Shown here: in pieces, positions 1 to 64,000 of the stretch
Layout of the letters: each line of letters begins with the position of its first letter
Numbering within the stretch: position 1 is the first letter of the stretch
NCBI GenBank assembly: GCA_026985075.1
Contig: JALSQX010000104.1
Location: 1-64,000 of the forward strand
Reading direction: 5' to 3'
DNA: 64,000 bases
Source: Blastocatellia bacterium
GTDB taxonomy: Bacteria > Acidobacteriota > Blastocatellia > HR10 > J050
The notes under the pieces: generated by a model
Database searches by the model: none
What the model was told of the DNA's origin: nothing
What the model saw: only the letters and a program-made list of their open reading frames with translations
Position numbers and translations under genes: made by a program

Positions 1-2
1 AG

Positions 3-119
3 TTGCCCATCTCGTTGGACGAGAATGTGCGCAACGGCCGCATCCGCCGCGGCCAGACCATCCTCATGGTCACCTTCGGCGCCGGCTTCAGCGGCGGTAT
101 CCTCGCCTTCCGATATTAG
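3..119 (+). CDS. 3-oxoacyl-ACP synthase III (FabH-like), C-terminal end only
   Basis: The first 38 codons visible are the end of a gene that starts outside the window. They read LDENVRNGRIRRGQ followed by VTFGAGFSGGILAFRY and a TAG stop. The pattern of a Gly/Arg turn and then a GFGAGxxxG strand is the usual end of FabH-type ketosynthases, which condense an acyl-CoA with malonyl-ACP. The catalytic Cys, His and Asn lie upstream and cannot be seen, so activity cannot be judged. Only 16 bases separate it from the following glycosyltransferase ORF, so it probably heads the lipid/polyketide-like gene block that follows. Confidence 0.7.
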   Translation: MPISLDENVRNGRIRRGQTILMVTFGAGFSGGILAFRY

Positions 120-135
120 CCGCGGCCCGTGAATA

Positions 136-1560
136 GTGATCAGCTCGTCGGCGTCGACATGGAGAAAGACTCTTACCGTGCGGGGAGGCGCCGATGCTCG
201 CGTGACGGTGAAGAAAACCGACGGGGAGCGCGAACGTATCCGATCGAGCGTCCGGGAGCCATCGCCCTACTCTCGTCCCTTCCCTCATCATGATCAATCC
301 TCTTGCCGGAAAACATATCGGATTTTGTTCGCGCCAGCGTCCAACATTCTGGCTCACGTGGGCCGGTGTGTCGTGCTGGCCCGGGAACTGAAGGCGCGGG
401 GACATTCGATCATCTTTGCCGGTACCCCTAAGTTCTTGCGCGATCCGGCGGTCGTTCGCCCGGGCGAGTTTCAAATCCATCTCATCGACGACTATGATGC
501 GGAGGAAGGATTGGAGATTCTTCGTAAGCTGTGGAAGACGCCCCGTAAGGAGTCCCTGCGCGAGCACGTTCAATCCGAACTGGAGATGCTCGATGAGGTG
601 CGGCCGGATGTGGTCATCAATGATTTTCGTTTGACGATGTACCTGTCGGCTCGGCTGCGAGGTATCCCGGTCATCTCGCTCCTCGGGGGGCGCTGGTTGG
701 TCCAATACGCGGCCAAACCGTTCAAAGCACCGCGGACGCATCCCCTCTATCCGCTCATGCGGCGACTCCTGGGGGAGAAGGGCACAGATGCCGTAGTTCC
801 TCCCATCCAGCGATGGGCGATTCGCTACAAGATGGGCCCCTATCGCCAGTTGAGCAAGGCCTATGGACTGCGACCGAAAAGGGATCTCTGGGATCTCCTC
901 GTGGGCGAGTACAATCTCATCTTGGATACCGAGTTGTTCGGGCCGATGAAATCCCTTCCCGGGAACTTTCGTCAGGTCGGCCCGATCGCCTGGACGCCGC
1001 CCATTCCGCTCCCTGACTGGATCGCTACCCTGGATCGTACGCGGCCCATCATCTATGTCACCATGGGCAGTACCGGGCATGCCGCCTTATTCGAATGTAT
1101 GATGGAAGTACTCGGCGATGCCGAGTACACCGTGATCATGACCACCGGGGGGCAGTGGCGCGAGCCGGCCGGTCGGATACCCAGCAATTTCCGCGTGGCC
1201 AAGTATCTCCCCGGCAAACCCATCATGCAGTTGTCGGATCTGGTGATCTTCCATGGTGGAGCGGGGACGGGATATCAGGCCATGGCCACGGGCACTCCGG
1301 CCATCGTCATCGCCACGCACTTGGAGCAGGAATTTGTCGGGCAAGTTTTGGAAGAACATCGAGCGGGACTTTTCCTCACCATGCGTCAGGTGTTGGCCAA
1401 ACCGGTCAGGTTGCGTCAGGCCATCGCCACTATGCTGGCGCGGCTGGATGTCTATCGGGCCGGGATGAAAAAGCTCCAGGAAGACTTTCAGCGGTACGAT
1501 CCTGTGCCCCAGGCGGCCGATTGCATCGAGGAATTCATGGCCGAGGTGCGGCGAGAGTGA
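136..1560 (+). CDS. GT1-family glycosyltransferase (MGT/UGT type)
   Basis: Predicted NDP-sugar-dependent glycosyltransferase of the GT-B fold. The core starts near residue 60 with YRILFAPASNILAHVGRC (first Rossmann half, G-rich substrate side). The C-terminal half carries IIYVTMGSTG and the donor-binding block VIFHGGAGTGYQAMATGTP, where HGGAGT is the usual UGT signature. The first ~59 residues (Arg/Ser-rich) do not look like the family. No in-frame ATG lies between codon 1 and the core, so the true start may be a GTG near 178, 202 or 208. Its TGA overlaps the GTG start of the next gene by 4 bases, which indicates translational coupling in a biosynthetic operon. The acceptor is unknown; a lipid or polyketide-like aglycone is inferred from the neighbours. 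Confidence 0.75.
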   Translation: MISSSASTWRKTLTVRGGADARVTVKKTDGERERIRSSVREPSPYSRPFPHHDQSSCRKTYRILFAPASNILAHVGRCVVLARELKARGHSIIFAGTPKFLRDPAVVRPGEFQIHLIDDYDAEEGLEILRKLWKTPRKESLREHVQSELEMLDEVRPDVVINDFRLTMYLSARLRGIPVISLLGGRWLVQYAAKPFKAPRTHPLYPLMRRLLGEKGTDAVVPPIQRWAIRYKMGPYRQLSKAYGLRPKRDLWDLLVGEYNLILDTELFGPMKSLPGNFRQVGPIAWTPPIPLPDWIATLDRTRPIIYVTMGSTGHAALFECMMEVLGDAEYTVIMTTGGQWREPAGRIPSNFRVAKYLPGKPIMQLSDLVIFHGGAGTGYQAMATGTPAIVIATHLEQEFVGQVLEEHRAGLFLTMRQVLAKPVRLRQAIATMLARLDVYRAGMKKLQEDFQRYDPVPQAADCIEEFMAEVRRE

Positions 1561-2552
1561 ATGCCGTGAACATATTGGTGACTGGCGGAACCGGTCTGGT
1601 GGGGAGCCAACTCATCGAAGCGCTTCTGGAAAAGGGATATCCACCAGATACCATTCGAGCGCTCGTTCGCCCACGGAGTCACATCGACTTTCTCACAGGG
1701 AAAGGCATTCGGCTCTGTACGGGCGATCTGCTCGACGTCGATTCCCTCAAAGCGGCGACCGAGGGGGTCCACATCGTCTATCATTGCGCGGGAGCTGTTG
1801 ATGAGAAGCGGCGCGAGGTGTTCTGGGAAGTGAACGTCATCGGGACCGAGCGGATGCTGGAAGCCGCCCGTTGGGCGGGCGTTCAAAGATTCGTTTACGT
1901 CTCGTCCATTGGCGTCTACGGATTGTTGGAAACGACGCCGGCCACCGAGGATCATCCCACCAGGCCGCTGAGGCCCTACGCCGTGTCCAAGCTGGCCGCC
2001 GAACAGCGCGTGCGACGCTATGCCGAACGATATGGATTGCCCTTTGTCATCCTTCGGCCTACGGCCATCGTTGGCCAGCGCGATCGAACGATCACCAGAC
2101 GGCTCGTGAACCTGGTTCGGCGCCCGGTGGTGCCAATGGTCGGTGGAGGGCGCGCGCGCATCTCGTTCGTTCACGCCAGAGACGTGGCCGAAGCGATGAT
2201 TCGGGCCAGTCACTCGGAGAAGGCCGTGGGGAATGTGTACAATGTGGAAGGGTTCTCGGCTCCCCTTCGCCGGGTGATCCAGTTTTTCATCGACGAGGTG
2301 GGAAGCGGGGCGACGATCATCGATGTTCCTTATGGGCTCGCTTTCATGGGAGCGCTCATCGTCGATGGATTCTACGCCGTGGCCAGACGGCGCGTTCATC
2401 CCATTCGAGCGAGAGTGGGACTCCGCCAATTGACGCGGGACCTGATTTTTGATACAACCAAGATCAAGATGGATCTCAACTTCGAGCCCCAGTATGGTAT
2501 GGAAGAGTCGTTTCGACAAGCGATTCGCTGGCAGTTGCAACATGGTGGTTGA
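1557..2552 (+). CDS. NAD(P)-dependent extended SDR (epimerase/3-beta-HSD-like)
   Basis: Extended short-chain dehydrogenase. It opens with the Rossmann nucleotide-binding motif TGGTGLVG. The catalytic tetrad region follows as VSSIGVYG and then YAVSKLAAE (YxxxK), with the substrate segment LRPTAIVGQ after it. The family oxidises or reduces hydroxyl/keto groups or epimerises sugars. The start chosen is GTG 1557, 8 bases after a GAGGTG Shine-Dalgarno-like stretch and overlapping the upstream stop; GTG 1566 is a close alternative. A second, different SDR follows 3 bases downstream. In a block with a FabH-type enzyme, SDRs of this 3-beta-HSD-like type could reduce a beta-keto intermediate; that is inference. 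Confidence 0.8.
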   Translation: MNAVNILVTGGTGLVGSQLIEALLEKGYPPDTIRALVRPRSHIDFLTGKGIRLCTGDLLDVDSLKAATEGVHIVYHCAGAVDEKRREVFWEVNVIGTERMLEAARWAGVQRFVYVSSIGVYGLLETTPATEDHPTRPLRPYAVSKLAAEQRVRRYAERYGLPFVILRPTAIVGQRDRTITRRLVNLVRRPVVPMVGGGRARISFVHARDVAEAMIRASHSEKAVGNVYNVEGFSAPLRRVIQFFIDEVGSGATIIDVPYGLAFMGALIVDGFYAVARRRVHPIRARVGLRQLTRDLIFDTTKIKMDLNFEPQYGMEESFRQAIRWQLQHGG

Positions 2553-2555
2553 GGT

Positions 2556-3584
2556 ATGAGAGCACTGGTGACGGGCGCCAATGGATTCATCGGTCGCTTC
2601 CTGGTCGAAGCGTTGCTGCGTCGTGGGTGTGCCGTGCGATGCTTCACTCTGGAGGGCGAGAGGGCCGACTGGCCCGACGATGAATCGGTGGAAGTGGTGA
2701 CTGGCGATATTTGTCGGGAGGAGACGCTCACGGCGGCCGTCCAAGGGGTCGATTATGTTTTTCACCTCGCCGGCGTGAAAACGGTCTGGGACGAGGCCAC
2801 CTACTTCCGGATCAATGTTCACGGGACGAAGAATCTTCTCCATGCCCTCCTGGAGAGCGGTCATCGCATCCGGCGATTCGTCTTCGCCAGCAGCCAGGCG
2901 GCTGCCGGGCCGAGCCCGGACGGCCGTCCCATCACCGAGGACGAGGTCTGTCGCCCTCTCACCGCTTATGGCAGGAGCAAGCGAGCCGCCGAGGAGTATC
3001 TCCTCGCTCATCGGCATCGCGTGCCCATCACCATTCTTCGGCCCGTCCTCGTCTATGGGCCGCGGAACCTGGAGACCGAATTGCTGCTGGCTTTGATTCG
3101 CCGAGGATGGATGTTTGACATTGGTCGTCATCATCAGTCGTTCAATCTCATTCACGTGCGCGATGTGGTGCGAGCGTTCATTCTCGCCGCCGAACATCCG
3201 CGAGCCGCGGGCGAGATTTATTTCATCACCAGTCGGGATCGATACACGTGGCGACAGATCGCCGAACAGTCGTTTCGCCTCCAGCATAAAAGGGGCCGCA
3301 TATTCTCCATCCCCTGGACGGGAGTGAAACTGGCCGCCGAAGCCGTCAAATCGTATCGGAAGCTGAGAGGGCAGCCCTTCGATGTGATTGACGATAAGAT
3401 GAACGAGTTGCGTCAAGCACACTGGGTATGCAGCGGGGAAAAAGCCAGACGCCATCTGGGGTTCGAGCCGCAGATCTCACTGGCCCAAGGCATTGAGGAA
3501 ACGATGCGGTGGTATGAGCGACGGCGTCAGGACGAGCGGCCGATGATCGCGGGGGCAGGCGGGAGATGGAGAAAATTCCTGTGA
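2556..3584 (+). CDS. NAD(P)-dependent extended SDR (second copy)
   Basis: Extended SDR of 342 residues. It begins MRALVTGANGFIGRFL (TGxxGxxG cofactor motif), has FVFASSQAAAG ahead of the catalytic YGRSKRAAE (YxxxK), and continues with LRPVLVYGPRNLE, typical of NAD-dependent epimerase/dehydratases. It begins 3 bases after the previous SDR stop and is followed 12 bases later by the methyltransferase, so it belongs to the same transcript. The two adjacent SDRs are clearly diverged from each other, so they probably act at different steps rather than being a recent duplication. Substrate unknown: nucleotide-sugar and beta-hydroxy/keto acyl substrates are both plausible. Confidence 0.82.
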   Translation: MRALVTGANGFIGRFLVEALLRRGCAVRCFTLEGERADWPDDESVEVVTGDICREETLTAAVQGVDYVFHLAGVKTVWDEATYFRINVHGTKNLLHALLESGHRIRRFVFASSQAAAGPSPDGRPITEDEVCRPLTAYGRSKRAAEEYLLAHRHRVPITILRPVLVYGPRNLETELLLALIRRGWMFDIGRHHQSFNLIHVRDVVRAFILAAEHPRAAGEIYFITSRDRYTWRQIAEQSFRLQHKRGRIFSIPWTGVKLAAEAVKSYRKLRGQPFDVIDDKMNELRQAHWVCSGEKARRHLGFEPQISLAQGIEETMRWYERRRQDERPMIAGAGGRWRKFL

Positions 3585-3596
3585 GGAGTGGTGAGC

Positions 3597-4403
3597 ATGA
3601 AATGGCATTCGATCGACCTGTTATGTTGCCCATTTTGTAGGGGACCGGTCGCCCCCTGTGGACAAACGCTCAATGGCGGTGACCCGGTTTCCGAGGGGAC
3701 GCTCATCTGTGAGACGTGTCACCGCGCATTCGCGATCGAGAGGGGCATCGTTCACTTCCTTCAGACTGACGAACTCGTGGGACCGAACAAGAAGCACGCC
3801 AGATTGAACGACCTATTCTCCCACGTGTACACACCGACGGTGAAGCTCATGTTCGCGCTCTGTGGTGGAGAAGAGCGCGCCCGGTGCGAGTGCATGGATC
3901 GTTTGGAACTCCGTGAAGGCGCTCACATCCTGGAGGTGGGCATTGGGACGGGAGACAATCTCCCCTATCTTCGCCGCCGACTCCACCGGTTTCGGGTCTA
4001 CGGCGTCGATATTTCGAGGAGCATGTTGCGGCACTGTGAAGCCAATATGAAAAAATGGGGGGTAGAGGCCGAATTGTTTTTGGCCGAAGCCGAACGGTTG
4101 CCGTTCAAAGATGGGACATTCGATGTCGTGTTTCATATCGGAGCGATCAATTTCTTCACCGATAAGAAGCGGGCCATCGAAGAGATGATTCGCGTCGCGC
4201 GACCGGGGACCAGGATCATCATCGCCGATGAGAACGAGCGGGCATTGCGGGTCCTGGACAAATTCCTTCTCCAACTGTGGATCGGCAAGCGAGAGAAGGT
4301 CGTCCCTCCCATCGATCTGGTGCCGCAGACGATGCGAGAGATTCGATTGGAGACCATCTGGCGAGGGTATGGTTATTGCATCGCATTCCGCACGCCCCGG
4401 TGA
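3597..4403 (+). CDS. SAM-dependent methyltransferase with N-terminal Trm112-like zinc ribbon
   Basis: The N-terminus (residues 1-50) carries CPFC and CETC pairs around DLLCCPFCRGPV, a zinc-ribbon of the Trm112/YcaR type. The class I methyltransferase domain starts near residue 100, with motif I EVGIGTGDN and motif II acid in YGVDIS. The AEAERLPF stretch and the post-motif VARPGTRIIIAD are typical of UbiE/small-molecule methyltransferases. ATG 3597 is preferred because GAGGAG lies 8 bases upstream; a GTG at 3588 would add three residues. The next gene's ATG (4369) lies inside its 3' end, a 35-base overlap. Likely a tailoring C- or O-methyltransferase of this gene block. Confidence 0.8.
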   Translation: MKWHSIDLLCCPFCRGPVAPCGQTLNGGDPVSEGTLICETCHRAFAIERGIVHFLQTDELVGPNKKHARLNDLFSHVYTPTVKLMFALCGGEERARCECMDRLELREGAHILEVGIGTGDNLPYLRRRLHRFRVYGVDISRSMLRHCEANMKKWGVEAELFLAEAERLPFKDGTFDVVFHIGAINFFTDKKRAIEEMIRVARPGTRIIIADENERALRVLDKFLLQLWIGKREKVVPPIDLVPQTMREIRLETIWRGYGYCIAFRTPR

Positions 4404-5244
4404 GCGGTTCGCGCCAGGTAGGGCCCATCGCCGATCTGCGGAGGCCAACACCGTGTTTTCCCTGTTTCGAGAGCGAGGAGATGAGATCATCCGGGCCAGC
4501 TACGCTCAACGCATCTTGATGGACGTGCTGGATGCGGCGCGGCGACCCGATAGTTATGCCGTCATTCTGTTGGATCTGTCGGCGGCCGATGCCTTCCGCG
4601 CGGAGTACCGCAAGAAGCATGGCGTGGCCTTGACCCACGTTCATCTCCTCATCAAAGCGCTCGCCCGGATGCTGGAGAAGAATCCCTGGATGAACTACAT
4701 GGTGGATGGATATAAGATCGTGAAGCCGTCATCCATCGATATCGGCGTCTCGGTCGCCGCCGAAGAGGGCGTGACGCCGGTGGTCGTCATCCGGGAGGCC
4801 CATCGAAAGTCACTGAGAGAGATCAGCCAGGAACTCCGGCAGAAGGCGAGCCAGGCCGCCCAGATGGAGAAGCAGAACCTGGCTCGGTTGAATCGCATCG
4901 GTCGCCTGATCCCGATCGGTTTTCTGCGACGGCCGCTCATTCGTTTCCTCGCTCGGCGGTACTGGGTGCGACGGCGCTTCATCGGCACGGCTCAAATCAC
5001 CAGCCTCGGCTTCCGCGATCTGGCCTTTCACCTTCCCTCTCATATCGGGACGACGATGTTGCTCAGCGTCGGCGGAGTCGTTCGGCGACCGGTGGTGGTC
5101 GGCGATAAGATCGAGATTCGTCCCACCGCCTATCTCGCTTTTCAGGTGGATACGCGCGTGTTGAACGCCAAGAGGGCGTTGAGGGCATTTCGACAGTTTC
5201 GACGATGGATGGAGCATCCGGATCAACTGGAGGGCGATGAGTGA
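4369..5244 (+). CDS. 2-oxoacid dehydrogenase E2-like acyltransferase-fold protein, catalytic His replaced
   Basis: The protein resembles the catalytic (chloramphenicol-acetyltransferase-fold) domain of lipoate acyltransferases. Visible features are HVHLLIKALARML (the HLxxLIKA-like segment), the WMNYMVDGYKIV turn, IDIGVSVAAEEGVTPVVV, and the C-terminal AYLAFQVDTRVLNAKRA. No lipoyl or E1/E3-binding domain is present. In true E2 enzymes the last segment reads DHRVxDG with the catalytic His; here the equivalent is DTRVLNA, so the His and the DG are missing. It may be a non-catalytic homologue or use another mechanism. ATG 4369 overlaps the upstream gene; a GTG near 4453 is also possible. It sits between a methyltransferase and a condensation-type acyltransferase. 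Confidence 0.65.
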   Translation: MVIASHSARPGERFAPGRAHRRSAEANTVFSLFRERGDEIIRASYAQRILMDVLDAARRPDSYAVILLDLSAADAFRAEYRKKHGVALTHVHLLIKALARMLEKNPWMNYMVDGYKIVKPSSIDIGVSVAAEEGVTPVVVIREAHRKSLREISQELRQKASQAAQMEKQNLARLNRIGRLIPIGFLRRPLIRFLARRYWVRRRFIGTAQITSLGFRDLAFHLPSHIGTTMLLSVGGVVRRPVVVGDKIEIRPTAYLAFQVDTRVLNAKRALRAFRQFRRWMEHPDQLEGDE

Positions 5245-5625
5245 GATGAGAGGGATGACCGTCTCGCCGCCCGCGAAGCCGTGGTTTGACGGACAACATC
5301 TCGTCGAGCGCCTGGATGGGGTGACGTTGTCGCTGCCCACGAGGTGCGAAAGGTCGGTGCCCCTGGGCAGTACGGCCATCACACGCTGGTCGAGTTACGT
5401 TCGCTTCAATGGTTATATCGCCCGTTCGCGGCTCATGGGGGTGGGGAAACGGTTTCCGGGGACGCGTGCTCCGGGCTTCTCTCTCGCGCCCCCGGGGAGT
5501 GGTCAACGTCCACTCGGCGCACCGGCCCCGGAGAGGGTGTGGTTGACGAGCTGTGGGACTCGTGGAATAATAGCCCCTCCTTCCTGCCCGGGGATGGATC
5601 GGAGAGGTGACAGAGACCATCGATA
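5245..5625 (+). other. Uncertain stretch between two acyltransferase genes
   Basis: This 381-base stretch holds an open plus-strand frame (5237-5626, 129 codons) whose ATG overlaps the previous stop in ATGA-like fashion. The first ~35 residues read like protein (FDGQHLVERLDGVTLSLP), but the rest is Arg/Pro/Gly-rich and resembles no family I know. The coding signal seems to jump to the frame starting near 5344 (YGHHTLVELRSLQWLYRPF). It could be a short real gene with a frameshift, or untranslated spacer. I do not assign a function. Confidence 0.25.
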
Positions 5626-7086
5626 ATGGCTCGCTCGTTGAGAGAACAACATCATACCGTTCGGAGAATTCCCTTTGTGGGGAGCGATAAGCTCATCTAC
5701 GCCATCGATGGCGTTTCTCCCTTCATGCTCCATCTCATCATGGAACTCAATGGGCCGTTGGACGTCGCTTGTCTGGCCGAGGCCATCGAAGGAGCGCTCG
5801 AAGCGACGCCCGTTCTGAAGAGCCGGGCACGGTTACGGTGGCTTCGCCCTTATTGGGAGGTGATCGAGGATGTCGCGTTGGAGACCATATTGACCGTGCG
5901 AGATCTCACCTCGGAGAGCGCGCGCGACGATGCCATTCGACGCCTGATCGAAGCGTTCCTCAATGAGACGATCGATGTGACGCAGTCGGCTCCGGCGCGA
6001 TTCCTCTTGATGCGATTGTCGGATGCCCAATGGGTGTTCGTCATCAAAGTGCATCACTGTCCGATCGATGCCGCCGCCCTGTTCATCTTCGTCAACGATA
6101 TCAAAACGTATTATGAGCGGCTCCGTGACGGCCGGATGATTGGACCACTGGCGTCCATGGGAGATCGGACGCGGCGCCCGCTATTTCGTCAGGTGAGCGT
6201 ATCGTTGTGGGGACGAGCGGCGTGGGCCGCTCTCCGGCGCGCCCTGAGCGACCGGTCATCGCGGCCCCGCCAGTTCATCGCGTTCTCTGCGCCGGAGAGC
6301 GAGCCGGGGATCGCTTACCGGAGCGTGGTATTGGAAGGCGAAGACTACGCGGCCTTCCGCGCCAGGTGCAAATCCCTGGGCGTGACCGGTCAAGAATTGA
6401 TCATGGCGGCGCTCTGTCGAGCCATTCACCGGTGGAATAGGGCGTCGGGCCGGACCGCGGGCGTCTATTCGATCATCATGCCGGTGGACCTGCGACGTTA
6501 TGTTCGACGAGGAGGGCGTATTCCCAGAATAATGGCCAGCTTCGTGGGCGGCACTCAGATCACCATTCCCGCTGCCGCGGCCGAGACGCTGGAGGGGGCG
6601 CTCGCTCTGATCGTCGAAGAGGTGCGATACATCCGGACGCATCACCTGGCATTGATGCCCAATGTGATCTTTCCTCTCCTCGCCCTCATCCCCGCCCGGT
6701 GGCTTCGCCGGGCCGCCCGGCGCGTTTACCGGCGCCGCCCGGAGAAGTTGATTCCCACCGCCGTCGTGACCAACGTGGGCCGAGTGGATAGAATTCTCTC
6801 GCCATCTCCGAGGTTCCCTATTCGACGCCTGGAGGGCGTAGGGACGGCCTATGTTCCGGCGGGATTGTTCGTGGCTCCTTTGTCCTTCGGGCGGTGGCAA
6901 ACGATTACCATCACCTACCGAAAGGATGCCTGTTCGGAGGAGGAGATGACGTCATTCGTCGAGCTCTTCGCCGACGAGCTTCTTCCTGGGCGTCGAGCCC
7001 GGCGCGGCCTGACCGGTGCAGTCTCTTCCTCATCATCGGAAAGGAGCGAGTGTGACGTCGACCATGTGTGCCTCAGGGAGGAATGA
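5626..7086 (+). CDS. Condensation-fold acyltransferase (WS/DGAT or PapA-like)
   Basis: A 486-residue protein whose N-terminal half carries KVHHCPIDAAAL, i.e. the HHxxxD active-site motif (H143, H144, D148) of condensation/wax-ester-synthase/PapA acyltransferases; the usual Gly after the Asp is Ala. An SxPxDLR-like segment is seen as IIMPVDLRRYV in the C-terminal half, and a NVGRVD motif typical of this fold follows. Such enzymes transfer acyl groups from CoA or carrier proteins to hydroxyl groups. The start is a plain ATG. The last codons overlap the next gene at ATGATG. In context it probably esterifies the product made by the FabH/SDR enzymes. Confidence 0.72.
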   Translation: MARSLREQHHTVRRIPFVGSDKLIYAIDGVSPFMLHLIMELNGPLDVACLAEAIEGALEATPVLKSRARLRWLRPYWEVIEDVALETILTVRDLTSESARDDAIRRLIEAFLNETIDVTQSAPARFLLMRLSDAQWVFVIKVHHCPIDAAALFIFVNDIKTYYERLRDGRMIGPLASMGDRTRRPLFRQVSVSLWGRAAWAALRRALSDRSSRPRQFIAFSAPESEPGIAYRSVVLEGEDYAAFRARCKSLGVTGQELIMAALCRAIHRWNRASGRTAGVYSIIMPVDLRRYVRRGGRIPRIMASFVGGTQITIPAAAAETLEGALALIVEEVRYIRTHHLALMPNVIFPLLALIPARWLRRAARRVYRRRPEKLIPTAVVTNVGRVDRILSPSPRFPIRRLEGVGTAYVPAGLFVAPLSFGRWQTITITYRKDACSEEEMTSFVELFADELLPGRRARRGLTGAVSSSSSERSECDVDHVCLREE

Positions 7087-7847
7087 TGAGCGACGCGGTG
7101 ATCCATGACGACAAACCTCATATCTCGGTCATCATCCCCGCATATAATGAAGAGAAGTATCTCGGAGCGACGTTGGAGAATGTCAAGCAAGCCATCCGAG
7201 AATATCAAAAGAAATATCCCTACGCCGTCGAGATTGTGGTCGTCAACAATAATTCCACCGATCGCACCGAGCAAGTCGCTCGCGCCCATGGAGCCCGGGT
7301 CGTTTTCGAGGCGAGGAATCAAATTGCGGCGGCGCGAAATGCCGGCGGTCGAGCGGCCCGGGGCGACATCGTCGCTTTTCTGGATGCCGATTCGCACATG
7401 TCCCCCAATTTGCTCATCCGCGTTCACGAGGTGATGGCCTCCGGGCAATATATCGGCGGTGGCGTGGCCTGGGTGTACCGGGATAAACCCTCGTTGTGGG
7501 TGAGCATCCTGGAGACGATCCGGAACGTGATCGGACGCCGCGTATTCGGCGTGAGTACGGGGCTCATGTACACGACCAAAGAGGCCTTCGAGCGCGTCGG
7601 CGGGTTCGATGAACGCTATTACGCCGCCGAGGAGGGGCGATTCGTGCTCGACTTGAAGAAGCTGGGGAAGAAAGAAGGGAAGAAGTTTTATAACATCACC
7701 GATGGATACATTGTGACCTCGGCGCGCAAGTTCGAACAACTGAACGCACCGACGCTGATATGGACGGGATTGAAGTTCCTCCTGTTCCCCTGGAAGCTCA
7801 GAGATCGTAAAGCCTGCTCATTCTGGTATGACATCAACAAGAATTGA
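7086..7847 (+). CDS. GT2-family glycosyltransferase
   Basis: Family 2 (GT-A) glycosyltransferase of 253 residues. It shows HISVIIPAYNEEKYLG (nucleotide-binding start), VVNNNSTDRTEQVA, the metal/sugar-nucleotide motif FLDADSHMSPN (DxD type), and GGFDERYYAAEEGRF, which carries the acidic catalytic-base region. There are no clear transmembrane spans apart from a short hydrophobic end (LIWTGLKFLLFPW). It therefore probably acts at the inner face of the membrane. ATG 7086 is preferred, 5-7 bases after AGGGAGG; the ATG at 7083 is in frame and equally possible, and both overlap the upstream stop. It is followed 16 bases later by the first of three AlkP-superfamily genes. Confidence 0.83.
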   Translation: MSDAVIHDDKPHISVIIPAYNEEKYLGATLENVKQAIREYQKKYPYAVEIVVVNNNSTDRTEQVARAHGARVVFEARNQIAAARNAGGRAARGDIVAFLDADSHMSPNLLIRVHEVMASGQYIGGGVAWVYRDKPSLWVSILETIRNVIGRRVFGVSTGLMYTTKEAFERVGGFDERYYAAEEGRFVLDLKKLGKKEGKKFYNITDGYIVTSARKFEQLNAPTLIWTGLKFLLFPWKLRDRKACSFWYDINKN

Positions 7848-7863
7848 GGGTATCACAAAAGCG

Positions 7864-9570
7864 ATGAGCGACCGCGTTGTGGTCATCTGTCTGGATGGAG
7901 CGACATTTGATCTGCTCCGTCCATGGATGGAAGCGGGATATCTGCCCACGTTGAAGCGCTTCATGGAGGAGGGCATCAGTGGAGAGTTGGAGTCAGTCAT
8001 CCCGCCCATCACCGCGCCGGCGTGGGCCTCCTTCATGACCGGGAAGAACCCCGGCAAACACGGCGTGTATCATTTCATCAATCGCCGCGCCTCATCGGCG
8101 GGACAATCGTTCGTCAGCGCCGCCTCGCGGGCGGGGAAGGTTCTCTGGGAGTTGCTGGGCGAAGAGGGGAAGACCGTGCTCGTACTCAATGTGCCCACCA
8201 CCTATCCGCCGCAGAAAGTCAATGGGGCGCTCATCAGCGATTTTCTCACTCCGCCGGGGAGGCGAGATTTCACCTATCCTCCCTCGTTGGTCGATGAGCT
8301 CGAGGAGAAGTTCGGTCCATATCCACTTCACTTCAAGACGCTCATGTTCTCGGCCAATCTCTCGCCATCCAACGCCCAGCGGTTGCTCGAGGAAGTGCAT
8401 CGCGAGTTGCGGATCAAGTTCGACGTCGCTCATTATCTCTGGGATCGATACGAGAGCGACTTCACCATTCTTCACATATTGGGGACCGATCGTCTTCAAC
8501 ACGAGTTCTGGAATCTGCTCGATGCGCAGCATCCCCTCTATGATCCCTCGATGAGTCGGCGCTTTCGGGAAGCCATCCGCGACTATTTCGTTCGCGTGGA
8601 TGCCGAGATCGACCGGCTCTGTCGGAAGATCGGCCGGGAAGCGACGACGTTCATCATCTCCGATCATGGGTTTGGACCGGCGTATAAGGCGATCGATCTC
8701 AATGTGTGGCTTCTGGAGCAGGGCTACATACAGGTCAAGTCGGAGGCGCGCTCTCGACTCAAATTCCGACTCTGGAAGATGGGATTGACCAATGAGCTCT
8801 TCATTCGGCTGTCGTTGCGCACATTCTTCAAATACGGAGCGGGGCTGGTGGAGAGGGTTCCCGAAGAATCCATGTTCAAATCCATTCGATTCTTCCTGCA
8901 ACGTGGTCGACGCTATCCCCTCTTCTCGCTCGGCGATGTCGATTGGTCGCGGACGAAAGCCTACGCGCTGGTGGGTATGGGAGCCATCAACATCAATCTG
9001 GAGGGGCGCGAGCCCACCGGATCGGTCAAGCCGGGGCGCGAGTACGAGGCATTGAAACAAGAGATCGCCGACAAGCTCCGAGCGATGATCGATCCGGAGA
9101 CGGGACAGCGGGTGAATGGTCGCGTCTTCTTGCGCGAACAGATTTATCGAGGACCGTACGTTGCTCAGGCTCCGGACATCGTGTTCTTGCCCAACGAGCA
9201 GGGATATGTGGCCGGGAGCATGATGGGATTCACCTCCAATCGATCGATCGTCCCCGTGCCCGCCTGGCCGGGAAATCATCGCCAGAACGGAATCCTCCTG
9301 GCCAGAGGCCGCTCTCTTCGGAAGGGAGAGCGCATCCAGGGGGCGCGATTGATCGATCTGGCGCCGACGCTCCTTTATCTCATGGGGAGCCGCATTCCCC
9401 GGGACATGGACGGGCGCGTCTTGACGACCATATTCGAACCCGATGTCGTGGCTCGTCGAGGAGTAGCGTATCGCGACGAGGAGCCGGTGACCTCTGAAGT
9501 TCCCCATCCCGGTTCGGAAGATGAGCAGCAGGTCATCGAGCGACTCAAGGACCTGGGATATTTGATGTAA
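7864..9570 (+). CDS. AlkP-superfamily type I phosphodiesterase/nucleotide pyrophosphatase, paralogue 1
   Basis: A 568-residue phosphodiesterase-like protein of the alkaline phosphatase superfamily. The N-terminus has the first metal Asp in VVVICLDGATFDLL. It is followed by IPPITAPAWASFMTGKNPG, whose Thr is the expected nucleophile. Later come LGTDRLQHEFW, the metal motif ISDHGFGPAY and GNHRQNGILLARG. All metal ligands expected for the NPP branch appear present. There is no signal peptide, so it is probably cytoplasmic. Two further paralogues lie at 11126 and 13569 with the same motif order. In-frame ATG 7828 is possible, but ATG 7864 starts at the conserved core. The substrate is unknown; these proteins often sit in polysaccharide/glycolipid gene sets. 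Confidence 0.8.
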   Translation: MSDRVVVICLDGATFDLLRPWMEAGYLPTLKRFMEEGISGELESVIPPITAPAWASFMTGKNPGKHGVYHFINRRASSAGQSFVSAASRAGKVLWELLGEEGKTVLVLNVPTTYPPQKVNGALISDFLTPPGRRDFTYPPSLVDELEEKFGPYPLHFKTLMFSANLSPSNAQRLLEEVHRELRIKFDVAHYLWDRYESDFTILHILGTDRLQHEFWNLLDAQHPLYDPSMSRRFREAIRDYFVRVDAEIDRLCRKIGREATTFIISDHGFGPAYKAIDLNVWLLEQGYIQVKSEARSRLKFRLWKMGLTNELFIRLSLRTFFKYGAGLVERVPEESMFKSIRFFLQRGRRYPLFSLGDVDWSRTKAYALVGMGAININLEGREPTGSVKPGREYEALKQEIADKLRAMIDPETGQRVNGRVFLREQIYRGPYVAQAPDIVFLPNEQGYVAGSMMGFTSNRSIVPVPAWPGNHRQNGILLARGRSLRKGERIQGARLIDLAPTLLYLMGSRIPRDMDGRVLTTIFEPDVVARRGVAYRDEEPVTSEVPHPGSEDEQQVIERLKDLGYLM

Positions 9571-9704
9571 TGGTGAGGACGAGATCAGGGAATGGAGTGT
9601 CAGCGCGCACCGAGCCGGCCGGACCGATGCGCGCCATCGGTCGCCGGACTGGCTACACTCGATGGCCTCAGCCTTTTCATCATCAAGTGAGGAGAGCGAG
9701 AATA

Positions 9705-10919
9705 ATGAGAGGGACGCGACGGTTCGCAGGCAGGATGATCGGCACGGTGACGCTCATCGTGGCCCTGAGCGTCATCAGCATGGCTCCGGGAGCGTCCGTC
9801 AGATGGGTCTCGCCCCGGACGGTACAGGGAAGCGGGTTGGTCTGGACGCCGGTGATGACCGGTGGATTCGGCAATCCGGGAAATAAGTTGCTGCGCGGGC
9901 TTCAGGTTTTTCAAGGTCGCCTCTATGCGATCACCTTCAACGACCAAGGAGGGGAAGTTTACCGATCGGTGACGCTCGATCCCCTCACCTGGGAGAAGGT
10001 GGTGGATGCCGGTTTCCTCTCCTCGGGGAATGCATTCGCTCCCAAGTTCCGTTCGCTGCGAGCGTGGGCCGGTCAGTTATTCGTGGGCACGGGATTCCGT
10101 CGCTCCGATGGCGCTCAGATCTGGCGGTCGTTCGATGGAGCTGTCTGGACGCTCTCTTTCGACAGTGGAGAGTTGGGGAACGGCCCGACGTTGAACGTTC
10201 GGGCGATGGCGCCGTTTGGCGATTATCTCTATATCGGGACGGGCGCTGAGTTCGTGGGCACGGCGCAGATCTTCCGTTCGCGCACCGGGCGGGAATGGGA
10301 GCCGGTGGTCGATGATGGGTTCGGTCTCCAACGAGGCAATAACAATATCTATTCGCTCGGCGTGTTCGATGGGCGACTGTATGCTGGAACGTTCAATGTG
10401 CGCGGAGCGGAGGTCTATCGCTCCGATGACGGGCGAACGTGGGAGCGCGTCGCCACCCGCGGCATAGGAGATCGGCGTAATCTCTACATCTACGAACTGC
10501 GCGTCTATCAGCCGACGCCCGAATCGATGCCTCGATTGATCGCCATCACCGGTCCCAATCCGTCAGGTGGACAGGTGTGGGCCTATGATGGTGAGAGCTG
10601 GTCGCTGTTCGCTCCTCCGGGGTTCGGCAATCGGCGCAATACCGACATGTGGCAAGCCAATCAGTTCGGTCGCGATTTCTATGTCGGAACGTTCAAGGAG
10701 GAGTTCCGACCGGGATCACAGCTCTCGGACGAGGACGGTGCCGAACTCTGGCGTTACGATGACGCGACCGGTCAGTGGATGCCCGAGACGCTGGACGGCT
10801 TCGGCAATCCCAATAACACGGGCATTCGAACGATTTTCGCCTGGAACGGGGCATTGTATGTGGGAACGTTGAACGAAGAGACCGGCTGCGAGCTCTGGCG
10901 GGGAGTCCCAGCCAGGTAG
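9705..10919 (+). CDS. Secreted beta-propeller-like protein
   Basis: The start at ATG 9705, after a GTGAGGAGAG Shine-Dalgarno-like stretch, gives a signal peptide (MRGTRRFAGRMIGTVTLIV with an Ala-rich end). The mature part is built from repeats containing GGFGNPGN, FQGRLYAITFN, GRLYAGTFN and GALYVGTLN, each with a Tyr-x-Gly-Thr strand and a paired VYRSDDG or IWRSFDG (Asp-box-like) turn. This is the pattern of a six- or seven-bladed propeller. No catalytic motif is recognisable. It is probably periplasmic or surface-exposed. It lies between two AlkP paralogues on the same strand and may bind the polymer or lipid made by this block. Function unknown. Confidence 0.65.
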   Translation: MRGTRRFAGRMIGTVTLIVALSVISMAPGASVRWVSPRTVQGSGLVWTPVMTGGFGNPGNKLLRGLQVFQGRLYAITFNDQGGEVYRSVTLDPLTWEKVVDAGFLSSGNAFAPKFRSLRAWAGQLFVGTGFRRSDGAQIWRSFDGAVWTLSFDSGELGNGPTLNVRAMAPFGDYLYIGTGAEFVGTAQIFRSRTGREWEPVVDDGFGLQRGNNNIYSLGVFDGRLYAGTFNVRGAEVYRSDDGRTWERVATRGIGDRRNLYIYELRVYQPTPESMPRLIAITGPNPSGGQVWAYDGESWSLFAPPGFGNRRNTDMWQANQFGRDFYVGTFKEEFRPGSQLSDEDGAELWRYDDATGQWMPETLDGFGNPNNTGIRTIFAWNGALYVGTLNEETGCELWRGVPAR

Positions 10920-11125
10920 CGCGAGCGAGGACGTCCTGTGGTGACGCGGATCGAATCCGGAGGCGATGGCATGGTTCTGGTCAAAGCGCTCGGGGGACAA
11001 GGTGGCTTTCATCGACTTCGGCTCCCGGTGATCGAGCGCCTCGGGTGCCGGTCGATCCAGGTGATCGCAGAAGGATTGAGCATCTGGATGAGAGGTGGCC
11101 GTCTCGACGCCACAAGAGTGTGAAT

Positions 11126-12832
11126 ATGGAACAGAAAGTGATCATCATCGGGTTGGACGGTGCCACTTTCGATGTGCTCGGGCGCTGGATGGCCGACGGT
11201 CGATTGCCTCATCTCAAGGCGCTGGTGGCCGAGGGCGTCAGCGGCGAGTTACGATCTTCGGTGCCGCCGGTCACCGCGCCCGCTTGGGCCTCGTTCATGA
11301 CGGGGAAGAATCCGGGGAAGCATGGCGTGTTCGATTTCGTCATTCAGGATAAGACGACCTATCAGTTCCATCCGGTGGATTCGCGCTCCTGTCGGGCGAG
11401 GACGCTCTGGGAGGTCATCGGCGATGAGGGAGGGCGCGTCGTCGTGTTGAACGTGCCGCTGACCCATCCGCCGTATCCGGTCAATGGCGCGCTCATCAGC
11501 GACTTTCTGCTGGCCCGCGGTCGTGGAGAGAAGAGTTTTCCTCCCCAGCTACTCGGAGAGATCGAGGAGCGATTCGGTCCCTATCACCCGGATACCGTGC
11601 TCCCTTATTTTGTCGCCAGTCAGACCGACGAGGATGTGGCCCGGTTCATCGGCGAGTACGCGCGGGCTGTCGAATATAAGTTTCAGGTGGCCCATGACCT
11701 CTGGGAGCGCGTTCAGCCCGATTTTCTCATGCTCCACTTGTACGGGAATGATCAGATCTGCCACTGGCTGTGGCACGTGTTCGACCCGACTCATCCGTGG
11801 CATCGTCCTGGGGACGCGGAGAAGCACCTGGAGACGATCCTGGAATACTACCGAACGTTCGACCGCGAGATCGGAAAGCTGCTGGACCGCGTTCACGGCG
11901 ATGTGACGTTGTTCATCATCTCGGATCACGGATTCGGGCCGGTCTATAAGGCGCTCGATTTGAACACCTGGCTTTATCAGCGAGGATACCTCGTGTTGAA
12001 GAATCGACCGGTGACTCGATTCAAGCGGCTCTGCTGGCAGGCGGGATTGACGCCTACGACGCTGCTCCAGCAGAGGTGGATCCGGAAGGGGCTAGCCCTG
12101 CTGGCCGGTCGCGTGTTGAGGGATCGTTCGCAGGGCGGCGTCGAGCAGGTCCAAAAAGCCCACACCCTGGGTCAACTGCTCCTTTCATTCCATGACATCG
12201 ACTGGTCGCGGACACGGGCGTTCTCTCCGTTCGGGTTCGGTCAGATTCGCATCAACGTGCGCGGGGAGTGGGCCGAAGGCTGCGTCTCTCCCGGGGATGA
12301 GTACGAGCGCCTCAAGCGAGAGTTGGTCGACCAGTTGCGAGCGCTGACAGATCCCGAGACGGGGGAATCCCTTGACGGAGCCGTGTTCACTCGGGAAGAG
12401 CTTTATCGGGGCGATTATCTGGCCGAAGCGCCGGACATCTTCTTCGTCCCGGTGAATGGAAAATATCGTCCCAAGAGCACCGGATTCACTTCCAATGCGG
12501 CCATCTCTTCTTTTTGGGGCATGAGCGGCATTCATAAGATGAATGGCTTGCTCATCGGGCGCGGGGCGGCGCTTCGTTCGGGCGCGCGCATCGATGGAGC
12601 GGAGATCATCGATATCTTCCCTTCCGTTCTCTACCTGATGGGGATGCCCATCCCCGAAGACGTTGACGGTAAGGTGTTGCAGCACATGTTCACTGGCGAG
12701 TTCGTTCATCGACATCCGATCCGATTTGCCGAGCGGACGACCTCATCGGAGAGAGCGTCGGCCGGAGAGACCGTCGCCGCGGAGGAAGAGGAGGTCCTCG
12801 ATCGCTTGCGGGGATTGGGATATTTGGATTGA
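11126..12832 (+). CDS. AlkP-superfamily phosphodiesterase/nucleotide pyrophosphatase, paralogue 2
   Basis: The second of three related phosphodiesterase-like proteins (568 residues from ATG 11126). It repeats the signature order: IIIGLDGATFDVLGRW, then VPPVTAPAWASFMTGKNPG with the nucleophile Thr, YGNDQICHWLW, ISDHGFGPVYKALDLNTW and GIHKMNGLLIGRG. The NHR motif of paralogues 1 and 3 is IHK here, so the final His is kept but its neighbours differ. The C-terminus ends RLRGLGYLD, matching the common LKxLGYL tail of all three. The 206-base gap upstream holds an unconvincing 61-codon frame (10938-11123). It is followed 6 bases later by the VTT-domain gene, suggesting co-transcription. Confidence 0.8.
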   Translation: MEQKVIIIGLDGATFDVLGRWMADGRLPHLKALVAEGVSGELRSSVPPVTAPAWASFMTGKNPGKHGVFDFVIQDKTTYQFHPVDSRSCRARTLWEVIGDEGGRVVVLNVPLTHPPYPVNGALISDFLLARGRGEKSFPPQLLGEIEERFGPYHPDTVLPYFVASQTDEDVARFIGEYARAVEYKFQVAHDLWERVQPDFLMLHLYGNDQICHWLWHVFDPTHPWHRPGDAEKHLETILEYYRTFDREIGKLLDRVHGDVTLFIISDHGFGPVYKALDLNTWLYQRGYLVLKNRPVTRFKRLCWQAGLTPTTLLQQRWIRKGLALLAGRVLRDRSQGGVEQVQKAHTLGQLLLSFHDIDWSRTRAFSPFGFGQIRINVRGEWAEGCVSPGDEYERLKRELVDQLRALTDPETGESLDGAVFTREELYRGDYLAEAPDIFFVPVNGKYRPKSTGFTSNAAISSFWGMSGIHKMNGLLIGRGAALRSGARIDGAEIIDIFPSVLYLMGMPIPEDVDGKVLQHMFTGEFVHRHPIRFAERTTSSERASAGETVAAEEEEVLDRLRGLGYLD

Positions 12833-12838
12833 GCGCTT

Positions 12839-13546
12839 ATGAGGTTCGTGCGACAGTATGCCAGGACGGCGGCCAAGCTCATCGTGGTGCTCGCCATCGT
12901 CCTCGCGGTTCGATATGCCTTCCTGAACGGGATCATCGATCGGACCGGCCTTCAGCGAATGCTCGATCAGGCGGGCATCCTGGCCATCCCTGGATTCATT
13001 CTGATGATGGCCGCTGCCATCATGGTCTTCGTGCCCGCGTGGATATTCATCGGGTCGGCGTCCATCGCGTTTGGCGCTCGTTGGGGAGCGGCGTACTCGA
13101 TGCTCGGAGCGATACTCGGGACGAGCGCCGCCTTTCTCCTGGGTCGCTATCTGGCCTCTGATTTTGCCGAGAGGCAGAGGCAACGCCGATTGCGGCATAT
13201 CAACGAATGGTTGGAAGCCAATGGCATCGTCCTCACGCTCTGCGCCCGACTGGTGTTTTACTGTCATTCGGCATTCAATTACGCGGCCAGCGTCACCTCG
13301 GTGAGGTTCAGGGACTATGTCATTGGGACGTTCGTTGGCCTTCTGCCGGGCATCATTCTCTTCTCCAGCGTGTTCGATGTGCTGGTGAGAGCGGATTCGC
13401 TCGTCGACTTTCTCACTCATCCGGCGCTGATCCTGCTATGGAGTTTGCGGATTGGCGGGGGGATGTTATTCTCTTTGCTGGTCAAAAGGTCCAGCGAGCG
13501 AAAGCGCGCCGAGCGGGGTTATCTGTTGGGGATTCACAAGCAGTAG
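12839..13546 (+). CDS. TVP38/TMEM64 (VTT-domain) membrane protein
   Basis: A 235-residue polytopic membrane protein. Hydrophobic spans are visible at about residues 12-30, 47-68, 75-100 (FGARWGAAYSMLGAILGTSAAF, the G-rich VTT core), 125-155, 160-185 and 195-215. The pattern of FG-x-x-G followed by G-x-x-x-G, a charged cytoplasmic loop (RQRQRRLRHINEW) and an Arg in the re-entrant half is typical of DedA/TVP38 proteins. Relatives act in lipid scrambling or undecaprenyl-phosphate recycling. It sits between two AlkP genes, so a role in moving the lipid carrier or product across the membrane is a reasonable inference. Confidence 0.75.
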   Translation: MRFVRQYARTAAKLIVVLAIVLAVRYAFLNGIIDRTGLQRMLDQAGILAIPGFILMMAAAIMVFVPAWIFIGSASIAFGARWGAAYSMLGAILGTSAAFLLGRYLASDFAERQRQRRLRHINEWLEANGIVLTLCARLVFYCHSAFNYAASVTSVRFRDYVIGTFVGLLPGIILFSSVFDVLVRADSLVDFLTHPALILLWSLRIGGGMLFSLLVKRSSERKRAERGYLLGIHKQ

Positions 13547-13568
13547 TCACGGCGAAGGAGGAATGAGG

Positions 13569-15257
13569 ATGGCGAATAAAGTGGTTATCGTGGGGTTGGA
13601 CGGAGCGGGATTTCAAACGCTTCAACCGTGGATGGACGCCGGTCATTTGCCCACGCTGCGGGAGATGATGAAGCGGGGCACCAGTGGCTGTCTGACGTCG
13701 ATCGTCCCGCCGGTGACGGCGCCCGCCTGGTCATCATTCATGACCGGAAAAAACCCGGGCAAGCATGGCATCTATTACTTCACCACCCGGGATAAGACCA
13801 CGGGCCGCGAGGTGCCGGTGAGCGCCTATTCCCGTTCGGGGAAGACGCTTTGGGAACTCCTCAGTGAGAGCGGGAAGACGGTCACCGTATTGAATGTGCC
13901 CACGACGTATCCTCCGAGTCCGGTCAACGGCATCATGGTGGCGGGATTCCTGACGCCCAAAGGGAAACGGGATTTCGTCTATCCCCCTTCGTTGCTCGAT
14001 GAGATCGAGGGCGCGTTCGGACCCTATCCGTTGTATCTGAAGACGAATTTCACCGCCAACCTGTCCGAGGCCAATGTCGAGCGGTTCCTGGCCGAACTGG
14101 AGCACGAGCTCCAGTACAAGTTCGCCGTCCTCCATTATCTCATGGACCGGTACCCGGCCGACTTCACCATGGTCCATATCTGGGGCACGGATCGCATTCA
14201 ACACGATCTGTGGAATCTCTTCGATGAGGCTCATCCGCGCTACGATCCGGTGTTGAGCGCCAAGTACAAGGAGCGCATCATCGGCTATTTCTCGGCCGTC
14301 GATGCTCAGATTGCCCGGTTGCGGGAGCGATTGGATGACGAGACGACGCTCATCATCATGTCGGATCATGGATTCGGGCCCATTCATCGATTCATCGATT
14401 TGAACGTGTGGCTCCTGGAGCAGGGATACATCGCTATCAAGGAGACGCCCCTTTCGCAATTCCGCTTGCGCGCCTGGAAGATGGGATTGACGTACGAATT
14501 CTTCATTCGGGGATTGTTGTGGCTCATGAAGTGGGGCGTCCGGTTACCCGATCGCACGCCGGCCGATGCCGTCAATCTCATCCGCGAAGAAGGGTTTCAG
14601 CCGTTGCTGTCGCTTCGGGATGTGGATTGGTCGCGCACCAAGGCGTACAGCAAATTCGGATTGGGTCAGATCGTCATCAATGTGGAGGGGCGCGAGCCGA
14701 GAGGGTCGGTCAAGCCGGGCGCCGAATATCGGGCGGTGAGAGATGAGATCGTGGAGAAGCTGAAACAGTTGCGCGATCCGGCGACGGGGCGGGTGATCGG
14801 CGGTCAGGTGTACACCAAAGAGGACGTCTACAGCGGTCCTTATCTCGATGAGGCACCGGACATCACCTACTTGCCGATGGAGAGCAACTATCTGGCTAAC
14901 GTCCTCATGGGATTCACGACGAGGCATTGGATCATGGACAATCCCGTCCTGTTCGGCAATCATCGCATGGAGGGGGTGATCATTGTGGAAGGGAAGGACG
15001 TCCGGCCGGGTGGTTGGTTGAGCGAAGCGAGCATTCTGGATGTCGCTCCGACCGTCCTCTATGCCATGGGAGAGCGAATCCCGCGGGATATGGATGGCCG
15101 CGTTCTCACCGAGCTGTTCGTCCCGGAGTTCCTCAATCGACGGCCAGTGGAATGGCGAGACGCCGAAGATGCCGCATCACCGGCGAAGGCGGGAGCGCTC
15201 TCGCGCGAGGACGAAGAGACGATTCTCGAACGCTTGAAGGGATTGGGGTATTTATGA
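13569..15257 (+). CDS. AlkP-superfamily phosphodiesterase/nucleotide pyrophosphatase, paralogue 3
   Basis: The third paralogue (562 residues). Motifs are VVIVGLDGAGFQTLQPW, VPPVTAPAWSSFMTGKNPG (nucleophile Thr), WGTDRIQHDLW, MSDHGFGPIHRFIDLNVW and FGNHRMEGVIIVEG. It is closer to paralogue 1 than to paralogue 2 in the middle region (QGYIAIKE-type linker, DVDWSRTKAY). ATG 13569 is chosen because AAGGAGGA lies about 7 bases upstream; ATG 13563 is too close to it. The stop overlaps the start of the CmoB-like methyltransferase (ATGA). Upstream and in frame runs a tail out of the VTT gene that is not part of this protein. Confidence 0.8.
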   Translation: MANKVVIVGLDGAGFQTLQPWMDAGHLPTLREMMKRGTSGCLTSIVPPVTAPAWSSFMTGKNPGKHGIYYFTTRDKTTGREVPVSAYSRSGKTLWELLSESGKTVTVLNVPTTYPPSPVNGIMVAGFLTPKGKRDFVYPPSLLDEIEGAFGPYPLYLKTNFTANLSEANVERFLAELEHELQYKFAVLHYLMDRYPADFTMVHIWGTDRIQHDLWNLFDEAHPRYDPVLSAKYKERIIGYFSAVDAQIARLRERLDDETTLIIMSDHGFGPIHRFIDLNVWLLEQGYIAIKETPLSQFRLRAWKMGLTYEFFIRGLLWLMKWGVRLPDRTPADAVNLIREEGFQPLLSLRDVDWSRTKAYSKFGLGQIVINVEGREPRGSVKPGAEYRAVRDEIVEKLKQLRDPATGRVIGGQVYTKEDVYSGPYLDEAPDITYLPMESNYLANVLMGFTTRHWIMDNPVLFGNHRMEGVIIVEGKDVRPGGWLSEASILDVAPTVLYAMGERIPRDMDGRVLTELFVPEFLNRRPVEWRDAEDAASPAKAGALSREDEETILERLKGLGYL

Positions 15258-16138
15258 GTCGGTATCGGCGGGCGATCGCTCTCCTGAAGGAAACGATCGA
15301 CCGAGCGGTCGCCGCGAGGGCTCGCGCCCGCACCGCCTGTCCTCACCTGCCTCCACCATCTCCGGAGCCGATCGCCCGGGCCGAAGCCGTGTTCTCCAAT
15401 GTCTTCCCCATCTCTCCCCAATGTGGGCTGACGCCGCAAGAGATTGAGAGAGAGATCGAGAGGTACTTCTGGCATTATCCCTTCGAGTTCGGTGGTCGTC
15501 TGATCGATGCCCATCATGTGGGCTTCAGAGGTCTCCGCGGTCGCCACTATCGGCGATATCTGCATATTTTCCCTGCGCTCCTCTCCTTGACGGGAGGCAC
15601 ATTGGCTGGATACACGGTGCTCGATGTGGGGTGTAATGCCGGGTTCTGGTCGATTCAGGCTCGATTGGCGGGGGCCGAACGCGTGCTCGGCGTGGATGCC
15701 AGTCAGCAGAATATCGATCAGGCGCGATTCATCATCCGGGTGACGGGACTGGATGGCATCGACTATGTGGTGATGAGTGCCTATGGGATCTCGAAACGAC
15801 GGATTGGGGAGTTCGATATCGGTCTCTTCTTAGGTTTGCTCTATCACCTGGATAAACCTCTCATGGCGCTGGAGCGCCTCTACGAAGTGACGAGGAAGAT
15901 CGTCGTCATCGATACGCGAGTCACCTGGTCCAGGAGAGCTCGGCTCACCCTGAGAGCGGACGTCGTTCATGACCAGAACGTCACCAGTGGACTCGCCTTC
16001 GTGCCTTCTCCGAAAGCGGTGATCTGGATGCTCCATCATGTCGGATTTCGCCAGATTTATGTGATCCCCAGAACGACGCTTCGCCTCCCGCCGGACTATC
16101 TGCTCGGCCTTCGCAAGGCGTTCGTGGCGATGAGATAG
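15254..16138 (+). CDS. CmoB-like/DUF1698 SAM-dependent methyltransferase
   Basis: A 294-residue class I methyltransferase. Before the SAM domain it has FWHYPFEFGGRLIDAHHVG and the substrate-binding RHYRRYLHIFPALL. Motif I is VLDVGCNAGFWSIQA, the acidic loop is VLGVDASQQNIDQA, and GLFLGLLYHLDKP is the motif IV region. This order matches CmoB/DUF1698 proteins, which normally act on tRNA wobble uridine. The distant gene context here suggests a natural-product methylase instead. ATG 15254 overlaps the stop of AlkP paralogue 3 (ATGA). It is the last gene of the plus-strand block and faces the minus-strand sigma-factor operon; no clear terminator hairpin is visible in the 133-base gap. Confidence 0.75.
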   Translation: MSRYRRAIALLKETIDRAVAARARARTACPHLPPPSPEPIARAEAVFSNVFPISPQCGLTPQEIEREIERYFWHYPFEFGGRLIDAHHVGFRGLRGRHYRRYLHIFPALLSLTGGTLAGYTVLDVGCNAGFWSIQARLAGAERVLGVDASQQNIDQARFIIRVTGLDGIDYVVMSAYGISKRRIGEFDIGLFLGLLYHLDKPLMALERLYEVTRKIVVIDTRVTWSRRARLTLRADVVHDQNVTSGLAFVPSPKAVIWMLHHVGFRQIYVIPRTTLRLPPDYLLGLRKAFVAMR

Positions 16139-16271
16139 GCCCGCCGACGCATCTCCAGTAGTGGTATCAGCTCAAGAAACGGCACATGTGCGGCTTGATG
16201 GCTCAGTCAACGATGTCATTTAGGCATATGCAAGATAATGACCAGCAATGCGATGCCGCTCCGTGGCGGGC

Positions 16272-17123
16272 TCACTGGACCGCTCTCGCCGTGACCACGA
16301 TGATCAGGGCTCCCTTGGTGCCATCCGACGCGCTGATGAGCGTCGGTTTCCCCACCACGACCTTCTGACCTTCGCGAATATCAATACTGGTGAAGAGGCT
16401 CGCATTCTGATATTCGATAGCCGTCTTCTCCTTTTCCTGCAGTGAGCCCGAGACGACGGGAAGACGAACATTCAATTGCAGGTCATCGATCCGAATCGCG
16501 CGTCCTTTTTCAGTCGACACGATGCGCGGACGGAGACTCAGGGAGTAATAGGTGTTGAAGCCCACCATCGGACTGGATATGACGCCGGACGCATTGCCTC
16601 GCTTTCCATCACGACCGCGCACCACCAGCGTGTCCAGCAAGCCGAAGCCCCGATAGGTGAAGATCTTCTTGAGTTGATCAATCACTGGCCGAAGCTCGAT
16701 CGGGATAGCCTGCGATGGGAGCTCCTGCTCGGAAGCCATTAACAGATAAGCGGTCACTTCAATATTGGTGGCCACGGTGGGTGGAACGTCCAGTTGCTTG
16801 ATGGCGGCGGCTACGGCCGCGACAGTCTCCGGCGGCCCGAATACGGAGATCACTTTCAATTGTCGATTGGAGAGGATGCGACCACCGAAGATCTTCAGGA
16901 CGTTGACCAACTGCTCGACATCGGCGTACTTGACCTTGAACACCTTCCGCTGCCAATCGGGTCCAGGAGTGATAGGAGGTGCTTCTTCTCGTTGGATCTT
17001 GATGGGCGCGGTGGGCCGTTGAGGCTTGTTCTGCTCGCGTTGAGCCGGGGATGAAACGGGTGACAGGGCCGCGATGAGGAGCAACAGACTGAGACGTGCT
17101 ACTCGATGATATTGTTTCGTCAT
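16272..17123 (-). CDS. Secreted protein with a secretin-type (GspD/NolW-like) domain
   Basis: A 283-residue exported protein: LSLLLLIAALSPVSSPAQ is a signal peptide and a Pro-rich linker follows. Residues ~58-115 (RKVFKVKYADVEQLVNVLK ... AAIKQLDVPP) match the short repeat domain found in the periplasmic arm of secretins and pilus proteins, including the xVxxxAxxIxxLD ending. The C-terminal half (ASGVISSPMVGFNTYYSL, VVVGKPTLISASDG) looks like a fragment of a secretin-associated beta domain, but there is no membrane-pore domain. It starts 2 bases after the anti-sigma gene ends, as the third gene of a sigma-factor operon. Envelope sensing or assembly is the likely theme. Confidence 0.6.
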   Translation of the reverse strand: MTKQYHRVARLSLLLLIAALSPVSSPAQREQNKPQRPTAPIKIQREEAPPITPGPDWQRKVFKVKYADVEQLVNVLKIFGGRILSNRQLKVISVFGPPETVAAVAAAIKQLDVPPTVATNIEVTAYLLMASEQELPSQAIPIELRPVIDQLKKIFTYRGFGLLDTLVVRGRDGKRGNASGVISSPMVGFNTYYSLSLRPRIVSTEKGRAIRIDDLQLNVRLPVVSGSLQEKEKTAIEYQNASLFTSIDIREGQKVVVGKPTLISASDGTKGALIIVVTARAVQ

Positions 17124-17125
17124 GG

Positions 17126-17809
17126 TTATTCTCCCTCCTGATCGACAAGCCAGTAGATGACGATATCAGGATCCTCCGTCACCAGCTTGACGACCAGTTG
17201 ATCGGAGCCTGATGGCGGCTCGACGGTGATCGATTCGCTATCCGGAATTTTCAGAGGCGGGCGCTTCGCATGAGCGGGGCCAGTCCGGAAGCGTCCAGAA
17301 GCTCGGCGCCTGCGAGCGATCCGGGCATTCGGCGCCTGCGCCGGTTTCTTGCCTGCAGGGAGCGCCCGCGTGAGACGTCCCGGTTCATCGAGGAGAGCCG
17401 GAGAGTGCGACGAGGCGCCGATGTCTTGGACTCCAGGCGACTCCGATGCCTCTCTTCTCGACCACTGGAAGACCACGAGAGTGGCCGCAATCACCACCAG
17501 CATGATGCCGGCCAGACCAGCTGGCCACGACCATCTCCGGAGAATGCCCAGCCCACGCGCCGATGTTTGCAGGCTCTCGCGCGTGGCTATCTCCGCCAGC
17601 ACGCTCCGACGGATGCCCTCGAGCACATGATGATCCACCGGTTCGCCACGCAGGCTGTACAGGGCATTTCGCATGTCTTCCAAGTCGCGGATGAAGGTGC
17701 GACAGGTCGAGCACGACTGGAGATGGCGTTCTGCGCGACGCTCCCGCCGGGGCGACAGCTCGCCACCGATGTACAGCGCCATCATTCGTTCCCATCGCCG
17801 GCAACTCAC
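17126..17809 (-). CDS. Anti-sigma factor with zinc-finger (zf-HC2) domain
   Basis: The N-terminal ~45 residues contain the HxxxCxxC motif (HLQSCSTC) after RRERRAER, the anti-sigma zinc domain that clamps ECF sigma factors. One transmembrane helix follows at ~95-115 (WPAGLAGIMLVVIAATLVVF), and the C-terminal ~110 residues are periplasmic, Pro/Arg-rich and end acidic. Its ATG overlaps the sigma gene stop by 4 bases, giving the tight stoichiometric coupling usual for sigma/anti-sigma pairs. The secretin-type protein follows 2 bases on. The signal sensed is unknown; an envelope cue is inferred from the membrane span and the third gene. Confidence 0.8.
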   Translation of the reverse strand: MSCRRWERMMALYIGGELSPRRERRAERHLQSCSTCRTFIRDLEDMRNALYSLRGEPVDHHVLEGIRRSVLAEIATRESLQTSARGLGILRRWSWPAGLAGIMLVVIAATLVVFQWSRREASESPGVQDIGASSHSPALLDEPGRLTRALPAGKKPAQAPNARIARRRRASGRFRTGPAHAKRPPLKIPDSESITVEPPSGSDQLVVKLVTEDPDIVIYWLVDQEGE

Positions 17810-18423
17810 GATTGTCCCTCCCGAACGCGATCGACGAATCTCTTGAGTTTGACGCGCGCGCGACTGAGGTGTGATCGCACCGTCGATGCCGATGAACCGA
17901 GAAGGCGCGCTACATCCTCGGTCGAAAGACCTTCGATATCGCGAAGCACAATGACCGCTCGCTCATTCTCAGAGAGCGTTTTCAATCCTTCGGCGAGAAT
18001 ACGGCGTTGCTCGGCGAACTCCGCTCCCCATTCGGTCTTCATCGAATCGACGAGCGCATCCGCATCAACGTCATCCAGCGAGACCGTCATGTTTCTCCGC
18101 CTTCTTCTGACCAGATCGTGACAGACGTTCACCGTCACGCGATAGAGCCAGGGCACCAATTCGCGTTTCTCGTCGAGTCGGGACAGGTGCTTGTAGAGTC
18201 GCAGGAAAACTTCCTGGGTGGCATCTTGAGCATCTTCCCGGTGCCCGAGAAGCCGCAGAGCGAGTCGATAAATCCGGCGTTCGTGTCGGATCATGAGCGT
18301 CTCGAACGCATGGGTATCTCCTGCCTTCGCCTGTGCGATCAGGTGCGCCGTGGTACTGGATGGCTCTTCCTGGGGCTGTCGGCCCGCCATCGCCAGGATC
18401 ATCTCTGCCGGTTCCGCTCGCAT
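17806..18423 (-). CDS. ECF-type RNA polymerase sigma factor
   Basis: A 205-residue sigma-70 family protein with only regions 2 and 4. Region 2 reads LMIRHERRIYRLALRLLGHREDAQDATQEVFLR (2.1-2.2), then LVPWLYRVTVNVCHDLVRRRRR (2.3-2.4). Region 4 reads LSENERAVIVLRDIEGLSTEDVA then LGSSASTVRSHLSRAR, the -35 recognition helix. No region 3 or 1.1 is present. Start ATG 18423 is preceded by GGGAGCTTGGGG; an internal Met eight codons later is possible. The gene leads a three-gene minus-strand operon and is probably autoregulated, as ECF factors usually are, but I could not identify its promoter confidently in the AT-rich stretch near 18.45-18.55 kb. Confidence 0.88.
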   Translation of the reverse strand: MRAEPAEMILAMAGRQPQEEPSSTTAHLIAQAKAGDTHAFETLMIRHERRIYRLALRLLGHREDAQDATQEVFLRLYKHLSRLDEKRELVPWLYRVTVNVCHDLVRRRRRNMTVSLDDVDADALVDSMKTEWGAEFAEQRRILAEGLKTLSENERAVIVLRDIEGLSTEDVARLLGSSASTVRSHLSRARVKLKRFVDRVREGQS

Positions 18424-18597
18424 GCCCCAAGCTCCCGGGAGGAAGCCTCCCTTTACATATACTCACTGACCGGGCCATTCGTTGAGTTTTTTTCCATATG
18501 GAGCTCGTTCCCTCGGGTTCCGTTCAAAATGCCCGGTTGCTGCAAGCTTTTATTGATCTTCGCATTCCCACAGGGGCAGTGTATCATAGCTGGCACT

Positions 18598-18960
18598 ATG
18601 AGACCGAGTGGGAGTGCAGAAGCATTGGAGGGTCGTCGTTGGATTGCTGGCTGGCTGCTGCAAGGAGGCCAGGGGATGCGGGAAGTCGCCCGCCTGGTTG
18701 GTGCAGCCCCCTCGTCGGTGTCTCGCTGGGAGCAAGCCCTGGAGCGAGAGGGGATAAAGAGGCTCCGAGCCCGTCGGCATCTAGGGAAGCCACCGAAGCC
18801 GACCTCCCAACAGAAGCAGGTGTTGGCGGGGATACGGCGAGCCGGGGCGCGGGTTGCTGGTTTTGCCACCGATCTATGGACTCTGGCACGGGCGGCTCAG
18901 GTGATCGCACGTCACTTTGGCAGGACGAAGTCTCTTCGAGATGGGAGAGTTCCAGTATGA
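18598..18960 (+). pseudogene. Truncated IS630-family transposase (N-terminal HTH only)
   Basis: A 120-codon frame encodes RRWIAGWLLQGGQGMREVAR, then APSSVSRWEQALEREG, KPTSQQKQVLAG and a GFATDLWTLARAAQVIARHFG segment. This is the DNA-binding N-terminal half of IS630-type transposases. The catalytic DDE half is absent; after the HTH the frame runs a few codons into unrelated sequence and stops inside the start of the next gene. It is therefore an insertion-sequence remnant. It lies at the left end of the accessory region that carries the restriction locus. Terminal inverted repeats were not identified. Confidence 0.75.
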
Positions 18961-20237
18961 GCTGGGCACGGATTGTGATCATTACGGCTGGAACCCGTGG
19001 GGACGTGCAGCCCTATGTGGCTTTGGGTGAGGCCCTGAAGGAAGCTGGATTTGCCGTGAGGATGATCACTCACCCGGACTTCCGGGCGATGGTGGAGGCC
19101 GCGGGGCTGGATTTTCATTCTATCGGGATTGGAATCCGAGAGCGAGTACGGGGGCCTGAGGGGGCCACATTTGTCCGCAAGGCTGATCGTCCCTTTCACC
19201 TGATCCAGGGGATCATGCGCGCCTTTCTCCAGCACGTGGATGAGGTGATGGATCGGCTTGTGGCGGGTTGCGAGGACGCCGACATCCTGGTGTTTTCAGG
19301 CCTCGGATTTCCTGCCTTTCACATTGCTGAAGCACGCAACATGCCTGCTGTCGCGGCCTATCTCCAGCCCCTCACGCCCACATCGGCCTTTCCCGCCCCC
19401 ATCGGGTCCTTCCCCTCCTGGCTGCGCACTCCCTGGACCAACCGGGCAACATATATCCTGGCGCAGCTTTTTTCCTGGTGGATGGTGCGCAAACCTTCCA
19501 ACGGCCTGCGCCAGCGCCTGGGACTTCAGTCCTTAGGCCTGCGGGGACCTTTTCCCCACATCCGCCAGGGTGTGCTGCCTCACCTTTACGCTTTCAGCGC
19601 CCACGTCGTGCCCTGCCCTCCAGACTGGCCCGAATGGGCCCACATCACCGGCTACTGGTTCTGCAAGACGCCGGCTTTCACCGCGCCGGCAGAGCTTGCA
19701 CAGTTTCTCGAAAACCATCACCCTGTGATCTATATCGGCTTCGGGAGCTTGCACCTTCCCCATCCTGACGAGGTCCTATCCGAGATCTTTCAGGCCCTCG
19801 AACGTTTGGATGTGTTCGCGGTGATGAGCAGAGGATGGGGCGAATGGGAGGTCGTCTCCCATCCCCGGGTGTTCTGGGTGGAGGAGATCCCCCATGAGTG
19901 GCTTTTTCCCCGTGTGGAGGCTGTGGTGCATCATGGGGGTGCTGGGACCACGGCTATGGGCCTTCGGTTTGGAAGGCCCACTGTGATCATGCCCTTTCTT
20001 GCAGATCAATTTTTCTGGGGAGAACGAGTGGAAGCTCTCGGAGTGGGCCGGATGCTGCCTCGGGCTCGAAACCTGAAAGCCGCGCGGCTGTATCGTGTGC
20101 TGAAGGACGTTTTATCTTCGGAAGAGATGCGCGAGAAGGCTGAAGCCCTCGGCGTTCTCATCCGGGAAGAAAGGGGGTTGGAACAGGCGGTGGAGAAGAT
20201 CCAGACTCTACTTGACGAGGCTCGAAGGAACCGTTGA
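18957..20237 (+). CDS. GT1-family glycosyltransferase (sterol/MGT-type)
   Basis: A 426-residue GT-B glycosyltransferase. The N-terminal half starts with ARIVIITAGTRGDVQPYVAL, the GTRGDxxP motif typical of sterol-glucosyltransferase-like and antibiotic glycosyltransferases. The donor half has VIYIGFGSLHLPHP, WVEEIPHEWLFPRVEAVVHH and HHGGAGTTAMGLRFGRPTVI (the HGGAGT block). ATG 18957 overlaps the remnant transposase frame, so the insertion sequence was cut very near this gene. Codon choice (many ctg/ggg) looks unlike that of the native-looking left arm, suggesting separate acquisition. Acceptor unknown. It is not a recent duplicate of the glycosyltransferase at 136-1560. Confidence 0.82.
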   Translation: MSWARIVIITAGTRGDVQPYVALGEALKEAGFAVRMITHPDFRAMVEAAGLDFHSIGIGIRERVRGPEGATFVRKADRPFHLIQGIMRAFLQHVDEVMDRLVAGCEDADILVFSGLGFPAFHIAEARNMPAVAAYLQPLTPTSAFPAPIGSFPSWLRTPWTNRATYILAQLFSWWMVRKPSNGLRQRLGLQSLGLRGPFPHIRQGVLPHLYAFSAHVVPCPPDWPEWAHITGYWFCKTPAFTAPAELAQFLENHHPVIYIGFGSLHLPHPDEVLSEIFQALERLDVFAVMSRGWGEWEVVSHPRVFWVEEIPHEWLFPRVEAVVHHGGAGTTAMGLRFGRPTVIMPFLADQFFWGERVEALGVGRMLPRARNLKAARLYRVLKDVLSSEEMREKAEALGVLIREERGLEQAVEKIQTLLDEARRNR

Positions 20238-20281
20238 GGGTGTCCCGAGGCTATATAAGGGATCTCAGGGAGTGCTAGGTC

Positions 20282-20794
20282 TCAAGAAAACTGAAGGTCT
20301 TCGATGCGTTGATCGAGGAGCGCCTCGGGAGCCTTGAGGCCCGGGCTCGGGATAGGAGACGGGACATTGTCATGAGGCTTTCTCACGGAGCTGACCGAGG
20401 GGATAGAAGCGACGCACAAACAGGAGCCAAGCGCGCGCGAAGGCTTTCTCCCACAGGGGTGGCGGAATGTCGTCGGAAAGCTCCAGCAGGGTGAAGGAAA
20501 CTCACGATGGCGCTGAGCGCGAGCGTGCACAAGGCGGAATGTCGTCGGAAAGCTCCAGCAGGGTGAAGGGGTTCCGCTCCAGGTCCTCCACGTCCACCCT
20601 CGCCAAAAGCCGCTCGATGGCCTTGCGGGCTGCGGTCGGGCTCTTGCCTCGCACCCGCCGGTCATGGCCGGCAACCGCAACTGGCGCGCCCGCCAATATC
20701 CCTCTATCAGCTCACCGAGCACTCAGACCTGCTCCCGCGGGAGGCCCGAGATGCTCAGCATAAACTTTTGAATGTCTCGTCGTTTTAGTCTCAT
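20282..20794 (-). pseudogene. Decayed minus-strand gene with nonsense and frameshift lesions
   Basis: From an ATG at 20794 with GGAGGG just upstream, the minus strand reads MRLKRRDIQKFMLSISGLP and then hits an in-frame TGA at 20723-20725. The same frame continues VLGELIEGYWRARQ. The coding look then moves to another frame (KSPTAARKAIERLLARVDVE, then NPFTLLELSDDIPP). These pieces look like one short ancestral protein broken by a stop, a frameshift and an internal 72-base duplication. I do not recognise the family. The remainder of 20238-20994 shows no intact gene. Confidence 0.5.
20461..20569. repeat. 37-bp direct repeat, two copies 72 bp apart
   Basis: The 37-base sequence beginning GGCGGAATGTCGTCGGAAAG occurs at 20461-20497 and again, identical, at 20533-20569. 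The offset is 72 bases (24 codons), so the duplication is in frame within the decayed minus-strand gene. Exact identity implies it arose recently, after or during decay of that gene. Confidence 0.85.
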
Positions 20795-20799
20795 GATTT

Positions 20800-20853
20800 C
20801 CCTCCTGATGGAAGTATTTCCCCCTGATTTTGCTTCATCAGGAGGGCTTTTTC
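20800..20853 (+). terminator. Hairpin with T-run, possible terminator or SD-occluding stem
   Basis: CCCTCCTGATG at 20800-20810 pairs with CATCAGGAGGG at 20836-20846, a perfect 11-bp stem, followed on the plus strand by CTTTTT. That is the form of a rho-independent terminator for plus-strand transcripts arriving from the glycosyltransferase side. On the minus strand the same stem contains the GGAGGG ribosome site of the decayed gene starting at 20794, so it could also have controlled its translation. Confidence 0.5.
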
Positions 20854-20994
20854 CATGGTCCATTTCCTGCCTCGATCTCAGAGCAATCTCTTGACGCCAA
20901 CTCTCATCAACGGTAAGCTGTGGTGATGTGTGAGGTATAGTGGCGCAAATTTTGCCTCGCGGCCAAGTATGCCTGCCGCAGGGAGGTACTTCCA

Positions 20995-21268
20995 ATGGAT
21001 GGAAGACCAGGCGACGTCCTGACCATTGACGAGTTGTCTGCCTACCTGAAGATACCGAAATCGACGCTCTACAAGCTCGTTGGGGAATGTCCCGTGCCAG
21101 AAGATTGGCCGCCATTGGCGCTTCCGAAAAGAAACCATCGACCGCTGGTTAGAAGAGGGGTTCAACGTGACGATAAATCGGCAGGAGAGCCGATTTGAAC
21201 GCGCCAAAGATGCGCCCGAAAGGCGAGGGCCGGGGAAGGCCCGAGTCAAAGAAGGAGGAAACGAGTAA
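20995..21268 (+). pseudogene. Excisionase-type HTH regulator of the restriction locus, frameshifted
   Basis: ATG 20995, 7 bases after GGGAGGT, starts MDGRPGDVLTIDELSAYL, then KIPKSTLYKLV: the first part of a MerR/excisionase-type winged HTH (DNA-binding domain, HTH_17). The rest of the domain, QKIGRHWRFRKETIDRWLEE, is in the frame that is one base further on, read from about 21080 and ending at 21268. The gene is thus interrupted by an indel near 21075-21090. Small HTH proteins of this kind commonly precede type I restriction genes. Either it is dead, or the frameshift is an assembly error; hsdM downstream has a similar lesion. Confidence 0.65.
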
Positions 21269-21399
21269 TGGCGGAGCCCTTGGCGGATCAGATCCTGCGA
21301 AAGATCGGCGAGCAGCAGGCCAAGGCCAGCGAATGCCCTACGTTGTACGTCAACTTCTACGGAAACACCTCAAGAGAGGTGAGAACCTATGCCGCTTGA
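21268..21399 (+). CDS. Small protein preceding hsdM
   Basis: A 43-codon frame starts at ATG 21268, overlapping the stop of the HTH frame, with AAGGAGGAA about 6 bases upstream. It encodes [20 protein letters not shown], continuing through [15 protein letters not shown] to a stop at 21397-21399, 11 bases inside hsdM. The excellent ribosome site and the overlap at both ends argue that it is translated and couples hsdM translation to the HTH gene. Function unknown; no known motif seen. Confidence 0.5.
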
Positions 21400-22962
21400 T
21401 ATTACGACGCTGGAGTCTTGGTTATGGGACGCGGCCTGCGCCATCCGCGGGCCAGTGGACGCGCCCAAATTCAAGGACTACATCCTGCCGCTGGTGTTTC
21501 TCAAACGCCTTTCCGATGTGTTCGAGGACGAGATCGACCGCCTGGCGGAGGAGTACGGCCAGCGCAAAACCGCCCTCAGCCTCGTAGAGGCGGAGCGGGA
21601 TCAGGGCATCATCGCCGGCGGACGTGGCTCGGTGCGCTTCTACATCCCCGAAGAAGCCCGCTGGGAGAGCATTCGCCGCCACGGTCAGATAGGCCTGGGG
21701 CAATACCTGACCGACGCGGTGCGGGCGGTGCCCGGGAGAATCCTCGCCTGCAAGGCGTCATCGATCTGGTCGATTTCAACGCCACTGCTGCCGGGCAGCG
21801 CATCGTGCCCGATGAATATCTTGCTAAACTGATAGATGTGCTCTCCCGCCACCGGCTGGGACTCCGCGACGTGGAGCCGGACATCCTGGGCCGGGCCTAC
21901 GAGTACCTGCTACGCAAGTTCGCCGAGGGGCAAGGCCAGAGCGCTGGCGAGTTCTACACCCCGCGCGAGGTGGCCATTCTCATGGCCCGCATCCTGGAGC
22001 CGGAGCCCGGCATGACGGTGTACGATCCCACCTGCGGGTCGGGCGGTCTGCTCATCAAGTGCCACCTGCGTTTGCTGGAAACCTATGGCGTGCGGGAAAA
22101 CGGGCGTCGTCGCCTGCCCTCGACGGTTGCGCCCCTGCGCCTGTACGGTGAGGAGATCAACCCGGCCACCTTCGCCATGGCCCGCATGAACGCGGTCATC
22201 CACGACATGGAGACCGACATCCGGTTGGGTGACACCATGCGCAACCCCGCCTTTAAGGACACCGCCGGCCGCCTTCAGACCTTCGACATGGTCACGGCCA
22301 ATCCCATGTGGAATCAGAACTTCTCAGCCGAGGTGTACGAAAACGACCCCTATGAGCGCTTCGCCTTCGGTATCCCACCCTCTTCCAGCGCGGACTGGGG
22401 CTGGCTGCAACATATGCTGGCTTCCCTCAACGACCCGGGGCGCATGGCCGTGGTGCTCGACACCGGCGCGGTCAGCCGCGGCAGCGGCAACCAGGGAAGC
22501 AACCGCGAGCGGGCCATCCGCAAGGCTTTTGTGGAGCGCGATCTCATCGAAGCCGTCGTGCTGCTTCCGGAAAATCTGTTCTACAACACCACTGCGCCCG
22601 GCATCATCCTGGTCGTCAACCGCAAGAAGCGGCGTCCGGGAGAGATCCTGCTCATCAACGCCTCCAGGCTGTTCGCCAAGGGACGACCCAAGAGCTACCT
22701 GGCCGGTGAGCACATCGAGGCGATCGCCCGCGCCTACCACGGGTGGACCGCAGAGGAAGGGCTTTCGGCCATCATCACCCAGGAAGAGGCGGCCCGCAAT
22801 GATTACAACCTGTCGCCGAGCCGGTACGTCGTCAGTAGCGAGCAGGAGGAGGTTCTGCCCCTGGAGGAGGCAGTGGTTCTCTTGCGCGAGGCCGAAGAGG
22901 AGCGAAGGGAGGCTGACAGGAAGCTCAACGAGGTGTTGGAGTTCCTGGGGCTGGATGGGTAA
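21389..22962 (+). CDS. hsdM: Type I restriction-modification methyltransferase subunit, one frameshift
   Basis: DNA N6-adenine methyltransferase (M) subunit, about 524 residues if repaired. The N-terminal helical bundle is read in frame from ATG 21389 ([40 protein letters not shown]). The frame then breaks at about 21730, where GTGCCCGGG seems to lack one G. From there the other frame continues [36 protein letters not shown], motif [13 protein letters not shown] and motif [14 protein letters not shown] replaces the more usual NPPF/NPPY, a known variant type. A single-base deletion means the gene is either inactive, rescued by frameshifting, or a sequencing error. It partners hsdS (31079) and hsdR (33738). 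Confidence 0.85.
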
Positions 22963-22966
22963 GCGC

Positions 22967-24313
22967 ATGTCCAAGATCGATCGACAAGAGGGTGAAACCC
23001 TGGAGTTCAAAAGGCAGTGGACCGACAGGGCCCTGGAGGACCTGGCGGCCTTTGCCAACACCCAAGGGGGGATGCTTCTTATCGGCATCAGGGATGACGG
23101 CGAGATCGTGGGCGACAGAGCCGACGACCGGGAACTCCAGCGGATTGCCAACCTCATCGCTGCTCATCTGGGGATCACCCCATCGATTCAGGTGGTCGAG
23201 ATGCAAGGGCTCCCGGTGGTGGAAATTTGGGTCGACCCGGCCCGCGGGTTGGTTCCCTGCAGTGGACGGTATCTTCGCCGGGTGGGCACGACGAACCGCG
23301 ATTTTTCACCCGATGAACTGGCCCGGCACATCCTCACGCGTTCCGGGAGGAATTGGGACAGCCTGCCCAGCGAGTGGACCTTAGAGGAGGTTGACCTGGA
23401 GGCCCTGAGCCAGTTCGCCCGTCTGGCCCGACCCAGACTTCCTCATTTCGATCCCTCCAATCCCGAACAGAGCTTGCGGAACCTCAACCTCTTGGAAGGG
23501 GACCGGCTGAAGAACGCGGGCGTCTTGCTTTTTGGAAAGCGGCCCCAGCGCCTGTTTCCCCAGGCCCAGGTCCGCATCGGCATCTTCCGTGGCACGGAGA
23601 TTCTGGACAGCCACGATTTCACGGGTACCCTGTGGGATCAACTGAACGACGCTATGGATCGCTTTCGCCAGGTGCTCAAGGTGCGCTTCGACATTCAAGT
23701 GGAAGAACCTTCCTTAGAGGGGCTTCAGCGTAAGGAGATATGGGAGTACCCGCTGGAGGCCCTGCGGGAGGCGGTGGCAAACGCTCTCATCCACCGGGAT
23801 TACACCTATCCGGCGGACATCCAGATTCGGTTGGAAGAAGACCGCCTGGAGGTCTGGAATCCGGGCGAACTGCCCCCACCTCTGACACCGGAGGCGCTTT
23901 ACGGCCCGCACTCGTCAGTGCTTCGCAACCCGCTCATTGCGCAAGCCTTCTACTTTGGTGGCGTCATCGAGCGTTGGGGCACGGGCACTACGCGCATCAT
24001 CCGTCTCTGCCGTGAGCAAGGGCTGCCGGACCCCGAGTTCGCCCACTGGCAGGGCGGCGTCTTGGTCACCTTCGCCAAGGACCCCTATACGCCGGAGCGC
24101 TTGCGGGCGATGGGGCTCAGCGAGCGGCAGATCAAGGCGGTGATGTATGTCAAGGAACGAGGAAGCATCAGCAACAGGGAGTATCGAGAATTGAACGCTG
24201 TTTCTGATGAGGCAGCCAGACTGGATCTCAAGCAGCTTGTCGAGATGGGCGTCCTTGTAGTGCAAGGAAAAGGGAGAAGTGTTCGCTATGTCCTATCCAG
24301 AGCTGGCGATTAG
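22967..24313 (+). CDS. AlbA_2/Schlafen-type DNA-binding protein with HATPase_c_4 C-terminus
   Basis: A 448-residue protein. The N-terminal ~120 residues carry EGETLEFKRQW and LAAFANTQGGMLLIGIRDDG, the AlbA_2 (Schlafen-related) domain. The C-terminal half has LREAVANALIHRDYTYPADI, LEVWNPGELPPPLTPEAL and VIERWGTGTTRIIRL, the GHKL-type ATP-binding HATPase_c_4 region often annotated as RecG-like. A winged-helix end follows (SISNREYRELNAVSDEAARL). Such proteins are frequent passengers in type I restriction loci. ATG 22967 is preferred; ATG 22955 overlaps the hsdM stop. Role unknown; regulation or nucleic-acid sensing is plausible. Confidence 0.75.
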   Translation: MSKIDRQEGETLEFKRQWTDRALEDLAAFANTQGGMLLIGIRDDGEIVGDRADDRELQRIANLIAAHLGITPSIQVVEMQGLPVVEIWVDPARGLVPCSGRYLRRVGTTNRDFSPDELARHILTRSGRNWDSLPSEWTLEEVDLEALSQFARLARPRLPHFDPSNPEQSLRNLNLLEGDRLKNAGVLLFGKRPQRLFPQAQVRIGIFRGTEILDSHDFTGTLWDQLNDAMDRFRQVLKVRFDIQVEEPSLEGLQRKEIWEYPLEALREAVANALIHRDYTYPADIQIRLEEDRLEVWNPGELPPPLTPEALYGPHSSVLRNPLIAQAFYFGGVIERWGTGTTRIIRLCREQGLPDPEFAHWQGGVLVTFAKDPYTPERLRAMGLSERQIKAVMYVKERGSISNREYRELNAVSDEAARLDLKQLVEMGVLVVQGKGRSVRYVLSRAGD

Positions 24314-24354
24314 TTGGCGTTTGGTTGGCGATTTTGGCGATTATTTGGCGATTG
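24304..24354 (+). repeat. Five phased TGGCG repeats ahead of the STAND gene
   Basis: TGGCG occurs at 24304, 24315, 24326, 24335 and 24346, i.e. spacings of 11, 11, 9 and 11, mostly as TTGGCGATT. The array starts in the last codons of the AlbA_2 gene and runs into the 288-base gap before the large NTPase gene. Near-helical phasing would place all motifs on one DNA face, as for an operator. The rest of the gap (24355-24601) is AT-richer and I see no gene in it. Confidence 0.5.
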
Positions 24355-24601
24355 GAAGCCTGCTGTCCGCTTCGGGAGCAGTGAAAGAGGAAGCACGATG
24401 TACCGGCGTGGATAACCTCAACTCAACGAAAGCTGTCAAAAGCTTCAAAAAGGGCTCAAATGGTTCACTTAAGGGCTCGGAAAAGGCCCAAAGGGTTGGG
24501 GCTTTCGAGATACGATTGCCTTTATGTTATATTTAGTAGGAACCATTTTATGAGAGGGCCAAAGACATGATTCGCACCGAAGAGCAAAGAGGTTTCGAAA
24601 G

Positions 24602-27600
24602 ATGATGTCGCGCTATTCAGCAGGAGGAGCAGCAGCGGCGGGCGGCATGGATTTCCAGAACCGCGTGGCCGCCTGGGTAGCCGTGCGCGTTCTCGCCGAG
24701 AAGGGGGCCACACCTCCGTGGGAGCTTCCTGGAGACACAACACTTGACTGGCTCCAGTGTGAGACTGATCAGCCCGTTGACGACCTTCTCATCGGCACCT
24801 CGCAGCAGGGGCGCGTGTTTGCCCAAGTCAAGCGAAGCCTTAGCCTATCTTCACATGAGGATTCGGATCTCGCGTCTGTCCTCGATCAGTTCGTTCACCA
24901 GTTCGTCGCCTGTAGGCCCGGCTCCTGCAACCGCGCCCTTGATCCTCAACGGGATCGGCTGCTTTTGATCACTTCCTCGGCAAGCTCTGAGCCAATTCGC
25001 GTCCATCTGCGGAATATGCTTCGCAGGGTCCGACGTCTGACTCCCGACCAGACTCTCGATGATGCGGCCCAAAACCAGGCTGAGCGCCATGCGCTTGCGA
25101 CGGTTCGGGGACATATCCATAGGTCGTGGCAAGCGCTCTTAGACCGCGAACCGTCGGATCAAAAGCTCCGGCAGCTTCTCTCACTGATTCACATCCAGGT
25201 GTTAGACGTCGGTGAAGGAGAGACAGGAGAGCGCGAGGCAAAGGATCTGCTCCGCTCCGCCATTTTGCGCGATCCCAACCAAGCGGACCAGGCGTGGGCG
25301 AAGCTAGCAGGGTTATGTGCCCGTTTCGCGGCGCAGCGGTCCGGTGCCACGCGGACGGATCTCCAGCGCGAGCTTCTGAATGCCGGATTTGATCTGCGAG
25401 CGCCACGGAGCTACGAGCAGGACATCGAAAGACTCCGCACACACTCCGAGCAGACTTTCAGCGCCCTCGCTCATCTCGCGGAAGTGCGGCTGGGCTCAAC
25501 GTCGATCAAGATTCGCCGTGCCTGCACCGATGCCTTGAAGCAGGCTGCTATGACCCAATCTATCCTCGTCGTGGGCGAGCCGGGGGCCGGAAAGTCCGGT
25601 GCCCTCCACGACTTCGTCGCAGCGCTTCGTGAAGACAAGAGAGATTACGTCTTTTTGGCCGTGGATCGCCTCGCCGCTCAGAGCTTGGGAGAGCTTCGGG
25701 CAGAACTCGGATTGGAGCACGAGCTGCCCGAGGTTCTCGAGAACTGGCCGGGCTTGGAACCCGCATTCCTGGTGATCGATGCACTCGATGCCGCCCGGGG
25801 AGGCCGAGTAGAAAGGATGATCCGTGACCTCATTCGGAAAGTTGTCGAAAAAGACGGCCGATGGCGGGTCGTGGCCTCGGTTCGCAAGTTTGACCTCCGA
25901 TATGGCGTAGAACTTCAGCGTCTTTTTGCCGGGAATCCACCGACAAGTTTCGCGGATCCGGAGTTTCAGCACGTTCGACACCTGAACGTTCCCAAGCTTT
26001 CCGACGAAGAGGTGGACCAGATCGGTCAGCAGTCCTCAGAACTACTATCGCTTATTGAGGGTGCCCCGTCCGAACTGAGAGACCTCTTGCGTGTGCCCTT
26101 CAACGTCAGGCTCTTGGCCGAGCTCCTCGACGCCGGACTCAGGATAGAGGAATTAACGCCGATCAGGACACAGCTTGAGCTGCTGGAACGTTACTGGTTG
26201 CACCGGGTGGTGCGTTCTGACGGGGAGGGAGACGCGCGGGAGGCGGTTCTGCGTGAGGTCTGTGAGAAGATGGTGGCAGCGCGGATGCTGCGTGTTGACC
26301 GCAGCGCTGTTGCCCGCCCGGACACGAGCACACTGCTCAACGATCTCCTCAGTACGCAGATCCTCGTCGAATGGCAGGCCTCACCGGAAGCGCAACCTGA
26401 TCGTTACATCCTCGCTTTCTCACACCATGTTCTCTTCGACTATGCAGTGGCTCGACTGCTATTTCGAGGGGATAGTGCGAAACTCACCCGGCGTCTTGAG
26501 AAGGATCCCGAACTCGTAATGGTCATTCGCCCCAGTCTGGTTCTGCACTTTCACCACACCTGGGACGCAAGTAGCGATCGCCGGCAGTTCTGGGAGCTCG
26601 TGTTCCGCGTCATTGCAACTCCCAGCATACCGGAGGTAGGCAAGCTCATCGGTCCGGCTGTAGCAGCAGAGCTGGCTAAGACAATGGCCGATCTGGAGTC
26701 CCTCTGTAAGGCCTTGGAGGAAGACGGTGCAGGGAGAGAGGACGCAGCAGAGCAGGCTTTTCGCCACCTTGTCGGCGCACTGGTGGCTGGCACACCGGGA
26801 GGTGTAGCTCTTGTGGGACCCAACGCAGGCCCCTGGTGCGAACTGCTGGAACGGGTGACACGGAAGCTGCGATCGACTGTAGCATACACAAGCAGAACTC
26901 TGCTCATAACGCTATGTGAAAGAACCGATGAATTTTCGCCTGACCAGCGGGCCGCAGCGGGGCAAGCTGCACGCAGACTCCTGGAATTTGCCTGGGCTCT
27001 AAAGCCAAGGGATGAATGGCTCGTAGTCCACGCGCTTCAGTGCGTCTGTCGCACCTTCGAAAGCGATCCTGACGCGTCCGAGTCGCTAATACGTCACACC
27101 ATCGAACCCTCGCACCTCTCCCAATACGGTTTCGAAGAGCTGCCCTGGCTGGCCCAGGAGGTGAAACGGCTAATTCCTTTCGCACCCACACTGGTGAGGG
27201 ATATTTATTGCGCGGCCTTTCGCCATCAAGAGGAATCCGAAGAGCCGACGCCTATAGGATCGAGCCGTATTCTTCCACTGGTTTCCAACCGCCGTCAAGA
27301 CTACGAGATGGCATTGTATCAGTTAGCGAAGACCTTTCCCGCGTTCCTCGAATCAGCACCGGAAGAGGCGACGCACACCCTTATCCGCGTGCTCGAAGCC
27401 TATGTCACTCAGCGCCACTCACCAGCATCCGGGCAGTGGCATGAAGAAGCCTTCGACTTTGACGGACGGCAAGCTCATCTGCGCACCGACTATAGCCATA
27501 TCTGGGATGAGAGTGGTATCCATCGCGATGACGGTCCCATGAAAATGCTGGATGCCTTCCAGCAATTCGTGGAGGGCTTGGCGACCACAGAAGAAGGCGG

Positions 27601-29578
27601 AAGCCAATGGCGCCGTCTACTGGATATCATCGTCTCCGAAAATCGCCTTGCGGTCCTGTGGCGGCGCGTCCTCCGTGCGGGTGCACGTTGCCCAAAGGCT
27701 CTTGGGAGAGAGATCCTGCCCCTCGCCTGGGCACATCCGATCCTCACCGGGATCGACACGACCGTGCAAGCCGGTGAATACCTCAAAGCGATCTTCCCGA
27801 TCCTTGAGCCCGAACTTCGTCAACGGATTGAGAAGGCCATTCTGGAGATTCCCAATGTGGTGTCGGCGGACCACCGCGAAGCTTACGAGCGTGATCGCGA
27901 CCGGCTCCTCGGATGCCTGCCCCTCGAAGCAATCGTCACCGATGAGGCCCGACAACGATTGGAAGAGTTAAAGGCTCAAAATGACGTTCCCCACAACGAG
28001 CCTCTGGTGCGCTTTGGAGGGTTAGAAAGTGTTCCGTACGGCGAGGAGGAAAACCTAAGGGATCAGGGGGTCCCGGTCGACGCCGAGCCAAACCGAAGAA
28101 TCCGTGAGCTGGAACAACCGGTCAAGGAGTTCGCCGACAGGCACCTGAACTCCATCCCGACGCTACAGGAAGCCATATCCATCCTGCCGGCGCTTCGCAA
28201 TCTACGCGAAGCGCTGAGCCGTGCAGAAGAGGATGGCGTGGATCCGAGACAACGGGATTACGCCTGGGGAACCCTGGCGGCTGCATGCGCCCGCATCGCG
28301 CGGGCCGAGGGTCTCTCTTGTGGTCAAGAGCTTGGCACGTTCGTACGAACCGTTCTTCTGCAGGCGAGCCGTCATCCAAAGCCGGCTCATGACCCTCAGT
28401 ACGATGGCCAGTTCGACGAACATCCCTCGTGGGGAAGCCCCGCACCACGTATCGAAGCGGCCGAGGGATTGATTACGCTGGCGCATCACCCCGACTGTGC
28501 CACATCGGATGTCCTCACGGCGATAGAAGAACTTAGCACTGACCCAGTCCCTGCTGTACGTTATCGAATAGCCGCTCACTTGGACGCTCTGTACGGCGTG
28601 GCTCCGGATCTCATGTGGCGCATTGCTGAGCACATGGCTCGTCACGAGAAAAGCCGGGACGTGCTTCAGGGACTTCTTGCCGGACCCCTCAACCGTCTGG
28701 CTGGGGTCGAATCCGATCGCGTGGCTGAACTAACGAAGACCATTTGGGACCGGATCACCGAGGGAGCAGGAGCCAACCAGGTGCGGGAGTTCTGCGTGGG
28801 TATCTTCTCAGGTCTCTATATCTGGCGAAATCATGCCGCATCTCGGGATGTCGTTCGCGAGATCGTCTCGAATCCTGCTTCCTATCCTTCCGAAGCGGGC
28901 TATGTGTTGGGAAGACTTCGCGAGCCACTGACGCATGGACCGACCGACCGATCCGATCCCAAGGTCGATGCGGTTCGGCGGCGTGCGCTGGATCTGCTCC
29001 ATCTCCTGCTCCGTTCCACGCAGAGCAGCCTCCGGGAGATCGAGAATCGCTATGCTTCAAGGCCTTTCAGCGACTGGCCAAAGAGCAATCAGAAAACAGT
29101 CAAATCGCTCCTGCGTCTGATCGACCGCATCGGAACCGAAGTCTACTTTGCCTCGGGGGCGTACGATGCCAGGAGGCAGGGGCAAAGACGCGAAGTACGT
29201 GAAGTGGGTCCTCAATCCAGGCGGTTTTACGAGGAAGCGGGAAAGATTCTCGACGAACTTGCCGATGCAGCGCTTCCGAGTGTCACGCATCACCTGCTGG
29301 AGACCCTCGAGTACTTCATCCCTCTGGACCCCCGCGGTGTCTTTCTTCGTATCCAGCGCATCGTTGTGGGCGCCCAGCAGGCAGGCTACCAGTACGAATC
29401 CATGGCCGCTGACCTCATCGTCCGACTCGTCGAGCGCTACCTGGCTGAGCATCGGACGCTGCTTCAGGAGGATGAATACTGCCGTAAGGCTTTGATCAAG
29501 GTTCTGGATGTGTTCGTCAGGGCCGGATGGCCGAGCGCGCGAAGGCTCGCCTATCGCCTGGAGGAGATCTTCCGATGA
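24602..29578 (+). CDS. Giant STAND-type NTPase with N-terminal nuclease-like domain (Avs-like)
   Basis: A 1658-residue protein. Residues ~10-80 contain GGMDFQNRVAAWVAVRVL, an acidic CETDQPVDDLLIG and FAQVKRS. This resembles the Cap4/DUF4297-type PD-(D/E)xK nuclease (candidate residues E54, D60/D61, Q75, K77). An NTPase core follows, with Walker A GEPGAGKS at ~325-332 and Walker B AFLVIDALDAA at ~389-396, then WRVVASVRKFDL and a helical arm (LRDLLRVPFNVRLLAELL). Residues ~650-1658 are helical-repeat-like with no recognised domain. That order (effector, STAND NTPase, long sensor) matches Avs-type antiphage proteins, in which the C-terminus recognises a phage protein. It sits between hsdM and hsdS, with its stop overlapping the next gene. 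Family assignment is by motif reading only. Confidence 0.65.
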   Translation: MMSRYSAGGAAAAGGMDFQNRVAAWVAVRVLAEKGATPPWELPGDTTLDWLQCETDQPVDDLLIGTSQQGRVFAQVKRSLSLSSHEDSDLASVLDQFVHQFVACRPGSCNRALDPQRDRLLLITSSASSEPIRVHLRNMLRRVRRLTPDQTLDDAAQNQAERHALATVRGHIHRSWQALLDREPSDQKLRQLLSLIHIQVLDVGEGETGEREAKDLLRSAILRDPNQADQAWAKLAGLCARFAAQRSGATRTDLQRELLNAGFDLRAPRSYEQDIERLRTHSEQTFSALAHLAEVRLGSTSIKIRRACTDALKQAAMTQSILVVGEPGAGKSGALHDFVAALREDKRDYVFLAVDRLAAQSLGELRAELGLEHELPEVLENWPGLEPAFLVIDALDAARGGRVERMIRDLIRKVVEKDGRWRVVASVRKFDLRYGVELQRLFAGNPPTSFADPEFQHVRHLNVPKLSDEEVDQIGQQSSELLSLIEGAPSELRDLLRVPFNVRLLAELLDAGLRIEELTPIRTQLELLERYWLHRVVRSDGEGDAREAVLREVCEKMVAARMLRVDRSAVARPDTSTLLNDLLSTQILVEWQASPEAQPDRYILAFSHHVLFDYAVARLLFRGDSAKLTRRLEKDPELVMVIRPSLVLHFHHTWDASSDRRQFWELVFRVIATPSIPEVGKLIGPAVAAELAKTMADLESLCKALEEDGAGREDAAEQAFRHLVGALVAGTPGGVALVGPNAGPWCELLERVTRKLRSTVAYTSRTLLITLCERTDEFSPDQRAAAGQAARRLLEFAWALKPRDEWLVVHALQCVCRTFESDPDASESLIRHTIEPSHLSQYGFEELPWLAQEVKRLIPFAPTLVRDIYCAAFRHQEESEEPTPIGSSRILPLVSNRRQDYEMALYQLAKTFPAFLESAPEEATHTLIRVLEAYVTQRHSPASGQWHEEAFDFDGRQAHLRTDYSHIWDESGIHRDDGPMKMLDAFQQFVEGLATTEEGGSQWRRLLDIIVSENRLAVLWRRVLRAGARCPKALGREILPLAWAHPILTGIDTTVQAGEYLKAIFPILEPELRQRIEKAILEIPNVVSADHREAYERDRDRLLGCLPLEAIVTDEARQRLEELKAQNDVPHNEPLVRFGGLESVPYGEEENLRDQGVPVDAEPNRRIRELEQPVKEFADRHLNSIPTLQEAISILPALRNLREALSRAEEDGVDPRQRDYAWGTLAAACARIARAEGLSCGQELGTFVRTVLLQASRHPKPAHDPQYDGQFDEHPSWGSPAPRIEAAEGLITLAHHPDCATSDVLTAIEELSTDPVPAVRYRIAAHLDALYGVAPDLMWRIAEHMARHEKSRDVLQGLLAGPLNRLAGVESDRVAELTKTIWDRITEGAGANQVREFCVGIFSGLYIWRNHAASRDVVREIVSNPASYPSEAGYVLGRLREPLTHGPTDRSDPKVDAVRRRALDLLHLLLRSTQSSLREIENRYASRPFSDWPKSNQKTVKSLLRLIDRIGTEVYFASGAYDARRQGQRREVREVGPQSRRFYEEAGKILDELADAALPSVTHHLLETLEYFIPLDPRGVFLRIQRIVVGAQQAGYQYESMAADLIVRLVERYLAEHRTLLQEDEYCRKALIKVLDVFVRAGWPSARRLAYRLEEIFR

Positions 29579-31092
29579 GCCGGGTGCGGAATGCCGATGA
29601 ATTCCTTTTGCGCTTTCGTGGGATCTCCCATGAATACGAGCGGAGCTTCGGCCCGGCTCTGTCTAATCTTCGCAGTCAGTATACCGGCCGCCCTGAAGAA
29701 GAGGTTCTCAACGAGCTCCTGGAAGTCCACGCCAGGACCTACTACGTGAACGCCTTCCTCGCTGCCTTGAATTGGAGGTTGGACAAAAAGCCAACCGATG
29801 GACTACCGAATCTGGTTCCTGAAGTTCCCGTTCGGTCAGTAGAGAAGGGGAGCATTCGCTTCCTCGACTATCTCGGTTTCGAAAGCGAGACCGATCGCCC
29901 TCTATTGATCGTGGAAACCAAAAGACCTCGTGCCAGCTTGCCAAGAGCCCCGACCCCGGCTGCCACTTACTCGGAGATCCTCAGTCGAGGGCTTGCGGGG
30001 GATGGGCTCATCGGTGAGTGGAACGAGTGGCTGGATACGCTTCGAGACTACGTCCGCTCCATCTATAAGAAGAGCCAGGAGGTTCCACGGCGAGTCGTGA
30101 TCACCAACGGCAACTGGCTGATCCTTTTTCTCGATCCTGCCGACGCTTTCTTAGAGGGAGGGGAACGTGAGCCCAGTCGCATTGTTGTGTTCCAAGACCG
30201 AAGCGACATTGAGGGGCGATTCACCGAGGTTTTCCGCCACCTCGAACATCAACAAGTATTGGGAGAAGCGCCTCCTCTCACACCAGGGGAGTTGCCCTTC
30301 CATGCTCAAGAGGTCGACCGGGCGATGCACGGCCTTCGCCTGCGTTATGTTGAAGTGACCGGAATCTATCAGTCTAACCCTGTGATCAAGGTGGCGCCGG
30401 TCATCTGGCTTCGGACACGTTACGGCGCATGGCTCCGCGTCGAATCGCCTCCTCGTGAATACGAGTTGGCCCGCGGGGATGCAGAGCTTCGTGCGCACCT
30501 GAGTGAAGTCCAACAAGCCGCACAGAAGCTACTCGTGGAGGTTAACAAACGGCTTGACACTTCTCTCCAGGCTTACCCGCTTACCCGACACTACGAGGAC
30601 GAAGACGCCTTCGCGGCGCTTTCCGGCGTGAGGGAGCAAAATTCCGACGAGTTCCTTCTTGTGACAGGAGACAAGACGCACTACCTGCTGCCGGACCCAT
30701 CCGTGCCTTCATGCCCCTATCATGATTGGCAGGTGTGCCAGAGTGACGGTGTCTCCTCCAATCCCGAACCACTTGTGGTCCCCTCTGTCGACCCGCGCTC
30801 GTTTTTCGCGTCCGGCGCCCTTCATCATTGCGCCCATCGCGATGTGAGCACTGCCAAAGCGAGCCAGATTACAGCCACCAACAGGGCCAGGTGCGGCCCA
30901 CGCAGTGGCGCGGAAGGCCAGGCGTTTTGCGAGATCTGGCGCTTCGAGCAGCATCTTTGCTGTCGCACCTGCGCCTATGAGGAAGTCTGCACAAAAGCGC
31001 CTGTCTTTCGGCTCCCGTGCCAGCGGCCAGCGCCGTTCGTTAGCCGCTTGGAACAAGTTTCAGAGGCCGAGGTCTACCATGGTTCACAATGA
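29575..31092 (+). CDS. PD-(D/E)xK nuclease-like protein with Cys-rich C-terminus
   Basis: A 505-residue protein overlapping the STAND gene by ATGA. Residues 88-116 (GSIRFLDYLGFESET and LLIVETKRP) show the D...ExK signature (D98, E114, K116) of HsdR-N/restriction endonuclease folds. A middle region (VVITNGNWLILFLDP) resembles the HsdR N-terminal domain. The last ~120 residues are rich in Cys/His: CPYHDWQVC, GALHHCAHRD, RCGPRSG, AFCEIWRFEQ, LCCRTCAYEEVC. This suggests one or two zinc or Fe-S sites. There are no helicase motifs. The strict coupling to the STAND gene suggests a two-protein system, with this as second effector or partner. No named family could be assigned. Confidence 0.6.
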   Translation: MSRVRNADEFLLRFRGISHEYERSFGPALSNLRSQYTGRPEEEVLNELLEVHARTYYVNAFLAALNWRLDKKPTDGLPNLVPEVPVRSVEKGSIRFLDYLGFESETDRPLLIVETKRPRASLPRAPTPAATYSEILSRGLAGDGLIGEWNEWLDTLRDYVRSIYKKSQEVPRRVVITNGNWLILFLDPADAFLEGGEREPSRIVVFQDRSDIEGRFTEVFRHLEHQQVLGEAPPLTPGELPFHAQEVDRAMHGLRLRYVEVTGIYQSNPVIKVAPVIWLRTRYGAWLRVESPPREYELARGDAELRAHLSEVQQAAQKLLVEVNKRLDTSLQAYPLTRHYEDEDAFAALSGVREQNSDEFLLVTGDKTHYLLPDPSVPSCPYHDWQVCQSDGVSSNPEPLVVPSVDPRSFFASGALHHCAHRDVSTAKASQITATNRARCGPRSGAEGQAFCEIWRFEQHLCCRTCAYEEVCTKAPVFRLPCQRPAPFVSRLEQVSEAEVYHGSQ

Positions 31093-32338
31093 GACGCATC
31101 TTCCCGACGGCTTCAGGGTAACCGAACTCGGCCCCCTGCCCGAGGCGTGGCGGGTGGTAAGGTTGGGGGAGGTGGCTCGTGTGCGTTACGGCAAAGCTAA
31201 GCCGAGAACCAACGGAACAGTACCGGTTGTTGGATCAGGTGGCATCTATGCATGGACCGCCAGACCGTTGGTTAACTTCCCCACTCTTATCATTGGCAGG
31301 AAAGGAACAGCAGGGCAGGTATGGTTGGCTGAAGGGCCGTGTTGGCCGTCCGATACCACCTTCTACTTAGAATGGAAGCGGCTGGTTGACGTAAGGTTTC
31401 TTCACGGATATTTCTCGCTCAATCCACTTTCGGGTGAACATGCGAAGACTACACTTCCCAGCCTACAGCGCCCGGACCTGGAGAAATATCCTATCCCCCT
31501 CCCACCCCTGCCCGAGCAGCGGGCCATTGCCCATGTGCTGCGCACGGTGCAGCGGGCCAAGGAGGCCACCGAGCGCGTCATCGCCGCGCTGCGTGAACTG
31601 AAGAAGAGCCTGATGCGCCACCTCTTCACCTACGGCCCCGTGCCCGTGGATGCGGCGGACCAAGTGGCGTTGCAGGATACCCCCATCGGCCCCATCCCCG
31701 CCCACTGGAGCGTGGTGCGGCTGGGGGAAGTGGCCAATATTGGTAATGGAGCGACTCCGCGACGCACTAATCCTTCATATTGGGATAATGGGACGATTCC
31801 TTGGTTGACAAGTGCTAAGGTGCATGAAGTGATTATCCGACAAGCCGACGAGTATGTGACGGAACGTGCACTTCGTGAGTGCCATCTGCCTCTTGTTCCA
31901 AAGGGAAGCATTGTGGTAGCGATAACGGGCCAAGGCAAGACTTTAGGTAATGCCGCACTCGTCACTTTTGATACGACGATTAATCAACATCTGGCCTATG
32001 CTACTATTCGGAGAGAAGATATAGTTCCTGAGTTTGTGCTGGGATATCTACGTTATCGCTACCAAGATTTGCGAAGGACAAGTCGTGCAGGAGGTAGTAC
32101 AAAGGGAGCGCTTACCTGCGGGTTCTTGAAAAGGTACTTCCTTCCCCTCCCACCCCTCGACGAACAACGCGAAATCGCCCGCATCCTGCAGGCGCTGGAC
32201 CGTAAGATTGAGGCGGAGGAGAACCGCAAGCGGGCGCTGGAGGCGCTGTTCAAGAGCCTGCTGCAGCACTTAATGACGGCCAGGGTGCGGGTAAAGAACT
32301 TGGAAGCGCATACGTCGGAGGGTGAAAGCAGGCTATGA
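31079..32338 (+). CDS. hsdS: Type I restriction-modification specificity subunit
   Basis: A 419-residue DNA-recognition subunit with the usual two-half structure. TRD1 runs from PLPEAWRVVRLGEVARVRYG to the first conserved region (PDLEKYPIPLPPLPEQRAIA and an AKEATERVIAALRELK helix). TRD2 starts IGPIPAHWSVVRLGEVANIG and ends in YFLPLPPLDEQREIARIL with the second coiled coil. The repeated 'P(L)PPLxEQ' motifs are diagnostic. It joins two HsdM and two HsdR to set the bipartite target. ATG 31079 lies inside the end of the upstream gene, and its stop overlaps the HEPN/CBS start (ATGA). The two TRDs look unlike each other, so the target should be asymmetric. Confidence 0.88.
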   Translation: MVHNETHLPDGFRVTELGPLPEAWRVVRLGEVARVRYGKAKPRTNGTVPVVGSGGIYAWTARPLVNFPTLIIGRKGTAGQVWLAEGPCWPSDTTFYLEWKRLVDVRFLHGYFSLNPLSGEHAKTTLPSLQRPDLEKYPIPLPPLPEQRAIAHVLRTVQRAKEATERVIAALRELKKSLMRHLFTYGPVPVDAADQVALQDTPIGPIPAHWSVVRLGEVANIGNGATPRRTNPSYWDNGTIPWLTSAKVHEVIIRQADEYVTERALRECHLPLVPKGSIVVAITGQGKTLGNAALVTFDTTINQHLAYATIRREDIVPEFVLGYLRYRYQDLRRTSRAGGSTKGALTCGFLKRYFLPLPPLDEQREIARILQALDRKIEAEENRKRALEALFKSLLQHLMTARVRVKNLEAHTSEGESRL

Positions 32339-33051
32339 GAAACTCAGATCGTTTCCTGGAAGCCTTTAACCGGATTGAAAAACATCTGCGCAAGTGTACC
32401 GGAAGCGGAAAGGGAGTGAGCTTCTACCAGCTGGTGGAAAAGGCCAGCCGGTCCATCCCGGCTGTGCGCACTCACAAGGACGATCTGAAGGAATTTGCGG
32501 ATCTTAGAAATGCCATCGTGCATGAGCGCACCGACAGCCGGGTCATCGCCGAGCCGCACGACTGGGTGGTCGAAAGCATCGAAAAACTGGCCAACCTCCT
32601 CCTCAAGCCGCCAAAGGTAATCCCGGCTTTCGGGAGGGAGGTGCTCTCACTGTCGGTTCAGGAACCTGTTGCTTCGGCCATCGAAGCCATGTACAAGCAC
32701 GATTATTCACAGATCCCGATTGTAAGGGAAAGCTCTTTTGTTGGCCTGTTAACAGCCAACACGATTGCGAGGTGGTTAGGAGCGCGCGTCAAGGATGGCA
32801 TGTTTAACCTGAACCCGAAAGAGATACGTATAGCGGAAGTGCTCCGCTATACCGAAGATGCGGATAACTGCCGCTTTATTTCTCGAGACACAACGCTCTT
32901 TGATGTTTTGGAGCACTTTCACGAGTATGAACGCAAGGGCAAACGTCTGGAGGCGCTCTTGATTACCCACTCCGGTAAACCTACAGAGAGTTTTCTGGGG
33001 ATCATTACCATCTGGGATCTGCCTAAAGTACACCAACGCTTGAATCAATGA
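32335..33051 (+). CDS. HEPN-like N-terminal domain fused to paired CBS domains
   Basis: A 238-residue protein. Residues 1-90 are helical and contain KEFADLRNAIVHERTD, with R58 and H63 forming an Rx4H motif typical of HEPN ribonucleases. Residues ~105-235 form a CBS pair (VASAIEAMYKHDYSQIPIV, FVGLLTANTIARWL, then LFDVLEHFHEYERKGKRLEALLI and FLGIITIWDLPKV), which would bind an adenine nucleotide or SAM. The start overlaps hsdS by 4 bases, so it is made with the specificity subunit. A nucleotide-gated RNase toxin or a regulator of restriction is inferred. The Rx4H motif alone does not prove RNase activity. Confidence 0.6.
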   Translation: MRNSDRFLEAFNRIEKHLRKCTGSGKGVSFYQLVEKASRSIPAVRTHKDDLKEFADLRNAIVHERTDSRVIAEPHDWVVESIEKLANLLLKPPKVIPAFGREVLSLSVQEPVASAIEAMYKHDYSQIPIVRESSFVGLLTANTIARWLGARVKDGMFNLNPKEIRIAEVLRYTEDADNCRFISRDTTLFDVLEHFHEYERKGKRLEALLITHSGKPTESFLGIITIWDLPKVHQRLNQ

Positions 33052-33099
33052 GGCTGAACGGTAAGAAGAAGTGCTTGACAATGTGTAGATGAAGGTATC

Positions 33100-33741
33100 A
33101 TGACTCGCTACGACCCAGAACGCCATCATCGACGTTCCATTCGGTGGAAGGGATATGATTACGCCCAACCGGGCGCGTATTTTGTCACCATCTGCACGCA
33201 CGAACGGGCACATCTGTTTGGCAAGGTGGTAAAAGGTGAAATGCGGTTGAATGCGTGGGGGAGAATCGTGCGCGAAGAATGGTTCAAAACCGAGGCCATT
33301 CGCCCATACGTAGAATTGAACGACAACGAATTCGTGGTCATGCCCAACCACATACACGGTATTATTTGGATTGTGGATGATGTGGGTGATGTAGGGGCGA
33401 CCCGGCGGATCGCCCCTACCATGCCGCGTGGGCCGGTTCCGGGTTCGATCGGCGCCATCGTCGGGCAGTTCAAATCCGCCGTCACGCGCCAAATCAACGC
33501 CCTGCGCGGCACCTCCGGCGCGCCTGTCTGGCAACGCAATTATTACGAACACGTCATCCGCACCGAACGCGCTCTGAACGCCATTCGGCGATACATCACC
33601 GAAAATCCATGGCGCTGGCATCTGGATCGCTACAATCCGAATGCCACCGGCCCCGACCCGATGGCTCGTGACATTTTGCGGATGATGCGTACGGGCGCAG
33701 TTTCATCTCAGTACCCAACAACTGGGGGGGATGACCCATGA
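33100..33741 (+). CDS. REP-associated tyrosine transposase (IS200-like, RAYT)
   Basis: A 213-residue Y1 HUH transposase. PNHIHGIIW holds the two metal-binding His residues (H84, H86) and RNYYEHVIR the catalytic Tyr (Y148/Y149). The N-terminus RSIRWKGYDYAQPGAYFVTI is typical of RAYT proteins, which move or tidy REP palindromes. It interrupts the restriction operon between the HEPN/CBS gene and hsdR, and its stop overlaps the hsdR start (ATGA). It is therefore well integrated into the transcript rather than a fresh insertion. The coding sequence itself contains a REP-like palindrome (33391-33419). Confidence 0.85.
   Translation: MTRYDPERHHRRSIRWKGYDYAQPGAYFVTICTHERAHLFGKVVKGEMRLNAWGRIVREEWFKTEAIRPYVELNDNEFVVMPNHIHGIIWIVDDVGDVGATRRIAPTMPRGPVPGSIGAIVGQFKSAVTRQINALRGTSGAPVWQRNYYEHVIRTERALNAIRRYITENPWRWHLDRYNPNATGPDPMARDILRMMRTGAVSSQYPTTGGDDP
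33391..33419. repeat. REP-like palindrome inside the RAYT gene
   Basis: GTAGGGGCGA (33391-33400) and TCGCCCCTAC (33410-33419) are perfect 10-base inverted copies around the 9-base loop CCCGGCGGA. The GTAGGGGCGACCC sequence has the look of intergenic REP elements. It is translated as a loop just after the HUH motif (VGATRRIAPT). Confidence 0.8.
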
Positions 33742-36683
33742 GCCTCAGCAGCGAACGCCACACGGTGCAAAATCCCTTCATCCGCTACGCCAAGGAAGCG
33801 GGCTGGACCTACCTGCCCCCAGAGGAGGCCCTGCGCTGGCGCGGTGGGGAGAATTGCCCGATTTTGCGACGCCTGCTGGTAGAAGGGGAAGGACACGCCA
33901 GCGGCGTCCCCCTACTGCAACGCCTCAATCCCGGCGTGGTGGATTCGGTGGCCAAGGCGGAAGAGCTAGTTGAACGGCTCATTCGCGTGCGGCCCGACAT
34001 CGAGGGCAATCTGGAAGCGTGGGAATACCTCAAGGGGCTGAAAACCGTCTTCGTCGAGGCCGATGACCGCGAGAAAAACGTGCGCCTGCTCGACCCGGAG
34101 CATCTCGAGGCCAACACTTTCCACATCACCGACGAATTCACCTTCAGCAACGGCCGTTTTCGCATCCGTGCGGACGTAGTGCTGCTGGTCAACGGCATCC
34201 CGGTCATCGTGGTGGAGACCAAAGCGGCCACCCGGCCCGAAGGCATTGCCGAAGCTTTCGACCAGATCCGCCGCTACCACCAAGAAGGCCCTGAACTCAT
34301 GGCCCAAGCCCAGATCTTCGCCCTCACCCACCTGGTTCGGTTCTTCTACGGCCCCACCTGGAACCTCTCCCGCAAGGTGCTGTTCAACTGGCGGGAAGAG
34401 CAGGCCGGGGATTTCGAGACCCTGATCAAGACCTTCGTGGCCCCGCGACGCGTGCTGCGCGTGCTCACCGAATATATCCTCTTCGTGCGCAAAGATGGCG
34501 AACTGACCAAAGTCGTACTTCGCCCCCATCAGATGCGGGCGACGGAAAAAGTTCTCGGCCGGGCCAGCGATCCCAACAGGCGGCGCGGTCTGATCTGGCA
34601 CACCCAGGGTTCCGGTAAGACCTACACCATGATCACCGTGGCCAAACATCTGCTGGAAGACCCTCGTTTCCAGAACCCCACGGTGCTGATGATCGTGGAC
34701 CGCAACGAACTGCAGCAGCAGTTGTTCCAGAACCTGGAGGCGGTGGGATTCGGCCGGGTGCACGTGGCGCGAAGCAAGCACCACCTGCGCCAACTGCTGA
34801 GCCAGGACACCCAGGATACCCGCGGCCTCATCGTCTCCATGATCCACAAGTTTGACGAGGCGGACGCCAACCTGAACAGCCGCCCTAACATCTTCGTGCT
34901 CATCGACGAGGCCCACCGCTCTACCGGCAGCGACCTGGGTAACTACCTGATGGGCGCGCTGCCTAACGCCACCTTCATCGGCTTCACCGGCACGCCCATC
35001 GACAAAACCGCCCACGGCAAGGGCACCTTCAAGGTCTTCGGCGGCGACGACCCCGGCGGCTACCTGGACAAATATTCCATCCGCGAATCCATCGAAGACG
35101 GCACTACCGTGCCCCTCCACTACCAGATGGCCCCCAACGACCTCATCGTGGACCGGGAGGCCATGGAACGGGAGTTCTGGGCTGCGGCCAAACTGGAAGG
35201 CGTGGCCGACGTAGAAGAACTCAACCGCGTGCTGGACCGGGCGGTGAGGCTTAAAAACATGCTCAAAAACCGTGAACGGGTGAACAAGATCGCTCACTTC
35301 GTGGCCGACCACTTCCGCCAGTACGTGCAGCCCATGGGCTACAAAGCCCTTCTGGTGGCCGTAGATCGGGAGGCGTGCTGCCTCTACAAGGAAGCCCTGG
35401 ATCGCGATTTGTCCTCGGAGATGAGCCGGGTGGTCATCAGTCGCAGTCACAACGACCCGCCCGAACTCAAGCACTACCACCTGAGCGACGACGAAGAGGC
35501 CGCCGTGCGCAAGGCGTTTCGCAAGCCGGACGGAAACCCGCAGATCCTCATCGTCACCGAGAAACTGCTCACCGGCTACGACGCTCCCATCCTCTACTGC
35601 ATGTATCTGGACAAGCCGATGCGCGATCACGTGCTGCTGCAGGCCATCGCCCGCGTCAACCGTCCTTACGAGGACGAGGAGGGCCGGCGCAAGACGAACG
35701 GCCTCATTGTGGACTTCGTGGGCATCTTCGACAACCTGGAGCGGGCCTTGGCCTTCGATTCCCAGGATGTGGAAGGCGTGGTGGAAGGACTGGACGTGCT
35801 CAAGGAGCGGTTCGCGGCCCTAATGGAGCGCGGGCGACAGGAACACCTGCCGTTAAGCGCGGGGAAGAGCGAGGACAAAGCCGCCGAGGCCGTGCTGGAG
35901 CATTTCCGCGATAGGGAAATTCGGGAGGGCTTTTACGCCTACTTCCGGGAACTGGAAGAGGTATACGAAATCCTCTCTCCCGATCCATTTCTACGCCCCT
36001 TCCTGGGGGATTACCAACGACTGGTGGATATGTATCGCCTGCTGCGCAGCGCCTACGAGCCGCATGTGCCGGTGGACAAATCCTTCCTCCGCAAGACGGC
36101 CGAGATCGTGCAAAAGCACACGGCGACCGATGCCGTGCGCGAGCCACGGGAAACCTATGAGATCGGCGCCGAGGCGTTGTTGGCGCTGATCGCTCAGGAG
36201 AAGCCCGATACGGTCAAGGTGTTCAACCTGCTGCGGGAACTCTACCGCCTGGTGGCGGCCCAAGGCCGTGAACAACCCCACCTCATTCCTATCGGCGAGC
36301 GGGCCGAGGCCATCCGCCGGGCATTTGAGGAGCGGCAAATCAACTCTTGCCAGGCGTTGGAAGAACTGGACGCGCTGGTGCGCCAGTTGCAGGAGGCCCA
36401 GGAAAAGCGTGAGGAAAGCGACCTCTCGCCCGAGGCCTATGCGGTCGCCTGGTGGCTGCGGGTGCAGAAGGGAGTGGATGAAGCTCAAGCTCAGCAGATT
36501 GCGGAACAGATGGAAGCGGCTTTTCAGAAATTCCCCCACTGGGTGACCAGTGCCCGGCAGGAGGGAGAACTGCGCCGGGCGATGTACAAGGTGCTGATAA
36601 AGGCGAACGCGAACGTTCCGGCCAGCGATGTGGTCACCTGGACCGACCAGATTTTGACGTTGCTGCGGAGGGCTGGCAAATGA
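33738..36683 (+). CDS. hsdR: Type I restriction endonuclease subunit
   Basis: A 981-residue restriction and translocation subunit. The N-terminal nuclease domain has RIRADVVLLVNGIPVIVVET (D146, E160, K162 of the D-ExK site). The SF2 translocase shows Walker A HTQGSGKTYT (GSGKT 291-295), DEAH at 390-393 in VLIDEAHRSTG, FIGFTGTPID (motif III), and the motif VI region LLQAIARVNRPY. The C-terminal helical domain, which binds HsdM, is present. The length is normal for the family and no lesion is visible, in contrast to hsdM. It starts by ATGA overlap with the RAYT stop and ends by ATGA overlap with the YgjP-like gene. Confidence 0.92.
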   Translation: MSLSSERHTVQNPFIRYAKEAGWTYLPPEEALRWRGGENCPILRRLLVEGEGHASGVPLLQRLNPGVVDSVAKAEELVERLIRVRPDIEGNLEAWEYLKGLKTVFVEADDREKNVRLLDPEHLEANTFHITDEFTFSNGRFRIRADVVLLVNGIPVIVVETKAATRPEGIAEAFDQIRRYHQEGPELMAQAQIFALTHLVRFFYGPTWNLSRKVLFNWREEQAGDFETLIKTFVAPRRVLRVLTEYILFVRKDGELTKVVLRPHQMRATEKVLGRASDPNRRRGLIWHTQGSGKTYTMITVAKHLLEDPRFQNPTVLMIVDRNELQQQLFQNLEAVGFGRVHVARSKHHLRQLLSQDTQDTRGLIVSMIHKFDEADANLNSRPNIFVLIDEAHRSTGSDLGNYLMGALPNATFIGFTGTPIDKTAHGKGTFKVFGGDDPGGYLDKYSIRESIEDGTTVPLHYQMAPNDLIVDREAMEREFWAAAKLEGVADVEELNRVLDRAVRLKNMLKNRERVNKIAHFVADHFRQYVQPMGYKALLVAVDREACCLYKEALDRDLSSEMSRVVISRSHNDPPELKHYHLSDDEEAAVRKAFRKPDGNPQILIVTEKLLTGYDAPILYCMYLDKPMRDHVLLQAIARVNRPYEDEEGRRKTNGLIVDFVGIFDNLERALAFDSQDVEGVVEGLDVLKERFAALMERGRQEHLPLSAGKSEDKAAEAVLEHFRDREIREGFYAYFRELEEVYEILSPDPFLRPFLGDYQRLVDMYRLLRSAYEPHVPVDKSFLRKTAEIVQKHTATDAVREPRETYEIGAEALLALIAQEKPDTVKVFNLLRELYRLVAAQGREQPHLIPIGERAEAIRRAFEERQINSCQALEELDALVRQLQEAQEKREESDLSPEAYAVAWWLRVQKGVDEAQAQQIAEQMEAAFQKFPHWVTSARQEGELRRAMYKVLIKANANVPASDVVTWTDQILTLLRRAGK

Positions 36684-37336
36684 AGAGAACAAACGATCCC
36701 GTGCGGGCGCAGCATGCTGCGCCCAATAAGACGGTGGAGACAACCACCCGGTCGCCCTTACAGGAGGCCGTTGACCGGGATATTCTGATTGCCGAGGCGC
36801 AAGCCTGGGCACGGCGTATCGGCGTGGAAGATCGTCTGCGGGAAATTCATATCCGCCCCATGAAGCGTAAGTGGGCCAGCATCTCCACCCTCGGACGGTT
36901 GACGTTGAGCGCCGACCTGCTTCATCAACCGCCATCCTTTCGGCGTGAGGTCATCGTGCACGAACTGGTGCACCTGAAAATGAATCATGGGGCGCATAAT
37001 AAACTGTTTCGTTCTCTTATGCGGACGTACCTTGCTGAACAAACCGATGCCGGAACTAAGCGGTGTAGACAGATCGTCCATCCACTTCCTCGATGGCTTG
37101 CTCTAGCCCCTCCTTCACGAGCAAGGCGAGGCACTCGCCAAGACCTGGGTGGCTTACGACATCACAGGCCTCTGTGGATAACTGTCTCCGCCGTATGGAG
37201 GGGCTGCCAGATTCTATCGAGAAGGCGCTCCCGCGGTGGAGGCGCGTTACGACAAGCCACGCTATGCCTGAGCGCAAGGTTTCTGCTGTTGACCGCCTTG
37301 CTCAACAAACTCGAGACGCATTCTCTCAGGAACTAA
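36680..37336 (+). CDS. YgjP-like (DUF45) metalloprotease with aberrant C-terminal tail
   Basis: The first ~120 residues include HIRPMKRKWASISTLGRL and EVIVHELVHLKMNHGAHNKLF, the HExxH-like HELVH zinc site with the third His in HNKLF. These are the marks of YgjP/DUF45 peptidases that often end type I restriction operons. After MRTYLAE the remaining ~95 residues (Arg/Pro/Leu-rich) do not look like the family. The original stop has probably been lost, with read-through into unrelated DNA that reaches the tRNA genes. The stretch 37337-37430 shows no gene. On the minus strand, 37056-37277 reads like a gene fragment but has no recognisable domain. Confidence 0.7.
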   Translation: MKRTNDPVRAQHAAPNKTVETTTRSPLQEAVDRDILIAEAQAWARRIGVEDRLREIHIRPMKRKWASISTLGRLTLSADLLHQPPSFRREVIVHELVHLKMNHGAHNKLFRSLMRTYLAEQTDAGTKRCRQIVHPLPRWLALAPPSRARRGTRQDLGGLRHHRPLWITVSAVWRGCQILSRRRSRGGGALRQATLCLSARFLLLTALLNKLETHSLRN

Positions 37337-37609
<273 letters not shown>

Positions 37610-37716
37610 TAGATTTTTATAGCACCAAATCACAACGGGTGCAACCACTTCGAGTGCGCCAATCAGAAGGAGAGACGCGGTGAGAGAGTCAAGAACAAAG
37701 CGCAGCAGCAATCCCG

Positions 37717-38118
37717 GGTCTGCAGGCGAGCGGTGGGGTCTCCTGCGAGTGAAGGGTGGGCCTTCCACTAGCTGACAACTGACTGCTCCCCGCCGGCAAG
37801 CGACGGGGCCTCCTGAGGAGGTAGAGTGACACCACTCGATGAGCCGACAACTGATGCCTCCCCGCGGGCGAGCCGCAGGGTTTCCTGGGTGGGGAGGAGG
37901 AGTTGCCCGACGTTGCGTGACGACAACGTCGGCACGCGCGGGCTCAGCGGGGGTCCTGGAGGGGGAGGAGGAATTGCCCGGCTGGCTGACAACTGACACC
38001 CTTCCGTGGGCGAGCCGCGGGATCTCCTGAGGCGGTGGGGCGACATCGCTCGACGAACTGACAACTGATACTTCCCCGCGGGCGAGCGGCGGGGCTTCTC
38101 CTGCAGGTGAGAAATGAA
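37717..38118. repeat. Degenerate ~72-bp tandem repeat array
   Basis: About five and a half imperfect units, with a core TGACAACTGA followed by a GC-rich palindrome-like CCCCGCGGGCGAGCCGCGGG and TCTCCTGAGG. The GACAAC core recurs near 37773, 37845, 37922, 37988 and 38060, i.e. spacings of about 66-76. A partial unit precedes at 37717-37770. No convincing gene overlaps; the open minus-strand frames here only reflect a repeat length near a multiple of three. The unit halves resemble a hairpin, so a decayed minisatellite or palindromic element family is the best description. Confidence 0.7.
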
Positions 38119-38295
38119 CTCTCCCACTACATGATGAATGCGCCCGGGGAAGCTGGGTCGTGCCGGAGCCCTGTGACGCCACCTCGATGGTTCCGCAGCG
38201 ATGCCTTCAGGAACGCGTAACGCGAGGCACCATCCGATGTAGCGTTGTTGTCGCCCGCCATGGTGAGCGGAGAGCCCCCGAGCGCTTCCCGGGCG

Positions 38296-38396
38296 TTCAC
38301 TGTACCGATTGCGGATAGAGGGAAAAGAGTATAGAGCGACCGCTCTACGTCGCCTTCCTTCTCGAGCATTCACTGTACCGATTGTGGATAGAGGAG
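38296..38396. repeat. 25-bp direct repeat, one copy being the 3' end of the cytochrome gene
   Basis: TTCACTGTACCGATTGCGGA plus TAGAG at 38296-38320 recurs with one change (C to T) at 38369-38393, 73 bases on. The right copy encodes the last residues and stop of the minus-strand cytochrome c. The left copy is therefore a duplicated gene end lying just beyond the stop. The spacing matches the ~72-base unit of the neighbouring array. Confidence 0.75.
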
Positions 38397-39182
38397 TTTC
38401 ATGAGTCGGTCCTTGACGCGACCGGCTCGCTCGAAGGCCTCGTCCGCTTTTTTTCTCACCACATCGAACTCCAGCGCGTGCCACTCTATTTTCGCCTCCG
38501 AGAGAACGGTCTTCGCCGCTTTCAGTTGGCGGGCCTCTTCGGTCACATTGAGCTTTTTCTCCTGGCCAACTTCCAGCAAACGATCCGCCCAGACGAACAT
38601 GCCATTGGCCCGATTCAACGCCTCCATGACCTGCTGGGCTCGTTCGGGAATCTCCGGTCGCGGCGGCAAGAGTCCACCCACCGTGTTATGGCAGCGAGCG
38701 CAAAGGGCAGCCGCTTCCGTCGGACTCTGAACCACGGCAGCGGCCATGTGCTCGTGACACGTCGAGCAACTGGGCCCCATGTTCGATTCCTTCAGTTTCT
38801 GGTAGTGTCGGCTCTCCACGAAAGAAGCGACTACTCGGGGGTGACAGGTCCGGCACGTGTCGGGGAGATGGGCCGGATGAACCCGACTTTGCGGCCGATC
38901 GGCGGGGAAGACGCCCTGGTGCGCTCGCTCGCGCTCATTGGTCGTTGGGTCACCTCCATGGCACTTTTCGCACCCCACGCCGTTGTCCCGGTGCAAGGAG
39001 GTATGCCAGTCATAATACTTGTTGCTCACCGAGAGTGGGGTGGTGAGGCGGGAGTGGCAATTGACGCAATGATTCTCGGAGAACGAAACTCCCTCCTGCT
39101 GGGCCCGGGACAGAGTGCCTCCAAAAAGAATTGCCGCGGCCAGAAAACTCATGACACAAAGGACGTCGAATTTCTTGCTCAT
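38370..39182 (-). CDS. Pentaheme c-type cytochrome
   Basis: A 270-residue exported electron carrier. The start ATG 39182 follows GGGAGGG and gives a signal peptide (SKKFDVLCVMSFLAAAIL). Five CxxCH heme sites are visible: CVNCH, CEKCH, CRTCH, CSTCH and CARCH. Extra His residues suited to bis-His ligation are present (HTSLH, HPAHLP, SRHYQK). The heme spacing resembles cytochrome c3/NrfH/c554-type carriers, but the last ~90 residues are heme-free and helical (ALNRANGMFVWADRLL, EARQLKAAKTVLSEA). It is likely periplasmic. It has no neighbouring oxidoreductase in the window, so its partner is unknown. Confidence 0.83.
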   Translation of the reverse strand: MSKKFDVLCVMSFLAAAILFGGTLSRAQQEGVSFSENHCVNCHSRLTTPLSVSNKYYDWHTSLHRDNGVGCEKCHGGDPTTNERERAHQGVFPADRPQSRVHPAHLPDTCRTCHPRVVASFVESRHYQKLKESNMGPSCSTCHEHMAAAVVQSPTEAAALCARCHNTVGGLLPPRPEIPERAQQVMEALNRANGMFVWADRLLEVGQEKKLNVTEEARQLKAAKTVLSEAKIEWHALEFDVVRKKADEAFERAGRVKDRLMKLLYPQSVQ

Positions 39183-39850
39183 CGTGCCCTCCCGATCAAC
39201 GTTTTCTCTTTCGAAAATAGACGACGGACGACCGATGACCGGCGACCGACGCTCTCTTTTCATCTCCTCGCTGTGGCTCGGGCGCGCCATAACTCACTCC
39301 CTTGGTGAGATCCTTGGGGAGGCGATATCGCCCCCCCATGGCGTATCTCTCGGTCGAGGCCCGGACTCCATCGAGCCGGGCCATCTCCCTGCGACGACAC
39401 CCCATCGTCAGTACAGCAATCATCGTGCCACGAGGGAGGCTGAAGAGATCTCCCCCTGATCCATTGCAATCCCAGAGGTTAGGGCGAGAGAGAAGGGACT
39501 CGTGTAGAATGCGCGGCCTCGCCTTGGCGATTTCCCCCAGGACGAGTGGGCCATATCCCCTGGAAGCGATCCCACCAAAGTGAGGCCATCAATAGTGAGG
39601 GAAGATCCACCTGATGCGACTCGGTCAATGCCCGTTCCGGGCTCATCGGACGGATGGTGCCCTCCTGGGCGACGCCCTGCTCCTGGTGATGGTCGCATCT
39701 TCACGCGCAGGCTCGTTCGAGAAGAGAGGTGTGAGGGAACTGATGAGCCGATGCACATCCTGATCGGGACGTTCCACTCCCCATCGGCGTGGGGACGTCC
39801 GAGAGGTCTCTTGACACTGTCGGTCGGGTATGCCAGTATCTTGCCGGGTT
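39183..39850. other. Gap between the divergent cytochrome and purD genes
   Basis: 668 bases with no gene I can support. Short frames exist on both strands (e.g. 39196-39423 minus, 39302-39583 plus, 39420-39758 minus), but they are Arg/Ser/Pro-rich, overlap each other and lack good ribosome sites. The stretch must hold the promoters of the leftward cytochrome and rightward purD; I could not pick convincing -35/-10 pairs. Confidence 0.5.
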
Positions 39851-41116
39851 ATGAGAGTTCTGGTCATCGGATCGGGTGGGCGAGAGCACGCCATCGTCTG
39901 GAAACTCCATCAAAGTCCCATCGTCTCCCAGCTCATCTGTGCGCCGGGCAATGCCGGCATCGCCGAATTGGCGACGTGTTCCCCAGTGAGCGTGACTGAT
40001 ATCGACGGGCTCGTCAGGCTGGCCGAGGCCGAGCGCGTCGATCTCACGCTGGTCGGCCCGGAAGCGCCGCTGGTCGCCGGCCTCGTCGATGCCTTCCAGG
40101 CGCGCGGATTGGCCATCGTGGGACCGACCCGAGCCGCCGCGCAACTGGAGGGCTCCAAGGTGCTGGCCAAGGAGTTCATGGCGCGACACGGCATTCCCAC
40201 GGCTCCCTTCGTGATTTGCGATTCGCCCCGGGCGGCGCATCGCGTGATCGCTTCGGGCCGGTTCGGTTATCCGGTGGTGGTGAAAGCCGATGGCTTGGCC
40301 GCCGGCAAGGGCGTGACGGTGGCCGAGACCCGCGAGCAGGCTGAGCAAGCCATCGAGCGCACCATGGTCGAGAGGGCGTTCGGTGCGGCCGGTGAACGAG
40401 TGGTGATCGAAGAATGCCTCTTCGGGCGCGAAGCGAGTTTCTTCCTGTTCACCGATGGCCAGACGATCGCGCCCATGCCCGCCGCTCAGGACTACAAGCG
40501 GGCCCTGGATGGCGATCGAGGACCGAACACCGGAGGGATGGGGTCAATCTCGGCCCCGGAATTGATCGCTCGGGAAGTCTGGCAGGCGATCCTGGACACC
40601 ATCGCGCGGCCCACCATAGAGGCGATGCGCGCCGAGGGACGGCCCTATCGCGGCGTTCTCTACATCGGGCTCATGCTCACGCCGGAAGGGCCGAAGGTGC
40701 TCGAATACAACGTGCGCCTGGGCGATCCCGAAGCCCAGGTCATTCTCCCGCGTCTGGAGACGGATCTGGTGGAGATCGGCCAGGCCATCATCGGTGGAGA
40801 ATTGGACAAGATCGAACTCCGTTGGAGTTCCCGGGCGACAGCCTGTGTCATCGCCGCTTCGGGAGGATATCCGGGACGGTATGAGAAGGGGTTCCCCATC
40901 CGTGGGCTCGATGAGGTGGCCGCCATGCCCGACGTCGTCGTCTTTCATGCCGGGACGGCGCGCTCGGATGAGGGACAGATCGTGACCAACGGTGGCCGCG
41001 TATTGGGCGTCACCGCCTGGGACGCTACCTTGCCGGACGCCGTCAACCGCGCCTATCGGGCCCTCTCGCGCATTCACTTCCAGGGCATGCACTACCGCCG
41101 CGATATCGGGGCCTGA
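39851..41116 (+). CDS. purD: Phosphoribosylamine-glycine ligase (GAR synthetase)
   Basis: Second enzyme of purine synthesis: ATP + phosphoribosylamine + glycine to GAR. MRVLVIGSGGREHAIVWKL is the N-domain start. The ATP-grasp part shows GYPVVVKADGLAAGKGVTV, AQDYKRALDGDRGPNTGGMG and LEYNVRLGDPEAQ (usually EFNxRFGDPE), which provides Mg ligands. The C domain follows (GYPGRYEKGFPI). The 421-residue length is normal. ATG 39851 is chosen to start at the conserved core; an upstream in-frame start would add seven residues. No other purine genes are nearby, so it is a lone purD, as in many bacteria with scattered pur genes. Confidence 0.95.
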   Translation: MRVLVIGSGGREHAIVWKLHQSPIVSQLICAPGNAGIAELATCSPVSVTDIDGLVRLAEAERVDLTLVGPEAPLVAGLVDAFQARGLAIVGPTRAAAQLEGSKVLAKEFMARHGIPTAPFVICDSPRAAHRVIASGRFGYPVVVKADGLAAGKGVTVAETREQAEQAIERTMVERAFGAAGERVVIEECLFGREASFFLFTDGQTIAPMPAAQDYKRALDGDRGPNTGGMGSISAPELIAREVWQAILDTIARPTIEAMRAEGRPYRGVLYIGLMLTPEGPKVLEYNVRLGDPEAQVILPRLETDLVEIGQAIIGGELDKIELRWSSRATACVIAASGGYPGRYEKGFPIRGLDEVAAMPDVVVFHAGTARSDEGQIVTNGGRVLGVTAWDATLPDAVNRAYRALSRIHFQGMHYRRDIGA

Positions 41117-41151
41117 CGCTCGATCGGCTTCCGGCCGGCCGTCGTCGAGCG
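41117..41151 (+). terminator. Hairpin just after purD
   Basis: CGCTCGA at 41117-41123 pairs with TCGAGCG at 41145-41151, with further GC-rich self-complementarity (CGGC/GCCG) in the loop. It begins one base after the purD stop. No T-run follows, only CTCCTGTTCTTCC, so termination would be weak or factor-aided. Confidence 0.4.
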
Positions 41152-41224
41152 GCTCCTGTTCTTCCGCATCGTGGGCGCGCCAGTGAATTCTCATTTCTCC
41201 CTTCTTTCCTGCGCCCCAGTGTTT

Positions 41225-41230
41225 TATAAT
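41225..41230 (+). promoter_or_regulatory. Probable -10 element for the pspA-like operon
   Basis: A perfect TATAAT lies 28 bases before the ATG at 41259, in otherwise GC-rich DNA. The expected -35 position (41202-41207, TTCTTT) is weak, so activation or an alternative sigma factor may be needed. Confidence 0.45.
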
Positions 41231-41258
41231 CGAGAGAAAATGTGGGAGGCTGACGATC

Positions 41259-42026
41259 ATGTGGGAACGAATCAAGCGATTGTTTCGGGCCATCTTTGGC
41301 GGCATCCTGGAACGGGCCGAAGATCCCGAGCTCATCCTTCAGCAGGTCATCCGCGACATGCGCGACAAGATCCCTCAGATGAACGAAAATGTGGCTCAGG
41401 TGATGGCCACACAAAAGCTCTTGGAGAGAGAGGTGACCTCGCTGGAGCGGGAGATTCAGGAGCTGGATGCCAAGATCCGCGCCGCCGTGAAACAAGGGCG
41501 CGATGACATTGCCACGACGTTCATCGGCGCCATGCAAGAGAAGCAAGCTGCCCTGGAACGATCGCGCCAACAACTGGAATCAGCGCGAGCGGCGACCGAA
41601 CAGGCCATCCGATTTCGGGATAATTACCTCATGCAACTGAAAAAACGGCAGGCCGAAGCGATGAAACTCATCGCCGAACATCGCCGCGCGCGCATGCAAG
41701 AACAACTGGCGCAGGCGATGGCCAGTTTTCAAGTAGGCGATGAGTCGGCCACCTTCGAGGAGATGCGCGATAAAATCGCTCAACGCATGGCCGCCGCTGA
41801 AGCGAAAATGGAACTGAGCACCACGGGCGTGGAAGCCCAGATCACTGAGATCGAAAAAGAGGCCCTCTCGGTGCAGGTGCAGGATACGCTGCTGGCCTAC
41901 AAACGGCAATTAGGTCTCATTCCCGAAGAGGCGGCGCCTCCCTCACCGGCCCCAACCGTTGCTGAGGAAGCGCCCGCCCACCCGGAGAAGACATTGGGTC
42001 CATCGGAGAAAGAACGAGCCGAGTGA
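41259..42026 (+). CDS. PspA/IM30 (Vipp1) family membrane-stress protein
   Basis: A 255-residue, almost entirely coiled-coil ESCRT-III-like protein. The N-terminal amphipathic start MWERIKRLFRAIFGGILERA and then AEDPELILQQVIRDMRDKIP are classic PspA features. Long heptad-rich helices follow (ELDAKIRAAVKQGRDD, QQLESARAATEQAI, MQLKKRQAEAMKLI). The C-terminus is Pro/Ala-rich. Such proteins polymerise on damaged inner membrane. It leads a three-gene set: a membrane coiled-coil protein starts 10 bases later, then an AAA+ ATPase. Here the AAA partner is unlike the enhancer-binding protein PspF and could remodel the PspA polymer. That role is inference. Confidence 0.88.
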   Translation: MWERIKRLFRAIFGGILERAEDPELILQQVIRDMRDKIPQMNENVAQVMATQKLLEREVTSLEREIQELDAKIRAAVKQGRDDIATTFIGAMQEKQAALERSRQQLESARAATEQAIRFRDNYLMQLKKRQAEAMKLIAEHRRARMQEQLAQAMASFQVGDESATFEEMRDKIAQRMAAAEAKMELSTTGVEAQITEIEKEALSVQVQDTLLAYKRQLGLIPEEAAPPSPAPTVAEEAPAHPEKTLGPSEKERAE

Positions 42027-42035
42027 GGCAGAGCC

Positions 42036-42878
42036 ATGGCCGAGAAGATCAATTACTACTGGGAGGCGTTCAAGGAGCCCTTGAATCTCTGGCCCCTGTT
42101 GGGCATCCTCGTGGCTGCGGCGACCTACGCCGCCAATGGCTGGGAGCTGGTGGGAGGCATCATTCTGGCCAGTGGGCTGGGATTGGAAGCGCTCTACCTG
42201 AGCACCGTTCCCTCCAGCGGATTCTACAAGCGCGTCGTGGAGCGGCGTCGATTGCGCAAGCTGACCGAACAGCGGCGTCGGGCGCGCGAGGAGCTGATCA
42301 AGAAATTCGATCCCCGGGAACGAGAGGCGGTCGAATATCTCCGCTGGTTGAAGGAGCAAATCTACTCCAACTATAAGCGGTTCACGCGATCCAAAGAGAT
42401 CCCCCCGGATATTCGCACCCTGGATGCCATGTGGGAGCGATTCGTCGATTTCCTCGATGTCTATCGCCGGTGCAAGAACCACCTGCGCGCTTTCAGCCGA
42501 CAGGCCATCGAGAACCAGATCGCTCAGGCGGAACGGAATCTGCAAACCGCCGATGAGAAGACGCGGAGAGTCATCGAAAACAATCTGCAGATCCTGCGCG
42601 GTCGTCTGGCCGAATACGAAGGCATCCAGCGAGCCGTGAAAATGCTCGAAGCCCAACTTCAATCCATCGAGAATTTCTTCGGCCTGGTCAATGACAAAGT
42701 GGTGACCATGTCCTCCATCGACAGCATTTCCTCCATCGACTTCAACTCCATCCTCTCCAGCATCGAGATGACGCGCTCATTACTGGAGGAGACGGCGCCG
42801 ATGATGGCCGCGTTGGACGCCCTGCAACGCGAAGAGTCGCCGCCGCTTCGACCCCAGGTGAGCGCCGAACAGCGATGA
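42036..42878 (+). CDS. Membrane-anchored coiled-coil protein of the PspA/AAA module
   Basis: A 280-residue protein. Two closely spaced hydrophobic helices lie near residues 18-35 (LWPLLGILVAAATYAANG) and 38-58 (VGGIILASGLGLEALYL). The rest is cytoplasmic and mostly helical/charged (KLTEQRRRAREELIKKF, NQIAQAERNLQTADEKTRR). A Ser/Ile-rich stretch SSIDSISSIDFNSILSSIE repeats SSID near residue 230. No known domain was recognised. It lies between the pspA-like gene and the AAA+ gene and overlaps the latter's start by 4 bases, so it is probably the membrane anchor or adaptor of that pair. Confidence 0.6.
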   Translation: MAEKINYYWEAFKEPLNLWPLLGILVAAATYAANGWELVGGIILASGLGLEALYLSTVPSSGFYKRVVERRRLRKLTEQRRRAREELIKKFDPREREAVEYLRWLKEQIYSNYKRFTRSKEIPPDIRTLDAMWERFVDFLDVYRRCKNHLRAFSRQAIENQIAQAERNLQTADEKTRRVIENNLQILRGRLAEYEGIQRAVKMLEAQLQSIENFFGLVNDKVVTMSSIDSISSIDFNSILSSIEMTRSLLEETAPMMAALDALQREESPPLRPQVSAEQR

Positions 42879-44596
42879 GTATGAGCCGACCTCAACCCTA
42901 TCTCTCCGTGGCCGACATCGAAGCTTTGCCGCCCTGGGCCGGTCAGTTGGTGAAGAAGTACTACGCCGGCGAGGCGAGCCACTTCCTGCTGCACCACAAC
43001 GTCTACGATCTGGTGCCCGCCCGCGGGCAATATGTGGGATTGATGTCCTTCCTTCGCCGGGAGCTGTTGGGAAACAAACACATCGTCATGTACGATCGCA
43101 GCCAGGGCATCACGTTCGGCTCGCCGGACGTCGAGCGCCGTTTCCTGGCTCAGTTGCGCGTGGCCGATCCGCTCATGTCGCGGGAATCGTTGAAGCGGCT
43201 CCCTAAAGACCCCGGGCGGGCGCTGCCGCTCATTGAGCATTATCTCTTCTCCGACGATCAGGTGGCGGTGATCATTCATTTCCTGGAGACGCTCATCCCG
43301 GCGGGCGACATCAGCTATCTCGGAGGCGAGGATCGAAATAATCTGGTGGCGCTCCAGCGATGGATCACCAGCTCGCGGTTATTGAGCACCGATAACATCG
43401 TCATCCTCATCGCCGAATCGCTGGCCGACGTCAATCCGCGGATTCGCGAAAATTCTCGTCTGGCCACGATCGAAATTCCCTATCCCGACGAGGGCGAACG
43501 GCTCGCATTCATTCGTCATTTCAATCGGATGAATCCGGGATTGACCATGGAGATGTCCGAAGAGCAGCTGGCTCAGCTCACTTCGGGGCTCAACTACGTG
43601 CATATCAATGGGCTCATGCGCAGCGCTCAACTGGAACCCCAGGGATTGACGTTCGAATCGGTGCGGTTGAAGAAGAAAGAGATCATCGAATCCGAATGCG
43701 TCGGTCTCATCGAGTTCGTCACGCCGCAATTCGGCCTGGAGAGCGTGGGCGGGTTGACCGAAGCCAAAGCCTTCTTGCGGAGTATCGCCGAGACCATCAG
43801 GGAGGGACGCACCGATGAAGCGCCGATGGGGATTCTCATCAGCGGTCCGGTGGGCACGGGAAAGACCTTTCTGGCCGAATGCTTCGCCAAAGATTGTGGC
43901 CTCAATGTGGTGGAGTTCAAAAACTTCAGGGAGAAGTGGGTCGGTTCGACGGAAGCCAACCTGGAGAAGATCCTCAACATGCTCCGCACGTTGGCGCCGA
44001 TCGTGGTGTTGATCGACGAAGCCGATGCCGCTCTGGGCACGCGTCGCAGCGATGGCGACAGCGGCGTCAGCGCGCGCGTCTTCTCCAAAATCGCCAACGC
44101 CATGGGCGATACCCGCAATCGCGGGCGCATCCTCTGGGTGCTCATGACCTGCCGGCCCGATCTGTTGCCCATCGATTTGAAGCGTCAAGGCCGGTGCGAG
44201 GAACATATCTCGCTCTTCTACCCGCAAACTGAACAGGAGCGGCTGGAGATCACCGAAGCCATGGTGCGCAAGAATCAGATCCGGCATTCGGTGACCGATT
44301 GGTCGCCCATCACGCGCTATCCGATGGACATTTCGGGCGCCGATATCGAATCGATGCTCATTCGCGCGCGCCGGGAGGCGCGCCGCAAAGGGCGCGACAT
44401 CGTCACTCAGGAGGACGTGGAGGAGGTGGCCGCCGAGTTCATCCCCGCGCGCGATGAGCTGGAACTGGAGTACCAGACGCTGGTCGCTGTTCTGGAGGCG
44501 ACCTCGCGGGAAATGATTCCACAGAAATATCGCCACCTTCCGCCCGCCGAGATCAGCCGCCGCGTCGAAGAATTGAAGGTACTGGTGGAGCGATGA
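42875..44596 (+). CDS. AAA+ ATPase of the PspA module (one active, one degenerate AAA domain)
   Basis: A 573-residue ATPase. The C-terminal AAA+ domain has Walker A GPVGTGKT (324-331), Walker B IVVLIDEADAALG (~372-382), sensor VLMTCRPDLLPID, an Arg-rich GRCEEHISLFYP and a small lid (ISGADIESMLIRARREAR). It is of the classic FtsH/katanin-like clade. Residues ~60-220 look like a second AAA domain without a P-loop (VVIIHFLETLIP-like strand, NIVILIAESLADVNPRI, LATIEIPYPDEGERLAFI). The start overlaps the membrane protein stop (ATGA). By analogy with Vps4 acting on ESCRT-III, it may disassemble the PspA-like polymer. Confidence 0.75.
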   Translation: MSMSRPQPYLSVADIEALPPWAGQLVKKYYAGEASHFLLHHNVYDLVPARGQYVGLMSFLRRELLGNKHIVMYDRSQGITFGSPDVERRFLAQLRVADPLMSRESLKRLPKDPGRALPLIEHYLFSDDQVAVIIHFLETLIPAGDISYLGGEDRNNLVALQRWITSSRLLSTDNIVILIAESLADVNPRIRENSRLATIEIPYPDEGERLAFIRHFNRMNPGLTMEMSEEQLAQLTSGLNYVHINGLMRSAQLEPQGLTFESVRLKKKEIIESECVGLIEFVTPQFGLESVGGLTEAKAFLRSIAETIREGRTDEAPMGILISGPVGTGKTFLAECFAKDCGLNVVEFKNFREKWVGSTEANLEKILNMLRTLAPIVVLIDEADAALGTRRSDGDSGVSARVFSKIANAMGDTRNRGRILWVLMTCRPDLLPIDLKRQGRCEEHISLFYPQTEQERLEITEAMVRKNQIRHSVTDWSPITRYPMDISGADIESMLIRARREARRKGRDIVTQEDVEEVAAEFIPARDELELEYQTLVAVLEATSREMIPQKYRHLPPAEISRRVEELKVLVER

Positions 44597-45058
44597 GTTC
44601 AGCGCTCCGTGAATCCGCGCGCCGATTCCGGTCAAAGCGTCGCCTCGAATGAGGACCATTTTCATCCTCGCTCGGGAATGACCGGAGGAGAATGACCCCC
44701 TGAACGGAAGCAGGTTCATCGACATGGTGTGGCACCCTGTAGGTGATCCCCATTCGGCGAGCGCGCCGCTTGCCCTCCCGCGCGTTCATCCCCTATGGCG
44801 GGCTGTGTTGATGAATGATTCGATCAAGACGTGAGCGATCATTCCCTCGGTCACCAACCGGGTGCTCGCCAGCTCGTCATCAAAATCCTCGGCGACGCTT
44901 GCGCTGGCGACGAAATTCAGTAGTCTTAATAAACCACCGTTCGGAGGAGTCGCTTGACCATGGGGTCAAAGCGTGCGGTCGGACGTCGATTGGGCCACTC
45001 CCGAATGTGCTGCTTGAGCCTCGGCGCGCGAGGCGGAACACGATGAGGAGGTGAACCG
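44597..45058. other. Gap without a supported gene
   Basis: 462 bases between the AAA+ gene and the symporter operon. Both strands carry only short Arg/Pro-rich frames. Just before 45059 lies GAGGAGGTGAACC, the ribosome site of the next gene. A stretch near 44820-44910 (minus strand) reads weakly like a protein fragment but has no motif. I see no RNA gene. Confidence 0.4.
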
Positions 45059-45364
45059 GTGAATGATCCGAACAGATTGAAGCGAGCTGTTCCTCGGCCA
45101 GGCGAGGTCGAACTGGTGAGGGAAGAACCTCATCGCCGGCGATGGATCTGGGTCGTTTACCTCGTCCTGTTCGGGGCATCCATCCCCTGGTATCTGCCTC
45201 GAGGGGAAGCGCCGAGGATCTGGCTGGGATTGCCCTACTGGGTCATCCTCTCGCTCCTGGCCACGGTGGGCATCGCCCTGTTCACGGCTTTCGTCGTGCG
45301 GCGATATTGGAGCGAGACATCGCCGTCCTCTGGCGGAGAGAGTGGGGATCGGGAGTCATCATGA
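45059..45364 (+). CDS. Small two-helix membrane protein paired with a symporter
   Basis: A 101-residue protein starting at GTG 45059 behind a strong GAGGAGG ribosome site. Two transmembrane helices are visible (WIWVVYLVLFGASIPWYL and YWVILSLLATVGIALFTAF). The RxxWIxxxxLxxFxxSxPWYxP pattern resembles small DUF997/DUF485-like subunits found next to sodium:solute symporters. Its stop overlaps the symporter start (ATGA), which supports an accessory-subunit role. Confidence 0.65.
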   Translation: MNDPNRLKRAVPRPGEVELVREEPHRRRWIWVVYLVLFGASIPWYLPRGEAPRIWLGLPYWVILSLLATVGIALFTAFVVRRYWSETSPSSGGESGDRESS

Positions 45365-46842
45365 AGACGATGCCGTTCGGTCTGGGAGCGACGCTGTTCG
45401 TCGGCGGCTATCTGCTCGTCATGTTGGTGCTGGGCTATGTGGCGCGGCGGGCGCGACGGAGCGAGTCGTTGAGCGATTTTTATCTGGCGGGGAAGAATCT
45501 GGGTGGATTCGTTCTGTTGCTCACTCTCTATGCCACGCAATATAGCGGGAACGCTCTGCTGGGATATCCGGGAGAGGCCTATCGGTTGGGCTTCGCCTGG
45601 GTCATGAGCGTCGGCTTCATGATGGCCATCGTCGTCGTCTACCTGCTGTTCGCTCCTCGCCTCCATCGTCTCGCCAAGCGATTCGATTACATCACTCCGG
45701 GCGATTGGATCGATCATCGGTTTGGTTCTCCGGCGCTCACCCTGCTGGCCAATGTGCTCCTGGTCATCGCCATCTCTAATTACCTGCTGGCTCAGCTCAT
45801 GGCCATGGGGCATGTGGTGGCCGGACTTTCGGGTCAGGCCATCCCCTATTGGGTTGGCGTCGTGCTCCTCACGCTGGTCATCATCGTCTATGAAACGATG
45901 GGCGGCATGCGGGCGGTGGCCTGGACCGATTGCATTCAGGGATTGATGCTGCTGGTGGGGCTGGTGGGACTGTTGATCGCGGCGGCGCCGGGACCGGAGC
46001 ATCTACGGGCGGCGACCGCCTGGATCATCGCGCATCAACCGGAGAAGGCCATCGTTCCCTCCTGGTCCATTTGTGCCACCTGGTTGAGCACCATCCTGTT
46101 GATCGGCTTCTCCGGATCCGTGTATCCTCAGGCCATCCAGCGCATCTATGCGGCTCGCGACGTTCGGGCGTTGAAGCGCTCGTTGAGTTTGATGGTGTTC
46201 ATGCCGCTGCTGACCATGGTCGTCGTCTACCTGATCGGCATTCTCGCCATTCGGCATTTCGCCGATTTGCGCGGCGTCGCCGCCGACCAGGTCATGCCCA
46301 TGTTGTTGCGCCAATGGGCGGCACAATCGGTCTGGATGTACGCTCTGGCCATTCTCGTATTGACCGGCATCCTGGCCGCTATCATGTCCACGGCCGATTC
46401 GGTGTTGCTCAGCCTGTCATCGATTCTGGCCAAGGATTTCGTGGGCAAGCTGTGGCTGAAACAGGTGCCCGAAGAGCGACTGACGCGGGTGGGGAAGAGA
46501 CTCTCGTGGGCCATTATGGCCATCCTGGTGATGATCGCGCTTGTGCCACGCATCACATTGTGGGGGCTCACCGAATTGAAGATGGAAGTGTTGGCTCAGG
46601 TCTCGCCCGTGTTCGTGCTCGGCGTCATCTGGCCGCGATTGACGGCGCGCGCGGCGTTGGTCGGGATGGTGGCCGGAGCGACGCTGGCCGTGGGATTGAC
46701 GCTCGGGGGATATGGAAAGGTGTGGGGCTTTCATGCCGGACTGCTCGGCTGGGCGTTGAATATGCTGGTATGTGTGGTATGGTCATCCTGGCCTGTGACG
46801 AGCGCCGAGCGAGCGGTGACCCCGGATGCCGAGGTGGGGTGA
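45361..46842 (+). CDS. Sodium:solute symporter (SSS family), first copy
   Basis: A 493-residue transporter with about 13 hydrophobic helices. Marks of the family are ESLSDFYLAGKNLGG, LYATQYSGNALLGYPGEAYR (TM1-2 with unwound Ser/Gly), DYITPGDWIDHRFG, ETMGGMRAVAWTDCIQGLML (the GGMRAVxWTDxxQ signature) and ILAAIMSTADSVLLSLSSI (Na2-site Ser/Thr). It is most like pantothenate/proline-type SSS members; the substrate cannot be read. A frame reaching upstream to 45142 is only read-through of the small partner gene. A second, different SSS gene follows 9 bases later. Confidence 0.87.
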   Translation: MKTMPFGLGATLFVGGYLLVMLVLGYVARRARRSESLSDFYLAGKNLGGFVLLLTLYATQYSGNALLGYPGEAYRLGFAWVMSVGFMMAIVVVYLLFAPRLHRLAKRFDYITPGDWIDHRFGSPALTLLANVLLVIAISNYLLAQLMAMGHVVAGLSGQAIPYWVGVVLLTLVIIVYETMGGMRAVAWTDCIQGLMLLVGLVGLLIAAAPGPEHLRAATAWIIAHQPEKAIVPSWSICATWLSTILLIGFSGSVYPQAIQRIYAARDVRALKRSLSLMVFMPLLTMVVVYLIGILAIRHFADLRGVAADQVMPMLLRQWAAQSVWMYALAILVLTGILAAIMSTADSVLLSLSSILAKDFVGKLWLKQVPEERLTRVGKRLSWAIMAILVMIALVPRITLWGLTELKMEVLAQVSPVFVLGVIWPRLTARAALVGMVAGATLAVGLTLGGYGKVWGFHAGLLGWALNMLVCVVWSSWPVTSAERAVTPDAEVG

Positions 46843-46851
46843 CGACGCGAT

Positions 46852-48513
46852 ATGCACGTCATCGACTGGATCATCATCGTCGTTTATCTAATCGGGCTCA
46901 TCGGTCTCAGTCGATACTTGAGCCGGCGGCAGTTTGATGTCGAGGATTACTATCTGGGAGGCCGCCGCCTGAGTTGGTGGGCCGTAGGACTCTCCACGAT
47001 GGCCACGCAATTGAGCGCCGTGAGCTTCGTCTCGGCGCCCGCTTTTGTCGCCCTCAAGCCGGGAGGCGGATTGATCTGGCTCGGTTATGAGTTTGCCGTC
47101 CCGCTGGCCGTCCTCTTCCTCATGATTGTCTTCCTTCCCGTGTATCACCGCACCCGGGTGATGAGCATCTACGAATATCTGGAAAAGCGATTCGATGCCG
47201 GGACGCGAACGCTGGTCAGTCTCGTGTTCCAGATCAGTCGGGCCATGGCCACGGGCGTGACCATCTTCGCCGTCTCCATCGTCATTTCGGCCACAGTGGG
47301 CATTCCCTTGTGGGTGACGATTCTCATCACCGGCGTCGTCACGCTCATTTACGATGCCTGGGGAGGAATGCGGGCGGTCATCTATAGTGACGTTCTTCAA
47401 ATGATCATTCTCATGGTGGGTATCGTCCTCTGCGGTCTGGAAGCCTATGAGCGGGTCGGTGGGTGGGATCATGTGGTGCAGAGCCTCTCGCCAGAGCGTT
47501 TCCAGACTATCGATTGGGCCGGACACGGGTTCGGAGACGGAAGAGATTTTGGCTTCTGGCCGCTCGCCATCGGCGGATTCTTCCTCTACGCTTCGTATTA
47601 TGGATGCGATCAAAGTCAGATGCAGCGCGAGTTATCCGTGGCTCACGTCGATGACGGGCGTCGCTCGCTCATGTTCAATGGGTTCGTGCGATTTCCGATT
47701 GTGGTGGGATATTGTTTCATGGGATTGTTCATCGGAGCCTTCGCCCTCCGCAGTCGGGAATTCGCCGCCATGATTCCCTCCGAGCACGTCGATTATATGG
47801 TGCCGCTGTTCGTGGTGCACTATTTGCCGGCGGGCGTGACCGGATTCATCCTCATGGCCATCCTGGCCGCCGCCATGTCGTCGCTGGATTCGGCGCTGAA
47901 TTCGCTGAGCGCGGCGACCATGAGCGACCTCTATCAACGCTATATCAATCCCCGAGCCAGCCAACGGGAATACCTGCTGTGGTCGAAGATCATCACGGTC
48001 ATGTGGGGAGTGATATGCGTCGGCTTCGCCTTTGTGGTCGGGCGCATCTCGGGGACGGTCATCGAAATCATCAATAAAGTCGGATCGCTATTCTACGGCC
48101 CGATTCTGGCCACGTTCGTGTTGGGCATGCTCACTCGAACAACGAGTGGAAGGGGCGTGAAGGTGGGGCTGCTCGTCGGAGTGGGCGTGAACTTCGTTCT
48201 CTGGGCCGGATTCCCCGGCATCTCCTGGCTCTGGTGGAACGCCATTGGTTGCCTGGTCACGCTGGGCGTCGGTTACGGGCTCAGCCGTCTCTGGCCGAGT
48301 CGCCGACCACCGGCGAGCACGTTATGGGCACGCGATGAGAGGACCCCCAGGGATGAAGCGCTCGACCGGGCGTCCGGCTCCGAAGACGCCGATGCCCGGC
48401 CTGACTCCCGCGAGGCGGCGTCCGGGCGGGATTGGCGGTGGCGGTATGTCGCTCTCGGCGTCTACTTCTTCCTCATCATCTTCATCGCTCATCTGATCGG
48501 ACAGATCAAATAG
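46852..48513 (+). CDS. Sodium:solute symporter (SSS family), second copy
   Basis: A 553-residue SSS transporter of the SMVT/sodium-iodide-like branch. FDVEDYYLGGRRLSWWAVG, TMATQLSAVSFVSAPAFVAL, RVMSIYEYLEKRF, LIYDAWGGMRAVIYSDVLQM (GGxRAVxxSDxxQ) and ILAAAMSSLDSALNSLSAAT (Na-site) are all present. After TM12 there is a hydrophilic linker (ERTPRDEALDRASGSEDADA) and a final helix (YFFLIIFIAHLIG). It probably shares a transcript with the upstream symporter. The two are paralogous only at family level. A strong hairpin lies about 90 bases after the stop. Confidence 0.87.
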   Translation: MHVIDWIIIVVYLIGLIGLSRYLSRRQFDVEDYYLGGRRLSWWAVGLSTMATQLSAVSFVSAPAFVALKPGGGLIWLGYEFAVPLAVLFLMIVFLPVYHRTRVMSIYEYLEKRFDAGTRTLVSLVFQISRAMATGVTIFAVSIVISATVGIPLWVTILITGVVTLIYDAWGGMRAVIYSDVLQMIILMVGIVLCGLEAYERVGGWDHVVQSLSPERFQTIDWAGHGFGDGRDFGFWPLAIGGFFLYASYYGCDQSQMQRELSVAHVDDGRRSLMFNGFVRFPIVVGYCFMGLFIGAFALRSREFAAMIPSEHVDYMVPLFVVHYLPAGVTGFILMAILAAAMSSLDSALNSLSAATMSDLYQRYINPRASQREYLLWSKIITVMWGVICVGFAFVVGRISGTVIEIINKVGSLFYGPILATFVLGMLTRTTSGRGVKVGLLVGVGVNFVLWAGFPGISWLWWNAIGCLVTLGVGYGLSRLWPSRRPPASTLWARDERTPRDEALDRASGSEDADARPDSREAASGRDWRWRYVALGVYFFLIIFIAHLIGQIK

Positions 48514-48605
48514 AGGAGATCAGACTCCGCTGGCGGCTGAGGCGGGGAAGTTGGGGGCGACGACGGACGAGGCGCGCCTCCGCGGATTGGCGGGGATGAG
48601 GCGTC

Positions 48606-48640
48606 GGCCCCAGGGACGAGCGAGCCGGTTCCCTGGGGCC
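48606..48640 (+). terminator. Strong GC hairpin after the symporter genes
   Basis: GGCCCCAGGGA (48606-48616) and TCCCTGGGGCC (48630-48640) form a perfect 11-bp stem with a 13-base loop. There is no clear T-run after it (TGTGCTCTCGG), so it may be a rho-independent-like pause or an RNA-stabilising 3' stem for the symporter transcript. Confidence 0.5.
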
Positions 48641-48668
48641 TGTGCTCTCGGCTCATGTATGACATCTT

Positions 48669-48720
48669 TCGAAAATAGAAAGTGGCGCAAGCTGCCAGCT
48701 TGCGCCACACTTATTTTCGA
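48669..48720. repeat. Nested palindrome (MITE/REP-like)
   Basis: The outer arms TCGAAAATA (48669-48677) and TATTTTCGA (48712-48720) enclose a perfect inner stem GTGGCGCAAGCTG (48682-48694) / CAGCTTGCGCCAC (48696-48708) with a single-base loop. On RNA it would be a near-continuous cruciform-like hairpin. With AT-rich ends and a GC-rich core it looks like a dispersed palindromic repeat rather than a simple terminator. Confidence 0.75.
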
Positions 48721-48749
48721 GAGTGATCGATAAGCCTGAAAGCCCGGCC

Positions 48750-48780
48750 TTGACAAAGAGAGAGGTGCACTCTAGAGTGC
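48750..48780 (+). promoter_or_regulatory. Promoter with overlapping palindromic operator
   Basis: TTGACA (48750-48755) and TAGAGT (48773-48778) are separated by exactly 17 bases. The perfect 14-base palindrome GCACTCTAGAGTGC (48767-48780) covers the -10 element, and imperfect GAGAGG/CCTCTC arms extend it. The layout is that of a repressed sigma-70 promoter for the small gene at 48811. No repressor gene is adjacent apart from the TetR gene 1.1 kb away, whose own operator differs. Confidence 0.65.
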
Positions 48781-48810
48781 CCCTCTCAGGACTCGTTGAG
48801 AGAAATAGTT

Positions 48811-49095
48811 ATGGCGACATTCGAAGACATAGTTGCAAGAATTCGCCGAACCCAGCTCCCAGAAGACCTTGTGGAGCCGGTGGCTCGGGACTACGTCGAG
48901 AAATTCGGTTCAGTGAAGGATGTGCTGCTATACTTCGAGTGGCTGGAGTTGGACAAGCAGATCGATCCTGATGATTTTGAGAAGCGAGAGGCATTGGTCC
49001 AGCGCTATGTGAAAAGGGCGAAGGGTTGGGCGCTGAAGTCAATCCTGAATGACATGCTCGGTGATGTCCGTATTGGCCCCTCACCAAGGGACTGA
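48811..49095 (+). CDS. Small protein, related to the one at 49483
   Basis: A 94-residue acidic/helical protein starting MATFEDIVARIRRTQLPEDL. It shares a motif with the 86-residue protein 390 bases downstream: GSVKDVLLYFEWLEL here against SSEDALLYLEWTDL there, preceded in both by a helix (VARDYVEKF / AAENFINDF) and followed by a charged helix. Start 48811 is used; an in-frame ATG at 48796 is closer to the promoter. It has its own promoter and palindromic operator. No known domain; function unknown. Confidence 0.6.
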   Translation: MATFEDIVARIRRTQLPEDLVEPVARDYVEKFGSVKDVLLYFEWLELDKQIDPDDFEKREALVQRYVKRAKGWALKSILNDMLGDVRIGPSPRD

Positions 49096-49274
49096 TTTGA
49101 CGCGAGGCAGGAGAAACTCATCGGCGAGCGGGGCCAGGGGGAGTTAGCAGTGAGATCTGAGATTTCCCGGTTGTTCTTAAGTCGGCAAAGGGAGAGCTAT
49201 GCTCTATTTGCGCGGGACTCGTTATGTTGCTGTATTTCTCAATGTGAGACAATTGGGAAGAACGTGGGCGGAGT

Positions 49275-49454
49275 ATGACGATGAGTCAAATCCGAAAACC
49301 AAAGGTCAGGGTAAGCTGTATAACGGATGATGGTGCAGAGCACATTATGCCAGATGGAGACGTGATCTGCTCAGTATGTCGGCGACCTTATAACGACTGT
49401 GGACATGAGATGGGGAAGAGATGTAATGACGACCTGTTAACCAGTATGAGATAA
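49275..49454 (+). CDS. Possible small Cys-rich (zinc-ribbon-like) protein
   Basis: A 59-codon frame between the two related small genes: MTMSQIRKPKVRVSCITDDG, then VICSVCRRPYNDCGHEMGKRC. Five Cys and a His lie in a CxxC...C.H...C layout that could bind zinc. An alternative ATG is at 49281. No good ribosome site is visible, and a competing 43-codon frame from 49199 overlaps it. Plausible but unproven. Confidence 0.35.
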   Translation: MTMSQIRKPKVRVSCITDDGAEHIMPDGDVICSVCRRPYNDCGHEMGKRCNDDLLTSMR

Positions 49455-49482
49455 TGGGCGGTAAGAGCTATAATTTTAGAGG

Positions 49483-49743
49483 ATGGAAAGAGTCATGGGC
49501 AAAGAGAAACTCATCAGAGAATTAATCCGTCGGGGGTATGGGGCGGAATTCGCCCCCGATGCGGCGGAGAATTTTATTAACGACTTCGAATCTTCCGAAG
49601 ACGCCTTGCTCTACCTGGAGTGGACTGATCTCCCTCCAGAAGAGCGAGAGAATTTCCTCAAAGAGGAGGTTCCGCGAAGAGCCAAAAATCCTGAACTTCT
49701 CCGCCTTCGTATTATGATGAATGCGCCCGATGTTGTTCCCTAG
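49483..49743 (+). CDS. Small protein, related to the one at 48811
   Basis: An 86-residue acidic protein (possible later start MGKEKLIRELIRRGYGAEF at 49495). It contains FESSEDALLYLEWTDLPPEE, clearly related to the DVLLYFEWLEL segment of the protein at 48811, followed by a charged helix (LKEEVPRRAKNPELLRL). GGATGGAAAGAG precedes the internal ATG. Together the two look like an old tandem duplication of a one-domain family that I cannot name. Function unknown. Confidence 0.6.
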   Translation: MERVMGKEKLIRELIRRGYGAEFAPDAAENFINDFESSEDALLYLEWTDLPPEERENFLKEEVPRRAKNPELLRLRIMMNAPDVVP

Positions 49744-49841
49744 AAACGCTGCTTGATCTCTCTTCTCACTGCATCCTCCGCACGGATTGTGTAACACCGT
49801 CGCTCCCGGTGATCATCAACCGGTGGATTTCTTTCCCTCTC

Positions 49842-49875
49842 TTGACAAATCGCACGAAAGATTGTAAGTACTTAC
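49842..49875 (+). promoter_or_regulatory. Promoter and palindromic operator of the tetR-efflux operon
   Basis: TTGACA (49842-49847) is followed after 17 bases by TAAGTA (49865-49870). The perfect palindrome GTAAGTACTTAC (49864-49875), extended by ACTTACTTACTT repeats, covers the -10. Tandem TTAC/GTAA half-sites are typical of TetR-family operators controlling RND pumps, so autorepression by the downstream regulator is the natural reading. Confidence 0.7.
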
Positions 49876-49900
49876 TTACTTTGTGGAAAGGAGAATCGTC

Positions 49901-50554
49901 ATGGCGGTAACTCGAGCGGGCCTCAAGGCCAGGCCCAAGAAGCAACGTCGGATGAGCGGCCAGGAGCGGCGGCGGCAGATTGTGCGGGCTGCCATGGATC
50001 TCTTCGCTCGTAAAGGATTCAAAGGCACGACGACCAAAGAGATCGCCCTGGCGGCGGGCGTCAATGAGGCGATGATCTTTCGCCATTTTCCCACCAAAGG
50101 CGACCTTTACGCGGCCATCATCGATTACAAGATGGATCAGTGCTGCGAGTGGATCTCGCGCGTGCACGAGGAAGCCGCCCGGCGCAAGGATGATCGCACC
50201 ATGTTCCTGGAGCTCGCTCGTGGCATCCTGGCGTTTCATGAGCAGGATGGCACGTTTATGCGTCTCTTGCTCTATAGCGCCCTGGAGGGCCACGAGCTGA
50301 ATCGCATGTTCTTTGAGACCCAGGTGGTCGAGCACTTCGAGTTCCTGGCCGATTACATCGCTCAGCGAGTCCGCGATGGTGCTTTTCGACCGGTGAATCC
50401 GCGGGTGGCGGCCCGAGCTTTCCTGGGCATGATCACGCATCACGCCCAGGTGCGCGAATTGTTCGATCCTCAAGGTCGGTTGCTCAATGTAGACAGCGAT
50501 GCCGCTGCCGCCGAGTTGGTGGATATCTTTCTGGCCGGTGTCGCCCGACGATGA
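49901..50554 (+). CDS. TetR/AcrR-family transcriptional repressor
   Basis: A 217-residue regulator. The N-terminal HTH reads RRRQIVRAAMDLFARKGFKG, then TTTKEIALAAGVNEAMIFRH and FPTKGDLYAAIIDYK, the standard TetR arrangement. The remaining ~140 residues form the helical ligand-binding/dimer domain (LELARGILAFHEQDGTFMRL, VAARAFLGMITHHAQVREL). ATG 49901 follows AAAGGAGA at good spacing; a GTG at 49883 is also in frame. It is transcribed ahead of TolC, HlyD and RND genes and has a palindrome over its own promoter, so it most likely represses itself and the pump until a substrate binds. Confidence 0.88.
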   Translation: MAVTRAGLKARPKKQRRMSGQERRRQIVRAAMDLFARKGFKGTTTKEIALAAGVNEAMIFRHFPTKGDLYAAIIDYKMDQCCEWISRVHEEAARRKDDRTMFLELARGILAFHEQDGTFMRLLLYSALEGHELNRMFFETQVVEHFEFLADYIAQRVRDGAFRPVNPRVAARAFLGMITHHAQVRELFDPQGRLLNVDSDAAAAELVDIFLAGVARR

Positions 50555-50757
50555 ATTCCAGACCGTCACCCGGTCAGCGCGAGAGGATGAGGGGACGATA
50601 TGATCATTCCATCAGGACATGGGTCGAACGTGAGATTTGCCCGGCCCGTCCGGAGCCGCTTTTCGGTGACCCTCTGCGGGGCGACGCCGGGGGGAAGGAC
50701 GTCTCTTTCTGAGGGGTTCGGAATCGCTCGTTCGGCCGTGAAGGAGGGTATGTGGTT

Positions 50758-52479
50758 ATGAGATCTCATCGCATTCTATTCTCCCTCGCCGGGATTTTTC
50801 TCGTGGGCTCGTTGACGTCGTGGGGATGGGCCCAGGAACCCGCGCGTTCAACGAGGCAACGGACCGCTCAGGCATCTCCCGAGGAGCGCGTAGGGATTGA
50901 TCCCCAACGTCGGCGGCCGATGTCGCTGCACGATGTGATCTTGATGGCCTTGCGCAATAATCGCGATATCGAAATTGAGCGCATCAGCGGCGAGCAGGCC
51001 GCCTATCAACTGGATGCCGCGCGCGGCCGATACGATCCGGAGATCACCACGAACTTTTCTTTTCAGTCGGCGACCGTACCCGTCGGCTCGGTGCTCGCCG
51101 GGGGAGCCAGCGGGAGCGTCTCCACCGATACCTACGTCTATGGCGCTTCGATCCGGCAGCTTCTTCCCGGAGGGAGCAATTATGAACTCACGTTCGATAA
51201 CAATCGCCTCACCAGTTCCAACGTCTTCATCACCCTCAACCCGCAGTTCAGCAGCAATCTGAGGTTCACCTGGCGACAGCCGTTGTTGCGCAATCGGGGC
51301 TGGGATGCCAGTCGGCGCGCCATTCGCATCGCCAAGAAACGGCTCGATCTCTCCGATACGGAGTTTCGTCAGCGGGTCATCGAGATCATCAATCGCGTTC
51401 AGAAAGCCTATTGGGACTTAGTGTTTGCGCGGCGCAACGTCCAGGTTCAGCAGGAAGCCGTCAATCTGGCGCGCGAGCAACTGGAGATCAATCGGCGCAT
51501 GGTGGCGGCGGGCACGTTGGCGCCGGTGGAGATCATCGCCGCCGAAGCCGAGGTCAAGCGGCGCGAGGAGAACTTGCTCACGGCCATCGAAGGCGTGACC
51601 GTGGCCGAGAACATCCTCAAGGGGTTGATCCTGGCCGAGCGAACGGATCCCCTGTGGCGCGAAGCGATCATTCCCACCGAATCGGCGGAGATCAAAACCG
51701 TGCCCTTCGATCTGGCCGAGGCGGTGCGTACGGCGCTTCAGTCCCGGCCGGAAATGGAACAGATCAAACTGCAGCGGGAGATCAACGATCTGGACATTCG
51801 CTACTTCCGCAACCAGACGCGTCCTCAATTGGATCTGGTGGGGATCTACGAGATCAATGGTTTGGCTGGCCGATTGCGGAGAGACGAGAATCCTTTCTCG
51901 GCGGGGAATCGTGTTCTCCTCAATCGCGTCAATGCGCTCTCGGAACTCGCCGGGTTGCCGCCGTTGGAGTTGCCTCCGCCGGCGCGATTGCCGCGGTTTC
52001 TCCTCGGAGGACAGGCGCGGGCGTGGGCCAATCTGTTCGGCAACGACTTCCGGACCGTTCAACTGGGCATCTCGTTGAGCCTTCCGCTCCGCAATCGAAC
52101 GGCGGAAGGGAATCTGGGGGAAGCGCTCGCCGCCCATCGGTTGCTCGAAACACAACGGCAGAAGCTGGAGCTGGCCATCGAAATCGATGTCCGCAACGCG
52201 CTTCAGGCCGTGGAGACGGCGCGCAAGCGGGTGGAGGCGGCCCGCGCCGCTCGGGAGGCGGCCGCGGCCAATCTGGCCAGCGAACAGCGTCGTTATCGGG
52301 CGGGCGAGACGACGAATTTCATGGTGCTCACGCGACAGAATGAGCTGTCGGCGGCGCGCGCTCAGGAGTTGCGCGCCTTGATGGATTACAACAAAGCGAT
52401 TGCCGATCTTCAGCGGGCGACGGCCACGACGCTGAGCGCCTATCACGTCCAGATCGACCGTCCGCCGCGAGATCGTTGA
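50758..52479 (+). CDS. TolC-family outer-membrane efflux channel
   Basis: A 573-residue exported protein. The signal peptide is ILFSLAGIFLVGSLTSWGWA. Two OEP repeats show the usual internal duplication: MSLHDVILMALRNNRDIEIE with the helix VQVQQEAVNLAREQLEINRR, and later LAEAVRTALQSRPEMEQIKL with ALQAVETARKRVEAARAARE and the sequence YRAGETTNFMVLTRQNEL (YxxG...xVL). It has long alpha-barrel helices and beta stretches for the outer-membrane pore. ATG 50758 lies 9 bases after AAGGAGGG; GTG 50752 is too near it. The 203 bases between it and tetR hold no gene. It forms the outer part of the tripartite pump encoded by the next two genes. Confidence 0.87.
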   Translation: MRSHRILFSLAGIFLVGSLTSWGWAQEPARSTRQRTAQASPEERVGIDPQRRRPMSLHDVILMALRNNRDIEIERISGEQAAYQLDAARGRYDPEITTNFSFQSATVPVGSVLAGGASGSVSTDTYVYGASIRQLLPGGSNYELTFDNNRLTSSNVFITLNPQFSSNLRFTWRQPLLRNRGWDASRRAIRIAKKRLDLSDTEFRQRVIEIINRVQKAYWDLVFARRNVQVQQEAVNLAREQLEINRRMVAAGTLAPVEIIAAEAEVKRREENLLTAIEGVTVAENILKGLILAERTDPLWREAIIPTESAEIKTVPFDLAEAVRTALQSRPEMEQIKLQREINDLDIRYFRNQTRPQLDLVGIYEINGLAGRLRRDENPFSAGNRVLLNRVNALSELAGLPPLELPPPARLPRFLLGGQARAWANLFGNDFRTVQLGISLSLPLRNRTAEGNLGEALAAHRLLETQRQKLELAIEIDVRNALQAVETARKRVEAARAAREAAAANLASEQRRYRAGETTNFMVLTRQNELSAARAQELRALMDYNKAIADLQRATATTLSAYHVQIDRPPRDR

Positions 52480-52551
52480 GCCGAGCAGGAGCGTGCAGGA
52501 TCAATGTTTCTTCTGATGATGGGAAGGAGGATCTGGAAGGAGAGGACGATG

Positions 52552-53799
52552 ATGAAACATGGGATGGTTATCGTTTTTCTCGCTCTCGCGCTCATGGGGT
52601 TGAGCGGATGTCGTGAGCGGGCCACCGCGCCGGACGCCGTCAGCGCGCACCCGGAGAATGTCATGAAAGTGAGCGCCGCCCTGGCCGAGGCGCGGACCAT
52701 CGATCGTCGCATCGAGATCGTGGGCACGTTATTGCCCGATGACGAGGTCGTCGTCGGCGCCGAGGTGGAAGGCACCGTGGCTCGCGTCAATGTGGATCTG
52801 GGGAGCTTCGTTCGTCGTGGTCAGATCCTGGCCGAGATCGACCGCCGCGAGTTTCAGCTTCGCCTCGAGCAAGCCCGCGCCGCCCTGGCCGAGGCGCGCG
52901 CGCGATTAGGGTTGCGACCCGGCCAAGGCGACGAGATCGATCCCGAACGAACGCCACTGGTCGAGCAAGCGCGGGCGGCTTACGAAGATGCCCGATCGAA
53001 ATATGAGAGCGCCAGGCGGCTCTATGCTACCGGCGACATTCCCGAGCAGCGCTACATCGAGGCGGAAAAGACGTTCCAGGCTCGTCGAGCCGCCTATCGA
53101 GCGGCGATTGATAGCGTGCGGAATCAACTGGCCGGCCTGCGCCGACTTCGCGCCCAGGTCGCTTTGGCGGAGAAAGAACTCTCGGACACCATCATTCGTG
53201 CTCCCATAACGGGCTCGGTGACCGTGAAGCACATTTCGGCGGGAGAGTATCTGAAGCGGGGCGCGCCGGTGGTGACGCTGGTCAAGCTCACGCCTCTCCG
53301 ATTGCGCGCCAGCGTCCCGGAACCCTATGCTGCCGCCGTCACCGTTGGTCGGGAACTCCGCTTCACCGTCGATGCCGTCAAAGGCGAGACCTTCCGCGGT
53401 CGCGTCACGCGCATCAGCCCATCGGTCAATCCGGAGACGCGCTCCTTGGTCATCGAAGCGGAGATTGACAATCGAGATTTCAAGCTCAGGCCGGGATACT
53501 TCGCGCGCGCTGAACTCGTCGTCGAGCCCAACGCCCGAGTCGTGCTCATCCCCAGTCGCGCCGTGGTGCGCTATGTCGGCCTGACCCGCGTCTACGTCAT
53601 CGAGGATGGGCGCGCCGTCGAACGATCGGTCAAGCTGGGCACGGAAGTCGATGGGTGGATCGAAGTCGTTGAGGGCGTCCGGGCCGGCGAGCAAGTCATC
53701 ACCAGTAATCTCTCTCGGGTGAAAAATGGCCAACCGGTGGAAGTCGAATCATCCAACGACCCTGTGTCGCGTGTCATCGGAAAGGCCGTTCGTCTGTGA
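52552..53799 (+). CDS. RND efflux periplasmic adaptor (HlyD/MFP) lipoprotein
   Basis: A 415-residue adaptor. The lipobox LSGC is at about residue 20 (IVFLALALMGLSGC), so it is predicted to be lipid-anchored. The lipoyl/barrel halves flank a coiled-coil hairpin: VVVGAEVEGTVARVNVDLGS and VRRGQILAEIDRREFQLRLE, then AEARARLGLRPGQ to AEKELSDTIIRAPITGSVTV. The beta-barrel and membrane-proximal parts follow (LRASVPEPYAAAVTVGRELR, VIPSRAVVRY-type end). Two adjacent ATGs exist; 52552 fits the AAGGAGAGG site better. It links the TolC-like channel and the RND pump in one operon. Confidence 0.87.
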   Translation: MKHGMVIVFLALALMGLSGCRERATAPDAVSAHPENVMKVSAALAEARTIDRRIEIVGTLLPDDEVVVGAEVEGTVARVNVDLGSFVRRGQILAEIDRREFQLRLEQARAALAEARARLGLRPGQGDEIDPERTPLVEQARAAYEDARSKYESARRLYATGDIPEQRYIEAEKTFQARRAAYRAAIDSVRNQLAGLRRLRAQVALAEKELSDTIIRAPITGSVTVKHISAGEYLKRGAPVVTLVKLTPLRLRASVPEPYAAAVTVGRELRFTVDAVKGETFRGRVTRISPSVNPETRSLVIEAEIDNRDFKLRPGYFARAELVVEPNARVVLIPSRAVVRYVGLTRVYVIEDGRAVERSVKLGTEVDGWIEVVEGVRAGEQVITSNLSRVKNGQPVEVESSNDPVSRVIGKAVRL

Positions 53800-53832
53800 C
53801 GCCAGACGCCAACCTGAAGTGAGGGAAGGATT

Positions 53833-56800
53833 ATGAAGCTGTCAGACATTGCCATTCGGCGACCTGTTTTCACCACCATGATGATTGCCGCCTTCATCGT
53901 GTTCGGGGTCATCGGGTATCAGCGGATCGGCGTCGATCTCTATCCGGAGGTGGAATTCCCCGTGGTGACCGTCACGACGGTGCTCCCGGGGGCGAGTCCG
54001 GAGGTGATAGAGAACGACGTCACCGATGTGATCGAGGAAGAGATCAGCACGATTGAAGGCATCGACAACATTCGCTCACAGAGCTTCGAGAGCGTCTCGC
54101 AGGTGGTCGTCACTTTCGTTCTGGAGAAAAACATCGACATCGCCGCTCAGGAAGTACGCGATAAGGTGGCCATTGCGGCGCAAAAACTGCCCGATGATGT
54201 CGAACCGCCAGTAGTGCAGAAGCTGGATATTTCTGCCAACGCCATCATGTGGCTCGCCGTTCTGGGCGATCGGCCCTATCGGGAACTCTCTTACTATGCT
54301 GACAAGGTCATCAAGGAACGCCTCCAGATGATCGAAGGCGTCGGCTCGGTCATTCTGGGAGGCTTTCGCGATCGCCAGATCAACGTGTGGTTGGATGCCG
54401 ATCGATTGGACGCCTACGGCTTATCGCCGCTCGATGTCACTCGCGCCATTCGGCTCAAACACGCCGAACTTCCGGCCGGCCGCATCGAGAACAAGGAGAA
54501 AGAGATCACCATCAAGGTCATGGGCGAGTATCCGTCGGCGGAAGAGATGAATGATCTCGTCGTCGCCTATCGCCATGGCGCTCCCGTTCGGCTGCGCGAT
54601 ATCGGCTATGTCGAAGATGGTGAGGAGGACGTGAGAACGATCGCTCGGTTCAATGGAAATCCGGCGGTGGCGTTGGGCATCCGCAAGCAATCGGGGACGA
54701 ATACGGTGGCGGTGGCCGATCGCGTCAAAGCTGCGCTGGAAGAGATCCGCCAGGAGTTACCTTCCGGCATTCATATCGATATCGCGTTCGACTCTTCGCT
54801 GTTCATCAAAAATTCGATGCACGATGTGCAGTTCGATATCCTGTTCGGAGCGCTGTTGACTTCGCTGGTGATCCTTCTCTTCCTCCGCAATCGCCGGATG
54901 ACGCTCATCAGCGTGATCGCCATTCCCACCTCGCTCATCGGGTGTTTCGCGTTCATGAACGCCCTGGGATTCACCATCAACAATATGACCATGTTGGGCC
55001 TGTCGCTGGCCGTGGGCATCGTCATCGATGATGCCATCGTCGTGCTGGAGAACATCTTCCGGCACATGGACAAGTTGAAGAAACCGGCCTTCCGAGCGGC
55101 GCGAGAGGGCACGTCGGAAATCGCCTTCGCCGTGATGGCGGCCACGTTGACCATTGCCGCCGTCTTCCTGCCGGTGGCGTTCATGAAAGGGGTGATCGGG
55201 CGGTTCTTCATCCAACTGGGACTCACCGTGACGATTGCCATTTTCATCTCGTTGTTCGTCTCCTTGACGCTCACGCCGATGTTGTGTTCGCGATTCATGC
55301 GACCGGAGGAGAAACACGGTCCCATCTATAATGCCCTCGAACGCGGCTTCCATGCTATCGAACGCGGATACCGAACGGCGTTGGCCTTCGCTCTGCGACG
55401 CCGCAAGGTGATCGTCCTCTCGGCCATTGGCATCTTCGCCCTCTCTCTGCTCCTGGCTCAATTCATCGGTCGAGAATTCATCACACAGGCCGATGAGAGC
55501 CGATTCCTCATTCGCTTTGAAACGCCCTTGGGATGGTCTATCGAGCGCACTGATGAGGTCGCCCGTCAGGCCGAAGCGGTGGTGTTCTCTCATCCGGAAG
55601 TCAAACGCGCCTTCATGGGCATCGGCATCGGTCAGGCCCGGGAGGTGAACAAAGGTATCATCTTCATTCATCTGACGCCGAAGAGCGAGCGGACCGTCTC
55701 GCAGCAAGAGTTGGCCTCCATGCTCCGGCGAGAACTCAACGCCATTCCCAATCTCAAAGCGACCGTCGTCACCATGAACCCTTTTGGTGGTGGCGGATTC
55801 CGGAACACGGACATTCAATACATCCTGGAAGGACCCACGCTGGACGATCTGCGTCGGATCACCAATCGGATCACGACGCGACTCGGCCAACTGGCCGGTT
55901 TCGTGGACATCGATACCGACTTGGAATTGACCAAGCCGGAAGCGCGCGTGTACATCAAGCGCGATAAGGCCGAAGATCTGGGGCTCGATGTCGCCACCAT
56001 CACTCAAGCCATTAACGTCATGATGGGAGGCGTCGATGTGGCCAAGTTCAAAGATGCCGGGGAGCGATATGACATTCGCGTCCGCGCCCTGCCCACGTAT
56101 CGAGACATGGCCCGCGATATTGATCGGATTACCGTCATCTCGCGCGATGGGCGGCGCGTGAAGCTCTCCAACGTCGTCGAGGTCGTCCAGGGAGTGGGGC
56201 CGAATGTCATCAATCGATACAACCGGCAGCGGGCGGTGACGCTGTATGCCAACCTGGAAGGGAAGCCTCTCGGCGAAGGGCTTCAGGAATTGAATGCCAT
56301 CGTCGCTGAGACGCTTCCCCGGGAGCCGGGGTATCGAACCGAGTTATCCGGCATGACCAAGCAGTTCCAGGAGTCTTTCGCTTACCTGGGAACGGCGTTC
56401 TTGCTGGCTATCATCATCATCTACATGGTCCTGGCGTCACAGTTTGAGAGCTTCATTCATCCGTTCACCATCATGCTCTCGCTGCCGCTGGCCACGATCG
56501 GCGTTTTCGGCTTGCTGTTGCTCACCGGAAAGACGCTGAATATCTTCAGCTACATCGGGATCATCATGCTGGTGGGCATCGTGACCAAGAATGCCATTCT
56601 ACTGGTCGATTACACCAATCAACTCTGCGCTCGCGGGATGGAACGAACGCAAGCCATTTTGCAGGCCGGGCCGACGCGGCTGCGCCCCATTTTGATGACC
56701 GCCGTGACGACCATTGCCGGTATGACGCCCGTCGCCTTGGCGCTCAGCGAGGGTGGAGAGACCCGAGCCCCGATGGCCGTAGCCGTCATCGGCGGGATGT

Positions 56801-56970
56801 TGACCTCGACATTCCTCACGCTGCTGGTGATCCCCGTCGTCTACAGCCTGTTTGACGATCTCGGTCGATGGATCCGACGTCGTTGGGGTGGCACGAGAGA
56901 AAGAGTCGGCGAACCGGCGACGCCAGCAGAGGAAGCCGAGGAGACCCTGGAGCCGGTCATCACGCGATAG
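53833..56970 (+). CDS. RND efflux transporter (AcrB/MdtB-C type)
   Basis: A 1045-residue inner-membrane proton-driven pump. The N-terminus MKLSDIAIRRPVFTTMMIAA is typical. The two large periplasmic loops and 12 helices are present. TM4 carries the proton-relay Asp pair in LAVGIVIDDAIVVLENIFRH, and GVIGRFFIQLGLTVTIAIFI and the C-terminal mirror MLVGIVTKNAILLVDYTNQL complete the signature. The length is normal for HAE1-type pumps. The substrate cannot be read; drugs or lipophilic metabolites are usual. The C-terminal tail is Glu-rich (PAEEAEETLEPVITR). It shares the TetR-controlled transcript. Confidence 0.93.
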   Translation: MKLSDIAIRRPVFTTMMIAAFIVFGVIGYQRIGVDLYPEVEFPVVTVTTVLPGASPEVIENDVTDVIEEEISTIEGIDNIRSQSFESVSQVVVTFVLEKNIDIAAQEVRDKVAIAAQKLPDDVEPPVVQKLDISANAIMWLAVLGDRPYRELSYYADKVIKERLQMIEGVGSVILGGFRDRQINVWLDADRLDAYGLSPLDVTRAIRLKHAELPAGRIENKEKEITIKVMGEYPSAEEMNDLVVAYRHGAPVRLRDIGYVEDGEEDVRTIARFNGNPAVALGIRKQSGTNTVAVADRVKAALEEIRQELPSGIHIDIAFDSSLFIKNSMHDVQFDILFGALLTSLVILLFLRNRRMTLISVIAIPTSLIGCFAFMNALGFTINNMTMLGLSLAVGIVIDDAIVVLENIFRHMDKLKKPAFRAAREGTSEIAFAVMAATLTIAAVFLPVAFMKGVIGRFFIQLGLTVTIAIFISLFVSLTLTPMLCSRFMRPEEKHGPIYNALERGFHAIERGYRTALAFALRRRKVIVLSAIGIFALSLLLAQFIGREFITQADESRFLIRFETPLGWSIERTDEVARQAEAVVFSHPEVKRAFMGIGIGQAREVNKGIIFIHLTPKSERTVSQQELASMLRRELNAIPNLKATVVTMNPFGGGGFRNTDIQYILEGPTLDDLRRITNRITTRLGQLAGFVDIDTDLELTKPEARVYIKRDKAEDLGLDVATITQAINVMMGGVDVAKFKDAGERYDIRVRALPTYRDMARDIDRITVISRDGRRVKLSNVVEVVQGVGPNVINRYNRQRAVTLYANLEGKPLGEGLQELNAIVAETLPREPGYRTELSGMTKQFQESFAYLGTAFLLAIIIIYMVLASQFESFIHPFTIMLSLPLATIGVFGLLLLTGKTLNIFSYIGIIMLVGIVTKNAILLVDYTNQLCARGMERTQAILQAGPTRLRPILMTAVTTIAGMTPVALALSEGGETRAPMAVAVIGGMLTSTFLTLLVIPVVYSLFDDLGRWIRRRWGGTRERVGEPATPAEEAEETLEPVITR

Positions 56971-57003
56971 AAAGGAATAGCTCGACGAATGGGAGAAGGT
57001 ACG

Positions 57004-57420
57004 ATGTCGACGAACCATGAGATCCCTGTGGGAGCGATGGCGGAATACTCTCTCGTCGTCACCCATGATCTGACCATTGCCGCCATCGATCCACGACTGC
57101 CCGAGGTGCTGGCCACACCGATGATGATCAATTCCATGGAAATCGCTGCCGCTCGCGCCATCCAACCGTATTTAGCCGATGGATGGATCTCGGTCGGCGT
57201 CGTGGTCGATATCCGCCATTTGGCCGCCACGCCGGAGGGGGCGACTGTTCGGGCACGGGCGCGGGTCATCAATGTAGATGGAAAACGCATCACCTTCGCC
57301 GTGGAGGCCTATGACGATGTGGAGAAGATCGGCGAGGGAACTCATGTGCGCGCATTAGTGGAATTGCCGCGCTTCCTTCGCATGGTGGAACAGAAGCGAT
57401 CGCGCCCGTCGCGTTCGTAG
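57004..57420 (+). CDS. Hotdog-fold thioesterase (FlK-like)
   Basis: A 138-residue single-domain protein. HLAATPEGATVRARARVINV, then DGKRITFAVEAYDDVEKIGE and GTHVRALVEL match the fluoroacetyl-CoA thioesterase-like family, in which a Thr/Glu/His triad lies in TPMMINSMEIAAARAI and HxxxxPxG. It would hydrolyse small acyl-CoAs. ATG 57004 follows GGGAGAAGG; ATG 56989 is in frame and nearer the RND stop. It lies 33 bases after the RND gene on the same strand and may be co-transcribed, but a functional link with the pump is not evident. Confidence 0.75.
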   Translation: MSTNHEIPVGAMAEYSLVVTHDLTIAAIDPRLPEVLATPMMINSMEIAAARAIQPYLADGWISVGVVVDIRHLAATPEGATVRARARVINVDGKRITFAVEAYDDVEKIGEGTHVRALVELPRFLRMVEQKRSRPSRS

Positions 57421-57533
57421 GTGCTGGCCGTTGGCGACCGACGCGACGGGGATGTCTCCATCGGGCATGGCCTTTCGGGCGTCATTCCTCGCCAGCGGAC
57501 CGTCAAGGAGTATGCCCGATCCCTTCAGCATGG

Positions 57534-58958
57534 TCATCGCTCATCAGAGGGTGCGGCCGGCGCAGTATAGACTCTCCGGAGTGCCGCGCCACGAAAGTAA
57601 TGGGCCAGGATCTCAACATGGCTTTTCCCCTGCCGCGCCATCACCGCCGCGCCAATCTGGCAAAGTCCCACGCCATGACCCCAGCCCGCGCCGATGAGAT
57701 GAAATCGATGGGGAATGGAACCTTCTCCCTCAGTGCGCACAATGAAAGCAGAGCTGTAGAGGTGCGTTTCGGACAAGACGCGGCGAATCTCCAACTCCTT
57801 CCCGATCACCACCGAACGCTTTTCTCCCCGAATGGCCAGCGTGATGAGGCGTCCGGAAACGCCTCGCCGAAGAGGCTGGAGTGAGAGGATGGGGCCGAGA
57901 TCGACGCCGAGCTTCTTCTCGACGATCGCTCGTAAGCGATCCTGCTCATAGTCGATCTGCCAGCGAAAGAACGCCAGCGTGTGCTGATCGATCTCGGGCA
58001 GAATCTGTTCGATGAGCGCTCGATCCGACGTATTGCAGAATGCCGGTGGCCGATGAGTGATCCAGTATGTCGCCGCCTTCTCTTCGGCGAGAGGCGTCGG
58101 GAAATCCATCGGCCAGCGTTCACCATCATATGTGCCCGCCAGATAGGGAATCTCTCGATCCTCCCAGGCCGTGCTGTAGGTCTCCGTCATGCCCCCGCAA
58201 CATTTGGAAAAGCGCGCATCGCAGATTTCATCATCAAATGTGAGAACCATTCCCCGAGTTTCTGCGATGGCGTCCATGACGGTAGGAGAAGAGATCCTGG
58301 TGATACCGTGGTATCGCTGACAATGATCATCGGCGCACACATCGAATGCGGTGTGCGCGCGCCGATCGAACCAGCGGATGATTTCTAGAGACGTCGATTG
58401 TGAATCCGGAGTCGGCATTCGGAGCGCACCATGTCCTTCTGAGGGTGGAGAATCAGGCTCGCACCCGCGCTGGTGAAGTTGTGCCAGAAGCCAGCTTCGC
58501 GAGATGATGGCGTGTGCTTTCAGGAATTCCAGCGGCGCAAAGGCGCTCATCTCTGAAGCGATCACGCTCGTCAGATAGGCTTCCAGCGGAAGGCGATTGA
58601 TGACCGTGAGGCGGGCCGTAGGGGTGCATTTCAATATCAGCGATCCCTGGAAACTCAACTCCTGTTCCTGTTGCCAGTGGAAGTCGCGGCCGATGGGCAC
58701 GCGGGCCACCGTGAACGAGCCGGGCGAAACATCGTTCGGCATCAACTCGATCTCGGGAGCCGTGACGAGCAACTGGCCTTGGCTATCGTGGATGAAGAGG
58801 CGGTTCTCTCGTGCCATCGCATGATACGCTCCCGGAAGGAACCTTCGACCATTGGTCGAGGCATATTCTCCGGAGAGCTTGAACCGAACCTCTTCCACCC
58901 CGGTCATCAACCCCACGGAGATCACAGGTTCGCTTGTGATGTGGTTCGCTTCTCTCAT
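57534..58958 (-). CDS. SpoIID/LytB-domain protein (lytic-transglycosylase-like)
   Basis: A 474-residue protein. The SpoIID domain has LTVINRLPLEAYLTSVIASE, where the last Glu is the expected catalytic acid, then HAIISRSWLLAQL. It continues with ARFSKCCGGMTETYSTAWED and the late motif GAGWGHGVGLCQIGAAVMAR. SpoIID proteins cut denuded peptidoglycan glycans. No signal peptide is visible at this start, which is unusual for a cell-wall enzyme. A Cys-rich insert (VCADDHCQRYH, CCGG) is present. It starts one base after the PIN-like gene stop, as the last gene of the minus-strand operon. Confidence 0.8.
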   Translation of the reverse strand: MREANHITSEPVISVGLMTGVEEVRFKLSGEYASTNGRRFLPGAYHAMARENRLFIHDSQGQLLVTAPEIELMPNDVSPGSFTVARVPIGRDFHWQQEQELSFQGSLILKCTPTARLTVINRLPLEAYLTSVIASEMSAFAPLEFLKAHAIISRSWLLAQLHQRGCEPDSPPSEGHGALRMPTPDSQSTSLEIIRWFDRRAHTAFDVCADDHCQRYHGITRISSPTVMDAIAETRGMVLTFDDEICDARFSKCCGGMTETYSTAWEDREIPYLAGTYDGERWPMDFPTPLAEEKAATYWITHRPPAFCNTSDRALIEQILPEIDQHTLAFFRWQIDYEQDRLRAIVEKKLGVDLGPILSLQPLRRGVSGRLITLAIRGEKRSVVIGKELEIRRVLSETHLYSSAFIVRTEGEGSIPHRFHLIGAGWGHGVGLCQIGAAVMARQGKSHVEILAHYFRGAALRRVYTAPAAPSDER

Positions 58959-59408
58959 TTAACAGTCATACTGCTGAAGAAATTCGTCCACGAGGTGAAT
59001 GGTCAGCTCCTGCCTGTGGGAGAGTTTTTTCTTGAGCTTACTATCCGTAGTCAGAATGAGTTTGTCCTGTGTATTCATTGCTGTTTTCACGAGGTAGCGG
59101 TCATCCTGTGGTGTTTCTTGTTCTATCTCCGGGAGCACCGGTTTCAAATTTGATTCGTCGAGGAGGTGAAATTTCTCGCTATTCCACAGAAAGCTTCCGA
59201 GAAAATACCTTACCAGAATTCGAGCAGGGAGAGCCCAGTTTTCTGATGCCTTAGACATCCACCGTATTTTTTGTGTGACGCCACCTCCTTTCATAGCAAC
59301 GAGTCTATCACATTTCCGAAAAACCGTTTCTAGAAACTGTCCCGCGTCTTTCTGCTTTCGGGAATCGGCTATGAAGTGGACGATCCACTCATCAATGGTG
59401 ATTTCCAT
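58959..59408 (-). CDS. PIN-like nuclease-fold protein (putative toxin)
   Basis: A 149-residue protein. Acidic residues sit where PIN nucleases place them: ITIDEWIVHFI (D6/E7), DAGQFLETVFRKCD (Glu ~27) and QDDRYLVKTAMNTQ with DKLILTTDSKLKKKL (Asp ~101-102 and ~117), the D...TxD ending of PIN folds. Overall similarity is weak, so it is PIN-like rather than a sure PIN. It starts 5 bases after the ATPase gene ends, an arrangement typical of ATPase/nuclease cassettes. Its AT-richer sequence and Lys-rich composition differ from the flanking SpoIID gene. Likely an RNase effector held or licensed by the ATPase (inference). Confidence 0.55.
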   Translation of the reverse strand: MEITIDEWIVHFIADSRKQKDAGQFLETVFRKCDRLVAMKGGGVTQKIRWMSKASENWALPARILVRYFLGSFLWNSEKFHLLDESNLKPVLPEIEQETPQDDRYLVKTAMNTQDKLILTTDSKLKKKLSHRQELTIHLVDEFLQQYDC

Positions 59409-59413
59409 TCGGG

Positions 59414-60664
59414 TTACTCCACCGCTTTGGAGAGACCCAGAATATCTTTGAGGTCTTCCGGTTCCCCTTCCATGAAGGTCGTGAGTCCGCCTTCTATCTG
59501 TCCGTTAGACTTCACGCGCTGGCGTTCAAATCTGCTTTCTCCATTGCTTTTTGTGCACAAATAACAGGATATTTCATGTGGGCTGAGTCGTCCCTGAGCC
59601 ACGGCACTGAGCAGTGAGAGAACAAAGTGTTCACTGTGGGTGGAGACAATCAGTGTTTTGTTTTCTTCTTTGGTCAGCTTGACGAATGCATGAGCGAGAT
59701 TTCTCAGAGCTCGCGGATGCGGATGAATCTCCGGCTCTTCAATGCACACGATAGAGGTATCACTCCGAAGAGTCTTCGCAAGCAAGTAGACAACCTGATT
59801 GATTCCGAATCCATCATTGACCAGCTCGGTTGATAATCCCGTCGCCTTATCCGTTGTATTCAGCCAGAAGAGAGTGGTTCCTGGCGCCGTACGAACCCGT
59901 AACTCCCTTTGGAGAATCTGCTCAAGGTAGTGGCTGACCTTTCCCTCGAGATATTGATCGCTGGCTAAGATCGTTGCCACCTCTTCTTCTGCGAGAATCA
60001 CAGGAGTCAGTGGTACGGTTTGGTAGTGTGGCTTGGAGAACCCTCGTCGTAAGTGCACGAAATCACTTCGCCGAAGCTCTTCTATTGGGGAATTGAGCAG
60101 AGCAGTGAGAATCTGGGCTTTTTTTTGTGCTTCTTCCATAGTCTTCGGTTCCCGATCGCTGAGGAGTCCCGTTGGTTCCGACGTAGTACCAATTGTCACT
60201 TGGGCAAGAATGCCGTTCCAGGAAACCATGAACATCGTTCCTTGATGCTCCACCGTCGCCCTTTGTTGCTTATTCGCCGGGTAGGGAAAGACCGTTTCGA
60301 TTTCAAGATTGACAGACCATGGATCTCCTGCCCGAATCAAAAGTTTCCCCTCCTGTTTCCCGAGACTGACCGTGTAAGTCACCCTATCGGAATCCTTCAT
60401 CAAGCCGATTTCCAGCTCAATCAGCGCCTCTGGAATGTGATTGAAGACGACTTGCTCGAATCCGCCGAAGTTCGCAAAAGAGAGATTGAAGAAGCCATCG
60501 AGCGGCTGGTTGGGATTGAGAATGACATTCTTAAGAATCGCCAGGGCGTGCATGAGAGTGGACTTACCCGAGCCGTTCGGGCCGTAAAGAATGGTGAGGG
60601 GAGAGATCTCAACCTCCTGATCCCGGATGGATCTCAGGTTCTTAATCTTGATATGCCTTAGCAT
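59414..60664 (-). CDS. AAA15/OLD-like ABC-type ATPase
   Basis: A 416-residue SMC/OLD-type ATPase without nuclease domain. HIKIKNLRSIRDQEVEISPL leads to Walker A YGPNGSGKSTLMHALAILK. The middle is a long insert. ABC-like motifs follow: STELVNDGFGINQVVYLLAK (signature-like), Walker B IVCIEEPEIHPHPRAL, and the His switch LIVSTHSEHFVLSLLSAV. The same order is found in the AAA_15/AAA_21 ATPases of antiphage and toxin modules such as PARIS AriA, where a nuclease is the partner. ATG 60664 follows GAGGTG. The partner here is the PIN-like gene 5 bases downstream. AT-richer than the DUF4922 and SpoIID genes around it. Confidence 0.75.
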   Translation of the reverse strand: MLRHIKIKNLRSIRDQEVEISPLTILYGPNGSGKSTLMHALAILKNVILNPNQPLDGFFNLSFANFGGFEQVVFNHIPEALIELEIGLMKDSDRVTYTVSLGKQEGKLLIRAGDPWSVNLEIETVFPYPANKQQRATVEHQGTMFMVSWNGILAQVTIGTTSEPTGLLSDREPKTMEEAQKKAQILTALLNSPIEELRRSDFVHLRRGFSKPHYQTVPLTPVILAEEEVATILASDQYLEGKVSHYLEQILQRELRVRTAPGTTLFWLNTTDKATGLSTELVNDGFGINQVVYLLAKTLRSDTSIVCIEEPEIHPHPRALRNLAHAFVKLTKEENKTLIVSTHSEHFVLSLLSAVAQGRLSPHEISCYLCTKSNGESRFERQRVKSNGQIEGGLTTFMEGEPEDLKDILGLSKAVE

Positions 60665-60727
60665 GAAGCACCTCTGGAACTGGGCTTTGCTTCCCGAGGA
60701 AGAGAATATGGCATCTCTATCCACGGG

Positions 60728-61864
60728 TCAAGCTTCCGCGAGAAGCCCGAGCGTTCGCTCCTTTAGCTTCCTCACCAGATGGGAAAACAGCGGCTCTCCA
60801 AGCGTCACTTCGGAAAAAATCTGACGCGCGACCTCCGGACCGACCTTCCGGAAGTGCTCCTCCACCGGAACCACCAGACATCCTACTAGATCGAGAGCTC
60901 CGGGACTCACCATCAGCTTGTCCTCTCCTTCCGCATAGTAACAGGACGGGCGGTGTTGGGCTCGAGGGAAAAGATAGACGGTCCATCCGCGATCTTTGGA
61001 GAAGATGTGACCCGACCGATCGCCCGCACAGACAACCACATTGATGAGAGGCTCGGGCTGTTTTCCCGTGAGATCGGCGAGTATCTTCAGTGTCTCGTAG
61101 AACCATCCAGCCAGCATCTTTCGATGCGATCCACGATAGATCAAAACGCTCAAGTGATAATCTTCCAGCGCGAGAAGCTCGATCTCCGTTGTGGTGACCA
61201 CCTCGTGCCGGTGAACGCTGAGTCCAGGATCCGTTTCAATGGCCTCCAGATGTCTCTCGATGAGCAATCCTTCGCGGGTGCAAGCTTGAAAGTGGAGATG
61301 ATCTGGCGCCGAGGCACCACATTGCGGGCCGTTATAGAGCACGAAATACGCCGGCGAGAGATCTTTCGCCAGATCGAGCATGACCTCGAAGTGGTCGGCA
61401 ATGGCTTGCTCGATGTGCTGGCGATGGACAATAGAAAGATGGCGATCCAGGATGGGAGCTGGATTGGGGAGAATGACGAACGCCTCGCCGTAGGCCAATC
61501 CCTTTTCCTCTGGAGGCAAATTCTCGGCGCACAGGAAACAGGGACGATTCCGGACGGATTCTCGGTCCACCGGTGCCGCCGCGCTGGTGAGCCTTTGGGG
61601 GTTGAATTGAGCCAAAATCTCAAAGCGCCCCAGAGGAATTCGCCTGGTCACGACCTGAGAGAGATTCTGGGTACCCTCGCGCAAGAGCGGCCAATTCGCC
61701 TTTTGGTGGTTCAGCAGCGCTTCCACCCGCGATGAAAGCTCGTTGGCTCCGAGATCGCGCCAAAATGGCCTCAACTCGATGTCTTCGATGATTCGTGATG
61801 CCCAGCTCATGAGATGTCGAAAACGTTCCCACGCTGGAATGTTGGGATTTCTCGCCACACTCAA
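60728..61864 (-). CDS. DUF4922 HIT/GalT-like protein
   Basis: A 378-residue protein. PCFLCAENLPPEEKGLAYGE carries a CxxC pair, and the HIT-like part reads LPNPAPILDRHLSIVHRQH, LYNGPQCGASAPDHLHFQAC (HLHFQ in place of HxHxH). This resembles galactose-1-phosphate uridylyltransferase/HIT-fold proteins of the DUF4922 type. A nucleotidyl-transfer or nucleotide-sugar phosphorolysis reaction is plausible. The start is TTG 61864, overlapping the regulator's stop by 4 bases; GTG 61858 is an alternative. It is the second gene of the minus-strand operon, separated by the ATPase/PIN pair from the SpoIID gene. Confidence 0.65.
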   Translation of the reverse strand: MSVARNPNIPAWERFRHLMSWASRIIEDIELRPFWRDLGANELSSRVEALLNHQKANWPLLREGTQNLSQVVTRRIPLGRFEILAQFNPQRLTSAAAPVDRESVRNRPCFLCAENLPPEEKGLAYGEAFVILPNPAPILDRHLSIVHRQHIEQAIADHFEVMLDLAKDLSPAYFVLYNGPQCGASAPDHLHFQACTREGLLIERHLEAIETDPGLSVHRHEVVTTTEIELLALEDYHLSVLIYRGSHRKMLAGWFYETLKILADLTGKQPEPLINVVVCAGDRSGHIFSKDRGWTVYLFPRAQHRPSCYYAEGEDKLMVSPGALDLVGCLVVPVEEHFRKVGPEVARQIFSEVTLGEPLFSHLVRKLKERTLGLLAEA

Positions 61865-63870
61865 TGAACTGATATGGAGCGGGGAAGCGCGCCGCGGTCA
61901 TGGACCAGCGGGAATCCGACGCGTCGCACCAGCTCGGCGAATCTGGGGTCCGAGCGAAGGCTGTCGAACGCTGGCTCCACGTTGAGGAAAATAAGCCAGT
62001 GGGATCGCTCCCGGTAGGCGTTCTCTAACCAGATGAACGCGTCATCCTTCCGGTTCAATCCCGTATAGAGGATGGCGAGGTAGTATGGAGAAACGAATTT
62101 GTGCTTGGATAGTTCTTTCAGTTCATCGAGTATCGCCATCGCCTTATCACCCTCACCCAACATCGCATAAGCATGTCCGGTTGCGGCTCGGCTGTCCACG
62201 GGAAGAGTGACCGCCTTCTGAAACTCAGTGAGTGCCTTTTCCACCATTCCCTTTTGTTCATAAGCCCATCCCAGTGTGATGTGGGCGACGCCAAAGTGTG
62301 AGTCCATTTCCAGCGCCTTCTGGTACTGCTCTATCGCCTGGTCATACTGGCGGGCGTAGTAAAATGGACGCCCCGCTGCCATAGTGATGATGAGCGAGAT
62401 TGGATCTAATGCTTGAGCTCGTTTCATCTCCGCGATGGCTTCTTCAAACCGTCCCATCGCCGTCAAATACAGGCCATACCACTGGTGAGCAGTCGCATAG
62501 TTTGGGTTCAGCGCGATGGCTCGCTTGTATTCTCTTTCAGCCGCGATCCAGTCCCAATGGTAATGCAACCTGATGTAAGCGAGCGACGCATGGGCTTCGG
62601 CCAAGGTATCATCTATCTCCAGGGCCCTGGTCACGGCCGCCTCTGCTTTCGGGAACGCTTCCTCGGGCGAGAGGAAAGTGTAGTCCGCCAGCATATTGTA
62701 GCAGTCGGCCAATCCGGCATAGGCCAGCACGTAGTTCGGATCTCTTTCGATTGCCTGCTGGAAGTACTCGATGCTTTTCTTGAACCCCTCATATGTCCTC
62801 TTGTTCCAGAAGTAGCGCCCCTTGAGATAGGCCTGGTACGCCTCTGCGCTCTCGGTGTCGTGTTTGGTCAGTTGCTTCAGCTCAGCGCCGGTCAACCTCA
62901 GCGTCAGCGCCCGCGCTACCCGTTCCGCGATGATGTCCTGCACGGCGAAGATGTCTGTGAACGTGGCGTCGAACGTCTCGGCCCACAGCGGAGCGCCATC
63001 GCTGATACTCAGCAGTTGGACCGTCACGCGGATTCTGTCGCCTAATCTCTGAATTGTGCCGTCCAGCACGGAATCCACTTTCAGTTCCCGGCCCACGGCC
63101 ACTGGGTCTTGCTCCAGGGCTGTGTACTGCCGCACGGCACTCGTGGGCCGAACGATAAGCTGCCGGAGGTTGCTGAGCTGGGCGATCAAGGCATCGGCGA
63201 GCCCCAGCCCCAGGTATTCATCGTTCCCTTCAGCAACCAAAGGCTTGAAAGGGAGCACCGCAATGGATCTCACCGCTGCCCCCGTCTCCGCCGGCTTTGA
63301 TCGGCTCGAAATCCAAAAGTAGGAAAGGACTGTAGCCAGCCCCACCAGCAGCAGAACGAACAAGCGAGGGAGCAGGAGAGCTGGCGAGCGGGGGAGACGG
63401 GGAGCAGGGGAGAACTCTCCTCCCCCCCACCGCCCCACTGCCTCTCCGCTCCCCGGCTGTTCCTCGTCCACTTCTTCCTCCTCTTCGATGAGGACACGTG
63501 ATCTGACGCGTTCCACCACTATCAGGTCATCAGATTCATCCCACAACTCTCTTACACTGGCCACAAAGCGATAGCCGCGTCTGGGGATCGTCTCTATATA
63601 TTGAGGCGTGTTCGGACTGTCGCCCAGGGCCTTCCTCAGCGCTGAGATACTCTGCCTCAGGTTGTTCTCCTCGACAATGGCATCAGGCCAGACCATCTCC
63701 ATCAGTTCATCTCTCTCCAGCACGTGTCCGCTGTTCTGTACCAGCACCAGCAGTGTGTCGAAGGACTTCGGCGTGAGCGCCACAGGCTCTCCATCCCGGA
63801 GCAGGACGCGCTCTGTGACATCCAACCGGAACGAACCGAACTCATAGAAGTGCTTGATGGGTCTGGTCAT
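61861..63870 (-). CDS. Winged-helix (CadC-type) regulator with TPR sensor domain
   Basis: A 669-residue protein. Residues ~10-105 form an OmpR/PhoB-like winged helix (YEFGSFRLDVTERVLL, VALTPKSFDTLLVLVQNSG, LRQSISALRKALGD, QYIETIPRRGYRFVASV). A low-complexity Glu then Pro/Gly linker and one transmembrane helix (LFVLLLVGLATVLSYFW) follow. Outside lies a CsgG/TolB-like segment (SIAVLPFKPLVAEGNDEYLG) and about eight TPRs (e.g. IEYFQQAIERDPNYVLAYAG). This membrane-bound CadC-like layout is abundant in Acidobacteriota. ATG 63870 is used; GTG 63882 is also in frame. Phased TCACA repeats just upstream suggest autoregulation. It heads an operon with DUF4922, ATPase, PIN and SpoIID genes. Confidence 0.85.
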   Translation of the reverse strand: MTRPIKHFYEFGSFRLDVTERVLLRDGEPVALTPKSFDTLLVLVQNSGHVLERDELMEMVWPDAIVEENNLRQSISALRKALGDSPNTPQYIETIPRRGYRFVASVRELWDESDDLIVVERVRSRVLIEEEEEVDEEQPGSGEAVGRWGGGEFSPAPRLPRSPALLLPRLFVLLLVGLATVLSYFWISSRSKPAETGAAVRSIAVLPFKPLVAEGNDEYLGLGLADALIAQLSNLRQLIVRPTSAVRQYTALEQDPVAVGRELKVDSVLDGTIQRLGDRIRVTVQLLSISDGAPLWAETFDATFTDIFAVQDIIAERVARALTLRLTGAELKQLTKHDTESAEAYQAYLKGRYFWNKRTYEGFKKSIEYFQQAIERDPNYVLAYAGLADCYNMLADYTFLSPEEAFPKAEAAVTRALEIDDTLAEAHASLAYIRLHYHWDWIAAEREYKRAIALNPNYATAHQWYGLYLTAMGRFEEAIAEMKRAQALDPISLIITMAAGRPFYYARQYDQAIEQYQKALEMDSHFGVAHITLGWAYEQKGMVEKALTEFQKAVTLPVDSRAATGHAYAMLGEGDKAMAILDELKELSKHKFVSPYYLAILYTGLNRKDDAFIWLENAYRERSHWLIFLNVEPAFDSLRSDPRFAELVRRVGFPLVHDRGALPRSISVH

Positions 63871-63878
63871 AACCGCGC

Positions 63879-63926
63879 TCACAACTTTTTCACAGATCTT
63901 TCACAACTTTCTAAAGACTTTTCACT
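63879..63926 (-). promoter_or_regulatory. Helically phased TCACA repeats upstream of the winged-helix gene
   Basis: On the plus strand TCACA starts at 63879, 63890 and 63901, exactly 11 bases apart, with a fourth TCACT at 63922 (21 bases on, about two turns). On the transcribed minus strand they read TGTGA, as in AAAGTTGTGA. Winged-helix regulators of the OmpR/CadC type bind such direct half-sites on one DNA face, so this is a likely autoregulatory operator. Sequence from 63927 to the window end shows no gene. Confidence 0.6.
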
Positions 63927-64000
63927 CCTGTTCGGAGTATGCTGTGCTCTGGAGTGGCTTGTTCATTCTATCACAGAGGCAGTGACGGAACAACACGATG

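Follow-up and report, generated by a model that had tools for sequence, protein, structure and literature searches.

A putative lineage-specific glycolipid gene row headed by a KAS III-GT1 pair in an order of Acidobacteria

The window (the whole 64,000-nt stretch of DNA analysed, G000:C104:1-64000) begins with a row of biosynthetic genes, of which the part from FabH to PapA (module A, about 1-7086) may encode a lineage-specific glycolipid pathway, a reading to which we give an even chance. A KAS III-made chain would be glycosylated by GT1, and then acylated and methylated. The remaining genes of the row (module B: GT2, three AlkP genes, VTT/DedA and a methyltransferase) look like a linked but separable module. 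If the glycolipid reading holds, the FabH-GT1 pair would serve as a specific marker of an uncharacterised lipid in a poorly known order of Acidobacteria, and recruitment of an E2-fold protein that lacks its catalytic residue could be tested on this locus. To our knowledge, the link of Acidobacteria lipids to genes is incomplete, and an assignable locus would help to establish it. No description of a matching cluster was found in a literature search, most subscription journals being outside the reach of that search.

Layout of the locus

Domain scans and checked reading frames give fourteen coding regions between positions 3 and 16138, all on the plus strand (Table 1). Every gene named in the initial annotation is found on this strand, while the secreted-type protein at 9705-10919 had been omitted there. 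The "many start/stop overlaps" of that annotation are overstated: three of the 13 junctions are 4-nt overlaps, five are gaps of 3-16 nt and five are gaps of 49-381 nt, counts that depend on the start codons chosen. The start of GT1 is uncertain, with homology from near 283, and SDR1 probably starts near 1557; the N-terminal 150 residues of a 485-aa ORF at 1095 were rejected as an out-of-gene extension.

Table 1. Coding regions at the left end of the window.
Feature	Position	Strand	Evidence
FabH-like KAS III, C-terminal 38 codons, cut by contig end	3..119	+	89% identical to C-terminus of complete G002 FabH
GT1 glycosyltransferase, EryCIII/GT28-C fold	208..1560	+	PF06722 6.7e-15
Extended SDR 1 (Epimerase/3Beta_HSD)	1557..2552	+	PF01370; GxxGxxG and YxxxK
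Extended SDR 2	2556..3584	+	GxxGxxG and YxxxK
MT1, Trm112-like zinc ribbon fused to class I methyltransferase	3588..4403	+	PF03966, PF13649; two CxxC pairs
Stand-alone E2-fold protein without catalytic His	about 4453..5244	+	PF00198 2.1e-22; start inferred from G002
Condensation/WS-DGAT/PapA-fold acyltransferase	5626..7086	+	PF00668 3.4e-17; HHxxxD
GT2 glycosyltransferase, DAD motif	7083..7847	+	PF00535 2e-28; 4-nt overlap with PapA gene
AlkP-superfamily phosphodiesterase 1	7864..9570	+	PF01663 1.5e-40; metal-ligand-type motifs
Secreted-type protein, N-terminal hydrophobic segment	9705..10919	+	Family matches below cut-off only
AlkP-superfamily phosphodiesterase 2	11126..12832	+	PF01663 1.1e-41
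VTT/DedA-type membrane protein	12839..13546	+	PF09335 1.6e-18; four hydrophobic segments
AlkP-superfamily phosphodiesterase 3	13563..15257	+	PF01663 1.4e-46
MT2 methyltransferase, TIGR04290/CmoB-like, below those cut-offs	15254..16138	+	

The same block is present in the close relative G001 on a contig of 15,793 bases. For 11 of 13 gene pairs between G000, the genome of the window, and G001, i.e. those compared in frame, dN/dS is 0.07-0.25, which indicates that the genes are under constraint; the two other pairs are AlkP3 (92% identical) and the 9705-10919 protein (91%).

The left edge of the window is an assembly break, since its contig, 98,773 bases long, begins at the same base. Over the first 127 bases the window matches the start of another contig of this genome, C6, without a difference, and the two sequences diverge thereafter; hence the FabH gene at the window edge is a collapsed repeat. 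Each of the contigs C65 (G000), C56 and C286 (both G001) has a FabH N-terminus at its end, and together with the C6 identity this suggests two or more near-identical FabH copies at which the assembly was broken. Downstream of the second FabH copy on C6, past an intervening stretch, follow an acetoacetate decarboxylase-like ORF (below cut-off), an SDR, a PlsC-type acyltransferase and a patatin.

An ORF of 129 aa at 5237-5626 was rejected as a conserved gene: no family matches it, and the distance from the E2-fold gene to PapA differs between G001 (153 nt) and the window (381 nt). Against the rejection, its last 28 residues have a 75% match in G001 immediately before PapA; this match is taken as conserved DNA.

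The KAS III-GT1 pair

The "FabH-like end" of the initial annotation is indeed a KAS III C-terminus, cut to 38 codons by the contig end. Upstream comparison, proposed there as a check, meets that end in the window, and G002, a genome of the same family, supplies the complete FabH directly before GT1 (L030:9812-10804). This orthologue possesses both ACP_syn_III domains (PF08541 and PF08545), and its C117, H257 and N287 align with the catalytic triad of solved FabHs. The gene is thus a KAS III of the FabH superfamily, as determined on the complete G002 orthologue, the window itself holding 38 codons only. Cys-His-Asn is also present in five FabH orthologues of the sister family f3. The G002 protein scores below the cut-offs of the housekeeping FabH models (TIGR00747, 177.9 vs. 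292.1 bits; NF006829, 201.9 vs. 249 bits). G000 has another KAS III (C67:15350) near a FabF-type gene (C67:13143), so the KAS III of the cluster looks additional.

At E<=1e-50, FabH is found in four of 396 genomes of the phylum, namely G002 and three of f3; truncation of its gene at the contig end kept G000 from scoring in this search. Two further f3 genomes contain FabH and one (73% complete) lacks it, resulting in five out of six f3 genomes seen; FabH was not found in G003 (family f2, 78% complete). In all five f3 genomes with FabH, GT1 follows directly, 50-53% identical to the window protein (the same range in G004-G006 among them; 63% in G002). Solved relatives of GT1 are YjiC, CalG4 and the oleandomycin glycosyltransferase. 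GT1 matches also occur in G136, G153, G206 and G410, with no FabH, SDR or E2 match at 1e-6 in these loci of 3.6-4.2 kb.

Neighbouring genes in related genomes

Module A of G002 is arranged FabH-GT1-SDR-SDR-MT-E2-PapA-PapA, the order of the window apart from the second PapA-fold gene, with identities of 61% (SDR1), 60% (SDR2), 62% (MT1) and 42% and 45% (the two PapA-fold genes). It is collinear in all three family genomes seen (G000, G001 and G002), FabH being complete in G002 only.

The sister family keeps the pair with other genes behind it. Domain scans there comprise two clusters (G005 and G006), in which FabH-GT1 is followed by a GT2, a methyltransferase (two in G005), a sulfotransferase, a GT2, a sub-cut-off sulfotransferase match and a GT4, with a YchF GTPase further downstream; the ORF layout of G004 is similar. 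The SDR, E2, PapA and AlkP proteins of the window have no match at 1e-6 in the 40 kb read of G004, G005 and G006. Constancy of FabH-GT1 amid changing neighbours suggests, as far as sequence comparison goes, a glycolipid with a lineage-variable outer part. A wider proposal, which we advance tentatively, is a new class of glycolipids begun by the KAS III-GT1 pair and characteristic of this Acidobacteria order, with a constant core and a decoration that differs by family (acyl and methyl groups vs. sulfate and more sugars), one of the sets including a His-less E2-fold protein as a platform or for new chemistry.

In the distant family of G126, an E2-fold gene is followed by GT1 (32% identical), two GT2s, a protein with weak hexapeptide matches and a methyltransferase. 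FabH, SDR and PapA matches are absent from the 16 kb read, the FabH query being the 38-residue end, and the best KAS III of G126 lies on another contig.

Putative acyltransferases

Of the "two acyltransferase-fold proteins" of the initial annotation, the PapA-fold protein is a probable acyltransferase; the other is E2-fold without the catalytic His. The former belongs to the WS/DGAT-PapA-condensation superfamily: HHxxxD is present in all four PapA copies, the following Gly being replaced by Ala (as in the window) or Pro. Its match to the WS/DGAT model TIGR02946 (1.7e-9, 37 of 310 bits) is far below the cut-off, and PapA matches at E<=1e-20 are found in two of 247 genomes.

The E2-fold protein resembles the E2 component of 2-oxoacid dehydrogenase complexes in its catalytic-domain fold (PF00198) and, in sequence, solved E2 cores. 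It differs from E2 by standing alone, by an Arg-rich insert of about 25 residues and by the loss of the catalytic His; PF00198 is the sole domain found, lipoyl and E1/E3-binding domains being absent. In all three cluster orthologues (G000, G001 and G002), DTRVLNA takes the place of DHxxxDG, i.e. the catalytic His is replaced by Thr and the Asp by Asn. That it is nevertheless an ordinary acyltransferase, as the PF00198 match and the similarity to solved E2 cores would allow, is improbable given these substitutions, all the more as the relative in G126 keeps the His (DHKTLNG) and that in G303 the full motif (DHAIVDG). The orthologues of G000 and G001 are 92% identical with a dN/dS of 0.11, and the 79% identity between G000 and G002 is the highest of the full-length module A proteins, the 38-residue FabH stub alone being higher; the protein is thus being kept although it lacks the standard catalytic base.

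Strong E2-fold matches among 58 relatives are confined to G000, G001 and G002. In all, 55 of the 58 genomes are hit at E<=0.001, those other than these three with weak, ordinary-E2-like matches. A profile search at E<=1e-12 recovers four of 396 phylum genomes (G000, G002, G126 and G303; G001 is not among the matches listed), and a search in the class of G126 at E<=1e-25 finds one of 38, G126 itself. A contig search with the E2-fold protein, which reaches close relatives only, returned one relative, the sister MAG. The predicted structure of the protein, computed from a two-row alignment, has a mean pLDDT of 36.

Reductases and product class

Both SDRs match Epimerase/GDP_Man_Dehyd models, and their best scores are to HpnA, OleD and sugar-epimerase-type models, all below cut-off. 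The former matches would suit a surface glycan pathway, in which the SDRs make nucleotide sugars, GT1 and GT2 build the glycan and FabH merely supplies an acyl group to the acyltransferase; the scanned sister-family clusters, rich in GT2, GT4, sulfotransferase and methyltransferase genes, would suit it as well. However, the sister family retains FabH-GT1 and not the SDRs, and polymerase and O-antigen-flippase families are absent among the cluster genes scanned with Pfam, which leaves such a pathway rather unlikely.

Among the NCBIfam models, HpnA matches both SDRs best; they also resemble sterol-type SDRs, and a glycosylated and acylated hopanoid or sterol would be conceivable from this likeness. 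Yet HpnA gives them 154 and 139 bits, with the cut-off at 368, and squalene-hopene cyclase (PF13243) is found in none of five genomes (G000, G001, G002, G004 and G006) vs. two of 14 control genomes. We consider this product extremely improbable and rejected it for lack of a cyclase match.

Acyl-CoA ligase, thioesterase, acyl-carrier and exporter domains are absent among the scanned ORFs of the block (at least about 90 aa). The E2-PapA gap is the only intergenic gap long enough for a carrier protein.

The downstream genes

Module B is ordered GT2, AlkP1, the 9705-10919 protein, AlkP2, VTT, AlkP3 and MT2 in both G000 and G001, MT2 running off the contig end in the latter. G002 contains VTT (43%), GT2 (73%), AlkP1 (68%), an FG-GAP protein and AlkP2 (62%) on the same contig and strand as module A; the FG-GAP protein occupies the place of the 9705-10919 protein, the two not being alignable. 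These genes start about 12.6 kb beyond the last PapA gene. All three AlkP proteins of the window possess the five metal-ligand and nucleophile motif patterns expected of the AlkP superfamily (PF01663) and no hydrophobic segment; the first pattern is unmatched in AlkP1 of G002.

AlkP1 relatives at E<=1e-60 are present in 17 of 58 genomes (its own included) with up to 11 copies each, 10 to 11 in each of the three family members, and in none of the six f3 genomes. Several AlkP homologues stand in tandem on other contigs, and additional clusters of AlkP paralogues occur in these genomes. Contig C20 of G000 carries two more KAS III genes with an AlkP gene no more than 5 kb away; behind these two KAS III genes come a hexapeptide protein, a GT2 and FG-GAP/UnbV proteins. 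KAS III, GT2 and AlkP thus recur together in this genome.

The abundance of AlkP1 homologues and the separation in G002 would both be expected if the modules were two unrelated neighbours, module A for a glycolipid and module B (GT2, AlkP, VTT) a separate polysaccharide or envelope module downstream by chance. This is possible though doubtful: besides ECF, TPR and other genes, the DNA between the two modules of G002 includes a further AlkP gene, a GT2, an FG-GAP gene and a short gene with an AlkP domain; moreover, the modules share strand and contig in all three family genomes seen, the PapA and GT2 genes of the window have 4 nt in common, and C20 likewise unites KAS III, a GT2, a hexapeptide protein and AlkP.

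An acylated, glycosylated and methylated lipid, the simplest product according to the initial annotation, keeps that rank for the FabH-PapA half, collinear in 3/3 genomes, and not for the 16-kb stretch as one conserved unit. Joint conservation of the genes, on which that proposal had been made to depend, extends to module A in the family and to FabH-GT1 in 5/6 f3 genomes, and fails for module B, displaced in G002 and with AlkP1 in 0/6 f3 genomes.

Proposed pathway

From the observed gene content, order, conservation and catalytic motifs we infer the reactions of the glycolipid pathway, their order and the product as follows. Condensation of an acyl starter and a malonyl extender by the dedicated KAS III would yield a beta-ketoacyl product. 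Reduction of keto groups to hydroxyls may fall to one of the SDRs or to both, or one SDR may make a nucleotide sugar. GT1 would then glycosylate a hydroxyl, the Trm112-methyltransferase would provide a methylation step and the PapA-fold enzyme would acylate the sugar or the chain. The His-less E2-fold protein could be a non-catalytic partner, e.g. an oligomeric platform or acyl-carrier docking subunit, or perform a changed chemistry. Module B might act downstream of or beside module A on phosphate-linked lipid or sugar intermediates, with the VTT protein perhaps recycling polyprenyl phosphate.

The glycolipid reading is favoured by the collinear module A, the FabH triad, the persistence of FabH-GT1 in the sister family, HHxxxD in every PapA copy and the low dN/dS, as well as by the adjacency of GT1 and E2-fold genes even in G126. 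Against it count the missing ligase, thioesterase, carrier and exporter domains in the scanned ORFs, the SDR scores below cut-off, the incompletely assembled FabH of G000 and the position of module B, not near FabH-GT1 in G004-G006 and distant from PapA in G002.

Three known systems share parts of this gene set. In mycobacterial phenolic glycolipid/PDIM-type loci, a PapA-fold acyltransferase, a GT1-type glycosyltransferase, a methyltransferase and a reductase tailor a lipid chain, and all four enzyme types recur here. In contrast, no PKS domain is found in the scanned ORFs of the block, with two Ketoacyl-synt_C matches genome-wide, and the starter enzyme would be a KAS III.

The OleABCD long-chain olefin pathway combines a thiolase-fold condensing enzyme with a 3-beta-HSD-type SDR. 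It was rejected on model scores and missing partners: the OleD model gives 120 and 104 bits on the SDRs vs. a cut-off of 580, hydrolase and AMP-ligase domains are absent from the scanned ORFs, and GT, MT and PapA genes are added.

The RhlAB rhamnolipid pathway employs a GT1-type enzyme on a hydroxy-fatty acid, which is also the key step proposed here. It differs in that the scanned ORFs of the block contain no hydrolase-fold domain, whereas a dedicated KAS III and several tailoring enzymes are present.

FabH-GT1 clusters and related loci

Sulfotransferase-family genes occur in the FabH-GT1 clusters of two sister-family genomes, G005 (L064:2831-10544) and G006 (L066:8032-13873), which suggests that their product is a sulfated relative of the putative glycolipid. 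The family-level relative G002 possesses two PapA-fold acyltransferase genes in tandem (L030:16098-17474 and 17441-18943). The source genome (G000) and its close relative G001 each have a single PapA-fold gene at this position, preceded 5' by a gap of 381 nt and 153 nt, respectively.

FabH itself seems to be present in at least two copies merged in the assembly, with sites at window 1-127, on contigs C6 and C65 of G000 and on C56 and C286 of G001. The gene set downstream of the second copy is SDR, PlsC acyltransferase and patatin.

AlkP genes (E<=1e-60) are also found near two KAS III genes in G000 (five genes, C20:96438-116614, partly in L052) and in G002 (four genes, C50:34719-60781, partly in L050). 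At the G000 locus, a hexapeptide protein, GT2 and FG-GAP/UnbV proteins come next.

Genes downstream of the block

Neither the 1658-aa ORF nor the 521-aa ORF of the Type I restriction-modification island matched any Pfam family at 1e-5. The island also encodes a Schlafen/AlbA_2 protein, and two tRNA-Arg genes lie immediately past it.

Features located downstream of the putative biosynthetic block
Feature	Window position	Strand	Remarks
ECF sigma factor, zinc-finger anti-sigma-like protein, secretin short-domain protein	16272-18423	minus	
Further GT1/GT28-type gene	18969-20237	plus	follows the minus-strand genes
Type I restriction-modification island	21418-36683		N6 methylase, specificity subunit, HsdR
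1658-aa ORF	24602-29578		in the island
521-aa ORF	at 29527		in the island
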